The notes under the pieces are model-generated. The model was not told the DNA's origin and made no database searches. It worked only from the letters and a program-made list of their open reading frames with translations. From the NCBI GenBank assembly GCA_964019415.1, contig OZ025868.1:14839991-14903990 (forward strand): a stretch of DNA of 64,000 nucleotides, read 5' to 3'. The translations under genes and the position numbers were made by a program. This DNA is from Ianthella basta. Lineage: Eukaryota; Porifera; Demospongiae; Verongiida; Ianthellidae. Each line of letters begins with the position of its first letter. Positions within the stretch are counted from its first letter, which is position 1. Of this stretch, positions 1 to 64,000 are shown piece after piece.

Positions 1-224
1 CCAACTGACCTTCAGCAATTTGCACTCTCTCTACTTTCAGTGATCACATGTGTTGGTTGAGATTTACCTTGTGATATTTGTGTAAAATTGCTGATGTGTA
101 TACAATGAGTGGGCACAAGTTGCAACTTGTACTGTGTGGTGGTTGATATATGTGGTCAGAAGACACCGTCACAGCAAGCAATCTATGAGCGGAGAATGTC
201 TTCTACTTTACCCCTTCTCTGCAG

Positions 225-2580
225 CTGCTCCTCCAGCTCCCTCTCCAGGCCCTACACACACTGAGCCTACCTCTCAACCCAGCATGACCTTGTGGGAAGC
301 AGCAGGTACGTTCTGTATACATACAGTAGGCAGTGTAATGTGTGTGTTTGTGCACTCTGTGGTCTTATGCCCATGCATGGGTATCAGTACATGGCACAGA
401 ACGGTCTGTTGGTGTGCACATATTAGTATGTGTTCATTGTGTTATGGTTGTTCGTGTAATGTCTCCCTCCTCTGTAGCTCTAATTCCCACTCAAGACAGC
501 ACTACCCAGAGTACACACACTGGGACAGCATGCAACCTACCTGTGTGTTCTGCTTGCAGTGAGGCTATATCCAGTAAGTGATAAAGTACACTTAGGACAT
601 TGTGCGTGCATGCGTGTGTGTGCGTGTGGGCGTGGGTGCGTGTGTGTGTGTGTGTGTGTGCAAGTTAACGTGCTTATGTGTCTACCAATGAATTCACTTC
701 ACTCTGGTATTCCTACTTTATCCCTTCTCTGCAGTTGCTCCTCCAGCTCCCTCTCTGGGTCCTACACACACTGAGCCTGCCTCTCAACCCAGCATGTCCT
801 TGTGGGAAGCAGCAGGTCAGTAACCAGGGTATAGAGTGTGGTTTCGTATTGCTGGGTGATGTGTGACCTTTTATACATATCACGTTTAAATACGGTATGA
901 CAATAATTGTGCCTAATGTATTGGTGGGTGCATTACATCAATAGAGGCATCAGATACTTGACTGTGGCATTATGTTTTTTGCACACAGAAAAGTAGCAAA
1001 GGTATCTCCACCAAACTGTACCAGACTAGTTACAGTACTAGGATATAGAGAACTGCTTAGAAACTGAGCCAAATACTTGAAGAAGATCGTAAATTTTGGA
1101 GAGACTCTCAACAGTACTTTTTGACTCTGTCAACAATAATTCTGTCTTTAGTTGGGGCAAGCCTGAGCGAGCCCCACACTAATCAGTTGTACAGCAATTT
1201 GTCAGCATATATATATCTGTCGTACGTCCGTTTGGGTCACGTGGGAAGTTTTGGCGTAAACTTTTTGGACATGGGGAACTGCAACACATGCAGTACCGTA
1301 TATTTCTATTCACAGGCAATAATATGGCTGCCATTCACAAACCTCCAGAATATTAGCCAGGGAATACTTTCAACATCAGTTTAAACGAACAAAATGCGGG
1401 CAAATTACCTAACTACTATCCAGTCGACGACCACTGGCACCCACAAGCCCTCACACGACTCCTTTAGCTTCAGACCTTCAACTATGCTTAGAGATGACAC
1501 CTCAGGCACAGACTAGCTGTGGAGATATCCGGCATGACTACACAGACATTTTACTTTTCCAATTTATCAGCTTTAGCAACTTTACCATTCACTATTCTGT
1601 GCTAGTTGTGTTGCTCAGTGTTGATTGCCACCACAGTGTAGCCTTCCATTTTCGCTGCAGCTGTTCTCCCAACTCACATGAGCCCTGAACAGTGTACACC
1701 AAATGTGTCAAGAAGCAACCACTCAGTATGTTCATGTCCTACTAAAGTTACCTCAAGTAAGTGGCGAAGCAGGGCAGTGTGTGGTGTGGGTATGTGGTAT
1801 AGCTGAGTACATGTGTGATATGTGGTTCTGCGTGTACGTAGGTGTGTATTAATATGTAATATAGGGTCTACATGTGTTCATGCATGTGCCATGTGTTGTA
1901 CATAGGTTTGTAAGAGGTACACTCTATGGTGGTAGACTGTGTGTTATATTATTATACTATACTATACTATACTATACTATACTATACTATACTATACTAT
2001 ACTGGATATCATTACCTGTAGCCGCTCTTAACCAACTGGATGACAGGCCAACTTTGAGCGACCTTGATGATAAGGTGGTTAAGAGTGTGTCAAACAAGTG
2101 GTTCTCCACTGGCCTGGAGTTGAACATTGAGAAGAATGTCCTGGAAACCATCCAGATGTCTGGTAGAAACACTGAACAATCCTGCCATGAGATGTTCAGG
2201 GGCTGGCTTGCTAAAGAGCAGGGCTGTGGGGCTCTCCCCAGGACATGGTCTAGTGTATTGCATGCGGTAGAGAACAGCTGTGGCAGTGAAGTGAGCCAAG
2301 AGCTGAGTGAACTCCTTCACCAGAGACTAAAGAGAGTAAACAACCCGTCAACATGTGTACCTCACAGTGGGACTACCTCTTGTGAGTGATGATGTACATG
2401 ACAAGTGGTTGTGTGTGTGTGTGCGTGTGCATGTGTGTGTGCATGTGTGCGTGCGTGCGTGCGTGCGTGCGTGTGTTTGATGTGTATATACAGTATGAGT
2501 ATAGTATGAGAGATGTTCAAGTGGTATAGTAAGTATGGGTGGTATAGTATTATGTTTGTATGTGTCCATGTGCATGCGTG

Positions 2581-2624
<44 letters not shown>

Positions 2625-5385
2625 CGATGTGTGTAAACAGTAAGAGTTCAGCATGAGATGTTCACGTGCTATAGTAAGTGTGGGGGGTATACTATTATGT
2701 TTGTATGTATCCATGTATGTTGCCTTTGTGCTTGTTAATGTTAATTGTTTTCTTTATTTGTGCACATTTTTGTGAGTTTAAGTAGTGTACATTTAGTTTC
2801 ACTATTCGTGGCTATGGGCCAACATGTTAGTCAGTATCTGTATACTGAATACTACGTAACTGCGCACCTGTATTGTGGGTCCTTCTTGCTCTGTAACCAA
2901 AAGGCACAATTGTAGTTGTTGCACCACATGGGAAGCAAACGCATTTATGTTGACTAGGTTATGGAAGAATGAATGAATGAGTGAATGTACAGACTCAGTA
3001 CTTCATGATATGTATGAAACACTCCGTAACAATTACTCTACACTGCAGTTACTCCTCCAACTCCGTCTCTGGACACTACGCACACTGACACTGCCCCTCC
3101 GTCCAACTTGTCTTTGTTGACTGCAGCAGGTAAGCAGGCAGGCTGAGTATTGTGTGTTTGTGTGTGTGTTATTGTATCTGTGCATGGGTATGGGTACTTG
3201 GGTGTCTGTGTGTTTTGCTGTGAACTCGGTTGTACAGAAACTGTGTGTATTTTCTAGGGACACTTTGGTACATTGTGTGTCAGGTGAATTATTTAGCTTT
3301 GTCGCTTTGTGATGAACGTATCTGTGCATTAAGTGCCTTACTTTCTCTACAGATCATCCAGATCATCTTATACTGTTCAGAACATATGTGAGCAGAGCAG
3401 CTGCCAGCAATGGACGGGCAGTTCTTGAAGGAGTGGGACTTGACTCAGCCACAATCACAGCATGCTTCACAAGCCATCCGCAGAACGAGGAGGAAGCCGT
3501 ACAAACAGGACTTACTAAATGGAAAGATGGTGAAGGCCGCCAACCCCCCACATGGTCAGTGCTTCTGAAAGCAATGGCATTTGCAAGAATTGCCCAACAG
3601 CATGTTAATGGGCTGAAAAAGGAACTTGGACAGATTGGTATGTACGTATGTCAACGTCGTTTTGTATTAGTGAGCAGCATGTGAATGTGTATTGGTAATT
3701 TGTGTGTGTGTGTGTATGTGTGTGGGCATGTGCATGTGTGTGTGTGTGCATGTGTGTATTGTGTGTGTATTTGTGTGTGTTATATGCATGAATGTATGTC
3801 CATGCTTGTACGTATGTACTTGTATGTGCCTGTGTGTGCACTTGCATCTATTAATCTGTTTGTCTGTGATTAAAGATTTTAAGATTTTCTACATGTCACT
3901 GCTGTTTTACATGAAAACATGACGAAACGTCATATCACATGATCCCATGTTCACATTAATTCTCAAGTATGCGTGCAATGTTTTACGGCTAGACCCTTAC
4001 TAGCTGTAAGAAATAATTATTATTGATTACCACACTTTTCACTCTTTTTTGCTTGTCAGCCGTTTTGTGAGTTGAATTGTGTAGAATGACGTCTTGTGCA
4101 GCTATGAGAATGCCTGTTTTGTGGGATTGTTAGTCTTCCATAAAGTAAAACCGTTTGTGAGTGATAGTAAGCCTTGTGCTTACCATGTTGTTCCTAGCCT
4201 TTTTGATGTATGTATACACCAGATGCCTTCATTCACGTGGCTAGAGATTGGCAAGGTATTGCTGAATCAATCAAGTAGACTTTGGGATGTTTTTGTCTAG
4301 TCTGTCAGCTATAGAATCTTTGCAACCGGTGCAGCCAAGGAAGAAGAGACCAGTAAGCCGACACTTCTGTTTTACTTGCTGGCAATTTTATGATCCAGGA
4401 AAGGACCTACGTAAGAGCCACTATAGCTCTTAGCCTATTTGTTCAACCGCCGACTACATTCATTGTATAAAGTTTTGGTCACTACGTGGTAAAATTGCCT
4501 TTCTGGTCACACAGCAAAATGGTCTGTAACTTTTGAAGTTCGTCGCTTGATTGTGTGGCACAAGAACAACCAGCAGAGCATGACGAGAATCCAAAATGAT
4601 GACCAGATGACTGCTAGATATGCTGTGAAAAGGTTGTACCATTCCTCCATTCTTGGCAGCCAAATGAAGGGAAAGTTTGTCTTGATGCAAATATGTATCA
4701 TTGGGCCTTGAGCGCATACCACTGTTTTGTCACGCCGTAAAAGTTCCCCCCGCCAAAATGGTTCCGCCGGGCCAAAAACGGCAGAAAATGGCTGCCGTAA
4801 TGGTTCCGCCGTAGTGACAAAGTCCCTTTCGTCTCCCGATATTCGTTGTTGTGGTGGATCTTGAGCGCGCAGCGAAGACATGTCAGCTGAAATCGTCTAT
4901 TCATTGAACAAAATCGTCTACTCATCGAACGAAATCGCCTATAAATCGAACCAAAGCGCCCATCTAATGAACGAAATCGGCCTTTCATCGAACGAAACAT
5001 GTTATCCTGGATTGAGAAAGCGTCCCAGCCTAGGGAAAGACGTCAGGGTACAAGTACACGACGAATCTGCCCGTCAATCCGCGCTGGCGTTGGTAATTTA
5101 GCAGAGGGGGAACCATTTCGGTTGCCGTTTCAGTTCCGCGGGGGGCCAAATTTGGCATGACAGTTTGACGCAAATTTGCATCTATTGGCAATAATGGGTT
5201 AAGTATTCTTTGTACGCTATTCTAACGTTTCACACTGATGTTTGGGGCTAGGCGTGTATGGTAATCTTAAGAATTAAGATCTCTGTTACCTCTGTGAGTG
5301 TGCCCTTGTGTGTTTGCTTCCAATTATTACTGCTTACACACTGCCTTCTCTCTCCTTCATTGCTCCTCTCTACTCAGGACCATGA
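225..5385 (+). CDS. Gene A: Death-domain protein with Pro/Thr-rich linkers (3' part)
   Basis: Spliced model, exons 225-305, 478-573, 735-815, 1661-1756, 2022-2381, 3049-3129, 3353-3637 and 5378-5385. Every internal boundary is AG/GT and phase 1, so the exons form a modular set and stay in frame. The short exons encode Pro/Thr/Ser-rich linkers; 225-305 and 735-815 are near-duplicates. Exon 2022-2381 encodes a Death domain, recognisable by the W near its start (NKWFSTG), the WLAKEQG segment and the late TWSSVL motif. Exon 3353-3637 encodes a second Death-type domain (TKWKDG, TWSVLLKAM). The last exon adds two residues and a stop, exactly as in paralogue gene B. The 5' part lies outside the window, so I cannot say whether a ZU5 domain precedes it. 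Death domains mediate homotypic assembly of signalling complexes in the cytoplasm; the role of this protein is inferred. Whether all linker exons are used in one transcript is unknown. Confidence 0.72.
1956..2000. repeat. (ACTAT)n pentanucleotide repeat, about 9 units
   Basis: Perfect 5-bp tandem repeat in the gene A intron, ending about 20 bp before the acceptor of the Death-domain exon. The paralogous position in gene B carries a longer tract (20396-20480). Confidence 0.95.
2409..2625. repeat. GT/GTGC-rich microsatellite stretches
   Basis: Two (GT)n-rich tracts in the intron after the Death-domain exon of gene A, separated by about 100 bp. A much longer tract occupies the same position in gene B. 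Confidence 0.85.
4728..5162. mobile_element. MITE family 1, copy 1 (4-bp target duplication)
   Basis: A 435-bp non-autonomous element with imperfect terminal inverted repeats (TGTCACGCCG... and ...TTTGGCATGACA), flanked by GTTT at 4724-4727 and 5163-5166. It contains five tandem 21-bp units at 4889-4993. A second copy lies at 38592-39048 with its own 4-bp duplication, so the ends and the target length are supported twice. Superfamily not recognised. It sits in the last intron of gene A. Confidence 0.85.
4889..4993. repeat. Five 21-bp tandem repeats inside MITE family 1
   Basis: Units start at 4889, 4910, 4931, 4952 and 4973. Each follows the pattern GAAATCG...(T)GAAC with substitutions between units. 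Confidence 0.85.
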
Positions 5386-5828
5386 CTTGGTTGGTTGAAG
5401 CAGTGCTCACAGCAATGACATTGTACATTTGCCTCACCTGTTTTGTACACTCGCAGTGTGTGTGTAGTTTGAGTATTTATATCTATTTTGTATTGGTCAC
5501 AAAGTTTGGTTTTTGGTTTAGGAACTACATGACATCCTTGGAACTACTTGCTGTATTCTAGTATTAATTTGTATTACTTGCACTGTATATATTTATCTCT
5601 ACGCAGTGTTTGTAATACTTGTACTCATTTTGTTTAATATTTACACCAACTTTCACCTCATGAGTTCACCGTTGTACAATGTCATGTACGCGTTGTACAG
5701 TCGTATGCGTAGTTGGACTCTGAATATATAATAATTATAATTATTGTTCATGAACATCAGCCAGCAATGCCGGCCTGCATGAGCTTCATCCACAATAGCT
5801 CAAAGAGCTTAATTAACAAAAGTAATTC
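5386..5828. other. Intergenic stretch after gene A
   Basis: AT-rich sequence containing the 3' untranslated region of gene A and then sequence with no recognisable gene or repeat. Confidence 0.5.
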
Positions 5829-5840
5829 AAAGGTACGTAT

Positions 5841-6928
5841 ATCAATCAATCAATGCACATGAGGGTTTTATCTCCCATGTGGGAGGTCACCCTAGGCCTA
5901 ATATACAACAGGAGTTTCTAGAAAATAATGTCATAACTCAGTTTATAAAATATATATAAAGTTAAGCAAAATTATTAGTCCACCTCATTCTAGGTCTTCC
6001 TTGAGGGCGCTTTCCTGGAACCTCACCATCATACACTATCTTCGTCACTCTACTGCTGCTCATCTCCTCTAATCTTTGCTTCCACTTCTGCTGCCGTCTA
6101 TTTACAAGATCCAAAACTCCCTCCTGCCTCAATCTGCCCCTAAGATCCACACCCCCTCTATCCATCTTAACACTCTCATTTGTGTAGCCTGTATTCTTCC
6201 CTTATGTCTTGCCTGCAATCACACCCGTAGGTCAGTGTGGGAATCACTGTAGCATTCACCCCCCTCAGTTTTGTCCCCTTTGTCAATTCCTTCCTTCCCA
6301 GCACTGTGCTTCCAATTGCCCCCACCATCCTCGACGCCATTCCTATTCTCTGCTTCACCTCACTGTCCATACTCCCATCACTACTGATCATTGTCCCCAA
6401 GTACTTCATCTCCTTTACTTGTTCCACTCTCTCACCCTTAACTTTGACATTACACACCTCATGCTTTCTTCCAACTCTCATAACCCTCATCTTTTGCCAG
6501 TTTGTCTTCATTCCCCATTCATCCAATCTCTCATTCAGCTCCTGCAAATTGTGTTGTAGTGCTTTCTCAGTCTCCGCCAGCATCAACAGGTCATCTGCAA
6601 ATAATAATACCTCCAACTGCCCTGTAGATAGCTGTACACTGCCATAGAACTTCTTTCTTGCTTCTGTCACTATTCTGTCAATAAAGATGTTAAAAAGCCA
6701 CGGGGATAGGGGACAACCCTGCCTTACTCCACTCTTAACCTGAAATCGTAATGATTCCCTTCCTCCTACTCTCACTCTCGCCCAACCATCTTCATATAGA
6801 CTCTAAACTGCTACTAACAACTTTCCACTCAGACCATAATCCTTCAGAGCCACCCACAGCTCCTCTCTGCTTACACTATCATAGGCTTTCTCCAAATCTA
6901 CGAATGCTGCATATACCAGGTAAGATAT
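5841..6928 (-). mobile_element. 5'-truncated non-LTR retrotransposon (LINE), dead
   Basis: Reading on the minus strand, the fragment enters in mid reverse transcriptase (AFVDLEKAYDSVSREELW), hits an in-frame stop near 6800, continues through GVRQGCPLSPWLFNIFID and the catalytic FADD box near 6590-6600, shifts frame near 6170, and ends with the C-terminal GKRPQGRPRMRW motif common in LINE ORF2 proteins. The 3' end is a short ATTG repeat (5843-5854 on the plus strand). A 12-bp duplication with one mismatch flanks it: 5829-5840 and 6929-6940. Stop, frameshift and 5' truncation make it inactive. Clade not assigned. Confidence 0.88.
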
Positions 6929-7198
6929 AAAGGTATGTATAATAAGCTATAATATATAAATATTAATTTTGGTCACAATTAAGTGAAATGTGTGAGTGCT
7001 TGTTGTATACATTTACGTCATATATAATATTATGTATTATACGTGTGTACATGTGTTGTATGCATTGTATGACAGTGTACATGTATTATTAATTGTGTGT
7101 TGTGAGTTTTGTATAACATGTGTACATGTGTTTTGTACGTATACATGTTGCTGTCCTTTTTTGTGTGTGAAGATTGTATTCACTTCACTCTGTCCCAG

Positions 7199-7592
<394 letters not shown>

Positions 7593-8079
7593 TGGGACGT
7601 ACAGGTGATAGTGACTACACAACCTGTCAGCCTGCCACAATATGTTCAATACAGCCCTACATATAATTATTTGCACACATTTTACATTTAGAATCATGTT
7701 TACATTACCATTACATTCCTCTATGCTGGTAACACTAATTATAATATTTATACAGTGGAACCTGCATAATCCGACTACTGTGTAATCCAGAGTTCTCTGC
7801 AAACCGACTTGTATTTGGAGTTTTGCTGCTAAAGATAGCATACATTATGGTTCTTGATAATCTGACAATCTCTGTAATCCAACATACTTCTTGATCACCG
7901 TCGTACGTTGGATTACACAGGTTCTACTGTAGTATATATAGTATTATATATATAATCTCCTCTATGCTAACAACACTGATTATATAGCCCAGTCCAGCTG
8001 CTCTTCTTTCCACCACTTGTAGCCTATCCTTTACTGACTCTGCAGCTGTTATACTGTCTTTGTGACAATGTGTCCTCAG

Positions 8080-8512
8080 ATTAGAGATGGTAACTGTCTC
8101 AATTTCCACATCATTTTGGATGACCCAGCTGGTAACAGCTATATACAGGTATGAAGAGTAGAGGACCAACTCTGTGTTCTCTAACACATGCACTGTACAA
8201 GTGACCTTGTGAAAGGACAGTGATGTGACTCATCACCCATCTAGCTACCCCTCACTTCTACCTTCCTCGCCCTCTGCCCGGCCCTCCTCATACCCTCACC
8301 TCTGCCCTCCTCACCCCCCTCCACTCTCATTACCCTCACTTCCACACTTCCCACACTCACTCTATACACTCTCCTCATTCTTCCCTCCACCCTCCTCACC
8401 CCATCAGAATGTGTATGCCCCTGAAGAAGACCCTGAGCTGAAGGTGGAACACTACACACAATCACCTGATCAGAATGAGCTGCTTGGATTGGATCAGATG
8501 AATGTGGACTGA
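8080..8512 (+). pseudogene. ZPR1: ZPR1 copy 1: last two exons only
   Basis: Exon 8080-8148 ([20 protein letters not shown]) and terminal exon 8408-8512 ([19 protein letters not shown]) match exons 12 and 13 of the intact gene at 29288-36931 in length, splice sites and frame. Upstream exons are missing except for the exon-8 inverted repeat at 7199-7592, so this is a remnant of a segmental duplication. The surviving exons are open, consistent with a young duplication. Confidence 0.88.
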
Positions 8513-8760
8513 ACTCTGAACAGAAGCTGAAGCACAACTAGCTAGTTAGCTGGGTTGTGTCTAGCTAGCACACCTTTAGCTGCATGTAGCTATGCTAGTT
8601 ATGTGTGTATAGAGCTAGCTAGGTATGAACTATATTTTAAGATGTACAATTATATATAGCTACCGCAAAATACACAATGTAATAGTATGTATTCATGCAA
8701 TGTGGCATGGCTTAGCTACCATTGATCATGAACTTGCAACGGGAACGGAAACCGATTAAA

Positions 8761-9344
8761 ATGGCTGAACCAATTGCAGGGGACACTCCGTGTCTGTGTA
8801 CACGTCCCGAGCTGTCTGAGTTCTCAAGGTTTTTAGAGGATTCTGAATATCCGACTGCAAGTAAAGGTGAGATTATACGTAGCTGGCTAGCTGTGCTCGT
8901 ATACTTTGAAGTACGCTCCACCGCATAATTTATGATTTTCTAGTTCTCCGTTTCCTGTTCTTATATCTCTCAGCCCTGAAATCCCTCCACCTTGACGAGC
9001 ACATTCTATCGGCCGCGGAGTGTGCAGAATGTGCCAGACAGGGGTGGTGTTGGTACAAACGCACTGCCATTGTCATAGCGGCCAAGCCTCCACACGATGT
9101 CCAGCGGACACTGAACATTATTCGTGAACAGTCTGCGATGGCTAATGATTCTTATGACTTAAAAACGTTTACAGAACTCCTCAAAGGTAAGACCAACAGT
9201 TCAGGTATAGATTTATATAACAAGGTTATAAATGGTGTTGTGACGGTATGCAAGTGGGTGCTTGAGTTCCAGCCATGTCAACAGCCACTGCACTGTGATA
9301 TGTGTCCTGTCAGCATGCCTCTGACATCCAGCGATGCAGAATAG
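8761..9344 (+). CDS. Gene C1: shared 5' exons of the CARD-exon locus
   Basis: Exon 1 is 8761-8866: a start in ttaaaATGGCTG, 35 codons, then AAAG/gtgaga, phase 1. Exon 2 is 8974-9186: acceptor ctctcag, 213 bp, phase 1 to phase 1, ending AAAG/gtaaga. Exon 2 encodes a Cys/Trp-bearing helical stretch (SAAECAECARQGWCWYKRTA, then PPHDVQRTLNIIREQS) ending FTELLK. Three copies exist (here, 27768 and 37180), always directly after a ZPR1 3' end. If the second donor is ignored the frame reads on to a stop at 9344, at a codon that is Trp in the other copies. If it is used, its phase fits the acceptors of the CARD-like exons downstream, giving ...FTELLK-V-LSTLWQEK..., which reads as CARD helices 1-2. Function is not recognised; a CARD adaptor is inferred. 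Confidence 0.55.
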
Positions 9345-9406
9345 TGTGCACACAATTCCATTCTAATATTTGAGCAAGTTAATGTAGTTTATGTCCATGA
9401 AGTGAT

Positions 9407-10336
9407 GAGGTAACCCAGGGTGTTTCCGATTAATGTTTCACGTTGACAAATTCTTTTAAAGAGTGCTCTTGATCTAAGAAATGAATAGCTAGCTAATCAA
9501 GGTTATTGGTCCTACTATGTGTGTGGTGCGACTCACAGAAAATCTGCATGGATCAGTTGCTCGCTTCCTTTGTAAAACTAAGTTTTAGAAAGCATGTCGA
9601 AATTCAGGAAATTGCTAATTTACGTGGTATTTCCAATCAATGGCTAAACGTAGCTGAAGACGATTGCATTTGCACTGGCGTTGGTCATAGTGGTGCGACT
9701 ATGCGATGAGAAGCAGGGTACATTGCTTGGAGTTGTAAAGTCAACCTTCCAAGGTTACCTCAAGTGGTTTGAACTTGGACCACGGGACAAGTCATTTGCT
9801 ACAGTATCAATGAAAATGAATTAAAATGCAGCGCCAATTGCATCAATAAGCTAAGAACTGGTTGACAGTATTCCAATTGTCTTAACCAATTGGTTTAGAG
9901 AGGCACACACGAACACCATGAGTCACAACAACAGCATGTGTATGCTGAAGTATTTTCGCAGCAACTCCTAACTAGACTTTGCTCTTGCTCTACCGCTGGG
10001 GGGAGAGCCTGCTTGGAAGGGGATACTGATAGTCAGTGAAGGTTGTAGTGTACTCCAACACAGTTATGGCTGGGCGAGGGATGTATGAAGGATAAATTCA
10101 AAGTTTCGTCCCATTAACATAGTGGCTTATCACCCTACTGCTTCTAAAGGTGACAACCAACTGGCGTACTAGAAGCAAGCGCCCAACTTCACTGCCAGTT
10201 ATGTTGTAGCTAAGTGTTGTCACTAGCGACATAGCACTGTAGTTGTGCTCGTAAGAGTAGTGTTTAGTGGTTAAGGACTGCTTTCTTTTTGGGTGATCGG
10301 ATAAACCCTGTGATCAGAATTACCCCGGGTTACCTT
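9407..10336. mobile_element. 930-bp inverted-repeat insertion in array 1
   Basis: Other units run uninterrupted through this point. Ends are similar in inverted orientation (GAGGTAACCCAGGGT and AAGGTAACCCGGGGT when reversed) and an AT duplication is possible at 9405-9406 and 10337-10338. No transposase was recognised inside. Confidence 0.65.
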
Positions 10337-11005
10337 ATTGTGTGTGTAGCAATGGTGTAGGTTTCACACCTGCTAACATTTCTCAACCAGTGTTGAAACT
10401 TCCATGGATTAATGGACCCTTGTCAACACCTTAGTGAACTGGCTACACTGATTTAATAATCAACTTTAGAAACAACAAAGTCAAATGGTAGTGTTCAATC
10501 CATGTTCTTTCCTGTACCTTCATTACCCCTTCATGTAAGTAGGTGTTGGTACAGCCAAGAGGATCTTTACACACATTTAATTTGAAGCCAGTTTGGGTTT
10601 GTCACATATGTTATTCAGTTTTCTGGGTAAAGGTTTATCATTGATTAGTGGCTGTCATTCTAGTGAAGTGACGTAAGGTCTTCTATGAACATGTTTCTGC
10701 CTATTTGTTATGGAATGAATGCAAGATTCGTACATGATCTCGTGTGTTATCTCACATCAACCACTGTAGAATTGTCACTAACACTGTTGTCATCCCTGCC
10801 TCCAATTGACATTTTGTGTCTCTTGTCTGGTTATTGTAGTGTCATGTTCCTTTGTTTACACTATGCATTGGCTCCTGGTGACTCCACCAGTCTTTGCACA
10901 ACCTTTACACTGTGACCTGTAACAATACATGTCTGCCTCACATGTACATCACTAGGTTATATTGAGCACTTCCATACACTGTTCACTTAACACTTGTCCA
11001 TGTAG

Positions 11006-11196
11006 TGCTATCAACTCTGTGGCAGGAGAAGATGATCACAGAACAAGACTTGGAAGATTTGAAAATGACTTATGTTGATTTCAATCGCTTGGTTCTTATT
11101 CAATGTACAAAGCCGAATGATGTGATGACCAGAACAGCTGAACTTCTGGATGGTGTAAATGAAACGCGTTGTGCCAATATATTGAGAGGTCAGTGA
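11006..11196 (+). CDS. CARD-like terminal exon, array 1 copy 1
   Basis: Acceptor tccatgtag, phase 1, reading LSTLWQEKMITEQDLEDL, then variable segment KMTYVDFNR, then LVLIQCTKPNDV. It ends ILRGQ with stop at 11194-11196. The sequence AG/GTCAGTGAG at 11187-11196 could also serve as a phase-1 donor. The ITEQDLEDL motif resembles helix 2 of CARD domains. Fully open. Confidence 0.65.
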
Positions 11197-12874
11197 GTAG
11201 TGTCTATTTGTTGTTTATGTTATTGCTGTGTGTTGTCTTTTGTCTACAATGTCTGTGCAGTTCACTGTGACATTTCTTAGACACTGTCTACAATAACCTT
11301 AAGGCTGTTATGGCACCTAAGCCATTGCAAGTGTTAAGTGAAAACGTGCGGTGAGTGCATCCCACGCAGTCAGTATGATGTACCAAATTCTGAGCAAGAA
11401 CCAGCCAGCTCTGACCTTTAGGATGCACAGGGTGTCTTTAACACAAGGAATACGGAATAGCGGGATAGCATGTTAAAATGGCGGACGTCTCGTACACGAA
11501 CAAGTGTTCGCTGGTGTGAGTTTCTGCCTAGAAAGGTTCAAAGTTTGAACGAAGCAAAATGAAATGGGTATATTGACAACTCGTCGGAAATGGTTCATGC
11601 AGAAATGTTTCTTCGAATGAAAACAGCAGCTAATTGCAGTTTCCTTGCAGATAAACTCGAGAAAGTCACCAGAGGCTCCGTCTCTATGAACCCATCCACC
11701 ATCCACTCAACGGGGGGAACCTCCACCGCTCGCCCAAGTAGAGCTTCATCCTATCTTATGTTCCAATGCAACAACAGCTACATGTACACCACAAGTCTTG
11801 TCCTCAAAACTCGCTGCACACCTTTACTCACACAGAATCACCTTGTTTTCGCTCACACATCGGTGGATTTCCACCATCTGTATGTTGTTGCCAAACACGA
11901 AGTCTGTACTTTAACGCCATTTTCCCGTAACTGCAATAAGGGGCACGGTTTAGACACACACGAGTTTCTACAGAATTGAACGTGCATTTTGCCTATCGTT
12001 TGTATACATGAAAGGGCCACACAGCCGCCGCTGGATTTGACGTAATAGGTGTGAAATTCCCTAGGCCTTGCGTGCAAGTGGCTTATTGGTCATGCGTCCA
12101 ATGACCCCTTCCCATAAGGGGAAAGGGGGTGAGGTACCATTGTGTACATTGACCTGTGCATGGCTTAACTATAGTAGTACTCCAAATATAATACTTAGGA
12201 TGGCTCGTTAACACCTACAATTATGCTAATTATGGGTGTGAAGTATTTCTGAAGTCCATGGGCAAATGGTCCAGCATGCAAGGTTGATGAAGCAGCATGA
12301 CCTGTGCTGTTCACATCTGGTGTTCACACACTTCCATTCTAGTCTTTGAGCAACCTAAGGTAGTTTATGTCCATGAGGTAGTATTGTGTGTGTAGCAATA
12401 GTGTAGGTTTCACACCTGCTGACATTTCTCAACCAGTGTTGAAACTTCCATGGGTTAGTAGGCCCTTGTAAACAGCTTAGTGAACTGGCTACACAGATTT
12501 TATAATCATTAAAGTTTTCATTGATTAGTAACTGCCATTCTAGTGAAGTGACGTAAGGTCTTCTATGAACATGTTTCTGCCCTATTTGTTATAGAACAAA
12601 TGCAGGATTTGTACATGATCTTGTATGTTATCTAACATCAACCACTGTAGAATTGTCAGTACTACTGTCATCAATGCCTATAATTGACATTTTGTGTCTC
12701 TCGTCTGGTTCCATGTTCCCTTGTTTACACTATGCATTGGCTCCTGGTGACTCCACCAGTCTTTGCACAACCTTTACACTGTGACCTGTAGCAATTCATG
12801 TCTGCCTCACATGTACATCACTAGGTTATATTGAGTACTTTCATACATTGTTCACTTACCACTTGTCCATGTAG

Positions 12875-13062
12875 TGCTATCAACTCTGTACCAGGAGAAG
12901 ATGATCACAGAACAAGACTTGGAAGATTTAACAAAATGTTTTATTACTTTCAATCGCTTGGTTCGTATTCAATGTACAAAACCACCTGATGTGATGACCA
13001 GAACAGCTGAACTTCTGGATGATGTAAATGAAAGGCATTGTGCCAAAAAATTGAGAGGTTAG
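12875..13062 (+). CDS. CARD-like terminal exon, array 1 copy 2
   Basis: Same acceptor and phase. Variable segment TKCFITFNR; LVRIQCTKPPDV; DVNERHCAKKLRG then stop (TAG directly after RG, not RGQ-stop). One of the most diverged copies, yet open over its full length. Confidence 0.62.
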
Positions 13063-13433
13063 TGAGTAGTGTCTCTTGTTTATCTTACTGCTGCGTGTTG
13101 TCTTTGTCTACAATGTCTGTGCAGTTCACTGTGACACTCCTTAGACACCATCCACAATATCCTTAAAGCTGTTATACCACCTAAACCTTTCAAGTGATAA
13201 GTGATAAAGGTGGTGGTGGGTACATCGCAGAAGGTGATTCACTTTATATTGGCTACAATGTATGGGAAATAGAGCTAATGCTAAGTGTGAGTGACAGCAG
13301 GTGAAATGAGAGGTAAGGAATAACTTAAACTTGCGTGGGAATCAGAGAGCATGCAGGGTACAGTGGGAGTGTCGTTATTTTCTTCAAACTACTCCTATAC
13401 CCTGCGTGCTTCATGCATTGATTCCCTCACACA

Positions 13434-14616
13434 CGGGTGTTCCAATCATATGATTTGAAACTTTAAGTTTGGAATGGGAATGTGCTAAGTTGTCACGAAG
13501 ATATTTAGCAGTCAAACAGAAGCTGTCAGTCTTCTTTGAGGCGCCGCGCACTGTTCAATGGTTTTCGGCCATGGAAGCATGTGTAGCTGCTTTCCGCATT
13601 GCCACCAGGACTCTGTAAACTGGTTAATTGGGATCTATTCCTTAGGATACTTGCCTAATGCGCTTATTTTGTACTTGACAGGCCTTCCGTACAGTTAGCT
13701 GTATCTCCTCGATGGAAGTTTTCCCAGACGTCTCTTTCAGCGTATATTACTACAAGGTAATGTGGTGTGTGTTGCAACTGTCTGCTTTATTGTATGATTT
13801 TTTCGATGTATCAAATGAAGTTATTTAAATATGCAATGTTAGCTAGCTAGCCACTAGCTAACTAGCATTGGGGGCATCGAACATGGAGTGGCTATCTGCA
13901 TCACACTGAAACAGCAGCTTGCAGGCCATTGCAGAGCAATGGTATGATGCTGTTCCTTTTTCAGAGGCAAGGGCAAAGAATATCGTAATAGCTCTGCGAT
14001 GTACTGTATGTACGTTTCAATCGTATTAATTGCTGAAAACGGTTGTGAGCCTTGCCTCAAGGAAGACTGACAGCTTTTATTCGATTGTAATGATTGAGTG
14101 GCTATATTATACTAGCTAACTAGTGCTGTACCTTAAGCTTTTGTTCGAACGTATGAATGAAACCTGGCAACTTGTGCGCGATCTGCTCTCTCTTCGATAT
14201 CGATTCTTCCAGCTGAGTAGCTATAGGAATGCACGCAAGAACAAAATGGAAAGGGTTATACAGAGCTGCCACGCAAGCTCATTGGGCAGTCATGTTGTGC
14301 CAAACTGCCGCACAAACCCTAATATGTTACTATTATAGCTAGTTACATAGCTAATACTGTTATCTTAGAAACTTTCTGCTGCATACACAAAAAATTGTAC
14401 AGTCCCAGATACAGCAAGAAAACAAAGTTAAGACATTGTTCTGTTCTTCCTTAGCTCCTGTTTTCACTGCAAAACTTCTGTTCCTTCACTGCCTGCATTT
14501 GAAAAGGGGATAAAACATACACGATCGCTACGTGTGTGGCGAAGGATCGGTGACGTAATGCCCAGAACTCCAACTTCCATTTCAAACTAAAGGTTATGTG
14601 AAAAACAGATGTGCAC
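13434..14616. mobile_element. About 1.2-kb insertion of unknown type in an array unit
   Basis: The unit sequence GATTCCCTCAC / CAAACAGCCCCTTAAG, continuous in other units, is split here by about 1.18 kb. No clear inverted repeats, no transposase and no convincing ORF. Confidence 0.5.
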
Positions 14617-15452
14617 AAACAGCCCCTTAAGTGTAGTGGTTCACTTCCTTGCCATTTCGCAACCAGTACTGAACCTGGAGTAGGTCCATGTCTTTCAGTA
14701 ACCGTTAATGTAAGTAGCTAGGTGTCCTTACTACCAGGAAGATCTGTAAGCACAACATAAAGGCACTTCACATTTATCTCATTGAATATTCTGTTTCTTG
14801 ATGAGGTGATGAATGAATTCGTCAGGATCCAATGGCCCTTCCCATAAGGGGAAAGGTGGTGAGGTACCATTGCGTACATTGACCTGTACATGGCTTAACT
14901 ATAGTAGCACTCCTTGTACCCAGGACAGCTCATTAACACCTACAATTATGCCAAATATGGGTGTGAAGTATTTCTGAAGTCCATGCACAAATGGTCCCGC
15001 ATGCAAGGTTGATGAAGCAGCATGACCTGTGCTGTTCAGCATCTGGTGTGCACACACTTTCATTCTAGTCTTTGAGTGAGCTAATGTAGTTTATGTCCAT
15101 GACGTGGTATTGTGTGTGTAGCAATGGTGTAGGTTTCACACCTGCTGACATGCTTCAACCAGTGTTGAAACTTCCATGGGTTAGTAGACCCTTGTCAACA
15201 CCTTAGTGAACTGGCTACACTGATTTAATAATCAACTTTAGAAACAACAAAGTCAAATGGTAGTGTTCAATCCATGTTCTTTCCTATACCTTCATTTATC
15301 CCTTCAAGTAAGTAGGTGTCAGTACAGCCAAGAGGATCTTTAGACACATTTAATTTGAAGCCAGTTTGTGTTTGTCACATAATTATGTAATTCAGCTTTC
15401 TGGTTTAAAGTTTATCATTGATTAGTGGGTGTCATTCTAGTGAAGTGGCGTA

Positions 15453-16166
15453 TGATATGTGACAATATAACGTTAACGTTCCGTTCCGTTCCATTTCTAC
15501 ACAAGGGTCGAACCATCCTACGGATCGTCGTTTCGTCCGTTTCGTCTTTTTATCGTACTAAAATCGTTTCAGTAGAATGGCTGAGAAAACGGTAGCGTCA
15601 AAACGGTACGATTAAAAGCAGTTTAAAAGGCTTGCATTGGGGCAGATTCGTTGTTCTTACAGTGCTGACAAACGACAGAGATGTACAGCAGCTACAAGAG
15701 ACAACGCATTCTCCATTTCACTCCAATGGTCCACAAGGCACCAACTATTTGCCTGTTACGGGAGGAAGGTCTAAGAACTAGCCGCGTGGGGATACACAAG
15801 TTCCTTCAGAAGTACAAGGAGACAAGGAGCATTGAGAGACAACCAGCGTGTGGTCGACCGACGAAGATGACGCCGGCAGTGAAGGCTCTTGTGGAACGGA
15901 CAGATGAGGGAAGACGATGAAACAACCGCCATACAGCTGCACGCTCTCCTCCTCCACAATGGCCACACCATGACTCTGAAGACAGTCCTCAGATGTCGCG
16001 CCGATCTGTCTTCGATCGTTTATTCACCAGCTGAATTGTTTTTGAACCGTCCGTCCGTTTTGTCCGTTTCATCTAAATGGTACGGTTTTTCGTACTACAG
16101 AAAAGGTCGTTCCGTTCGTACCGTTTTTCTTAAAACGGAGCGTTAACATTATATTGTCACATACCG
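15453..16166 (+). mobile_element. Tc1/mariner-derived non-autonomous element with a helix-turn-helix relic
   Basis: A 714-bp element with TA duplications (15451-15452, 16167-16168) and matching ends around TATGTGACAATATAACGTTA. The plus-strand reading at about 15681-15990 resembles the N-terminal DNA-binding half of a Tc1-like transposase (LLREEGLRTSRVGIHKFLQK, GRPTKMTPAVKALVE, then in another frame AIQLHALLLHNGHTMTLKTV). No DDE catalytic half is present and one frameshift splits the relic. The intact array sequence AGTGGCG-TA-AGGTC marks the empty site. Confidence 0.88.
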
Positions 16167-16400
16167 TAAGGTCTTCTGTGAACATGTTTCCGCCTATTTG
16201 TTATTGACATTTTTCTCTCGTCTGGTTATTGGAGTTTCATGTTCCCTTGTTTACACTATGCATTGGCTCCTGCTGACTCCACCAGTCTTTGCACTGCCTT
16301 TACACTGTGACCTGTAGCAATTCATGTCTGCCTCACATGTACATCACTAGGTTTTATTGAGCACTTCCATACACTGTTCACTTAACACTTGTCCATGTAG

Positions 16401-16591
16401 TGCTATCAACTCTGTGGCAGGAGAAGATGATCACAGAACAAGACTTGGAAGATTTGAAAATGACTTATGTTGATTTCAATCGCTTGGTTCATATTCAATG
16501 TACAAAACCGAATGATGTGATGACCAGAACAGCTGAACTTCTGGATGGTGTAAATGAAACACTTTGTGCCAATATATTGAGAGGTCAGTGA
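16401..16591 (+). CDS. CARD-like terminal exon, array 1 copy 3
   Basis: Open exon with variable segment KMTYVDFNR, LVHIQCTKPNDV, GVNETLCANILRGQ and a stop. It differs from copy 1 (11006) at only a few residues: H for L and L for R. Last unit of array 1; homology to the array stops near 16750. Confidence 0.65.
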
Positions 16592-16749
16592 GTAGTGTCT
16601 ATTTGTTGTTTATGTTATTGCTGTGTGTGGCATCTTTTGTCTACAATGTCTGTGCAGCTCACTGTGACACTCCTTAGACACCATCTACAATAACCTTAAG
16701 GCTGTTATGGCACTTAAGCCATTGCAATTGTTAAGTGAAAAGTATTTCT

Positions 16750-17640
16750 AGTTAAAAAACTTGTGGGGCACTGGGGTGCCCCTGAACTTGAACTACTTGC
16801 TAGCGATTTTGCAAGAGTTTCAAGTCTCTGGAGCAGCCAGTCATCCAGTGAAAGCACCCCTACCAAACTGTCAAATGTTTGCTAACTGCCTTTTGATCTA
16901 TAAGACATTCTGATTGAGAATGTAATTGTTACTTTGTGCATGCCTGGAGGAGGAGTGCGCTGGCTGAAAGGCTACCCTATGATGACCCTATGAGCGAATC
17001 TTGGCTATATATGCCATGATTCGCTGTTCTGCCATTATTGGCCAACGGGTCCATATACCTCTGTTGTATTTTGGGCTGTACCTCGCAGGAGAACAGTTAG
17101 GTAAGCTTCCTACTACAATACTATTACTTAAACATGTTCTAGAAACACTTTGCATTCTTTGAATACACAGCGAAATATAAAGAAAGATGATTTTGAGCCT
17201 AGCAAACATAGAGCGTCGAGCGCGCAGTTATTTTACAAAGTCCATCAGTGATAATTGGAGCTGTAGTGTACATGACATTAGCATTGGGAACGATCAATAT
17301 TGCATATGGGTATTACTAAACATACCACACATTCTTATTCAAGATGATTTAGCCTGAGTATCAAACATCTGTAGTGTGTCAGGTTATACAACTTCGGAGG
17401 AAAGACAAGAATTTGTTGTGTTAAAGTTTTTGTTCGTATTGGACAGTTGAACCTAACCTCTTCAGGATACTTGTGCTCTGAATTATTTAGAATCCCAATT
17501 GGCATCCACACTGGAAGAAGTCAGTGGTTCTCCACCAAAGACAGATCTTGAGGTCAGGGGCACAAGTTGAGCTACATCTGTGGTAGACGTTATTAAATGT
17601 AACATTCCTCATTATAGTGTGGTTGAGGTTCATGCTATGC
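16750..17640. other. Intergenic stretch between array 1 and gene B
   Basis: Homology to the array ends and no gene or known repeat is recognised. 5' exons of gene B may lie here, but I could not define them. Confidence 0.4.
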
Positions 17641-17648
17641 TGTCTATA

Positions 17649-17860
17649 TAGCAGATTTATGGTGCATTGATGAGCATTCACGTAGCTGTAGGTCTGGTTT
17701 GGACCAGTAAAACATTTTGACCACGAGGGTCTTCATCAGTACAAAAACGGTTTTTGTAACTGATGAAGACCCTCGTGGTCGAAACGTTTTACTAGAACCA
17801 GACCTACAGCCATGTGAATGCTCATCAACGCTCCATAAATCTGCTATTCCTCATTATCAC
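17649..17860. repeat. Inverted repeat with GAAGACCCTCGTGGTC core
   Basis: Two arms of about 95-100 bp (about 17649-17745 and 17760-17860) are imperfect reverse complements, with the core TGATGAAGACCCTCGTGGTC next to the loop. A related ACTGATGAAG...GAAACGTC motif is seen at 34560-34595. Likely paired ends of a short dispersed repeat, immediately upstream of gene B exons. Confidence 0.75.
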
Positions 17861-17879
17861 TTCAACTCATCCCATGCAG

Positions 17880-20800
17880 GTCTCCAGTCAGCAGGCAGGT
17901 GGTGGATCCGATCCACCCGAGAGAGGGGACACCTCTGACATTCAGGGTGAGTGATGTGAAGTGACTGTTGTGTTTCTCCACTCAGTATAGATAGGTAATG
18001 GGAAATTTTGAGGATAGAACATTCGGGCAACTCCTCAGAATTGAACTACTTTTGCAATTCAAGTTGCACGTGCTTTGAGGTAACCTTCACTTGGCCGCAC
18101 AATAATGGTATTTGGTGCAGAGCATGTGTGCTTTGGTGTGACAACGATGCAGTGGTCATGCATTACATATATATGAACATTATTATGTGCAACCACAATC
18201 AGGTTAATACCACCGGGGATCCTGTGTCAAAGTGATAAAGGATGCCTTTGCAGTAGTAGTGCTGAAGGATGGAGACTTGTAGGTACGTATAACCTTAGTA
18301 TACATGGAGATTTCTGCTACCTCCTGATAGTTTCTATATGTCAAGGCTATTTGACCCTGTATCAGCCCACTGCTTCCAAGCTCTATTCAGTGGATCTGAG
18401 TATTACAAGGAAGTATGGAAATTCAATGCTGATGGTCTTCATGGGGAATGCTAAAGATGCTGCTATATATGGTCACATGGCTAGCTGCAGAAGCTTGTAG
18501 GGCAACAAGAGGCTTAAACAAACAATGCAGATGATCCACATAGCTAAATATTTTGAAGAACTTTCTACAGTTGGGGCTAACTCCCAAAAAGCATAAATTA
18601 TCTTATAGTCCATGCAAACATTTTCGCTATTCAGTATCTCCATGCAGGGTCTATACTGCACTTATGATTGTGTTACTGCATGTCTTTCCATATTAGCTGA
18701 TGAAGCCAATTTGAAGGACCTCTGCTGGGTCCCGTTTGATGTCAAGACCTTGCCAATTGAAGCTAAAGGTGGCATCTTGCACTTGCAACCTACAAGTGGA
18801 GAGTTGGGTGGGACGAATGACATCACAATCTATGTAGAAGTACCTCCAGATGCTGTTTGTGTTACTAACGGTGTGAAGATGCGCTATGCCGTCATTCCCC
18901 ACGGTCCTTTTATTCTGCCAAAGGGGTACCAACTGGGTAGTATGGCTGTGTTAATCTACTACAATGGACAACATGTCACCAAACCCCTCATCCTCCGGCT
19001 CCCACATTGGTATGGTGGGGAGGACCATACCACGGATGGCCTGTCATTTGCTGTTGCCCCCCACTCTCTGAAGGAAGGAGAGAGGGAGTACCACTTTCAA
19101 CTGATTGAAGGAGGCAACTTTTCACAGCACCAGCAGTATGGGATCTACCACATCAATGGCCACAGCTCCTTGTTTGCGGAAGTAATCAAGGAGGAAGCTA
19201 CTTCTGATTACCTTGCTACACAGTGGGACCAGCAACTTGCTAGTGAGACATATACTCGGATAGCGATAACGTACTACAGCGAAGTGTGGCTGCAGGTGAG
19301 CAATGCAATTCATCATTGGTGGACACACCAATGAAATTGATTACTGATCGCTGTAGACATCTGGGAAATAGTTGATTATGGCTTTTTTATGATGTGGACC
19401 TCTTTTTAAGCAATCTTCTAACCACATAATTGGATTATGTAGCTATGGGTTGTGTATAATTGCATAGTTTGTTTCATTGAACACACTTTCAGATTCTGAA
19501 GGAGTACTGGCCAAACTGGAAAAGGAATATTTCCGCTACTGTTGAATTCAAGTTTGGGAGGCGATTGTTCTCAAAGTGCTGTGTTTGTGGGGAATTGCCC
19601 AGTGTGAAGGGTTTGGAGTGGAAAGCATCATTAGTGGGAGCAGAAGTATGTTGACTTTGGCTTAGTTGTTCTAGATTATAAGTATGTAGTATGATAAAAC
19701 CTCTTCTTCAGGTTAACAGGGACGATGTTTGCTATCACAACAGGTGCACTGAGAGAAAGTTGGAGGGTTTAGTTAAGAGTGAAGTGTACCCACCAGCTAT
19801 CAAGTGTGCTGTGACCTACAGCTCACCTCGTGACTTTGAGAGGCCCAGTCTGGAGTCTTTCGATATGAAGATTACAGGCACTACTAAGCGTAATGTCTCT
19901 TTCCCAATCAAAGTGTACAGTGCCAATGGTGAGAACAGGTGTATGTACATGTGTATGCCAATCATGTAGTGTGTGTTTGTGTTTACTGGCAGGACTGGCT
20001 GTTGTTTTATTTGGTGCAGTTTGCTGTACATCTTTTGTCAATAACAGCAGCGTACAATGTATTGTATGTGTGTGCATGTGTGTGTACTGTATGTGTGCAT
20101 TTAGTGTAGTAATGGTATTGTTGAATTACTACTATGTAGTACTACATCTCTCACTACAACTCCTCCTCCAGCTCTCCCTCTGAGCACTACACAAACTGGG
20201 ACTACCTCTCAGTCCAGTGTGTGGGATGCAGCAGGTGAGTAGGCAGGGTATAAAATGGTGTGCGCATGTGTGTGTGTTGTGTGTACTCTGTCTTCTTGTC
20301 ATCCCAATAGGGTCTACATGTATTCATGCATGTATATACTAGGTTTGTAAGAGATACACTAATTTGGTGGTGCCTCTGGTAGATTGTGTGTTCATACTAT
20401 ACTATACTATACTATACTATACTATACTATACTATACTATACTATACTATACTATACTATACTATACTATACTATACTATGTCACTACCTGCAGCCGCTC
20501 TTGATCCATTAGATGACAGGCCATCTTTGAGCGACCTCGATGATAAGGTGGTTAAGAGTGTGTCAAACAAGTGGTTCTCCACTGGCCTGGAGTTGAACAT
20601 TGAGAAGAATGTCCTGGAAACCATCCAGAAGTCCAGTGGGAACACTGAAAAATCCTGCCGTGAGATGTTCAAGTGCTGGCTTGCTAAAGAGCAGGGCTAT
20701 GGGGCTCTCCCCAGGACATGGTCTAGTGTATTGCATGCAGTAGAGAACAGCTGTGGGAATGAAGTAAGCCAAGAGCTGAGTGAACTCCTTCACCAGAGAG

Positions 20801-20985
20801 TGTACAGAGTAAACAGCCCGTCAACATGTTTACCTCACAGTGGGACTACCTCTTGTGAGTGATGATGTACATGACAAGTGTGTGTGTGCATGTGTGCATG
20901 TGTGTGTGTGCGTGCGTGTGTGCATGTGTGCATGTGTGTACATGTGCGTGTGTGTGTGTGTGCATGCATGTGCGTGTGAGTGTGT

Positions 20986-21082
<97 letters not shown>

Positions 21083-21113
21083 TGTGTGTGTGTGCATGCA
21101 TGTGTGCATGTGC

Positions 21114-21178
<65 letters not shown>

Positions 21179-23151
21179 TGTGTGTGTGTGTGTATGTGTG
21201 TGTGTGTGTGTGCATGCGTGCGTGTGTGTGTTTGACATGTATAAATGTGGGTAGTATAGTATTATGTTTGTATGTATCCACATGATTATGTTACCTTTGT
21301 GCTTGTTAATTCTTTTCTATACTTTGGCATAATTTTGTGAGTTTAAGTAGTGTACATTTAGTTTCACTATTCATGGCTATGGGCCAACACATTAGTCAGT
21401 AACTGTATACTGAAATCTATGTACCTACCTGTATCGTGGGTCCTTCTTGGAGCACTTCCTGCTTCAACTAGTCAATAGTCAATGCATGGGGTCGACTTCC
21501 AAGTCTGAGCCCAGTGTCCCCATGACAATTCACCCAATCTGTAGATGATTCACTCAATACTTGTTGCTGTTGCACCACAAGGAAAATAAATGCATTTATG
21601 TTGACAACGTTTTGGGTGGAGATACAAATGAGTGCGTACATTCTCCCTCTTCGATCACCAGATGTTTATTTGTCATTGATGAAGTGAGAATGTTGATGCT
21701 GATAGGGAAGCTGGCAAACTAGTTGCAAACAAGCGCCACATTCTTGCCAGCTCTATATATGTCATTTCAAAGGTCTACAGTAGCGACGTTGATTGCGTCT
21801 TGTTTCAACCCAGTGCCTTAAGGTTTTCTGACATAGCTGTTCCATCAGACCTGGCTGCAATTACGCTTAGAATTCTTTCCTTATCAATCGATTCTATAGA
21901 CACAGCAATCATCCATGCAAACATCTTAGTCAGTATATAGTGAATACCACCACAATGTTTGACATAACCTTGTACTGTCTCCTTTGTCTGCAGCCATTGT
22001 CCCCATTTTAATGAGCCCAGTGCAATGCACACCAGATGAGGCAACAGCCAGCCTTTCGGTGTGTTCTCCTCCTATCAGAGTTACCTCACGTAAGTGGTGA
22101 AGCAAGGCTGTGTGGTCTACAAAGGAACCGCCTGCTTAACTCAAATTTAGAATAAGCATGCACCCATGGCAGTCTAGCTACATCTGATTACATTATTCAG
22201 TGATATGTATCCCTTGACATTCAAACATTTCATCTGTCAATGCTGTGCCGTAGACTCCGAGCGTGTTGAGTACTTAGACACTTATTCACATAAAGGTAGA
22301 CATCCCATGCCAGGTTGATCAAAATTATTGCTTTTTGCTTGGATGAGGTCTTGTACTTATTCAGACTGTTCACCAACTAGTGTGTCCAGGCTTCCGAGTC
22401 ACCACATGGTTCAGGCTTGGGACACTGTACCACACATCACTGGCTACTCCAACTACTGCACACATCACTTACGTCTCTCTTGTGGTTCAGCCACACTTGT
22501 GCAGGTTATTCAGGACCATGCAGAGGAGTTTCTGGACAAAATGAACAGTAAGGAAATTGAGTCTAAGCTGATGGCCATGAAGTTAATTCCAGAGGGTACT
22601 GCTAATTCCATCAAACTGTCCAAGGATAAGGAAGAAGCTAATACCCTTCTTTTGACCCATCTGAAAGAAGATGCGGATGAGAGTGAAATTAAGGAAACAT
22701 TCAGAATCGCTTCTGAGAAGCCAGGCTTTGGGAAGATGAACTCATTTGCTGATTTCATGCGTAGGAAAATGCAAGGGGGTTGGTTTTGTCGTGTTCATTG
22801 CACACATGCTGTTGTTGAAATACTTGTGTGCCTCTATTTGTGATTATGTTATCGCACATGAAAGTTCTGAGCATACTAGCCATGATGCAAACAATAAGGA
22901 CATAACTAACAACAGAGGGGATGGGTATGGTTGTGGTTGTGGGTGGGTGGCGTGTGTGGGGTGGGTGGGATGGGGGTGTGAGTGTGGTTGTGGGTGGGTG
23001 ATGGGTGTGTGTGGGGGGAGTGGGGATGGGTGCGTGTGGGTGTGGGGTATATTTGATTGTGTCATTTTATGTGTACATATCTCTGTGAGTGTTGTCTTGT
23101 TCGCCCGTTTCCATTGCACCCTTTATTGCTCACCTCTACTCAGAGTCATAA
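17880..23151 (+). CDS. Gene B: ZU5-Death-CARD protein
   Basis: Exons 17880-17946, 18697-19295, 19493-19645, 19712-19928, 20172-20234, 20495-20854, 21994-22089, 22365-22778 and 23144-23151; all junction phases agree. Exon 18697-19295 encodes a ZU5-like domain (GGILHLQPTSGELGG, YVEVPPDAV, SMAVLIYYNGQHVTKPLIL). The next two exons form a Cys-bearing region (CCVCGELPS, CYHNRCTERKLEG) that may correspond to the UPA-type module following ZU5 in UNC5-like proteins; this is inference. Exon 20495-20854 is a Death domain nearly identical to that of gene A. Exon 22365-22778 ends in a CARD-like domain (HAEEFLDKMNSKEIESKLM ... MNSFADFMRRKMQ). The last exon is only two codons plus stop, as in gene A. Likely a cytoplasmic or receptor-proximal adaptor; no transmembrane segment is seen. 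The 5' end is uncertain. Confidence 0.75.
20396..20480. repeat. (ACTAT)17 pentanucleotide repeat
   Basis: Perfect 5-bp repeat ending 14 bp before the acceptor of the gene B Death-domain exon, twice as long as its counterpart in gene A. Confidence 0.97.
20878..21232. repeat. Long GT-rich microsatellite in gene B
   Basis: About 350 bp of GT with interspersed GC and AT steps, in the intron after the Death-domain exon. Long ORFs of alternating Cys/Val or His/Thr through it are artefacts. Confidence 0.97.
22910..23050. repeat. GGGTGTGG-type minisatellite
   Basis: G-rich imperfect tandem repeat in the last intron of gene B, strongly strand-asymmetric. Confidence 0.8.
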
Positions 23152-23780
23152 CTTGGTTGGGTTAAAACGCAGTGCTCAAGTCAATGACGCCACGAAATGT
23201 TTTCTAATTAACCTACTTTCTTATCTTGACCACATGTACCGCATCCGTACAAAGTGTGTATAGTACTTTTGATTTATATTTTGTATGTTTTCAACAAGCT
23301 ATATAAATACATGAGTTCACTATTGTACATGTATTGTAAACTGTGTAAGTATGTATAATAATATTATGTTAATTATTTGATTGTACTTTGACTTTTTCGT
23401 AATAATACATACGTATGATGAGTTTATGCATAAACTGGTATTTCAGACCAAATTTATATCAGACGAAGTTAAAATGTGCTTGGCATTTATATTTGCACAT
23501 CAGTTCTATATAATTATACATTGAAGATATGATCAGACGCAGAAGATGGTACATGTACAAATGAAACTGCTTGTACCAGATTGAAACATGTAGTCACTGA
23601 TCATGTATGATCGAGGTGGGTATGGGATCATATTGATTATAATTTATGCCTGCTTTTTGCTGTCACAGTGCTATAGTGCTGATCGATGTCGACATGATCT
23701 ATGTACATCAGATTCAATTAACCATTCTACCTTGTGAATTAACACCCTCCTCCCATATTTGAATTCTGTATGTACCTGTA
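23152..23780. other. Intergenic stretch between gene B and ZPR1 copy 2
   Basis: AT-rich 3' flank of gene B; no gene or repeat recognised. Confidence 0.5.
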
Positions 23781-25014
23781 TGTAGGATCCAGAGCTGGCC
23801 AAGAAGATAAGTAAATGACTTTGTCGACCTGAAGAACTTGTTCCACATGCATGTTGTGATTGAACCATAATTATAATAATATACTCTATTGAGATGGAGC
23901 ATTGCTTACTTGTTATCCATTCTGAATACAGCTCAGCTAATATGGCATCCTTGCTAGTAGGACATCTTAATCAAAGCCACTTCTATTAACCACAGTCTCT
24001 GTTGTCCAATTTGTGTGTCTTCCTGCCACTGCAGGTCATTGATGACCCCTGTGGTAACAGTTTTGTGGAGAGCACTGAGGCTCCATCAGTGGATCCTCAG
24101 TTGACTGTGGAGTACTACACACGGACACAGGAACAGGACCTCCAGCTGGGAATACAGCAGGTGTGTGAGGGGTGTGTGGTTGGGAAGGGTGAGTGTGTGC
24201 GTGTTGGGGTGTGCAATACAACAGAATACCCTTCACATTTTCACAGAGACACGGTTTTGTTATTACTGGCAATTCATATTCCTAATCCACTTTTGTACAC
24301 TCAAATGTGCTTTATTTAAGAATTTGTCAGTACTAACACAAGGCCCCAGACAAAGTGGGTAACGTAAACATGTATTCACTTTCCCTTCCTGCATGTGTCT
24401 CCTCCTCTGTAGACTGCCACTGTCAGTGAGCCCAGTCAGAATGAGCCAACTGTAGAAGACGATGAGCTCACTGATGAGGTGTGTTCTAATGTGTGAGCTT
24501 TGTCATGAGTATACAGTATATTAGTGATATGTACTTGTTTCATATCTAGTATGTTGTGTTGTGTGTATGTTTCAGTGTGTTTGATGTGCATATGTATTAT
24601 GTTGTTTTCATATTCTGAAACGAAAACCGAAACGTCTGAACAATTATGAACTAGTGTGTAACAAGCGATATGATGAATGTACAAAAGTGTGTTATGTGTT
24701 TTTTGTGCTGTGTGTGTTGTGTGCATCACACGAATGATCTGTGTGTTGTATGTGTTATGTGTGTACATATGTGTGTGGAGTGTTTTGTGTGTGTGTGTGT
24801 TGTATGACTGGAGAGTTAGCATTACTCTTCACTCTGTCCAGGTGATGGTGTTCCCAATGAACTGTTCTCAGTGTCAGTCTCCTTGTGAGACAAGGATGAA
24901 GAGTGTTGGTATCCACTGACTGTGTGGTGTTGTCAAGTGCATCTTATGACATTGTATGTTATGTATTTTAAGTACATATGTTCATTGGTGTATATATGTG
25001 TGAATACATTGTGT

Positions 25015-25176
<162 letters not shown>

Positions 25177-25749
25177 AGCTAGTAAGCCTAGATGTCCGAC
25201 CCTTGACAGTCCCTCCAGCCATCCCTTATTTCAAAGAGGTGATTATAATGGCACTGACATGTGACATATGTGGCTATCGCTCTAATGAGGTCAAGTCTGG
25301 AGCGGGAGTCAGTCCAAAGGTGACCCGGATCACACTCCTCCTCACCGACCCTAGCGACCTCTCAAGAGACATACTCAAGGTGAGAAGAGTCATACAGTGG
25401 AACATGTCTACTGTCACTTGTGGGACCTCCTGACCTGGATACTTTAGACAGATGGCTACTGTAGCAGTTTAGCGTAGTGTGTTGAGGCTGTTTTGCAACA
25501 GGGAGACTCTCTGCTTTAGGTTATTTATGCAGTCACCACTGTTAGACAGGCTCTGCAGAACACTGTATTTGTCAGTGGATGCTGAAGCTTTTATCTTTCA
25601 CTGAAAACAGGTTCTGATTAACAGTGATGTATACACCTGACCTATTTATGTAATGGGGATTTCCCTCCTCATTATCCTGGGATCCACCCCCTCTATTGGA
25701 CCCTGTGCGCAAACCATGCAGTATATACCGAAGATTAGATAATCACTGA

Positions 25750-25917
25750 GTCTTTGCCGCATAAGCAAAGTTGCTGCCACGAATCGCCGCCATTTTGCAA
25801 TTTTGTGACCTTTGCTCAACCTGGCCTAAAATTTCGCAGGGTTAAACTTTTGTGGATGGCTGCTAAACCACGAAAACCACAAAAGTTTAACCCTGCAAAA
25901 GTTAAAGCATATACGGT
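25750..25917. mobile_element. 168-bp insertion flanked by 25-bp direct repeats
   Basis: Present in ZPR1 copy 2 intron but not in the intact gene (near 35,865). Flanking 25-bp repeats at 25725-25749 and 25918-25942 differ at three positions. Inside is a short palindrome around AGGGTTAAACTTTTGTGG. The type is unclear. Confidence 0.6.
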
Positions 25918-26099
25918 ATACTGAAGATTAGAGAATCACTTAATTTATTAATGACTTGTTGAATTTTGTATTCCCTGCTAGGCTGAAACAGCCACCCTCT
26001 TCATTCCAGAATTGGAGTTTGAAGTGGGTTTCGGTTCACTTGGAGGTCGCTTCACAACAGTAGAGGGACTGCTTGATGAGGTGTCTCTACAGGTGTGTG

Positions 26100-26220
26100 A
26101 GTGGGAGGGGTGGGTAGGGATGTGTGAAGGGTGGGTGTGGAGTGTGTAGGGGTGGGTGGGGAGTGTGTAGGGATGTGTGGGGTGTGTGTAGGGGTGTGTG
26201 GGGTATGTGAAGGGTGTGTC
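26100..26220. repeat. GTGTGGGG minisatellite in ZPR1 copy 2 intron
   Basis: Imperfect tandem G-rich repeat between exons 10 and 11. The intact gene has a shorter version at 36030-36100. Confidence 0.8.
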
Positions 26221-26809
26221 CCTCAATTGCTGCTCTTTCAATCATCCTCTTACCTCATGCACCATCTCTCTTTCTTCTTCTATTGCAGCTCAAATCTCTT
26301 TATCCATTTGCATTTGGTGACAGTTCTGCAGTCCAGCCACTCAAAGATGAAGGAATTTGTACAGAGGCTCCAAGAGGTTGTGAGACCAAGTGATTAACTG
26401 TCTTTAGGAATGAATGTGCTATTATTGCATTCACTACATCTTGTAACATCATAACATATGCATGCTAGCAATCTGTTTGGTCCACCAAGACCCTAAGAAT
26501 ATGCCGAGTCAGCAAGACATACATGTGTCATGTGCCATACCTACACACTTTCCACATGGCAGCACCAATATTTTATAGAATGGGCATTACTGAATCCATC
26601 CACTTGTAACAGATGAGTCATACCAGTTCTTAGATATCATGTACCAATGGGCTGGTGGGTGCCATCCACTGAATTTCAAACAGTACCGCATACACAGCAA
26701 CTCATCTCCAATGGTCACTTAGTTTAAAAGCATACAGTGAATCAAAGCCGATTACATGCTACATCTTCCTATCCCTCACACACATACACACATGCACATG
26801 CACTCACAC

Positions 26810-26810
<1 letters not shown>

Positions 26811-26882
<72 letters not shown>
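26811..26882. repeat. (CA)n microsatellite
   Basis: Perfect CA tract in the intron before exon 12 of ZPR1 copy 2. The flanking sequence also follows the CA hairpin in copy 1. Confidence 0.97.
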
Positions 26883-26885
<3 letters not shown>

Positions 26886-27491
26886 CACATGTGATAGTGA
26901 CTACACAACCTGTCAGCCTGCCACAATATGTTCTATACAGCCCTACTTCTTGTTATTTGCATATATTTTACATAAAATTATAGTACGTATCATGTTTACA
27001 TTACTATTACATTCCTCAATGCTAGTAACCCTAATTATATAGCCCAGTCCAGCTGCTCTTCTTTCCACCACTTGTAGCCTATCCTATACTGACTCTGCAG
27101 CTGTTACACTGTCTTTGTGACCCTGTGTCCTTAGATTAGAGATGGTAACTGTCTCAGTGTACACATCATTTTGGATGACCCAGCTGGTAACAGCTACATA
27201 CAGGTATGAAGAGTAGAGGACCCACCCCAACTCCACCCTACCCACCACCCTCATCACCCTCACTTCCACACTTCCCAACCTACCCTCGACCCTCCTCACC
27301 CTCACTTCCACACTTCCCACTCTTACTCCACTCCCCTCACCCTCCCCTCCTCCCTGCTCACCCCATCAGAATGTGTATGCCCCTGAAGAAGACCCTGAAG
27401 GTGGAACACTACACACGATCACCTGATCAGAATGAGCTGCTTGGACTGGATCAGATGAATGTGGACTGAACTCTGAACAGAAGCTGAAGCA

Positions 27492-27620
27492 CAACTAGCT
27501 AGCTAGCTGGGTTGTGTCTAGCTAGCTAGCTAGCTGGGTTGTGTCTAGCTAGCTACACCTTTAGCTGCATGTAGCTAGTTAGCTATGTGTGATTAGAGCT
27601 AGCTATGAATTATGATTTTA
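27492..27620. repeat. CTAG/AGCT-rich tract after ZPR1 copy 2
   Basis: Runs of GCTAGCTAGC in the ZPR1 3' flank. Equivalent tracts follow copy 1 (8540-8635) and the intact gene (36950-37035), part of the triplicated module. Confidence 0.85.
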
Positions 27621-27767
27621 AAATGTATGTAGCTAGCGCAAAATATGGCACATGCAATAATACAATACGTAGTCATGTATATTGTATTCATGCAATGTTA
27701 CATGTGGCATGGCATGGCTTGCTGCTACGGAAACGAAAACTTGCAACGGGAACGAAAACCGATTAAA

Positions 27768-28388
27768 ATGGCTGAACCAATTGCAGGGGACACTTCGGGA
27801 TCCGTGTCAGTGTACACGTCCCGAGCTGTCAGAGTTCTCATGGTTTTTAAACTATTCTGACTATCCGACTGCACGTAAAGGTGAGATTATACGTAGCTGG
27901 TTAGCTGTGCGTATACTGTGAAGTGCGCGCCACTGTATAGGTTATATTTTCCAGTTCTCCATTTCCTGTTCTTATATCTCTCAGCCCTGAAATCCCTGCA
28001 CCCTGACAAGCACATTCTCTCGGCTGCGGAGTGTGCAGAATGTGCCAGACAGGGGTGGCTATGGTACAAACGTGCTGCCATCGTCATAGCGGACAAGCCT
28101 CCACACGATGTCCAGCGGACACTGGACATTATTCGTGAGCAGTCTGAGATGGCTAAGGATTCTTATCACTTAGAAGAGTTAACAAGACTCCTCAAAGGTA
28201 AGAACAACAGTTCAGGTATAGATACATATAACAAGGTTATAAATGGTGTTGTGACGGCATGCAAGTGGGTGCTTGAGTTCCAGCCATGTCAACAGCCATT
28301 GCACTGTGCTATGTGTCCTGTCAGCATGCCTCTGACATCCAGCGATGCAGAATGGTGTGCACACACTTCCATTCTAGTCTTTGAGTGA
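27768..28388 (+). pseudogene. Gene C2: broken copy of the shared 5' exons
   Basis: The start codon context and exon 1 match C1 and C3, but seven extra bases after GGGGACACT shift the frame and create an early stop. Exon 2 (27985-28197, 213 bp) and its splice sites are intact, and reading through its donor is open to 28388. No CARD-like exon follows: array homology stops near 29084, a few bases before where the exon would start. Probably non-functional unless a different start in the shifted frame is used. Confidence 0.6.
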
Positions 28389-29084
28389 GCTAATGTAGTT
28401 TATGTCCATGAAGTGGTATTGTGTGTGTAGCAATGGTGTAGGTTTCACACCTGCTGACATTTCTCAACCAGTGTTGAAACTTCCATGGGTTAGTGGACCG
28501 TTGTCAACACCTTAGTGAACTGGCTACACTGATTTGATAATCAACTTTAGAAACAACAAAGTCAAATGGTAGTGTTCAATCCATGTTCTTTCCTGTACCT
28601 TCATTACCCCTTCATGTAAGTAGGTGTCAGTACAGCCAAGAGGATCTTTAGACACATTTAATTTGAAGCCAGTTCATGTTTGTCACATATGTAATTGAGT
28701 TTTGTGGGTAAAAGTTTATCATTGATTAGTGGCTGTCATTCTAGTGAAGTGACGTAAGGTCTTCTATGAACATGTTTCTGCCTATTTGTTATAGAATGAA
28801 TGCAGGATTCGTACATGATCTCGTATGTTATCTCACATCAACCACTGTAGAATTGTCACTAACACTGTCATCCCTGCCTCCAATTGACAATTTGTGTCTC
28901 TCGTCTGGTTATTGGAGTTTCATGTTCCCTTGTTTACACTATGCATTGGCTCCTGGTGACTCCACCAGTCTTTGCACTACCTTTTTACACTGTGACCTGT
29001 AAGAATTCATGTCTGCCTCACATGTACATCACTAGGTTATATTGAGCACTTTCATACACTGTTCATTTAACACTTGTCCATGTC
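28389..29084. repeat. Array remnant without a CARD exon
   Basis: Collinear with the first part of arrays 1 and 3, ending within CACTTGTCCATGT just before the CARD-exon acceptor, then switching to the ZPR1 5' flank. This is a duplication or deletion breakpoint. Confidence 0.75.
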
Positions 29085-29287
29085 CTAGTAGTTATAGCTC
29101 TTCCTACAATTGAAATCACTCTAAATTGCTTCAAAATTGCCACCACTATGCATACGTATGTTACCTCAATGAGCTTAAAAAGCTTTCTTTATAACGTGTT
29201 TTAGGCCTGAGGCTTGTAATCAAACAAGCATTGCGATTGATCGTGTGAGACACATGCATGATGATGCAATAACCACTCACGAGCAAA

Positions 29288-32200
29288 ATGGCTGCCGCAA
29301 TGTCCGGGACGCAGTCTGAGAAGGAAGGTACGGTCCATAGTAGTGGTGCAGGTCTACCACTAATCTATAGCCCTAAACTGGTGTATGCATTGAAGGGCAT
29401 GTATACAAACCATTAGAGGCTCTCCTCTTATTAGAATGATGACAGCATCACGTGTTAGGTTGCAAACCCTCTAAGACTGTACAGCAATTGCTGTGTCAGG
29501 ACGCAAACTGTGTAGCTGTGTGCATGTTAGTGCCATCAGAGGTTGCGTATCTATGCTTGTGGTAGTCTCCGTAGAGAGCCCCAGGCATTATCCGATCTGA
29601 ATATGAATGAATTGGCCCATATATCCCAGAATGTAGGCATAGCTACGTACATGTATGTGAAAGCCAATATCAGACGTTATACTTGTGATGTCTATTTAGG
29701 AATGTGTCCAATACGAATGGCTACTTTATATATGAGTGCATTGCATGCATGTATGGCACACTAAAGCAGGTGCCCCACACAGCACTGTGCATGTACAGAG
29801 CATAGTTATGAGATGTGAGTCATTGTAGGTAAGTTAAGTTATAACAAAAATTAATGTATGTTAAGTACTACAGCTATTACTGTGTTAATATGGCTGTTGG
29901 TTACGTGTACAGATAACAAGCCCATATTTCGGGAACTGAATGCGGAGGAGGTTAATGTTGGCAGCCTTGAAGCTACCGAGGTGTCCAGCCTCTGCATGGA
30001 GTGTGGAAAGGATGTGAGTCACTGTGCTTTTGTGTCTGATGCATATAAAGTTTATCTTTTGAACGACTGCTGACTAGATATTGTGTCAAGACATTTTTGT
30101 CCACTTTTCAGTTCTGCTTTTTGATGCTCTTCTTTAAAGCTACATATGATGTGGAGCTGCTCAAATTTCATTTGATGGCGAGTTTGCTGCTCTCAAGTGC
30201 CTTCATTAGTGATTGGATGTGTTGCCAGAATAGCTAATTTCTTAGAATTTGGGTTGATTGATTCAAGATATGCTAGCTTCTCGGGCCTTTATCACTTTTA
30301 CAAGTTGTGGTATACACCCACCCTTGATGCACATTGAATGACACATGGCTGAATTTAGTCACTTTTAGTGTTATTTTTGTGACAACAGGCAAAATGGCCG
30401 CTGCTGAGATAATGTCAGACAATGGTATTTCACAGTCTGCCAATGCTAAGGCTACATGTATGAATGCACAATGCCATGAGGCTGAAGTTAAAGGCAGTCT
30501 AGCGAATGTATAAATCCACTGTTTTGATATAGATGTTTTCAGTGTTCAAATCTTCATCCAAACACACACGAAACCCAATGTCATTCCTTGTTGCATTCAG
30601 TTCTCTGTGAAACCAAGGAAGAAGGGGAGGATCACAACAGAGGCTGTCCGACGGACAACCTGTCCCATCATACAACCATTTATCGTCATAGAGAATAAGG
30701 GACCATGTGGTTTCTAAGTTGCCGGAATCGCAATAGTAATTTTCTTCGACGTAGTCCGGTCTTTGGTGTAAGACGGATTCCATGTGGCAGGGGCAGGTGC
30801 TTTGAAATGGGTCGCTTGTAGAAGAGATTCCGACCGGGAGTGACCAAATGTGCTGGCGTGGGGATCCATGTGTAATGCTGATTCCGTCCAAGTATAGCTC
30901 ATCGATGGTCCGTTGGTATAGGATCCATCCCCTGAATGCATCGGGTGTGCCAAACTGGTGCGCCTGCACGCGTCCACACACTTCACTGTACGATATGTTA
31001 TATGTGTTGAAAGTGATGGAATCGCATCCATTCTCTGAGCTATGCTTGCAAAAGTTGCCATGATTGCTAACTTTCGTCAGAGGGTAGGGACAGTGAGAGC
31101 CGTTTTTGGAGACATTAATGTTAGCCACTTGTGTCCAGCCACCAACACTGCCACATAGAACGTCTTCCATGTTGCAGTACATCAAGTGTGCACCTCCCTC
31201 CTGTTCCCCCTCCACCCAATAGAAGCCTGAACGGCAGGTATTATCTGTGTTGTAGATTTCTGTACATGAGGATGCGGATCTGAGCGATCCCAAGTCAGTG
31301 TTGTTACATTTTATAATGTTTTGTGCTGCAAGTTCAGTGCGAATGAGTTTACTGATATGTTCCTCGATTTCTGTCTGCAACTCACTTATGTCTATCTCCT
31401 CTGGTGGTCCAGTGTCTCCTTTCTCTTCTGTACTGCTCTTCAACTTAAAACGGAGGGAGCCTCCGTTTGCAGCCAAAAGAGGATTGTGGCACTCTCCTTT
31501 TTCAAGTGTAGCCTTGCTCTGTGCCTGCCAAACACAAACTAGCAATAGCAGTAACCTCATGGTATTATCCTGGGCACTGTGAGGTTCAATGAGCAAGTCT
31601 AGCCTGTGTCAACAGTTGAATTAAAGCTCTAGAACTGTTTCTTGGACTTTCTCTGTTAGGGTGCCCACTTTAGATTGCCCTGGAAACGGGTTCTTATTAT
31701 TGACCAATCAGATCATGGCTCCCCTCATGTTTGAATTTTGTCTGCAGCTGCCAATGTTTGCTGTTTACACAACAAACTCAGAACATCAAAACAAGTTTGG
31801 GAGATCAAAGGGAAGAGAAATCTGTAAAATGTTGTGGTGTTTGATACAAGCGACTCCAGGTTCCTAGTCCCATAAGCCATAGATTAATGTATGATGGAAA
31901 ATCAAACTGATCTGAAGCCTGTATAGTCCGTTCATGTGTTTTTGGTAGTTGTGGATTTACATTGCCATCCCTTGTGTGTGGATAGTGTTGAATGCATGAC
32001 TTAAACTACGTACGTATGGGTTAGTGGTTTACTTTGGAAGCTCAGCACTTCCATGTGCAGCCCTCCATTTGGACTACACTAGTTAGGCTCAATTAGTCCA
32101 GTAATCACCTTTCATACCTTTAATTACCATGTGTATCTGTGCATACAAGTGGCTCATATGTACGTGTGTATGTGATTGATGTGATGACATAGCTACACCA

Positions 32201-32549
32201 CCAGATTGTGTACCACGCATTACCACTGATTGTAGGTTGTATCTTATATTCATGTACATACATACATTGAACTGACTTGTCCTCCTACCCCTCCCCTTTC
32301 CTCCCCTCCCTCACTCCACTCCCACCTCCCCTCTTCCTACTCCTCCCATCCTCTCCTCCCCCTCCACTCCCCCCACCCCTTCCCCGCAGGGTACTACTCG
32401 TCTGCTGCTAACAAAGATTCCGATGTTTCGAGAAGTTATTGTGTCATCATTTTCATGTCCACACTGTAACCATAGCAACACTTCCACTCAGCTAGCCACT
32501 GACGTACAAGACAAAGGAGTGAAGTTCTTGTTACGTGTGGAGAATGCTA

Positions 32550-32624
<75 letters not shown>

Positions 32625-35332
32625 TGCGTGCGTGCGTGCATGTGAGTTCACAAGTGTTATATGTTATAACTGTCCTATTAACCAATATGTAACACTTCCT
32701 CCCTAAGGACCTCAACCGTCAGGTAGTAAAAGCAGACACTGCCTCCTTGTCCATCCCTGAGCTTGCCTTTGAGGTGCCTTCCAACACTCAGGAGGGAGGT
32801 TTGTCCACCGTGGAGGGCATCATCACACGTGCTGTGGAAGGGCTGGAGCAGGAACAGCCTCTTAGGAGGGTAAGTACGTGAGTGGGTGAGGGAGTGAGTA
32901 CTGCAGTGGGAATGAGGGATAGCTGGCGGGATCCGAACTGGCAACTTAATCATATTTAATGTTTAGCTGTCATAGTGCTATCATGATATCATGTCTCTGT
33001 CTATATGTAAAGGTGGGCGGTATTGACTTTTTCCAATACCGAATAACTATTCCAACAAATACCTCGGTATTACTAAAAACCGACTAAATAGGCCATTTAG
33101 ATTTCATTGACTTACTGCATCTGTATTTGAAAGTGTTTCAACTGTTCTCTTGCAGAAAGCATCGATTTGCAAACCAACATTGCTAAAAATACTCGCGAAG
33201 TTAGGATACCTCCGGATATTGTATTGCAAAATCCGTATATTGTAAATGAAAACATGGCCGATTGCAAGCGACGCTCAGATTCGAAGCAGACTTCTTTATC
33301 GAGCTAACGGATGCCAGCGGGTACTCGGAAACTTCACCATCATTAAGAAGTTTCACTCCAGAGGTGAAGGGTGGCGCTTTAAGAAGAACGAATAAGCGGC
33401 AAAGCGCGACAGGTGAGGACACGTTCTACGTACTTGAACGTCGAAACGGCCTCTGTAGACCTAATTCCTGCCTGTCCTGCCTGCTGCTGTGGACTACCAC
33501 TCCTAAGTATGGAAGTATTAGTTACAAATGTAGCTCATACCAAGTAAAACCGAAAATAATCGGTATCTCGGTATCCCTATTCAACCAACCGATAATAGTC
33601 GGTATCCAGTAAAAACCGAAGTTAACTAAATATACCGAAATACCGCCCACCCCTATCTATATGTACATCTACCATCTGTATGCTACGTAGCTCTTGTGAA
33701 TCCTTTCTGCTTTTCTCCTATCCCCACAGGTGTATGATCCAGAGCTGGCCAAGAAGATAGATGACTTTGTGGACCAACTGAAGAACTTGCTCCAGGTTGA
33801 GAAACCCTTCACTCTGGTGAGAGATGGAGCATTACTTGTTATTCATTCTGAATACAGCTCAGCAAATAATTTATAGTATCCTAATCTAAGCCACTTCTAT
33901 TAACCACTGTCCTTGTTGTCCAATTTGTGTTTCTTCTGCCACTGCAGGTCATTGATGACCCCTGTGGTAACAGTTTTGTGGAGAGCACTGAGGCTCCATC
34001 AGTGGATCCCCAGTTGACTGTGGAGTACTACACACGGACACAGGAGCAGGACCTCCAGCTGGGAATACAGCAGGTGTGTGAGGTGGTGTGTTGTGTGGAA
34101 GGACGAGTGTGTGCGTGTTGGGGTGTGCAATGCAACAGAATACCCCTTCACATTTTCACAGAGATACGGTTTTGTTGTTACTGACAATTCATATTTCTAA
34201 TCCACTTTTGTACACTCAAATGCGCTTTACTTAATTTGTCAGTACTAACACGAGGCCCTAGACAAAGTAAAGTAGCACAAACTTGTATTCCCCTTCCCTT
34301 CCTTCATGTGTCTCCTCCTCTTTAGACTGCCACTGTCAGTGAGCCCAGTCAGAATGAGCCAACAGTGGAAAACGATGAGCTCACTGATGAGGTGTGTTCA
34401 AATGTGTGAGCTTTGTCATGAGTATACAGTATATTAGTGATGTACTTGTTTCATATCTAGTGTGTTGTGTTGTGTGTATGTTTCAGTGTGTTTGATGTGC
34501 ATATGTGTTAAGTCGTTTTCATGTTCTGCGTGTTGTGTGTGTGTTAGTACGTACACAGTCACTGATGAAGGTGACCGTAGAGTCACCGAAACGTCTGAAC
34601 AATTATGAACTTGGGCTCATGGGCGGATTTAGGGGGGGGTCCAGGGGGTCATGTGACCCCCCCTTAGCCTAGACCCTAAGATTTTTTCAAAGCAGAAAAT
34701 GGCAGTAAGCAGTATTTATGGCATAGAAAGGGCTATGAATCAACTATGACACAATCATTTTTACCATAAACCTGCCCGATGTGATTGTACAGTAGTCCAA
34801 TATGCCAAAATTGGCTTTTACTTCAATGCCACCCGCTGGCGGCCATTTTTATGACGTCACAAGCGTTATTTTATTGCAATAAAGATGGCCGCTCAGATGT
34901 GGGAAATTTGAAAAATTACTTTGTGACCCCCCCTTTACAAAATCCTGGATCCGCCCCTGGGGCTAGTGTGTAACAAGCGATATGATGAATGTACAAAAGT
35001 GTGTTATGTGTTTTTTGTGCTGTGTGTGTTGTGTGCATCACACGAATGATCTGTGTGTTGTATGTGTTATGTGTGTACGTATGTGTGTGGAGTGTTGTGT
35101 GTGTGTTGTGTGTTGTATGACTGGAGAATTAGCATTACTCTTTGCTCTGTCCAGGTGATGGTGTTCCCAATGAACTGTTCTCAGTGTCAATCTCCTTGTG
35201 AGACAAGAATGAAGAGTGTTGGTATCCATTGACTGTGTGGTGTGGTCAAGTGCATCTTATGACATTGTGTGTTATGTATTTTAAGTACATACGTATGTTC
35301 ATTGGTGTATATGTGTGAATACATTGTGTGTG

Positions 35333-35414
<82 letters not shown>

Positions 35415-36931
35415 CATGCGTGCGTGTTTGCATTTGTGCATGCGTGTGTGTGCGCATGCACGTGTGCGCGCGCGTGTGTGTGTGTGTGTGTGTGCTGAGC
35501 CAGTAAGTCTAGATGTTCAGCCCTTGACAGTCCCTCCAGCCATCCCTCATTTCAAGGAGGTGATTATAATGGCGCTGACATGTGACATATGTGGCTATCG
35601 CTCTAATGAGGTCAAGTCAGGAGCGGGAGTCAGTCCAAAGGGGACCCGGATCACACTCCACCTCACCGACCCCAGCGACCTCTCAAGAGACATACTCAAG
35701 GTGAGGGGATGCTGAAGCTTTTGTCTTTCACTGAAAACAGGCTCTGAATAACAGTGGTGTATACACCTGATCTAGTATGTAATGGGGATTTCCCTCCTCA
35801 TTTTCCTGGGATCCACCCCCTCTAATGGACCCTGTGTGCAAGCCATGCAGTATATACCGAAAATTAGATAATCACTGAATGCATTAATGACTTGTAAAAT
35901 TTTGTATTCTCTGTTTAGGCTGAAACAGCCACCCTCCTCATTCCAGAATTGGAATTTGAAGTGGGTTTTGGTTCACTTGGAGGTCGCTTCACAACAGTAG
36001 AAGGACTGCTTGATGAGGTGTCTCTACAGGTGTGTGAGTGGGAGGGGTGGGTGGGTGGGGAGTGTGTAGGGATGTGTGGGGCGGGTGGAGGGTGTGCCCT
36101 TCCTCCCATCATCTCATATTCTGTCCCTCAATTGCTGCTCTTTCAATCCTTCTCTTGCTTCATGCACCATTTACTTTTCTCCTCCTATTGCAGCTCAAAT
36201 CTCTTTATCCATTTGCATTTGGTGACAGTTCTGCAGTGTCCAGCCACTCAAAGATGCAGGAGTTTGTACAGAAGCTCCAAGAGGTTGTAACACCAAGTGA
36301 TTAACTGTCTTTAGGGTTGAATGTGCTACTATTACACTCACCTATGCTACATCGTCCTCATCTCGCACAGACGCACACACACCCACATCCAGGCAATAGA
36401 TTACACAACCTGTCAGCCTGCTACAATATGTTCTATACCTACAGCCCTACTTATTGTTATTTGCACACATTTCTCATGTATACTGTCATGTTTACATTCA
36501 TTGTATTACATTCCTCTATGCTAGTAACCCTAATTATATAGCCCAGTGCAACTGCTCTTCTTTCCACCACTTGTAAACTATCCTTTACTGACTCTGCAGC
36601 TGTTATACTGTCTTTGTGACCCTGTGTCCTCAGATTAGAGATGGTAACTGTCTCAATGTCCACATCATTTTGGATGACCCAGCTGGTAACAGCTACATAC
36701 AGGTATGAAGAGTAGAGGACCCACCCCAACTCCACCCTACCCTCCACTCTCATCACCCTCACTTCCACACTTCCCACTCTTACTCCACTCCCCTCACCCT
36801 CCCCTCCACCCTCCTCACCCCATCAGAATGTGTATGCCCCTGAAGAAGACCCTGAGCTGAAGGTGGAACACTACACACGATCACCTGATCAGAATGAGCT
36901 GCTTGGACTGGATCAGATGAATGTAGACTGA
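29288..36931 (+). CDS. ZPR1: Zinc finger protein ZPR1, intact 13-exon gene
   Basis: Exons 29288-29327, 29913-30013, 32390-32551, 32708-32869, 33730-33816, 33948-34073, 34326-34391, 35155-35221, 35531-35700, 35919-36029, 36194-36286, 36634-36702 and 36827-36931. All phases match and give 452 residues, close to the usual ZPR1 length of about 460. Two C4 zinc fingers are visible: C41/C44 with C70/C73 (CMEC ... CPHC) and C256/C259 with C288/C291 (CSQC ... CDIC). Each is followed by a ZPR1 beta-rich domain ([10 protein letters not shown] and [11 protein letters not shown] mark the repeat). In other eukaryotes ZPR1 binds translation elongation factor 1A and acts between cytoplasm and nucleus. The start lies in gagcaaaATGGCTGCCGC. 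Intron 2 holds an opposite-strand gene; intron 4 and intron 7 hold MITEs. It is the only complete one of three copies here. Confidence 0.94.
30499..31560 (-). CDS. Secreted Cys-rich protein with fibrinogen-like features, nested in ZPR1 intron 2
   Basis: Single-exon ORF of 353 codons from the Met at 31560; an upstream Met at 31596 is in frame, but only the inner one directly precedes a signal peptide ([15 protein letters not shown]). A short collagen-like KGDTGPP is followed by an acidic helical segment (about residues 60-85). A Cys-rich domain follows, with [32 protein letters not shown] and several N-glycosylation sites (NVS, NGS, NIS, NAT). The order Cys ... sGfYW ... YCnM ... cG ... GGWt is reminiscent of fibrinogen-related domains, but I do not recognise the calcium site. 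Probably a secreted or extracellular recognition protein; function is not assigned. Transcribed opposite to its host gene. Confidence 0.8.
   Translation of the reverse strand: MRLLLLLVCVWQAQSKATLEKGECHNPLLAANGGSLRFKLKSSTEEKGDTGPPEEIDISELQTEIEEHISKLIRTELAAQNIIKCNNTDLGSLRSASSCTEIYNTDNTCRSGFYWVEGEQEGGAHLMYCNMEDVLCGSVGGWTQVANINVSKNGSHCPYPLTKVSNHGNFCKHSSENGCDSITFNTYNISYSEVCGRVQAHQFGTPDAFRGWILYQRTIDELYLDGISITHGSPRQHIWSLPVGISSTSDPFQSTCPCHMESVLHQRPDYVEENYYCDSGNLETTWSLILYDDKWLYDGTGCPSDSLCCDPPLLPWFHRELNATRNDIGFRVCLDEDLNTENIYIKTVDLYIR
31597..32380. other. ZPR1 intron 2, upstream side of the nested gene
   Basis: Contains the presumed promoter region of the nested minus-strand gene; a C-rich polypyrimidine tract at 32280-32388 precedes ZPR1 exon 3. 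No other feature seen. Confidence 0.5.
32552..32623. repeat. (GT)n microsatellite at ZPR1 intron 3 donor
   Basis: The tract starts at the exon 3 donor itself, so the donor GT is the first unit of the repeat. Confidence 0.97.
33008..33655. mobile_element. hAT-type MITE with 8-bp target duplication
   Basis: A 648-bp element in ZPR1 intron 4. Ends are inverted (TAAAGGTGGGCGGTATT and, reversed, TAGGGGTGGGCGGTATT). TCTATATG flanks both sides (33000-33007, 33656-33663). Subterminal CGGTAT motifs are frequent. No transposase. A related element is nested at about 60265-60744. Confidence 0.9.
34618..34959. mobile_element. MITE with GGGCGGAT ends
   Basis: A 342-bp insertion absent from ZPR1 copy 2. 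Ends are inverted (CATGGGCGGATTTAGG and, reversed, CAGGGGCGGATCCAGG), flanked by GGGCT at 34613-34617 and 34960-34964. It contains GCCATTTTTATGACGTCA at 34842-34859. Located in ZPR1 intron 7. Confidence 0.85.
35333..35495. repeat. GT-rich microsatellite in ZPR1 intron 8
   Basis: (GT)n followed by GTGC/CGCG-containing variants, between the two exons of zinc finger 2. Confidence 0.95.
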
Positions 36932-37179
36932 ACAGAAACTGAAGCACAATTAGCTAGCTAGCTGGGTTGCGTCTAGCTAGCTACACCTTTAGCTGCATGT
37001 AGCTAGCTAGCTATGTGTGTATAGAGCTAGCTATGAATTATGATTTTAAGATGTATGTAGCTACCGCAAATATACACAAATATACACAACATGTACGTAT
37101 ATTGTATTGATGCAATGTGGCATAGCTTGCTTAGCCTACCGGTATAACTTGCGCGCAACGGGAACGGGAACGGATTAAA

Positions 37180-37848
37180 ATGGCTGAACCAACATTTAGT
37201 GCAAGGGACACTCCGTGTCAGTGTACACGTCCCGAGCTGTCTGAGTTCTCAAGGTTTTTAAAGGATTCTAAATATCCGACTGCAAGTAAAGGTGAGATTA
37301 TACGTAGCTGGTTAGTTGTGCTCGTATACTTTGAAATACTCTCCACTGCATAATTTATATTTTCCAGTTCTCCGTTTCCTGTTCTTACGTTATATCTCTC
37401 AGCCCTGAAATACCTACACCTTGACGAGCGCATTCTCTCGGCCGCGGAGTGTGCAGAATGTGCCAGAAAGGGGTGGCAATGGTTCGAACGCGCTGCCATC
37501 GTCGTAGCGGCCAAGCCTCCACACGATGTCCAGCGGACACTGGACATTATTCGTGAGCAGTCTGCGATGGCTAAGGATTCGTATCGATTAGAAAGGTTAA
37601 CAGAACTCCTCGAAGGTAAGACCAACAGTTCAGGTATAGATACATATGACAAGGTTATAAATGGTGTTGTGACGGTATGCAAGTGGGTGCTTGAGTTCCA
37701 GCCATGTCAACAGCCATTGCACTGTGATATGTGTCCCGTCAGCATGCCTCTGACATCCAGTGATGCAGAATGGTGTGCACACACTTCCATTCTAGTCTTT
37801 GAGCGAGCTAATGTAGTTTATGTCCATGAAGTGGTATTGTGTGTGTAG
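37180..37848 (+). CDS. Gene C3: shared 5' exons of the large CARD-exon array
   Basis: Exon 1 is 37180-37291 (MAEPTFSARDTPCQCTRPEL..., two residues longer than C1, phase-1 donor AAAG/gtgaga). Exon 2 is 37403-37615 (213 bp, phase 1 to phase 1, donor GAAG/gtaaga). It encodes SAAECAECARKGWQWFERAA and PPHDVQRTLDIIREQS, ending LTELLE. Read-through past the donor is open to a stop at 37846-37848 with another Cys cluster (QPCQQPLHCDMCPVSMP), so a two-exon protein ending there is the alternative to splicing into the array. Differences from C1 and C2 are mostly single substitutions. Both exons are intact, making this the best candidate for a functional copy. No known family recognised in these exons. 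Confidence 0.58.
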
Positions 37849-38591
37849 CAATGGTGTAGGTTTCACACCTGCTGACATTTCTCAACCAGTGTTGAAACTT
37901 CCATGGGTTAGTGGACCCTTGTCAACACCTTAGTGAACTGGCTACACTGATTTAATAATCAACTTTAGAAACAACAAAGTCAAATGGGAGTGTTCAATCC
38001 ATGTTCTTTCCTGTACCTTCATTACCTCCTCATGTATGTGTCACAGTACAGCCAAGAGGATCTGTAGACACATTTAATTTGAAGCCAGTTCGTGTTTGTC
38101 ACATATGTAATTCAGTTTTTTGAGTAAAAGTTTATCATTGGTTAGTGGCTGTCATTCTAGTGAAGTGACGTCAGGTATTCTATGAACATGTTTCTGCCTA
38201 TTTGATATAGAATGAATGCAAGATTCGTACATGATCTCGTATGTTATCTCACATCAACCACCGTAGAATTGTCACTAACACTGTCATCCCTGCCTCTAAT
38301 TGACATTTTGTGTCTCTCGTCTGGTTATTGTAGTTTCATGTTCCCTTGTTTACACTATGCATTGGCTCCTGCTGACTCCACCAGTCTTTGCACAACCTTT
38401 ACACTGATGGTGGGTTCATCACAGAAGGTGACTCACTTTATATTGGCTACAATGTATGGGGAATAGCACTAATGCTAAGTGTGAGTGACAGCAGGTGACC
38501 TGACAGGTGATGATTAACTTAAAGGGTTGTTTGCGTGGGAATCAGAGAGCATGCAGGGTACAGTGGGAGTGTCACTATTTTCTTGTTAAAC

Positions 38592-39048
38592 TGTCATGGC
38601 GTAAAGTTCTCCCTGCCGAAATGGTTCTGCCGGGCCAAAAGCGGCAGAAAATAGCTGCTGTATAATGGTTCCGCCATACTACCAAAGTCCCTTTCGTCTC
38701 CTGATATTCGTTGTTGTGGTGTATCTTGAGCGCGCAGTGAAGACATGTCAGCCGAAATTGTCTATTTATTGAACAAAATCGTCCACTCATCGAACGAAAT
38801 CACCTATAAATCTAACCAAAGCGCCCATCTAATGAACAAAATTGCCTTTTCATCGAACGAAACATTTTATCCTGGATTGAGAATGCGTCCCAACTTGGGA
38901 AAGACGACAGGGTACAAGTACATGACCAGATGATCTGATCATCAGTCCGCGCTGGTGCTGGTGATTTAGCAGAGGGGGAACTATTTCGGTTGCTGTTTCG
39001 GTTCCGCAGGGGGCCTAATTAAGGGGGGGGGGCAAATTTGACATGACA
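38592..39048. mobile_element. MITE family 1, copy 2
   Basis: A 457-bp copy of the element at 4728-5162, flanked by AAAC at 38588-38591 and 39049-39052. The empty site, CTTGTTAAACAACTCC, is seen in other array units. It contains the same 21-bp tandem units. Confidence 0.9.
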
Positions 39049-39301
39049 AAACAACTCCAATACTTTGCATGCTTCATGCATTGATTCCCGCACAAACAGC
39101 TCCTTAAGTTTAGTGGTTCACACTTCCTTGCATGTTCTCAACCAGCACTGAACCTGGAGTTAGTAGGTCCATGTCTTTCAGTAACAATTAATGTAAGTAG
39201 CTAGGTGTCCTTACAACCAGGAAGATCTGTAGACACAACATGAAGGCACTTCACATTTGTCCCATTGAATATTCTGTTTCTTGATGAGGTGATGAATGAA
39301 T

Positions 39302-40079
39302 AGACCAGTTGCGCGTAACTCAGGAATGTTGTGGTTAAGGCGATATTGCATATGACGTCATCACTGGTGGCAGTTTAATACATTGAAAAGATAAGGGAAA
39401 AGGTGTTGCACCGGCAGCCTCGAGCGCTTCGTGCCGAATGTTCCCATTTAGATGGCTCGGCTGAATGGTTCGCACGAATACGCACTTGTCGGTCGTTGAT
39501 TGAAGTTGCTAAGGCATACGGTTACCGAGATCGAGACTGGTGAAGGGGGGATTCGCCGACATGAGCGACCAGAATGTGGTGCACGAGACTTCTTGACACT
39601 ATTTCGGCGAAAGCACCACAGCAGACACCCAGATAGAGACGTCTGGAGTGGGGCTAACCGGCGAGTAACGGCTAATAAGGCTATGACCAGCACCGTTGCG
39701 TTACCATCGCTACCTGTAGCTAACTTTGATACTTTGTAGGTGGTAGTTCAACTAGAAGCTATTCCGTGTCCAGGAGTGTCAAAAATCCTGTCTAGAAGAC
39801 TCGTTCGCCACATTTTTGTCGGCGAATCCCCCTTCACGAGTCTCGATCTCGACGACCGTAGGCCGTATCAACTTCAATCAACGACCGTCAGGTGCGTATT
39901 CGTGCGAACCATTCAGCTGAGCTATCTAAATGGGAACATTCGGCACGAAGCGCTCGAGGCTGCCGGTGCAACACCTTTTCCCCTATCTTTTCAATGTATT
40001 AAACTGCCACCAGTGATGACGTCATAAGCAATTATGATCGCGTATACTGCATTCCTAAACGCTTATACGCAACTGGTCT
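39302..40079. mobile_element. Long-palindrome (foldback) element
   Basis: Two arms of about 265 bp (39302-39566 and about 39812-40079) are imperfect reverse complements, beginning AGACCAGTTGCG and ending CGCAACTGGTCT. Each arm carries TGACGTCA (39353-39360, 40017-40024). The empty site in other units (GAATAAATTGGTCA) suggests an AT duplication. No transposase recognised. Confidence 0.85.
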
Positions 40080-41020
40080 ATTGGTCAGGATCCAGTGTCC
40101 CCTTCCCATAAAGGGAAAGGGGGTGAGGTACCATTGCGTACATTGACCTGTGCGTGGCTTAACTATAGTAGCACTCCAATTATATTCTCAGGATGGCTCA
40201 TTAACACCTGCAGTTATGGTAATTATGGGTGTGAAGTATTTCTGAAGTCCATGGGCAAATAGCCCAGCATGCAAGGTTGATGAAGCAGCATGACCTGTGC
40301 TGTTCAGCATCTGGTTTGCAAACACTTCTATATATTCTAGTATTTGAGTGAGCTAATGTAGTTTATGTCCATGAAGTGGTATTGTGTGTGTAGCAATGGT
40401 GTAGGTTTCACACCTGCTGACATGTCTCAACCAGTTTTGAAACTTCCATGGGTTTGTGGACCCTTGTCAACACTTTAGTGATAGTCAACTTTAGAAACAC
40501 AAAGTCAAATGGTAGTGTTCAATCCATGTTCTTTCCTGTACCTTCATTACCCTCATGTATGTGTCAGTACAGCCAAGAGGATCTGTAGACACATTTAGTT
40601 TGAAGCCAGTTCGTGTTTGTCACATATGCAATTCAGTTTTGTGGGTAGAAGTTTATCATTGATTAGTGGCTGTCATTCTAGTGAAGTGACGTAAGGTATT
40701 CTATGAACATGTTTCTGCCTATTTGATATAGAATGAATGCAGGATTCGTACATGATCTCGTATGTTATCTCACATCAACCACTGTAGAATTGTCACTAAC
40801 ACTGTCATCCCTGCCTCCAATTGACATTTTGTGTCTCTCGTCTGGTTATTGTAGTTTCATGTTCCCTTGTTTACACTATGCATTGGCTCCTGCTAACTCC
40901 ACCAGTCTTTGCACAACCTTTACACTGTGACCTGTAACAATACATGTCTGCCTCACATGTAGATCACTAGGTTATTATGAGCACTTTCATACACTGTTCA
41001 TTTAACACTTGTCCATGTAG

Positions 41021-41211
41021 TGCTGGCAACTCTGTACCAGGAGAAGATGATCACAGAACAAGACTTGGAAGATTTGAAAACGACTGATGTTGATTTCAAT
41101 CGCTTGGTTCGTATTCAATGTACAAAGCCGCCTGATGTGATGACCAGAACAGCTGAACTTCTGGATGGTGTAAATGAAACACGTTATGCCAATATGTTGA
41201 GAGGTCAGTGA
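41021..41211 (+). CDS. CARD-like terminal exon, array 3 copy 1
   Basis: Open; LATLYQEKMITEQDLEDL, variable segment KTTDVDFNR, LVRIQCTKPPDV, GVNETRYANMLRGQ and stop. First CARD exon downstream of C3 exon 2, about 3.4 kb away. Confidence 0.65.
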
Positions 41212-41884
41212 GTAGTGTCTATTTGTTGTTTATCTTATTGCTGTGTGGTGTGTTTTGTCTACAATGTCTGTGCACTTCACTGTGACACTCCTTAGACACC
41301 ATCTACAATAGCTTTAAGGCTGTTATGGCACTTAAGCCATTGCAAGTGTTAAGCGAAAAAGGTGGTGGTGGGTACATCACAGAAGGCGACTCACTTTATA
41401 TTGGCTACAATGTATGAGGAATAGCACTAATGCTAAGTGTGAGGGGCAGCAGGGTTGTTTGCGTGGGAATCAGAGAGCATGCAGGATACAGTGGGAGTGT
41501 CATTATTTTCTTGTTAATCAGGTCCCATACCCTGCATGCTTCATGCATTGATTCCCTCACAAACAGCCCCTTAACTTTAGTGGTTCACACTTCCTTGCCA
41601 TTTCGCAACCAGTACTGAACCTGGAGTTAGTAGGTCCATGTCTTTCAGTAACCATTAATGTAAGTAGCTAGGTGTCCTTACAACCAGGAAGATCTGTAGA
41701 CACAACATGAAGGCACTTCACATTTGTCCCATTGAATATTCTGTTTCTTGATGAGGTGACGAATAAATAGGTCAAGCATCCAATGACCCCTTCTCATAAG
41801 GAGAAAGGGGGTGAGGTACCATTGCGTACATTGACCTGTGCAAGGCTTAACTATAGTAGCACTCCAATCATACCATACTCAGGA

Positions 41885-42516
41885 TAGTCTGGCTTGCTAG
41901 ACCGTCCCATCTACGCACCCCAGGCGATAAATGGGAGGGACAGTCTAGCCGCGGTAGCGATTAGGTCACACCTTCGCATTATCAGACTCACACCTATTGT
42001 ATTGTGCAATCATAAGCAATACTGTACAGCAAATCTACGCATTTTGGCCTAACCACACGTCAGGCAAGAACTCAGATGGTACAGTACTAGCGCTTTTGCA
42101 ATTGTTGCTGCCAACCACTAGAACAGAAGTACAGGTTGGTGAAAGGCTGATAGGCTGACTGTAGTATTCTTCTCAAGTTCTAAATAAGTGAGTAGATCGT
42201 TGCAACTCTCTCCGTGGTCGGTAAGTTGGATCTCCAGCCAAAATGTGATCCAAGAGTAGAAGCGGAGGAATTGAGTGAGGGATAGCTGAGCTTCGAGCCT
42301 TTGTCAATCACCAAAGCCAGAGCACAGCCACAGCCACGAAGACCCACTCCTGTGCAACTGAAGCTCCTCAAGCCATCGAATACTATTAGCACGAATTCCT
42401 GCCAAACACATCTGATTGGTTGAATAGGTGTGAACTAGTCATTACTGCCACTAGACTGTCCCTTCCCAGCCCTAAGCACCCAACATTTTGATGGGACGGT
42501 CTAGCGAGAAAGACTA
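41885..42516. mobile_element. MITE family 2 (TAGTCTGGCTTGCTAGACCG), copy 1
   Basis: A 632-bp element with inverted ends TAGTCTGGCTTGCTAGACCG and, reversed, TAGTCTTTCTCGCTAGACCG. Flanks ATACTCAGGA and ATTCTCAGGA match at 9 of 10 bases, compatible with a hAT-type 8-bp duplication. Empty sites in array 1 lack it, so it entered before array 3 expanded. Confidence 0.85.
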
Positions 42517-42950
42517 ATTCTCAGGACAGCTCATTAACGCCTACAATTATGCTAATTATGGGTGTGAAGTATTTCTGAAGTCCATGGGCAAATATTCCAG
42601 CATGCAAGGTTGATGAAGCAGCATGACCTGTGCTGTTCAGCATCTGGTGTGCACACACTTCCATTCTAGTCTTTGAGCGAGCTAAGGTAGTTTATGTCCA
42701 TGAAGTGGTATTGTGTGAGTAGCAATGGTGTAGGTTTCACACCTGCTGACATTTCTCAACCAGTGTTGAAACTTCCATGGGTTAGTGGTCCCTTGTCAAC
42801 ACCTTAGTGAACTGGCTTCACTGATTTGATAATCACCTTTAGAAACAACAAAGCCAATTGGTAGTGTTCAATCCATGTTCATTCCTGTACCTTCATTACC
42901 CCTTCATGTAAGTAGGTGTCAGTACAGGCAAAAGGATCTGTTGACACATT

Positions 42951-43349
42951 AGCCCCGTTTACACTAGCAAGTTAAACTGGTTTGAAATGCAAATTAACTA
43001 AATCCGGGTTAAGTGTAAACGCGCTAATCCAGGTACGAAACCGGTTTAACTAAAACACCTCCGGAGGTGGTTTGAAACCGGTTTAACTAATCCAGTTGTC
43101 AGTGTAAACGCAGTAACCCGGTCTGCAGAAGTGTCTTACTTCTGTTATCATTCAGCGATGCCTCCATTGACAGAGGAAACGCCTTGAGTACAATTTCGTT
43201 GCGTTGGGAGGATTGCTTAACTCCTAGGCCAATGCGTCCAGGCGGCTCTAAACAGTTTTACGTAATCGAGTGTAAACGCCCGTAACACCGAGTCGAAAGT
43301 GGCTTAACTAAATTGATTTCGACCCACTCGCGCTAGTGTAAACGGGGCT
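42951..43349. mobile_element. MITE family 3 (AGCCCCGTTTACACTAGC), copy 1
   Basis: A 399-bp element with 18-bp inverted ends, AGCCCCGTTTACACTAGC on both sides, and a 3-bp ATT duplication. GTGTAAACG motifs repeat internally. The empty site GACACATTTAATTTG is present in other units. Confidence 0.9.
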
Positions 43350-43778
43350 ATTTAATTTGAAGCCAGTTCATGTTTGTCACGTATGTAATTGAGTTTTGTG
43401 GGTAAAAGTTTATCATTGATTAGTGGCTGTCATTCTAGTGAAGTGATGTAAGGTCTTCTATGAACATGTTTTTGCCTATTTGTTATAGAATGAATGCAGG
43501 ATTTGTACATGATCTCGTATGTTATCTCACATCAACCACTGTAGAATTGTCACTAACACTGTCATCCCTGCTCCCAATTGACATTTTGTGTCTCTCGTCT
43601 GGTTATTGGGAGTTCCATCTTCCCTTGTTTACACTATGCATTGGCTCCTGCTGACTCCACCAGTCTTTGCACAACCTTTACACTGTGACCTGTAACAACT
43701 CATGTCTGCCTCACATGTAAATCACTAGGTTATATTGAGCACTTTCATACATTGTTCACTTACCACTTGTCCATGTAG

Positions 43779-43969
43779 TGCTATCAACTCTGTGGCAGGA
43801 GAAGATGATCACAGAACAAGACTTGGAAGATTTGAAAATGACTTATGTTGATTTCAATCGCTTGGTTCTTATTCAATGTACAAAGCCGTATGATGTGGTG
43901 ACCAGAACAGCTGAACTTCTGGATGGTGTAAATGAAACAGATTGTGCCAATATGTTGAGAGGTCAGTGA
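43779..43969 (+). CDS. CARD-like terminal exon, array 3 copy 2
   Basis: Open; LSTLWQEK, variable segment KMTYVDFNR, LVLIQCTKPYDVV, GVNETDCANMLRGQ and stop. The Tyr in KPYDV is unique to this copy. Confidence 0.65.
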
Positions 43970-44840
43970 GTAGTGTCTATTTGTTGTTTATCTTATTGCT
44001 GTGTGGTGTCTTTGTCTACAATGTCTGTGCACTTCACTGTGATGCTCCCTGGACACCATCTACAACAGCCTTAAGGCTGTTATGGCACCTAAGCCATTGC
44101 AAGTGTTAAGTGATAAAGGTGGTGGTGGGTACATCACAGAAGGTGACTCACTTTATACTGTTTGTGTGGGAGTCAATGCATGAAGTCACTTCAGTTCACT
44201 GTGACACTCCTTAGACACCATCTACAATAGCCTTAAGGCTGTTATGGCACTTAAGCCATTGCAAGTGTTAAGTGAAAAGGTGGTTGTGGGTACATCACAG
44301 AAGGTGACTCACATTATATTGGCTACAATGTATGGGAAATGGCACTAATGCTAAGTGTGAGTGACAGCAGGTGAAATGAGAGGTGATGAATAATTTAAAG
44401 CCAGGGTTGGTTGCGCAGGAATCAGAGAGCATGCATGCAGGGTACAGTGGGAGTGTCATTACTTTCTTGTTAAACAATTCCTATACCCTGCATGCTTCAT
44501 GCATTGACTCCCTCACAAACAGCCCCTTAAGTTTAGTGGTTCACACATTCTTGCCATTTCTCAAGCAGTACTGAACCTGGAGTTAGTAGGTCCATGTATT
44601 TCAGTAACCATTAATGTAAGTAGCTAGGTGTCCTTACAACCAGGAAGATCTATAGACGCAATATGAAGGCACTTCACATTTGTCCCATTGAATATTCTGT
44701 TTCTTGATGAGGTGACGAATAAATTGGTCAAGCATCCAATGACCCCTTCTCATAAGGGGAAAGGGGGTGAGGTACCATTGTGTACATTGACCTGTGCAAG
44801 GCTTAACTATAGTAGCACTCCAATCATACCATACTCAGGA

Positions 44841-45468
44841 TAGTCTGGCTTGCTGGACCGTCTCATCTACGTACCCCAGGTGATAAATGGGAGGGACAGT
44901 CTAGCCGCGGTAGCGATTAGGTCACACCTTCGCATTATCAGACTCACACCTATTGTATTGTGCGATCATAAGCAATACTGTACAGCAAATCTATGCATTT
45001 TGTCCTAACCACACGTCAGGCAAGAACTCAGATGGTACAGTACAAGCGCTTTTGCAATTGTTGCTGCCAACCACTAGAACAGAAGTACAGGTTGGTGAAA
45101 GGCTGATAGGCTGACTGTAGTATTCTTAAGTTCTAAATGAGTGAGTAGATCGTTGCAACTCTCTTCGCTGTCGGTGGGTTGATCTCCAGCCAGAATGTGA
45201 TCCAAGAGTGGAAGCGGAGGAATAGAGTGAGGGATAGCTGAGCTTCGAGCCCTCGTCAATCACCAAGGCCAGAGCACAGCCACAGCCACGAAGACCCACT
45301 CCTGTGCAACTGAAGCTCCTCAAGCCATCGAATACTATTAGCACGAATTCCTGCCAAACACATCTGATTGGTTGAATAGGTGTGAACTAGTCATTACTGC
45401 CACTAGACTGTCCATTTCCATCCCTAGGCACCCAACATTATGATGGGACGGTCTAGCGAGAAAGACTA
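44841..45468. mobile_element. MITE family 2, copy 2
   Basis: Near-identical to 41885-42516 including flanks, so it was duplicated with the array unit rather than inserted independently. Confidence 0.85.
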
Positions 45469-45901
45469 ATTCTCAGGACAGCTCATTAACACCTACAATT
45501 ATGCTAATTATGGGTGTGAAGTATTTCTGAAGTCCATGGGTAAATATTCCAGCATGCAAGGTTGATGAAGCAGCATGACCTGTGCTGTTCAGCATCTGTG
45601 TGCACACACTTCCATTCTAGTCTTTGAGCGAGCTAAGGTAGTTTATGTCCATGAAGTGGTATTGTGTGTGTAGCAATGGAGTAGGTTTCACACCTGCTGA
45701 CTTTTCTCAACCAGTGTTGAAACTTCCATGGGTTAGAGGTCCCTTGTCAACACCTTAGTGAACTGGCTTCACTGATTTGATAATCACCTTTAGAAACAAC
45801 AAAGCCAATTGGTAGTGTTCAATCCATGTTCATTCCTGTACCTTCATTACCCCTTCATGTAAGTAGGTGTCAGTACAGGCAAAAGGATCTGTTGACACAT
45901 T

Positions 45902-46301
45902 AGCCCCATTTACACTAGCAAGTTAAACTGGTTTGAAATGCAAATTAACTAAATCCGGGTTAAGTGTAAACGCGCTAATCCAGGTACGAAACCGGTTTAA
46001 CTAAAACACCTCCGGAGGTGGGTTAGAAACCGGTTTAACTAATCCAGTTGTCAGTGTAAACGCAGTAACCCGGTCTGCGGAAGTGTCTTACCTCTGTTAT
46101 CATTCAGCGATGCCTCCATCGACAGAGGAAACGCCTTGAGTACAATTTCGTTGCGTTGGGAGGATTGCTTAACTCCTAGGCTAGTGCGTCCAGGCGGCTC
46201 TCAACAGTTTTATGTAATCGAGTGTAAACGCTCGTAACACCGAGTCGAAAGTGGCTTAACTAAATTGATTTCGACCCACTCGCGCTAGTGTAAACGGGGC
46301 T
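45902..46301. mobile_element. MITE family 3, copy 2
   Basis: Same position in its unit and same ends as 42951-43349; duplicated with the unit. Confidence 0.88.
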
Positions 46302-46686
46302 ATTTAATTTGAAGCCAGTTCATGTTTGTCACGTATGTAATTGAGTTTTGTGGTTAAACGTTTATCATTGATTAGTGGCTGTCATTCTAGTGAAGTGATG
46401 TAAGGTCTTCTATGAACATGTTTTTGCCTATTTGTTATAGAATGAATGCAGGATTTGTACATGATCTCGTATGTTATCTCACATCAACCACTGTAGAATT
46501 TAGTGTTGCCACGATATAGGAAAATATGTATCACGATTATTGTAGGTTTGTATCACGATATATTGTGTATCACGATATATTAATGAACAATTGGCACAGT
46601 GCTCAGATATAAGCCAAACACATAGAGTAATACAGTGAGCGTTAAAGCAAACAGGTGAGGTACATTCATACATGGTTTTCCAGCTG

Positions 46687-48566
46687 TTACTCTGGGTTTT
46701 CAAAAAGAAAGATCAGTTGGTCAGCATGCTCAGAAGTGAGCCGATTACGCTTGTCAGTGATCACATTCCCTGTCGTGCTGAATAGGCGCTCTGATGGAAC
46801 ACTGGTAGCCACGAATGAAAACATTCTTTGCACAAGCTTGCTCATTAAAGGATAGAGTTCCTTACGGCTGCTCCACCATGCAAGAGGATCTGAGTCTAGA
46901 TCAGGTGGTGATTCAGCTTTGTACATGTCTAGCTCTTTCTGCACCTTGTCTGAATGTAATGGCAAATGTTGCTGAGTGTGTGACTCAAACAACTCTCCGA
47001 TGATCTTTTCCACTGGACTTTCTTCTTCTTCGATGGTGGTTCTCCTTCTATCACTTCCTCGACTTCTGGTGGGTCTTCCTTCTCTGTCTCTTCCATGACT
47101 AGAAGCTCATCCTGCACTTCATCAATGATTCTTCTTCGGGTAAGCTGATCAAGAAAGGGGAGTTCCTTGTATCTAGGATCCAGGAATGTGGTAATATTAA
47201 GGATCCTTGCCACAGATGGGGTGCTGTAGCGTTCCTGCAAATCCCTCTTGATGTTTAGCTTCACCTCCTTCGCAACCACCGTGTCGTTCTCTTTGACTTC
47301 GAGCGTCCTGTTGACCAGCTTATACAAAAGTGGCTTGACTGTGCTCAGTGTTGGGTAACTTACTGCACCCATTGCTTCTGTAGCTTGCTGGAATGGCTTC
47401 AGGATGTCGACCAGCACTTCAATTACTGACCACTCCTCTCCTTCTGGCATCAAGTGCCTTACTTTCCCATCCATTAGCACAGCAGCAATGGGTGCCTGCT
47501 GCTCCATCAGCCTCTCTAGCATGGCCAGTGTGCTTCCCCAACGTGTCACACAGTCTTGGATGAGCATGTGTTGGGGTAGCTGGAGCATTTCCTGCTTTTC
47601 TCGTAGCTTGTACGTTTCCTTGGTGGACTTCTTAAAATGAGTAACCAGTTTCTTGCAGCGACCAAGAACTCGCTGAACTCTTGTCACACCAAGGCCTCTA
47701 CCAATAGAGAGCTGCAGCGTGTGAGCCACACATGGAAAGTGCTTGATTCCCATCAGTCGAAAGGCATTGACCATATTGCTAGCATTGTCCGTAATGCCTC
47801 CACACACCTTTCCTGCAATTTTCCAATCCTCAAACATGGAAGAAAGGACATCCTTTAGTGAGCTAGCATCGTGATCTTGCGGAATTTCAAGTGTCTGTAG
47901 ACACTTGCTGTGATGCTTGAAATCACTGTCGACAAAGTGTGCAGTTAGTGATATGTAGGCACGCTGCTGGTGCAGTGAGGTCCACAGATCAGTTGTAACT
48001 GCACAGGTCTCGACTGCTGCTAGCTGCTTTTCAATGGCAGCTCTAGTTAAGCGACACTTAGCTGGTATCACTGTGTTAGTGAAGTACGTGCGGTGTGGCA
48101 AGTTCAATCTAGGCTCAGCTAACTGCAACAAGCGCCTGAATGCTGGTTCATCAACCACACTCAAAGGCTGCAAGCCTTGGCAAATGAAATCGGCTGTGGC
48201 ATCAACCAGCTGCTTGTGCTTCGCACTTTCGTTCGAAAACGGAGTGGATTTTGCGAGCGTTCCACTGATAGTAAGCTGTGTCGACGTTGTCTTCACCGCG
48301 GAGGCTCTGCTTGGTCCAGGTTGATCGCCGCTGTCCTGTTGCTGGAGCGCGAGGTACTCCTGTGCGTGGCACCGCTGAAGATGGAACTTCAGGTTGGTGG
48401 TGTTGCCTGAGTAAGCGACAACAGCCTGACATAGTCGGCAAATGGTCTTCTTCTTGTCTGTAATCCTGCCTTTATCATCAGCGGGAAAACCGAAGTGCTT
48501 CCAGATAGCGCTCTTAGTCTGGAAGTTGGGTTTCACGATGAGGTCAAATTCGCTCGCAGTCGACAT
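46687..48566 (-). pseudogene. hAT transposase with BED finger, one frameshift
   Basis: The ORF starts at 48566. Residues 43-67 form a BED-type zinc finger (C43, C46, H62, H67). The central RNase H-like region shows TTDLWTS, TDNASNMV, CVAHTLQLS and CVTRWGSTL, typical of hAT (ZBED-like) transposases. The frame breaks in a short A-rich run near 47010-47025, after PPSKKK. The second frame (to 46687) carries the C-terminal dimerisation domain (WWSSRKELYPLMS, ATSVPSERLFSTTG). A single-base indel separates the two parts; otherwise the protein is uninterrupted. Either a recently inactivated copy or an assembly error in the homopolymer-like run. Confidence 0.93.
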
Positions 48567-48663
48567 CTCTCTACACTGACAGAAGGTAAGCTAACACTGG
48601 CCTGCAATAGAGTATCTACTACCGTTTTAGATAGTCTATAGTGTTAGGTGTTAGCTTCCCTAC

Positions 48664-48745
48664 TGCACTAGTCAGCAGAGATTAGCCCTTCTGCACCAGT
48701 CAGCAGAGATTAGCCCTTCTGCACCAGTCAGCAGAGATTAGGCCA
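48664..48745. repeat. Three 28-bp tandem repeats in the hAT element
   Basis: Units built on GTCAGCAGAGATTAGCCC lie between the transposase start and the terminal repeat. Confidence 0.88.
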
Positions 48746-49072
48746 ATATCACGACAGGAAGAACACTGCTTTTGTATCGCGATATTGTGTATATATCGCG
48801 ATATATCGTGTATCGCGATTATCGTGGCAACACTAGTAGAATTGTCACTAACACTGTCATCCCTGCTCCCAATTGACATTTTGTGTCTCTCGTCTGGTTA
48901 TTGGGAGTTCCATCTTCCCTTGTTTACACTATGCATTGGCTCCTGCTGACTCCACCAGTCTTTGCACAACCTTTACACTGTGACCTGTAACAATTCATGT
49001 CTGCCTCACATGTAAATCACTAGGTATATTGAGCACTTTCATACACTGTTCATTTAACACTTGTCCATGTAG

Positions 49073-49263
49073 TGCTATCCACTCTGTGCCAGGAGAAGAT
49101 GATCACAGAACAAGACTTGGAAGATTTGAAAATGACTTATGTTGATTTCAATCGCTTGGTTCTTATTCAATGTACAAAGCCGAATGATGTGATGACCAGA
49201 ACAGCTGAACTTCTGGATGGTGTAAATGAAACAGATTGTGCCAATATGTTGAGAGGTCAGTGA
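49073..49263 (+). CDS. CARD-like terminal exon, array 3 copy 3
   Basis: Open; LSTLCQEK, variable segment KMTYVDFNR, LVLIQCTKPNDV, GVNETDCANMLRGQ and stop. Lies downstream of the hAT insertion. Confidence 0.65.
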
Positions 49264-49465
49264 GTAGTGTCTATTTGTTGTTTATCTTATTGCTGTGTGG
49301 TGTCTTTGTCTACAATGTCTGTGCACTTCACTGTGATGCTCCCTGGACACCATCTACAATAGCCTTAAGGCTGTTATGGCACCTAAGCCATTGCAAGTGT
49401 TAAGTGATAAAGGTGGTGGTGGGTACATCACAGAAGGTGACTCACTTTATATTGGTTACAATGTA

Positions 49466-50137
49466 CCATAATCGTTGAAAATTTCATTGTGTGGAAATTT
49501 CCATGGTTGCCGCCATCCACGAAAAATTATGCCCACGAAAATTTATGTACAAAGAATACAGTAGTAACTAATATAATACGTCTAATCTATTAAGATAACA
49601 CAAAGGTCTGCATCTGAACTTGTGCGGTACTTGTGTTTGCAGGAGCTGTGAAGAATGGCACTTCTGAGGTGCCTACAGCAGAAAGAAGTTAAGGCCTTCC
49701 AGATTCATGCAGCTCACTAGCATCTCCTATACTACCTTCACGGCCATCGCAGAAGCGAACATGGAGGTCCGTGCTGCACGGAGTGCGAAGGGGAAGCGCC
49801 GACCCTACTGGCACTACAACACCGTCGCTAGTCCGAATATAGGCAACAATGCTGCTTGCATCGCGGCATGGTTGCAGCAACGTGCTTCTTTATTTTCAGG
49901 GAGCTGAATTGGGTCAACTAGACTACGATGTGTTCGGTCAGGAAGGCCTACGTTGGAGAATGAGATAGATGATCTTTGCTTGGCAAAGTGTAGTACTCTG
50001 TATTCTGCTGTGTAACAATGTACACAGTTACATTTCGTGGGGTTTAAATTTCGTGGGTAGTCCAGGCCACGAAATTTATGCCCCACGAAAATTTGACACA
50101 CGAAATTTTTGCCCCACGATAATGTCTACGATTACGG
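49466..50137. mobile_element. Non-autonomous element with TA duplication
   Basis: A 672-bp insertion with short inverted ends (CCATAATCGT and, reversed, CCGTAATCGT) and TA at 49464-49465 and 50138-50139. The empty site ACAATGTATGGGGAATAG is known from other units. Repeated CACGAAATTT motifs inside. No transposase; Tc1/mariner-like by target site only. Confidence 0.8.
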
Positions 50138-50167
50138 TATAGGGAATAGCGCTAATAGTGCTAATAG

Positions 50168-50309
50168 CGATTTGATAACGACTTTTTTTGTATTCAATCG
50201 CTTGGTTCGTATTCAATGTACAAAGCCGCCTGATGTGGTGACCAGAACAGCTGAACTTCTGGATGGTGTAAATGAAACAGATTGTGCCAATATGTTGAGA
50301 GGTCAGTGA
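50168..50309 (+). pseudogene. CARD-like exon, array 3 copy 4, 5' truncated
   Basis: Homology begins near GATTTG; the first third of the exon is missing. Segment DLITTFFVFNR, LVRIQCTKPPDVV, GVNETDCANMLRGQ and stop. No phase-1 acceptor of the usual kind precedes it. Confidence 0.6.
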
Positions 50310-51018
50310 GTAGTGTCTCTTTGTTGTTTATCTTATTGCTGTGTGTTGTCTTTGTCTACAATGTCTGTGCAGTTCACTGTGACACTCCTTAGACACCATC
50401 TACAATAGCCTTAAGGCTGTTATGGCACTTAAGCCATTGCAAGTGTTAAGTGAAAAGGTGGTGGTGGGTACATCACAGAAGGTGACTCACATTATATTGG
50501 CTACAATGTATGGGAAATGGCACTAATGCTAAGTGTGAGTGACAGCAGGTGAAATGAGAGGTGATGAATAATTTAAAGCCAGGGTTGGTTGCGCAGGAAT
50601 CAGAGAGCATGCATGCAGGGTACAGTGGGAGTGTCATTACTTTCTTGTTAAACAACTCCTATATCCTGCATGCTTCATGCATTGACTCCCTCACAAACAG
50701 CCCCTTAAGTTTAGTGGTTCACACATTCTTGCCATTTCTCAAGCAGTACTGAACCTGGAGTTAGTAGGTCCATGTATTTCAGTAACCATTAATGTAAGTA
50801 GCTAGGTGTCCTTACAACCAGGAAGATCTGTAGACACAACATGAAGGCACTTCACATTTGTCCCATTGAATATTCTGTTTCTTGATGAGGTGACGAATAA
50901 ATTGGTCAAGCATCCAATGACCCTTTCTCATAAGGGGAAAGGTGGTGAGGTACCATTGTGTACATTGACCTGTGCAAGGCTTAACTATAGTAGCACTCCA
51001 ATCATACCATACTCAGGA

Positions 51019-51646
51019 TAGTCGGGCTTGCTAGACCGTCCCATCTACGCACCCCAGGTGATAAATGGGAGGGACAGTCTAGCCGTGGTAGCGATTAGGT
51101 CACACCTTCGCATTATCAGACTCACACCTATTGTATTGTGCAACCATAAGCAATACTGTACAGCAAATCTACGCATTTTGGCCAAACCATACGTCGGGCA
51201 AGAACTCAGATGGTACAGTACTAGCGCTTTTGCAATTGCTGCTGCCAACCACTAGAACAGAAGTACAGGTTGGTGAAAGACGGATAGCCTGACTGTAGTA
51301 TTCTTAAGTTCTAAATAAGTGAGTGGATCATTGTAACCCTCTCCGCGGTCGGTCGGTCTATCTCCAGCCAGAAAGTGATCCAAGAGTGGAAGTGGAGGAA
51401 TAGAGTGAGGGATAGCTGAGCTTCAAGCCCTCGTCAATCACCAAAGCCAGAGCACAGCCACGGCCACGAAGCCCCGCTCTTGTGCAACAGAAGCTCCTCA
51501 AGCCAATGAATACAACTAGCGTGAATTCCTGCCAAACACATCTGATTGGTTGAATAGGTGTGAACTAGTCGTTACTGCCACTAGACCGTCCCTTCCCAGC
51601 CCTAAGCACCTGATGTTTTGATGGGACGGTCTAGCGAGACAGGCTA
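51019..51646. mobile_element. MITE family 2, copy 3
   Basis: Full-length copy with the same flanks and array position as the other family 2 copies, more diverged. Confidence 0.85.
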
Positions 51647-52505
51647 ATTCTCAGGACGGCTCATTAGCACTTACAATTATGCTAATTGTGGGTGTGAAGT
51701 ATTTCTGAAGTCCATGGGTAAATTGTCCAGCATGCAAGGTAGATGAAGCAGCATGACCTGTGCTGTTCAGCATCTGGTGTGCACACTTCCATTCTAGTCT
51801 TTGAGTGAGCTAATGTAGTTTATGTCCATGAAGTGGTATTGTGTGTGTAGCAATGGTGTAGGTTTCACACCTGCTGACATTTCTCAATTAGTGTTGAAAC
51901 TTCCATGGGTTAGTGGGCCCTTGTCAACACCTTAGTGAACTGGCTTCACTGACTTGATAATTAACTTTAGAAACGACAAAGTCAAATGGTAGTGTTCAAT
52001 CCATGTTCTTTCCTATACCTTCATTACCCCTTCATGTAAGTAGGTGTCACAGTACAGCCAAGAGGATCTGTTTGCACATTTAATTTGAAGCCAGTTTGTG
52101 TTTGTCGCATATGTAATTGAGTTTTGTGGGTAAAAGTTTATCATTGATTAGTGGCTGTCTTTCTAGTGAAGTGACGTAAGGTCTTCTATGAACATGTTTC
52201 TGCCTATTTGTTATAGAATGAATGCAGGATTTGTACATGATCTCGTATGTTATCTCACATCAACCACTGTAGAATCGTCACTATTACTGTCATCCCTGCC
52301 TCCAATTGACATTTTGTGTCTCTCGTCTGGTTATTTTAGTTTCATGTTCCCTTGTTTACACTATGCATTGGCTCCTGCTGACTCCACCAGTCTTTGCACA
52401 ACCTTTACACTGTGACCTGTGGCAATACATGTCTGCCTCACATGTACATCACTAGGTTATATTGAGCACTTTCATACACTGTTCATTTAACACTTGTCCA
52501 TGTAG

Positions 52506-52699
52506 TGCTATCAACTCTGTGCCAGGAGAAGATGATCACAGAACAAGATTTGGAAGATTTGAAAAAAGCCTATAGTTTGAAATTTGATCACTTGGTTCGT
52601 ATTCAATGTACAAAGCCGCCTGATGTGGTGACCAGAACAGCTGAACTTCTGGATGGTGTAAATGAAACACGTTGTGCCAATATGTTGAGAGGTCAGTGA
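52506..52699 (+). CDS. CARD-like terminal exon, array 3 copy 5
   Basis: Open, one codon longer (186 bp to the RG splice point). Variable segment KKAYSLKFDH, LVRIQCTKPPDVV, GVNETRCANMLRGQ and stop. Confidence 0.65.
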
Positions 52700-53400
52700 G
52701 TAGTGTCTATTTGTTGTTTATCTTATTGCTGTGTGGTGTATTTGTCTACAATGTCTGTGCAGTTCACTGTGACACTCCTTAGACACCATCTACAATAGCC
52801 TTAAGGCTGTTATGGCACCTAAGCCATTGCAAGTGTTAAGTGATAAAGGTGGTGGTGGGTACATCACAGAAGGTGACTCACTTTATATTGGCTACAATGT
52901 ATGGGAAATAGCACTAATGCTAAGTGTGAGTGACAGCAGATGAAACGACAGGTGATGATTAACTTAAAGGGTTGTTTGCGTGGGAATCAGAGAGCATGCA
53001 GGGTACAGTGTGAGTGTCATTACTTTCTTGTTAAACAACTCCTATACCCTGCATGCTTCATGCATTGACTCCCTCACAAACAGCCCCTTAACTTTAGTGG
53101 TTCACACTTCCTTGCCTTTTCTCAACCAGCACTGAACCTGGAGTTAGTAGGTCCATGTCTTTCAGTAACTGTTAATGTAAGTAGCTAGGTGTCCTTACAA
53201 CCAGGAAGATCTGTAGACACAACATGAAGGCACTTCACATTTGTCCCATTGAATATTCTGTTTCTTGATGAGGTATGAATAAATTGGTCAGGCTTCCAGT
53301 GAACCCTTCCCATAAAGGGAAAGGGGATGAGGTACCATTGCCTACATTGACCTGTGCAAGGCTTAACTATAGTAGAACTCCAATCATACCATACTCAGGA

Positions 53401-53590
53401 TAGTATGGATTGCTAGACTGTCCCATCTACGCACCCCAGGTGATAAATGGAGGGACAGTGTAGCCCCAGTAATGATTAGGTCACACCTTCACATTATCAG
53501 ATTCAAACCTATTGTATTGTGCAATTGATAAGCAATACTGTACAGCAAATCTATGCATTTTGGCCTAACCATACGTCAGGCGAGAACTCT
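53401..53590. mobile_element. MITE family 2, truncated copy
   Basis: The left part of family 2 only (GATTGCTAGACTGTCCCATC), then an abrupt switch to array sequence in partly inverted order (53608-53675 is the reverse complement of the AGTGTTCAATCCATGTTCTT block). Confidence 0.7.
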
Positions 53591-53607
53591 TACAATGTAT
53601 GGAGAAT

Positions 53608-53675
53608 AGTGACACCTACTTACATGAAGGGGTAATGAAGGTACAGGAAAGAACATGGATTGAACACTACCATTT
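53608..53675. repeat. Inverted fragment of the array flank
   Basis: The stretch containing GTACAGGAAAGAACATGG is the reverse complement of a block found in direct orientation elsewhere in the array (for example 52000-52050), showing a local inversion at a unit junction. Confidence 0.75.
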
Positions 53676-53980
53676 ACGCCCTTGTCGCTGTGAACTACTC
53701 CTTCATTTCTCGTCGAATGGCCTCCCTACGAAGTAGTATTAGGGACAAACGGCGAAGAAGTGTAAAGAGAAGGCCCCTAATTGACATTTTGTGTCTCTCG
53801 TCTAGTTATTGTAGTTTCATGTTCCCTTGTTTACACTATGCACTGGCTCCTAGTGACTCCACCAGTCTTTGCACAACCTTTACACTGTGACCTGTAACAA
53901 TACATGTCTGCCTCACATGTACATCACTAGGTTATATTGAGCACTTTCATACACTGTTCACTTACCACTTGTCCATGTAG

Positions 53981-54174
53981 TGCTATCACCTCTGTGTCAG
54001 GAGAAGATGATCACAAAACAAGAGTTGAAAGATTTGAAAAGGGTTAGTTTATTTGATTTCACTCCCTTGGTTCATATTCAGTGTACAAAGCCGCCTGATG
54101 TGATGACCAGAACAGCTGAACTTCTGGATGGTGTAAATGAAAGGCGTTATGCCAATATACTGAGAGGTCAGTGA
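53981..54174 (+). CDS. CARD-like terminal exon, array 3 copy 6
   Basis: Open, 186-bp class. ITKQELKDL, variable segment KRVSLFDFTP, LVHIQCTKPPDV, GVNERRYANILRGQ and stop. Flanks are near-identical to those of the next copy, but the exon is strongly different. Confidence 0.65.
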
Positions 54175-54526
54175 GTAGTGTCTGTTTGTTGTTTATCTTA
54201 ATGCTGTGTGGTGTCTTTGTCTACAGTGTCTGTGCAGTTCACTGTGACACTCCTTAGACACCATCTACAATAGCCTTAAGGCTATTATGGCACCTAAGCC
54301 ATTGCAGGTGTTAAGTGAAAAAGGTGGTGGTGGGTACATCACTGAAGGTAACTCACTTTATATTGGCTACAATGTATGGGGAATAGCACTAATGCTAAGT
54401 GTGAGGGGCAGCAGGTGTAAGAACAGGTGATGAATAACTTAAACAGTTGTTTGCATGGGAATCAGAGAGCATGCAGGGTACAGTGGGAGTGTCATTATTT
54501 TCTTGTTATACAACACCTATATAGAT

Positions 54527-54790
54527 CCCATTACCATGGTAACGGGCATCTAAACGATGATTCTAAATCTCAGAGAAGCATTCCAATTGCTTCGTGCATG
54601 ATTCTAATTCCCATACACGTACGTGGCAGGCAGAGCGTGCGTAAAGTATATATGACGTCATCACAGCCATTTTGCATCTGCTGTAGTACGCCCTTGTCGC
54701 TGCGAACTACTCCTTCATTTCTCGTCGAATGGCCTCCCTACGAAGTAGTATTAGGGACAAACGGTGAAGAAGTGTAATGAGAAGGTCCCT
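54527..54790. repeat. Repeat block R with TGACGTCA, copy 1
   Basis: About 260 bp starting near TACCATGGTAACGGGCATC, containing TGACGTCA (54653-54660) then CAGCCATTTTGCATCTGC and an Arg-rich ORF start (MASLRSSIRDK). Further copies lie at about 55537-55805, 58304-58545 and 61225-61520. Confidence 0.8.
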
Positions 54791-54992
54791 AATTGACATT
54801 TTGTGTCTCTCGTCTGGTTATTAGAGTTTCATGTTCCCTTGTTTACACTATGCATTGGCTCCTAGTGACTCCACCAGTCTTTGCACAACCTTTACACTGT
54901 GACCTGTAACTATTCATGTCTGCCTCACATGTACATCACTAAGTTATATTGAGCACTTTCATACATTGTTCACTTACCACTTGTCCATGTAG

Positions 54993-55183
54993 TGCTATCA
55001 ACTCTGTACCAGGAGAAGATGATCACAGAACAAGACTTGGAAGATTTGAAAATGACTTATGTTGATTTCGATCGCTTGGTTCGTATTCAATGTACAAAGC
55101 CGCCTGATGTGATGACCAGAACAGCTGAACTTCTGGATGGTGTAAATGAAACACGTTGTGCCAACATACTGAGAGGTCAGTGA
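54993..55183 (+). CDS. CARD-like terminal exon, array 3 copy 7
   Basis: Open; LSTLYQEK, variable segment KMTYVDFDR, LVRIQCTKPPDV, GVNETRCANILRGQ and stop. Exactly 1012 bp after the start of copy 6 and before the start of copy 8. Confidence 0.65.
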
Positions 55184-55536
55184 GTAGTGTCTGTTTGTTG
55201 TTTATCTTAATGCTGTGTGGTGTCTTTGTCTACAGTGTCTGTGCAGTTCACTGTGACACTCCTTAGACACCATCTACAATAGCCTTAAGGCTATTATGGC
55301 ACCTAAGCCATTGCAGGTGTTAAGTGAAAAAGGTGGTGGTGGGTACATCACTGAAGGTAACTCACTTTATATTGGCTACAATGTATGGGGAATAGCACTA
55401 ATGCTAAGTGTGAGGGGCAGCAGGTGTAAGAACAGGTGATGAATAACTTAAACAGTTGTTTGCATGGGAATCAGAGAGCATGCAGGGTACAGTGGGAGTG
55501 TCATTATTTTCTTGTTATACAACACCTATATAGATC

Positions 55537-55805
55537 CCATTACCATGGTAACGGGCATCTAAACGATGATTCTAAATCTCATTGAAGCATTCCAATTGCT
55601 TCGCGCGTGATTCTAATTCCCATACACGTACGTGGCAGGCAGAGTGTGTGTAAAGTATATACGTATAACGTCATCACAGCCATTTTGCATCTGCTGTAAT
55701 ATGCCCTTGTTGCTGCGAACTACTCCTTCATTTCTCGTCGAATGGCCTCCCTACGAAGTAGTATTAGGGACAAACGGCGAAGAAGTGTAATGAGAAGGCC
55801 CCTAA
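55537..55805. repeat. Repeat block R, copy 2
   Basis: Near-identical to 54527-54790, but the TGACGTCA site is mutated to TAACGTCA. Confidence 0.8.
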
Positions 55806-56004
55806 TTGACATTTGTGTCTCTCATCTGGTTATTAGAGTTTCATGTTCCCTTGTTTACACTATGCATTGGCTCCTAGTGACTCCACCAGTCTTTGCACAA
55901 CCTTTACACTATGACCTGTAACAATTCATGTCTGCCTCACATGTACATCACTAGGTTATATTGAGCACTTTCATACATTGTTCACTTACCACTTGTCCAT
56001 GTAG

Positions 56005-56198
56005 TGCTAGCAACTCTGTGCCAGGAGACGATGATCACAAAACAAGAGTTGGAAGATTTGAAAAGTGATTTTTTATTTGATTTCGATCGCTTGGTTCATA
56101 TTCAATGTACAAAGCTGCCTGATGTGGTGACCAGAACAGCTGAACTTCTGGATGGTGTAAATGAAACACTTTGTGCCAATATGTTGAGAGGTCAGTGA
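56005..56198 (+). CDS. CARD-like terminal exon, array 3 copy 8
   Basis: Open, 186-bp class. LATLCQETMITKQELEDL, variable segment KSDFLFDFDR, LVHIQCTKLPDVV, GVNETLCANMLRGQ and stop. Confidence 0.65.
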
Positions 56199-56900
56199 GT
56201 AGTGTCTCGTTGTTGTTTATCTTATTGCTGTGTGGTGTCTTTGTCTACAATGTCTGTGCAGTTCACTGTGACACTCCTTAGACACCATCTACAATAGCCT
56301 TAATGCTGTTATGGCACCTAAGCCATTGCAAGTGTTAAGCGAAAAAGTTGGTGGTGTGTACATCACAGAAGGTGACTCACTTTATATTGGCTGCAATGTA
56401 TTGGGAATAGCACTAATGCTAAGTGTGAGCGACAGCAGGTGACCTGACAGGTGATGAATAACTTAAAGGGTTGTTTGCATGGGAATCAGAGAGCATGCAG
56501 GGTACAGTGGGAGTGTCATTATTTTCTTGTTAAACAACTCCTATACCCTGCATGCTTCATGGATATATTCCCTCACAAACAGCCCCTTAAGTTTAGTGGT
56601 TCACACTTCCTTGCCGTTTCTCAACCAGTACTGAACCTGGAGTTAGTATGTCCATGTCTTCCAGTAACCATTAATGTAAGTAGCTAGGTGTCCTTACAAC
56701 CAGGAAGATCTGTAGACACAACATGAAGGCACTTCACATTTGTCCCATTGAATATTCTGTTTCTTGATGAGGTGATGAATAAATTGGTCAAGCATCCAAT
56801 GACCCCTTCTCATAAGGGGAAAGGGGGTGAGGTACCATTGCGTACATTGACCTGTGCAAGGCTTAACTATAGTAGAACTCCAATCATACCATACTCAGGA

Positions 56901-57531
56901 TAGTCTGGCTTGCTAGACCGTCCCATCTACGTACCCCAGGCGATAAATGGGAGGGACAGTCTAGCCGCGGTAGCGATTAGGTCACACCTTCTCATTATCA
57001 GACTCACACCTATTGTATTGTGCAATTGATAAGCAATACTGTACAGCAAATCTACGCATTTTGGCCGAACCATACGTCAGGCGAGAACTCAGATGGTACA
57101 GTACAAGCGCTTTTGCAGTTGCTGCTGCCAACCACTAGAACAGAAGTACAGGTGGTGAAAGACGGATAGCCTGACTGTAGTATTCTTCTCAAGTTCGAAA
57201 TAAGTGAGTGGATGATTGCAACCCTCTCCGCGGTCGGTCGGTCTATCTCCAGCCAGAAAGTGATACAAGAGTGGAAGTAGAGGAATAGAGTGAGGGATAG
57301 CTGAGCTTCAAGCCCTCATCAATCACCAAAGCCAGAGCACAGCCATGGCCACAAAGACCCACTCTTGTGCAACTGAAGCTCCTCAAGCCAATGAATACAA
57401 TTAGTGTGAATTCCTGCCAAACACATCTGATTGGTTGAATAGGTGTGAACTAGTCGTGACTGCTGCTAGACCTTCCCTTCCCAGCCCTAAGTGCCTTGCA
57501 TTTAGATGGGAAGGTCTAGCGAGCAAGACTA
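56901..57531. mobile_element. MITE family 2, copy 4
   Basis: Full-length copy in the usual array position. Confidence 0.85.
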
Positions 57532-58303
57532 ATCTCAGGATGGCTCATTAACACCTACAATTATGCTAATTGTGGGTGTGAAGTATTTCTGAAGTCCATG
57601 CACAAATGTCCAGCATGCAAAGTTGATGAAGCAGCATGACCTGTGCTGTTCAGCATCTGGTGTGCACACACTTTCATTCTAGTATTTGAGCGAGCTAATG
57701 TAGTTTATGTCCATGAAGTGGTATTGTGTGTGTAGCAATGGTGTAGGTTTCACACCTGCTGACATTTCTCAACCAGTGTTGAAACTTCCATGGGTTAGTG
57801 GACCCTTGTCAACACCTAAGTGAACTGGCTACACTGATTTGATAATTAACTTTAGAAACAACAAAGTCAAATGGGAGTGTTCAATCCATGTTCTTTCCTG
57901 TACCTTCATTACCCCTTCAAGTAAGTAGGTGTCAGTACAGCCAAGAGGATTTGTAGACACATTTAATTTGAAGCCAGTTCTTGTTTGTCACATATGTAAT
58001 TGAGTTTTGTGGGTAAAAGTTTATCATTGATTAGTGGCTGTCATTCTAGTGAAGCGACGTAAGGTCTTCTATGAACATGTTTCTGCCTATTTGTTATAGA
58101 ATGAATGCAGGATTCGTACATGATCTCGTATGTTATCTCACATCAACCACTGTAGAATTGTCACTAACACTGTCATCCCCACCTCCAATTGACATTTTGT
58201 GTCTCTCGTCTGGTTATTGGAGTTTCATGTTCCGTTGTTTACACTATGCATTGGCTCCTGGTGACTCCACCAGTCTTTGCACAACCTTTACACTGTGACC
58301 TGT

Positions 58304-58545
58304 CTAAACGATGATTCTAAATCTCAGAGAAGCATTCCAATTACTTTGCGCATGATTCTAATTCCCATACACGTACGTGGCAGGCAGAGCGTGCGTAAAG
58401 TATATATGACGTCATCACAGCCATTTTGCATCTGCTGTAATACGCCCTAGTCGCTGTGAACTACTCCTTCATTTCTAGTCGAATGGCCTCCCTACGAAGT
58501 AGTATTAGGGACAAACGGCGAAGAAGTGTAATGAGAAGACCCCTA
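58304..58545. repeat. Repeat block R, copy 3
   Basis: Starts at TCTAAACGATGATTC directly after a unit block; contains TGACGTCA at 58407-58414. Confidence 0.78.
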
Positions 58546-58746
58546 ATTGACATTTTGTGTCTCTCTTCTGGTTATTGTAGTTTCATGTTCCCTTGTTTAC
58601 ACTATGCATTGGCTCCTGGTGACTCCACCAGTCTTTGCACAACCTTTACACTGTGACCTGTAACAATTCATGTCTGCCTCACATGTACATCACTAGGTTA
58701 TATTGAGCACTTTCATACACTGTTCATTTAACACTTGTCCATGTAG

Positions 58747-58937
58747 TGCTATCAACTCTGTGCCAGGAGAAGATGATCACAGACCAAGAGTTGGAATATT
58801 TGAAAATGAATGTTTTTGTTTTTGATCGCTTGGTTCGTATTCAACGTACAAAGCCGCCTGATGTGGTGACCAGAACAGCTGAACTTTTGGATGGTGTAAA
58901 TGAAACACATTATGCCAACAAATTGAGAGGTCAGTGA
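58747..58937 (+). CDS. CARD-like terminal exon, array 3 copy 9
   Basis: Open; ITDQELEYL, variable segment KMNVFVFDR, LVRIQRTKPPDVV (Cys replaced by Arg), GVNETHYANKLRGQ and stop. Confidence 0.63.
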
Positions 58938-59615
58938 GTAGTGTCTCTTTGTTGTTTATCTTATTGCTGTGTGGTGTCTTTGTCTACAATGTCTGTGCAG
59001 TTCACTGTGACACTCCTTAGACACCATCTACAATAGCCTTAAGGCTGTTATGGCACTTAAGCCATTGCAAGTGTTAAGTGAAAAGGTGGTGGTGGGTACA
59101 TCACAGAAGGTGACTCACTTTATATTGGCTACAATGTATGGGGAATGGCACTAATGCTAAGTGTGAGCGACAGCAGGTGAAATAACAGATGATGAATAAA
59201 TTAAAGGGTTGGTTGCGCAGGAATCAGAGAGCATGCAGGGTACAGTGGGAGTGTCATTATTTTCTTGTTAAACAACTCCTATATCCTACATGCTTCATGG
59301 ATTGATTCCCTCACAAACAGCCCCTTAAGTTTAGTGGTTCACACTTCCTTGCCATTTTGCAATCAGCACTGAACCTGGAGTTAGTAGGTCCATGTCTTTC
59401 AGTAACCATTAATGTAAGTAGCTAGGTGTCCTTACAACCAGGAAGATCTGTAGACACAAAATGAAGGCACTTCACATTTGTCCCATTGAATATTCTGTTT
59501 CTTGATGAGGTGATGAATAAATTGGTTAAGCATCCAATGACCCCTTCTCATAAGGAGAAAGGGGGTGAGGTACCATTGCGCGTACATTGACCTGTGCAAG
59601 GCTTAACTAAGTAGC

Positions 59616-59734
59616 ACTCCAATCGCTTGGTTCGTATTCAATGTACAAAGCCGCCTGATGTGGTGACTAGAACAGCTGAACTTCTGGATGGTGTGAATGA
59701 AACAGATTGCGCCAATATATTGAGAGGTCAGTGA
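59616..59734 (+). pseudogene. CARD-like exon, array 3 copy 10, 5' truncated
   Basis: Only the second part of the exon remains (RLVRIQCTKPPDVV onward, GVNETDCANILRGQ and stop). It is joined to a flank block through the shared sequence CAATC (TAGCACTC-CAATC-GCTTGG). Confidence 0.6.
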
Positions 59735-59945
59735 GTAGTGTCTCTCTGTTGTTTATCTTATTGCTGTGTGGTGTCTTTGTCTACAATGTCTGTGCAGTTC
59801 ACTGTGACACTCCTTAGACACCATCTACAATAACCTTAAGGCTGTTATGGCACCTAAGCCATTGCAAGTGTTAAGTGATAAAGGTGGTGGTGGGTACATC
59901 ACAGAAGGTGACTCACATTATATTGGCTACAATGTATGGGGAATA

Positions 59946-61087
59946 AGGTCATGTGGGGTAACTTCACGAATTGAGTAACTTTCTAAACTCTGAATTCCAA
60001 TGGCTGTAACTTCCCGATTGTACTGGTGATCTAGCTGTACTTGGCAAGTACGGCAAATTCAGTGAAAAAACTTTAGTTTTAGCTCTATCTCACTCAGTGC
60101 ATGCAAAACTGCAACAAAACGTACTTCGTCAGTTACAGACGTGTAGACTGCATTACCACTAGTAAGCTAGCTACGCACCAAAATGAGTAACCTGAGGCTC
60201 GATCTTTCAAATAGATGGTACCACATCACGTATGCTGTTGAATGACGTCTTTATTAACTGTGTGGGCGGTATACCGGTATATAGTTATACCGCGGTATTG
60301 TTTCAATACCGTGAATGTATATACTTGAATCTTATTAAAACCGGATACCAAAATACCGGTTAGTTACACGGTATTACCTTGTAAATGTCGCAGATCAAGT
60401 ATATTATTGATTCTGCTACGATTCGTTCGCCTCTCAAACATTTCTAACGCTTCTTTGTACGATTCTAAGCGACTTAATTGTTACCTTTGCGCACGGCGGC
60501 CATTTTCGTGACGTCACGCCACTGCAAATGTCGCGCGAACCTTGTCTACTGCGTACACAAATGAAGCTACGAAATATAAATCAACATCTGTCCTAGCCTT
60601 AGAAGTTGTAATCTTCCATATATATGCAAGTAACAGCAATTTGCATGTCAGCAACTATTTTTGCTCAAATAGTAGGTATGTAGTTATATCACAATAATTT
60701 TATCAAGAATACCGAGGTACTATATGCCAATACCGCCCACCCCTATGTGTACAAGCTGATTTCGTATCGAATCCACAAGAATGATAGGCTCAGTTTCATC
60801 GTCTAGTCCCATCTCCTCTGCAATGAAGCCAATTCCTTCACCGTTCCTCATACATTGCAGTATAGCCGCCATTTTCACGAAGTTACCCCACTTACCCTTT
60901 TGCGATCGTCACATTTTTGCTGATATCTTGAGAAATATTGGCTCAATTCACTTCAGTTTAAATTTGGTGTATGCCTTGGCACTAGATGCCAGTAGCTTGA
61001 AAATAGAAGTCGGGCATTCGCTGCTTTTCAACTGTTGGAATTATACGGCAATAAAGTAAGTTTTCACGGAGTTACCCCATTTTACCT
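59946..61087. mobile_element. Non-autonomous TA-target element with nested MITE
   Basis: A 1142-bp insertion with inverted ends (AGGTCATGTGGGGTAACTTC and, reversed, AGGTAAAATGGGGTAACTCC) and TA at 59944-59945 and 61088-61089. The empty site GGGGAATAGCACTAATGC is known from other units. A GGGCGGTAT-ended element lies inside at about 60265-60744. Confidence 0.85.
60265..60744. mobile_element. GTGGGCGGTAT-ended MITE nested in the TA element
   Basis: Ends GTGTGGGCGGTATACCGG and AATACCGCCCACCCCTA match the family of 33008-33655. No clear target duplication could be found. It contains GCCATTTTCGTGACGTCA (60499-60516). Confidence 0.75.
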
Positions 61088-61224
61088 TAACACTAATGCT
61101 AAGTGTGAGTGACAGCAGGTGAAATGACAGGTGATGAATAACTTAAAGGGTTGTTTGCGCAGGAATCAGAGAGCCTGTAGGGTACAGTGGGAGTGTCACT
61201 ATTTTCTTGTTAAATAACTCTTAC

Positions 61225-61520
61225 GTAGATCTCATTGCCATGGTAACAGGCGTCTAAACGCTGATTCTAAATGTCTGAGAAGTATTCCAATTGCTTTGCG
61301 CATGATTCTAAATCCCATACACATAAGTGGCAGGCAGAGTGTGTGCGATGATAAATTCCATACACGTACGCTGTGGACAGAGTGCGCATAAAGTATGTAT
61401 GACATCATCACAGCCATTTTGCATCTGTTGTGTCACTGTGAACTATTTCTTCATTTCTCGTCGAATGCATGGCCTCCCTACGAATTACAGTAGTATTAAG
61501 AACAGCAGACGGTGTAGGAG
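61225..61520. repeat. Repeat block R, copy 4 (diverged)
   Basis: Partial and rearranged copy with a short internal duplication (CATACAC...GGCAGAGTG twice); TGACGTCA decayed to TGACATCA. Confidence 0.7.
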
Positions 61521-61678
61521 TGTAACGAAAAGGTTTATGGGTGCTGGAGAGTTCTTCTATTGGGTGCCCACATCGTCTTCGGTTACCAGTGATGCAGGCG
61601 AAAGGGGATGAGGTACCATTGCATACATTGAACTGTGGATGGCTTAACTATAGTAGCACTCCTATCATATACTCAGGA

Positions 61679-61885
61679 TAGTCTGGCTTGCTAGACTGTC
61701 CCATCTACGTGTCCCAGGCGATAAATGGAAGGGACGGGGGATGGTCTAGCCGCGGTAGTGATTAGTTCACACCTTCGCATTATCAGACTCATACCTATTG
61801 TATTGTGCAATTGATAAGCAATACCGTACGGCAAATCTACGCAATTGGGCCGAACCATACGTCGGGCAAGAACTAAGATGGTGCA
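61679..61885. mobile_element. MITE family 2, truncated last copy
   Basis: The left part of family 2 marks the end of array homology. Confidence 0.75.
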
Positions 61886-63697
61886 GTACAATTCCTGTTT
61901 CATGTCTTCATGCAATTGTCATGTGGCATTTTGTCATGATAATGAGCATATGTAGTTTGCTGCAGTCTGGACAGCATCTAAAGTGTGTGATGTCCATTGC
62001 AAAAAGTCTTACCTACACGACTACCACCACTGAACAGTACTAGTTGCAATGCTAATGCCCCTTAATACTATAATAATTATTGACACAAGTTGGAGTGAAC
62101 TGCAGATTGAAATCAACCAGCTGAAGAGCCTACCTTTAATGATGACAGTATTGTCATACGAGTTGAACGCTGATATTGGACTGCTCCATCCTACTCCTGA
62201 GCCCCTGCAACTTGTACTAGTTATTCTTCTGTGAGCGATTGCTCATAGTCCACTTACACCCATGACACATGGCACTGTGTAGTGAGTAGTGCATTTACTG
62301 ATGTAGTATAGGCATGTTATAGTATTGTTGAGATGTGGTTTGCTGTGTGTAATGGTTGATATGGAATAATATCATGGGAAAATCACAGCAGAGGAGGAGT
62401 CCAACATGGTTGGGTATTAATTTGATGAATAAAATGGCAGCAGTGTATAGGGTCAGGATACAAAACTGTCCCTCATGTATGTAGGTGGTGTGTGGCGGGT
62501 TACATGTACGAATTCAATACCAGTCATGAATGGGTATCTTTGGTTATTCTGTGGATGTCTGTGTGTTTGAATGTATGCATTTCTTTGTATGCGATATGAT
62601 TGTGTGTTTGTTTGCATTTTGTTGCTCTTCACTTCCTGTTGAGTCCAACTTGCTCCTGTATCCTGCCGCCAGTGTTAGGTGTACAGCGAATAGTGTAAAT
62701 TGACAATGTTTAGTGCACTCCTGTGTATCTTTACTCAGCCATCCATGTATGGGTAAGGGTACAGGTATGTAATAGGAGGCCTCTGTGTTAATGATGACAC
62801 AATTACGTAACTTGATAGTTAGGTGCATTCGTTATAATGCAAATGAGCAATTTTGAATTCTACATTGTAGTCGCTGGCATTTTATTTCCGTCTAATCCAA
62901 TATACAAACTGTAATTGAATGACAGTGATGGACAAGGTCTGATCTAAAGCAATCCCAGCATAATACTGTAGTTAATGATTGTCCAGGACATTCCACACAA
63001 TGCATATGAGATATTTAAATTGTGTTTTCTCTTGCAATTATACAGTGGCATAGCACCATGTTTTCAGTGGCCCGGCCAGTCACCAGTATTTCAGTAACCT
63101 AATCAATATAGCTGTTATTAACGATTTCAAATGGATATGTTTGCTCCCCAAGAAGATGGCACAGCACAGCCCCATCTATGTGACAGGGGCAGTGTGCAGG
63201 GCGGTAGCAAATTTGTGAAGCCGAATAGAGGGAAACCGTTTGCTCGCTACACTTGCAAGCAAATTTTTTCAACCCCCCCCCCTCCCCTTTATCAAGCTGA
63301 TGATGTCCATTTTAGACAATGCAGGAATGGCTGCCACATCGATTAGCACACATTGAAGCGATGCATTGCAAAATCATTATCCTTTTAGTTAGAACCTATA
63401 ATCAAGTAAATTTACCAAAGCTACTTCTTGGTTTATGGTTGTACCCTACCCCCCCCCCCCCCCCCCCCCCCAAATCTGGAAGTGTGTCAAATTGACCAGC
63501 TTTAATTTTTAGAAAATTTGTTTATTGAGCAAAAAGTCCATGGTCCGGCTGTGGCTGGACCAGCTGGACCGGGTGCTACTCCTATGTTATAGTATGTTTG
63601 ATGGTTGTTGAATCAGATACAGCTAAATTCTCTGCATGTTCTTGTTCTGTGAAATGCCTAAATCTGTATAATATGTGCACTGTTGGTTTTACTACAG
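61886..63697. other. Distal flank, no confident gene
   Basis: A plus-strand open stretch at about 62070-62234 (ELQIEINQLKSLPL...) after an AG could be a terminal exon, but nothing supports it further. Sequence at 62470-62640 and 63740-63950 is related (GGTGTGTGGCGGG, TGTATGCATTTCTTTG-type blocks), a local duplication. Confidence 0.4.
63449..63471. repeat. Poly-C tract (23 C)
   Basis: Uninterrupted run of C; its length is likely unreliable in the assembly. Confidence 0.95.
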
Positions 63698-63739
63698 CTA
63701 TGAGCACGGAGTTTGAAGTTGAACCTGTTGCTTTCTCAG
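63698..63739 (+). CDS. Possible small exon of a following gene
   Basis: Bounded by actacag and gtacgt, phase 1 to phase 1, reading MSTEFEVEPVAFS. Phase and size resemble the linker exons of genes A and B, so a further gene of that type may start here. Weak evidence. Confidence 0.25.
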
Positions 63740-64000
63740 GTACGTAGGTTGTCTGTGGTGGGTCACAATTGTGTATGTATGAATTCAATGGCATTCACGA
63801 ATGGACTTGTATGGATATTTCTGTGGTTGTCGTGTGTGTATACATGTTTGCATTTCTTTGGATGGATGTCTTATGTAGCATGTTTGTTCCCTATAGTTTG
63901 AACTTACTTTCTTGAATGTGCATTAACTTTGCATGTTGCTACTCTTCGCCTTCCTTTTGAGTCTAACCATGTTGTGGGCTACAGCGGGTACTGTAAATTT

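Follow-up and report, generated by a model that had tools for sequence, protein, structure and literature searches.

A putative internal array of CARD-like exons in tandemly repeated ZU5-death-domain genes of the sponge Ianthella basta

Layout of the window and of the tandem cluster

The window, a stretch of 64,000 nucleotides from the sponge Ianthella basta, holds two rows of homologous exons (E3), each preceded by a pair of 5' exons, E1 and E2 (Table 1). The row in cluster 3 spans 41021-59734 and comprises eight full copies and two copies truncated at the 5' end, which have neither an acceptor nor the 5' part. All eight full copies are open in phase 1 behind the acceptor tccatgtag, and they measure 183 nt (five copies) or 186 nt (three copies) to the donor, a difference of whole codons. 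Their similarity is beyond chance (tblastn E-values 2e-17 to 3e-38), and introns of ~0.8-5 kb separate them. An earlier note on this DNA had described these ten copies, their whole-codon length differences and the two common 5' exons ending in a phase-1 donor, and we confirm each of these points, together with its general picture of one shared 5' part followed by a row of homologous in-frame exons. It had overlooked a second array in cluster 1 (11006-16583, three full copies), the E1/E2 pair that precedes it, an orphan E1/E2 pair near 27984 that has no full array exon, and the ZU5 and death-domain-like exons found behind arrays of this type. All 11 full E3 of the window have the acceptor and phase of a single slot. 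The array, its phases and the order of its parts are read directly from the sequence; which exons are constant is taken from the layout. The region also contains a transposon, and Rfam at gathering scores gave no match in the window.

Table 1. Positions of the exons and exon remnants in the window
Feature	Position	Strand	Remarks
E1, cluster-1 gene	8761..8866	+	
E2, cluster-1 gene	8974..9186	+	
E3.1, cluster 1	11006..11188	+	array exon
E3.2, cluster 1	12875..13057	+	array exon; donor AGAG/GTTAGT
E3.3, cluster 1	16401..16583	+	array exon
Linker exon ESQLASTLEEVSGSPPKTDLE, cluster 1	17491..17552	+	phase-1 acceptor, phase-0 donor; borders by eye
Linker exon VSSQQAGGGSDPPERGDTSDIQ, cluster 1	17880..17946	+	phase 0 to 1; borders by eye
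ZU5 exon, cluster-1 gene	18697..19295	+	
Death-domain-like exon, cluster-1 gene	20482..20799	+	limits taken from the region of homology
E1, cluster-3 gene	37180..37291	+	first coding exon; ATG start, MAEPTFSARD...PTASK; phase-1 donor AAAG/GTGAGA
E2, cluster-3 gene	37403..37615	+	CARD-like body exon; phase 1-1, donor GAAG/GTAAGA
E3.1, cluster 3	41021..41203	+	array exon; phase 1-1, donor AGAG/GTCAGT
E3.2, cluster 3	43779..43961	+	array exon
E3.3, cluster 3	49073..49255	+	array exon
Truncated E3	50166..50303	+	5' part missing, no acceptor; limits approximate
E3.4, cluster 3	52506..52691	+	186 nt
E3.5, cluster 3	53981..54166	+	186 nt
E3.6, cluster 3	54993..55175	+	array exon
E3.7, cluster 3	56005..56190	+	186 nt
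E3.8, cluster 3	58747..58929	+	array exon
Truncated E3	59621..59728	+	5' part missing, no acceptor; limits approximate
Short linker exon AMSTEFEVEPVAFS, after cluster-3 array	63698..63739	+	phase 1-1; from flank homology, borders by eye

Exons 3' of the arrays in clusters 1 and 3 carry phase-1 acceptors that match the array donors. The linker AMSTEFEVEPVAFS has a second copy beyond the window (L033:2594-2656); ESQLASTLEEVSGSPPKTDLE has a close counterpart in L033 and a positional one in L020 and in L021, and VSSQQAGGGSDPPERGDTSDIQ has counterparts in all three loci. The ZU5 copies of the window and of L033 fall under the Pfam PF00791 cut-off, which is exceeded by two homologues, one 64% identical in the L020 gene (C1:4736208) and one 62% identical at C1:4574090; the PDB yielded no match to the ZU5 alignment. 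The death-domain-like exon scores 17.2 bits against a PF00531 cut-off of 22.6, and at E 0.01 this family had no match in 2009-2326, 3388-3633 or the L033 copy. A crude scan for additional 1-1 exons returned none in two window stretches, and a candidate that it gave in L033 was spurious, two known linkers having been fused.

The same layout is repeated along a tandem cluster of ~480 kb (14.59-15.07 Mb) with 15 ZU5 exons and 61 full E3, none of which contains a stop. Of 16 E1 matches in this cluster, 15 lie within 250 bp upstream of an E2 match; ZU5 is the next element after 14 of the 15 E3 runs, and E2 is next after ZU5 in 12 of 14 cases. Within the intervals E3 is multiplied per gene, ZU5 is single and E2 is single in most; the exceptions are one interval with seven E3 and no E2 match and one ZU5 with neither. 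Multi-kb units have been duplicated whole, introns included. Genome-wide there are at least 150 E3 matches, scored among 305 candidates. In the relatives L020 and L021, E2, E3, E4 and ZU5 occur in one stretch; the E4 acceptor is in phase 1 in L020 and L022 and reads AA, not AG, in L021. Other loci have mixed E3/E4 rows, as repeats would give. Membership of the NLR family was rejected for the cluster because the listed NACHT matches (102 scored among 469 candidates) all lie outside it, and a 1745-aa frame at C1:12121908 was discarded as being an N stretch.

CARD homology and frame-constrained divergence

We compared the array exons by hhalign with a CARD set from the same genome (A3, 11 of 14 CARD loci, leaving out one with a stop and two near-duplicates). 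Alignment A1 (62 members), in which 53 E3 sequences out of 72 distinct ones were combined with nine E4, gave 97.4%, and a mixed set that includes E2 (A2, 27 members) gave 97.7%. As controls, A1 gave 0.1% against death domains (five rows) and 0.3% against ZU5 (four rows), both of them shallow. The CARD-like character proposed in the earlier note is thus borne out by a profile match of 97%. Its assignment of the sequence to helices 1 and 2 is not supported: the alignment starts at CARD column 20, so that the exon corresponds to helices 2 to 6 and helix 1 is missing. A six-helix bundle with helix 1 was not recovered, helix 1 being absent from the array exon and E1 not aligning to it, and the joined E1-E2 profile (five rows) reached only 39.8% against the CARD set, in an alignment that did not extend into E1.

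The Pfam CARD family PF00619, which the earlier note had named for comparison, matched neither the joined E1-E2-E3 product of the window nor the one E3 scanned, none of the 27 A2 members and one of the 62 A1 members (E 0.0089); 14 of the 62 touched the unrelated family Spo16_C (best 0.011). In the PDB, a search with the E3 alignment (A1) alone returned nothing significant (best 0.14, AIM2 chain 0.37). A PDB profile hit fell on a design whose template, 1cy5, is an Apaf-1 CARD entry. We conclude that, as judged from profiles, the array exons are homologous to CARDs from helix 2 onwards, yet not by Pfam. Because they have no CARD helix 1, strings of E3 may not fold as independent CARDs.

Frame constraint and focused divergence are likewise properties of the aligned sequences. 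No off-frame indel occurs in 21 aligned E3 copies, and gap patterns are off-frame in 0 of 2 cases in exons versus 15 of 17 in flanking introns. One nine-codon segment of E3, present in seven distinct versions among the eight copies of cluster 3, has a divergence of 0.232 versus 0.045 and 0.069 for introns (bootstrap ratio of segment to intron 3.4, 2.1-5.6). These values refer to 21 E3 units, not all 61, taken from the window, L002, L003, L006, L007, L008 and L028, after two of 23 units had been dropped as L004 duplicates of L003 units. In this segment dN is 0.237 and dS 0.143, computed from the 142 pairs of equal length among 210; this dS is twice as high as elsewhere in E3, and part of the divergence signal may therefore come from age or from conversion boundaries. 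From gaps and substitutions we conclude that the copies are held in frame under selection while the nine-codon segment diversifies.

Probable internal position and use of the copies

The earlier note had proposed that the copies might be alternative terminal exons, in which case a stop and a 3' end would belong to every one of them. The string LRGQ-stop on which this rests is real, an in-frame TGA standing directly behind the exon in all eight cluster-3 copies, and AATAAA follows 4 of the 11 window copies at 265-590 nt. Among 70 full relatives, 61 also have a stop within one codon of the exon end, and all 70 keep the phase-1 GT there. Seven of 77 places, incomplete at the 5' end or at both ends, were dropped from this count, and the figure for the donor therefore applies to copies matched to the last or last-but-one residue; L001, L005 and L031, which lie inside the window, and L003 were left out. 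AATAAA or ATTAAA occurs within 300 nt downstream of only 1 of the 11 window copies, and in-phase exons follow the arrays, with ZU5 behind nearly every run. Given the better conservation of the donor and the exons downstream, we reject terminal exons as highly improbable. LRGQ-stop reads as read-through of the donor AGAG/GTCAGT into intron sequence, and the array exons are very probably internal. Two variants of the donor were also rejected: a conserved tandem donor (second GT four bases on, GTNNGT), since every GTRAGT donor contains GTNNGT (E4, 26 of 26), and a phase-2 donor at the second GT, since E3, E4 and the linkers, when inspected by eye as exons further downstream, run into a stop in that frame.

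How the internal copies are used is a separate matter. Our preferred explanation, to which we give about an even chance, is that tandemly repeated ZU5-death-domain genes carry an internal exon array whose copies are spliced in series. Such a gene runs from E1 and E2 through usually two to nine symmetric E3 (phase 1-1), each coding for a CARD body (helices 2-6), to linkers, the ZU5 exon and the death-domain-like exon. Splicing in series, the default expectation and one on which we are evenly divided, would yield a protein with several CARD-like modules, each showing a different segment; these segments would presumably differ in the partners or ligands that they bind, upstream of signalling through ZU5 and the death domain, and the genes may serve immunity. 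Against the series stand the E3 donors, which are weaker than those of E4 and E2 (mean U1-consensus score, of 9: E3 6.6, n=71; E4 7.0, n=26; E2 8.2, n=6; L001, L005 and L031 inside the window left out). The missing helix 1, the low E1-E2 profile score, the introns of ~0.8-5 kb between copies, the AA acceptor of E4 in L021 and the two irregular cluster intervals also count against this explanation.

The same internal array could instead be used one (or a few) E3 at a time, by exclusive or regulated choice as in arthropod Dscam, a plausible reading that we hold to be short of probable. The acceptor and phase of a single slot in all 11 window copies, the multiplication of E3 beside single ZU5 and mostly single E2, the seven segment versions, the slightly weaker E3 donors and the lack of helix 1 all favour choice; in its sharper form, helix 1 comes from E1, which is spliced to a single body that may be E2 or any E3. 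E1 does not align to helix 1, however, and E3 lengths divide by three, which leaves nonsense-mediated decay no means of enforcing exclusivity. Homologous E2, E3 and E4 in one stretch of relatives, mixed E3/E4 rows, and the absence of stops from full copies in the cluster further oppose choice. Pairing between docking and selector elements in the introns did not clearly exceed that in shuffles. This search had low power, as it took in 2 of 8 selectors with 3 or 12 shuffles; its one high value, -46, was also attained in 1 of 12 shuffles, and the values for cluster 1 fell among those of its shuffles. The earlier suggestion that a single 5' part is paired with many variants was right as a possibility. 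The most far-reaching form of choice would be a repertoire of intracellular death-fold modules made by splicing: in each of about a dozen tandem genes, a head exon with helix 1 would select one among as many as ten diversified CARD bodies, followed by a ZU5-death-domain signalling tail. This would be a cytosolic counterpart of Dscam, and we consider it unlikely.

A further reading takes the units as small genes in their own right, or as unused remnants of segmental duplication; it would agree with the whole duplication of multi-kb units along with their introns and with the truncated copies, orphan E1/E2 pair and transposon of the region. E1 adjoins E2, though, and not each E3, the 61 full copies of the cluster are free of stops and the 21 aligned ones of off-frame indels, and divergence is focused on one coding segment, and we regard this reading as very improbable.

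Significance and relation to known systems

CARDs are usually signalling adaptors rather than diversified surfaces. A cluster in which 61 exons for CARD bodies are open and a single segment (measured in 21) shows ~3.4 times the divergence of the flanking introns suggests selection for recognition diversity, which in this early-branching animal lineage would act within a death-fold module. Since near-identical internal exons differ in one fast-changing segment, one gene could give rise to signalling proteins with many modules or in many versions. The array makes two things directly testable: diversification of intracellular sensors by exon arrays in animals without lymphocytes, and series versus choice. 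In open-licence PMC, among the titles and abstract openings listed, we found no description of CARD-coding exon arrays or of the present gene family.

ZU5-containing death-fold proteins (literature entry PMC3210808) include PIDD, UNC5, ankyrins and the FIIND proteins CARD8 and NLRP1. Like these, the present genes combine a CARD-like part, ZU5 and a death-fold-like part; unlike in them, the CARD-like part here lies at the N-terminus and is repeated exon by exon. Large CARD and death-fold families in a sponge genome are also described, in PMC12909245, for the sponge NLR repertoire, from which the array genes differ in being ZU5-death-domain genes, with no NACHT match in the cluster among the matches listed. 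With the CARD of PF00619, such as that of Apaf-1, E3 shares a profile match over helices 2-6, but the array exon is without helix 1 and PF00619 itself matched neither joined product nor E3 scanned.

In arthropod Dscam (literature entries PMC3236188 and PMC5465998), rows of homologous exons coding for Ig modules lie between shared exons and are chosen exclusively. The modules here differ in being CARD-like, in what the sequence suggests is a cytosolic signalling protein, and in E3 lengths that are multiples of three, with no docking-selector pairing in a low-power test; as in Dscam, homologous exons of equal phase lie between shared exons, code for part or all of one domain and have diversified.

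Position of the array exons within their genes

The anatomy described in the earlier note was recovered when the sequence was read again: two 5' exons, E1 and E2, with phase-1 donors, are followed by eight full copies of the array exon E3 (183 or 186 nt) and two without the 5' part, reaching 59.7 kb (cluster 3). Three extra full E3 copies in the window (11006, 12875 and 16401) are preceded by their own E1/E2 pair (cluster 1). Past its donor, E2 can still be read in frame for about 51–77 codons in three copies (37618–37848, and likewise after the E2 ends at 9186 and 28197), which may reflect a retained intron or, in such recent duplicates, chance.

The same note took the E3 copies for terminal exons, each with its own stop, and this part did not hold. 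Among the 77 E3 places at the loci examined, of which we used the 70 complete ones, GT comes directly after base one of the final codon in all 70, whereas an in-frame stop lies within one codon of the exon end in 61; in the other nine it comes 2 to 26 codons further, behind donors such as GTGAGT, GTGAGG, GTGAGA and GTATAC. The frame at the window E3 ends is GGT CAG TGA, except at 12875, where it is GGT TAG, and, judged by its sequence, the stop of the window copies is read-through of the donor AGAG/GTCAGTGA. AATAAA or ATTAAA occurs downstream of 1/11 window copies within 300 nt and of 4/11 within 600 nt.

Exons downstream of the arrays share the phase of E3 in clusters 1 and 3; these are linkers (borders set by eye), a ZU5 exon and a death-domain-like exon. 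At two related loci, L020 and L021, a single stretch holds E2, E3 and ZU5 together with another homologous exon, E4. The E4 acceptor is in phase 1 in L020 and in L022, and in L021 its AG is replaced by AA. We use the ZU5 label because two homologues, one of them the L020 gene, exceed the Pfam cut-off, the window's own copy being below it; the death-domain label goes with a window score below the cut-off. We conclude that the feature is real and, as read from the DNA, very probably an internal array of diversified CARD-body exons within ZU5-death-domain genes.

Exons and other elements of the window and of L033, a locus past it
Feature	Position	Strand	Remark
Cluster 3 E1	37180–37291	+	phase-1 donor
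Cluster 3 E2	37403–37615	+	phase-1 donor
Cluster 3 linkers	63698 and in L033	+	by homology and translation
Cluster 3 ZU5	L033:3995		after linkers
Cluster 3 death-domain-like stretch	L033:7810		after ZU5
Cluster 1 linker	17491	+	phase-1 acceptor; counterparts in L033, L020, L021; second linker follows
Cluster 1 ZU5	18697	+	after second linker
Cluster 1 death-domain-like exon	20482	+	after ZU5
Third E1/E2 pair	27802–28199 (near 27984)		no full array exon downstream
Array intron fragment	29028–29083		behind the orphan pair; ends abruptly near acceptor
hAT-type transposase ORFs	46687–48590	-	BED zinc finger, hAT dimerisation region; in the intron that separates array exons 43779 and 49073
Inverted repeat	39345–40032		205-nt arms, 94% complementary; intron from E2 to first array exon; looks like a small transposon
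ZPR1 zinc-finger and jelly-roll stretches	32276–32692, 35263–35715, 35919–36290		between array genes
ORF resembling these stretches	24972–25433
Reverse transcriptase fragment (RVT_1)	6176–6802	-
Single 369-aa ORF	30499–31608	-	hydrophobic stretch near first methionine (by eye); weak COLFI (collagen C-terminal) match, below cut-off

A tandem family of array genes

Matches to E2, E3 and ZU5 in the genome (209 Mb, 96 contigs) were placed in positional order; because the best 150 of 305 (E3), 264 (E2) and 230 (ZU5) candidates were scored, the cluster counts are lower bounds. Between 14.59 and 15.07 Mb of contig C1, which carries the window at 14839991–14903990, we found at least 18 E2, at least 64 E3 (61 full, 3 truncated) and at least 15 ZU5 exons; every one of these lies on the plus strand. 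Among the matches listed, runs of one to nine full E3 are followed by ZU5 in 14 of 15 cases (the exception is a lone E3, then another E2), and ZU5 is followed by E2 in 12/14. Of the 15 intervals closed by ZU5, two or more full E3 occur in 14 and E2 in 13; one holds seven E3 without E2, one holds neither, and several hold a second E2 (same matches). E1 gave 16 matches in the cluster, 15 of them within 250 bp upstream of an E2. None of the 61 full E3 copies listed contains a stop codon; the two listed matches that do are both truncated. More E3 rows lie beyond the cluster, some mixing E3 and E4.

The NACHT (at least 102 matches; best 102 of 469 candidates), CARD (at least 110; best 150 of 367) and death-domain (at least 150; best 150 of 437) families are large genome-wide. 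Contig C96 carries cox1 with in-frame TGA codons (nine within the match) and looks mitochondrial; under code 4, we take it to have nad3-like and nad4L-like ORFs before cox1, and a cox2-like ORF, trnK and a short ORF after it. Such a mitochondrial contig would be consistent with a demosponge as the probable source.

Diversification and use of the copies

In 21 distinct E3 units with flanking introns, divergence was 0.232 in a nine-codon segment (residues 20–28); the remaining exon parts gave 0.066 and 0.073, and the introns 0.045 and 0.069. Bootstrapped against the intron of higher divergence, the ratio for the segment was 3.4 (2.1–5.6). Sliding windows over the nine codons rank top among 154, and its divergence was 0.25 in the 11 window copies and 0.261 in the 8 cluster-3 copies. 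The exon holds two gap patterns, both of whole codons, and the flanking introns 17, with 15 off-frame. dN/dS was 1.65 in the segment (142/210 pairs) and about 1.0 in the remaining exon; dS is also raised there (0.143, versus about 0.07 elsewhere in the exon), and therefore age or conversion boundaries may contribute to the signal. Across 53 E3 genome-wide the segment is again the most variable, including in length, and residues 53–59 vary as well.

Whether the copies would be spliced in series into one protein, our default at even odds, or selected among, which we consider possible but somewhat less probable, is a near-even balance. The symmetric phase of E3, its open copies, the presence of homologous E2, E3 and E4 in a single gene and donors that look ordinary, if weaker than those of the other two exon types, count for series, and no RNA pairing elements of the kind that a choice among copies might use stood clearly above shuffles (2 of 8 selectors, 3 or 12 shuffles; low power). 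Choice is favored by the absence of helix 1 from the array exon, the multiplication of E3 inside single genes and the strong diversification of one E3 segment.

Relation to known CARDs

The CARD-like character proposed earlier stands at the profile level but not in Pfam: PF00619 matched neither the joined E1-E2-E3 product nor the single E3 scanned, none of 27 members of A2 (an alignment mixing E2, E4 and E3), and only 1/62 members of A1 (53 E3 and 9 E4), weakly (E 0.0089). Against 11 CARDs from the same genome, profile-profile comparison gave 97.4% for A1 and 97.7% for A2, and A1 gave 0.1% with death domains and 0.3% with ZU5, these control sets being shallow. The alignment spans CARD columns 20–84, leaving helix 1 outside. 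E1, which stops where helix 1 gives way to helix 2, could contribute helix 1, although the joined set of E1 and E2 scored no higher than 39.8% against the CARD profile, with no alignment inside E1. Searched against the PDB, A1 alone gave nothing significant; the 11-CARD set finds Apaf-1, caspase-9 and other CARDs, plus some TAL-effector matches. The A2 profile matched RAIDD at E 0.82 and 2mn4, a design on the template 1cy5 (an Apaf-1 CARD), at 9e-4.
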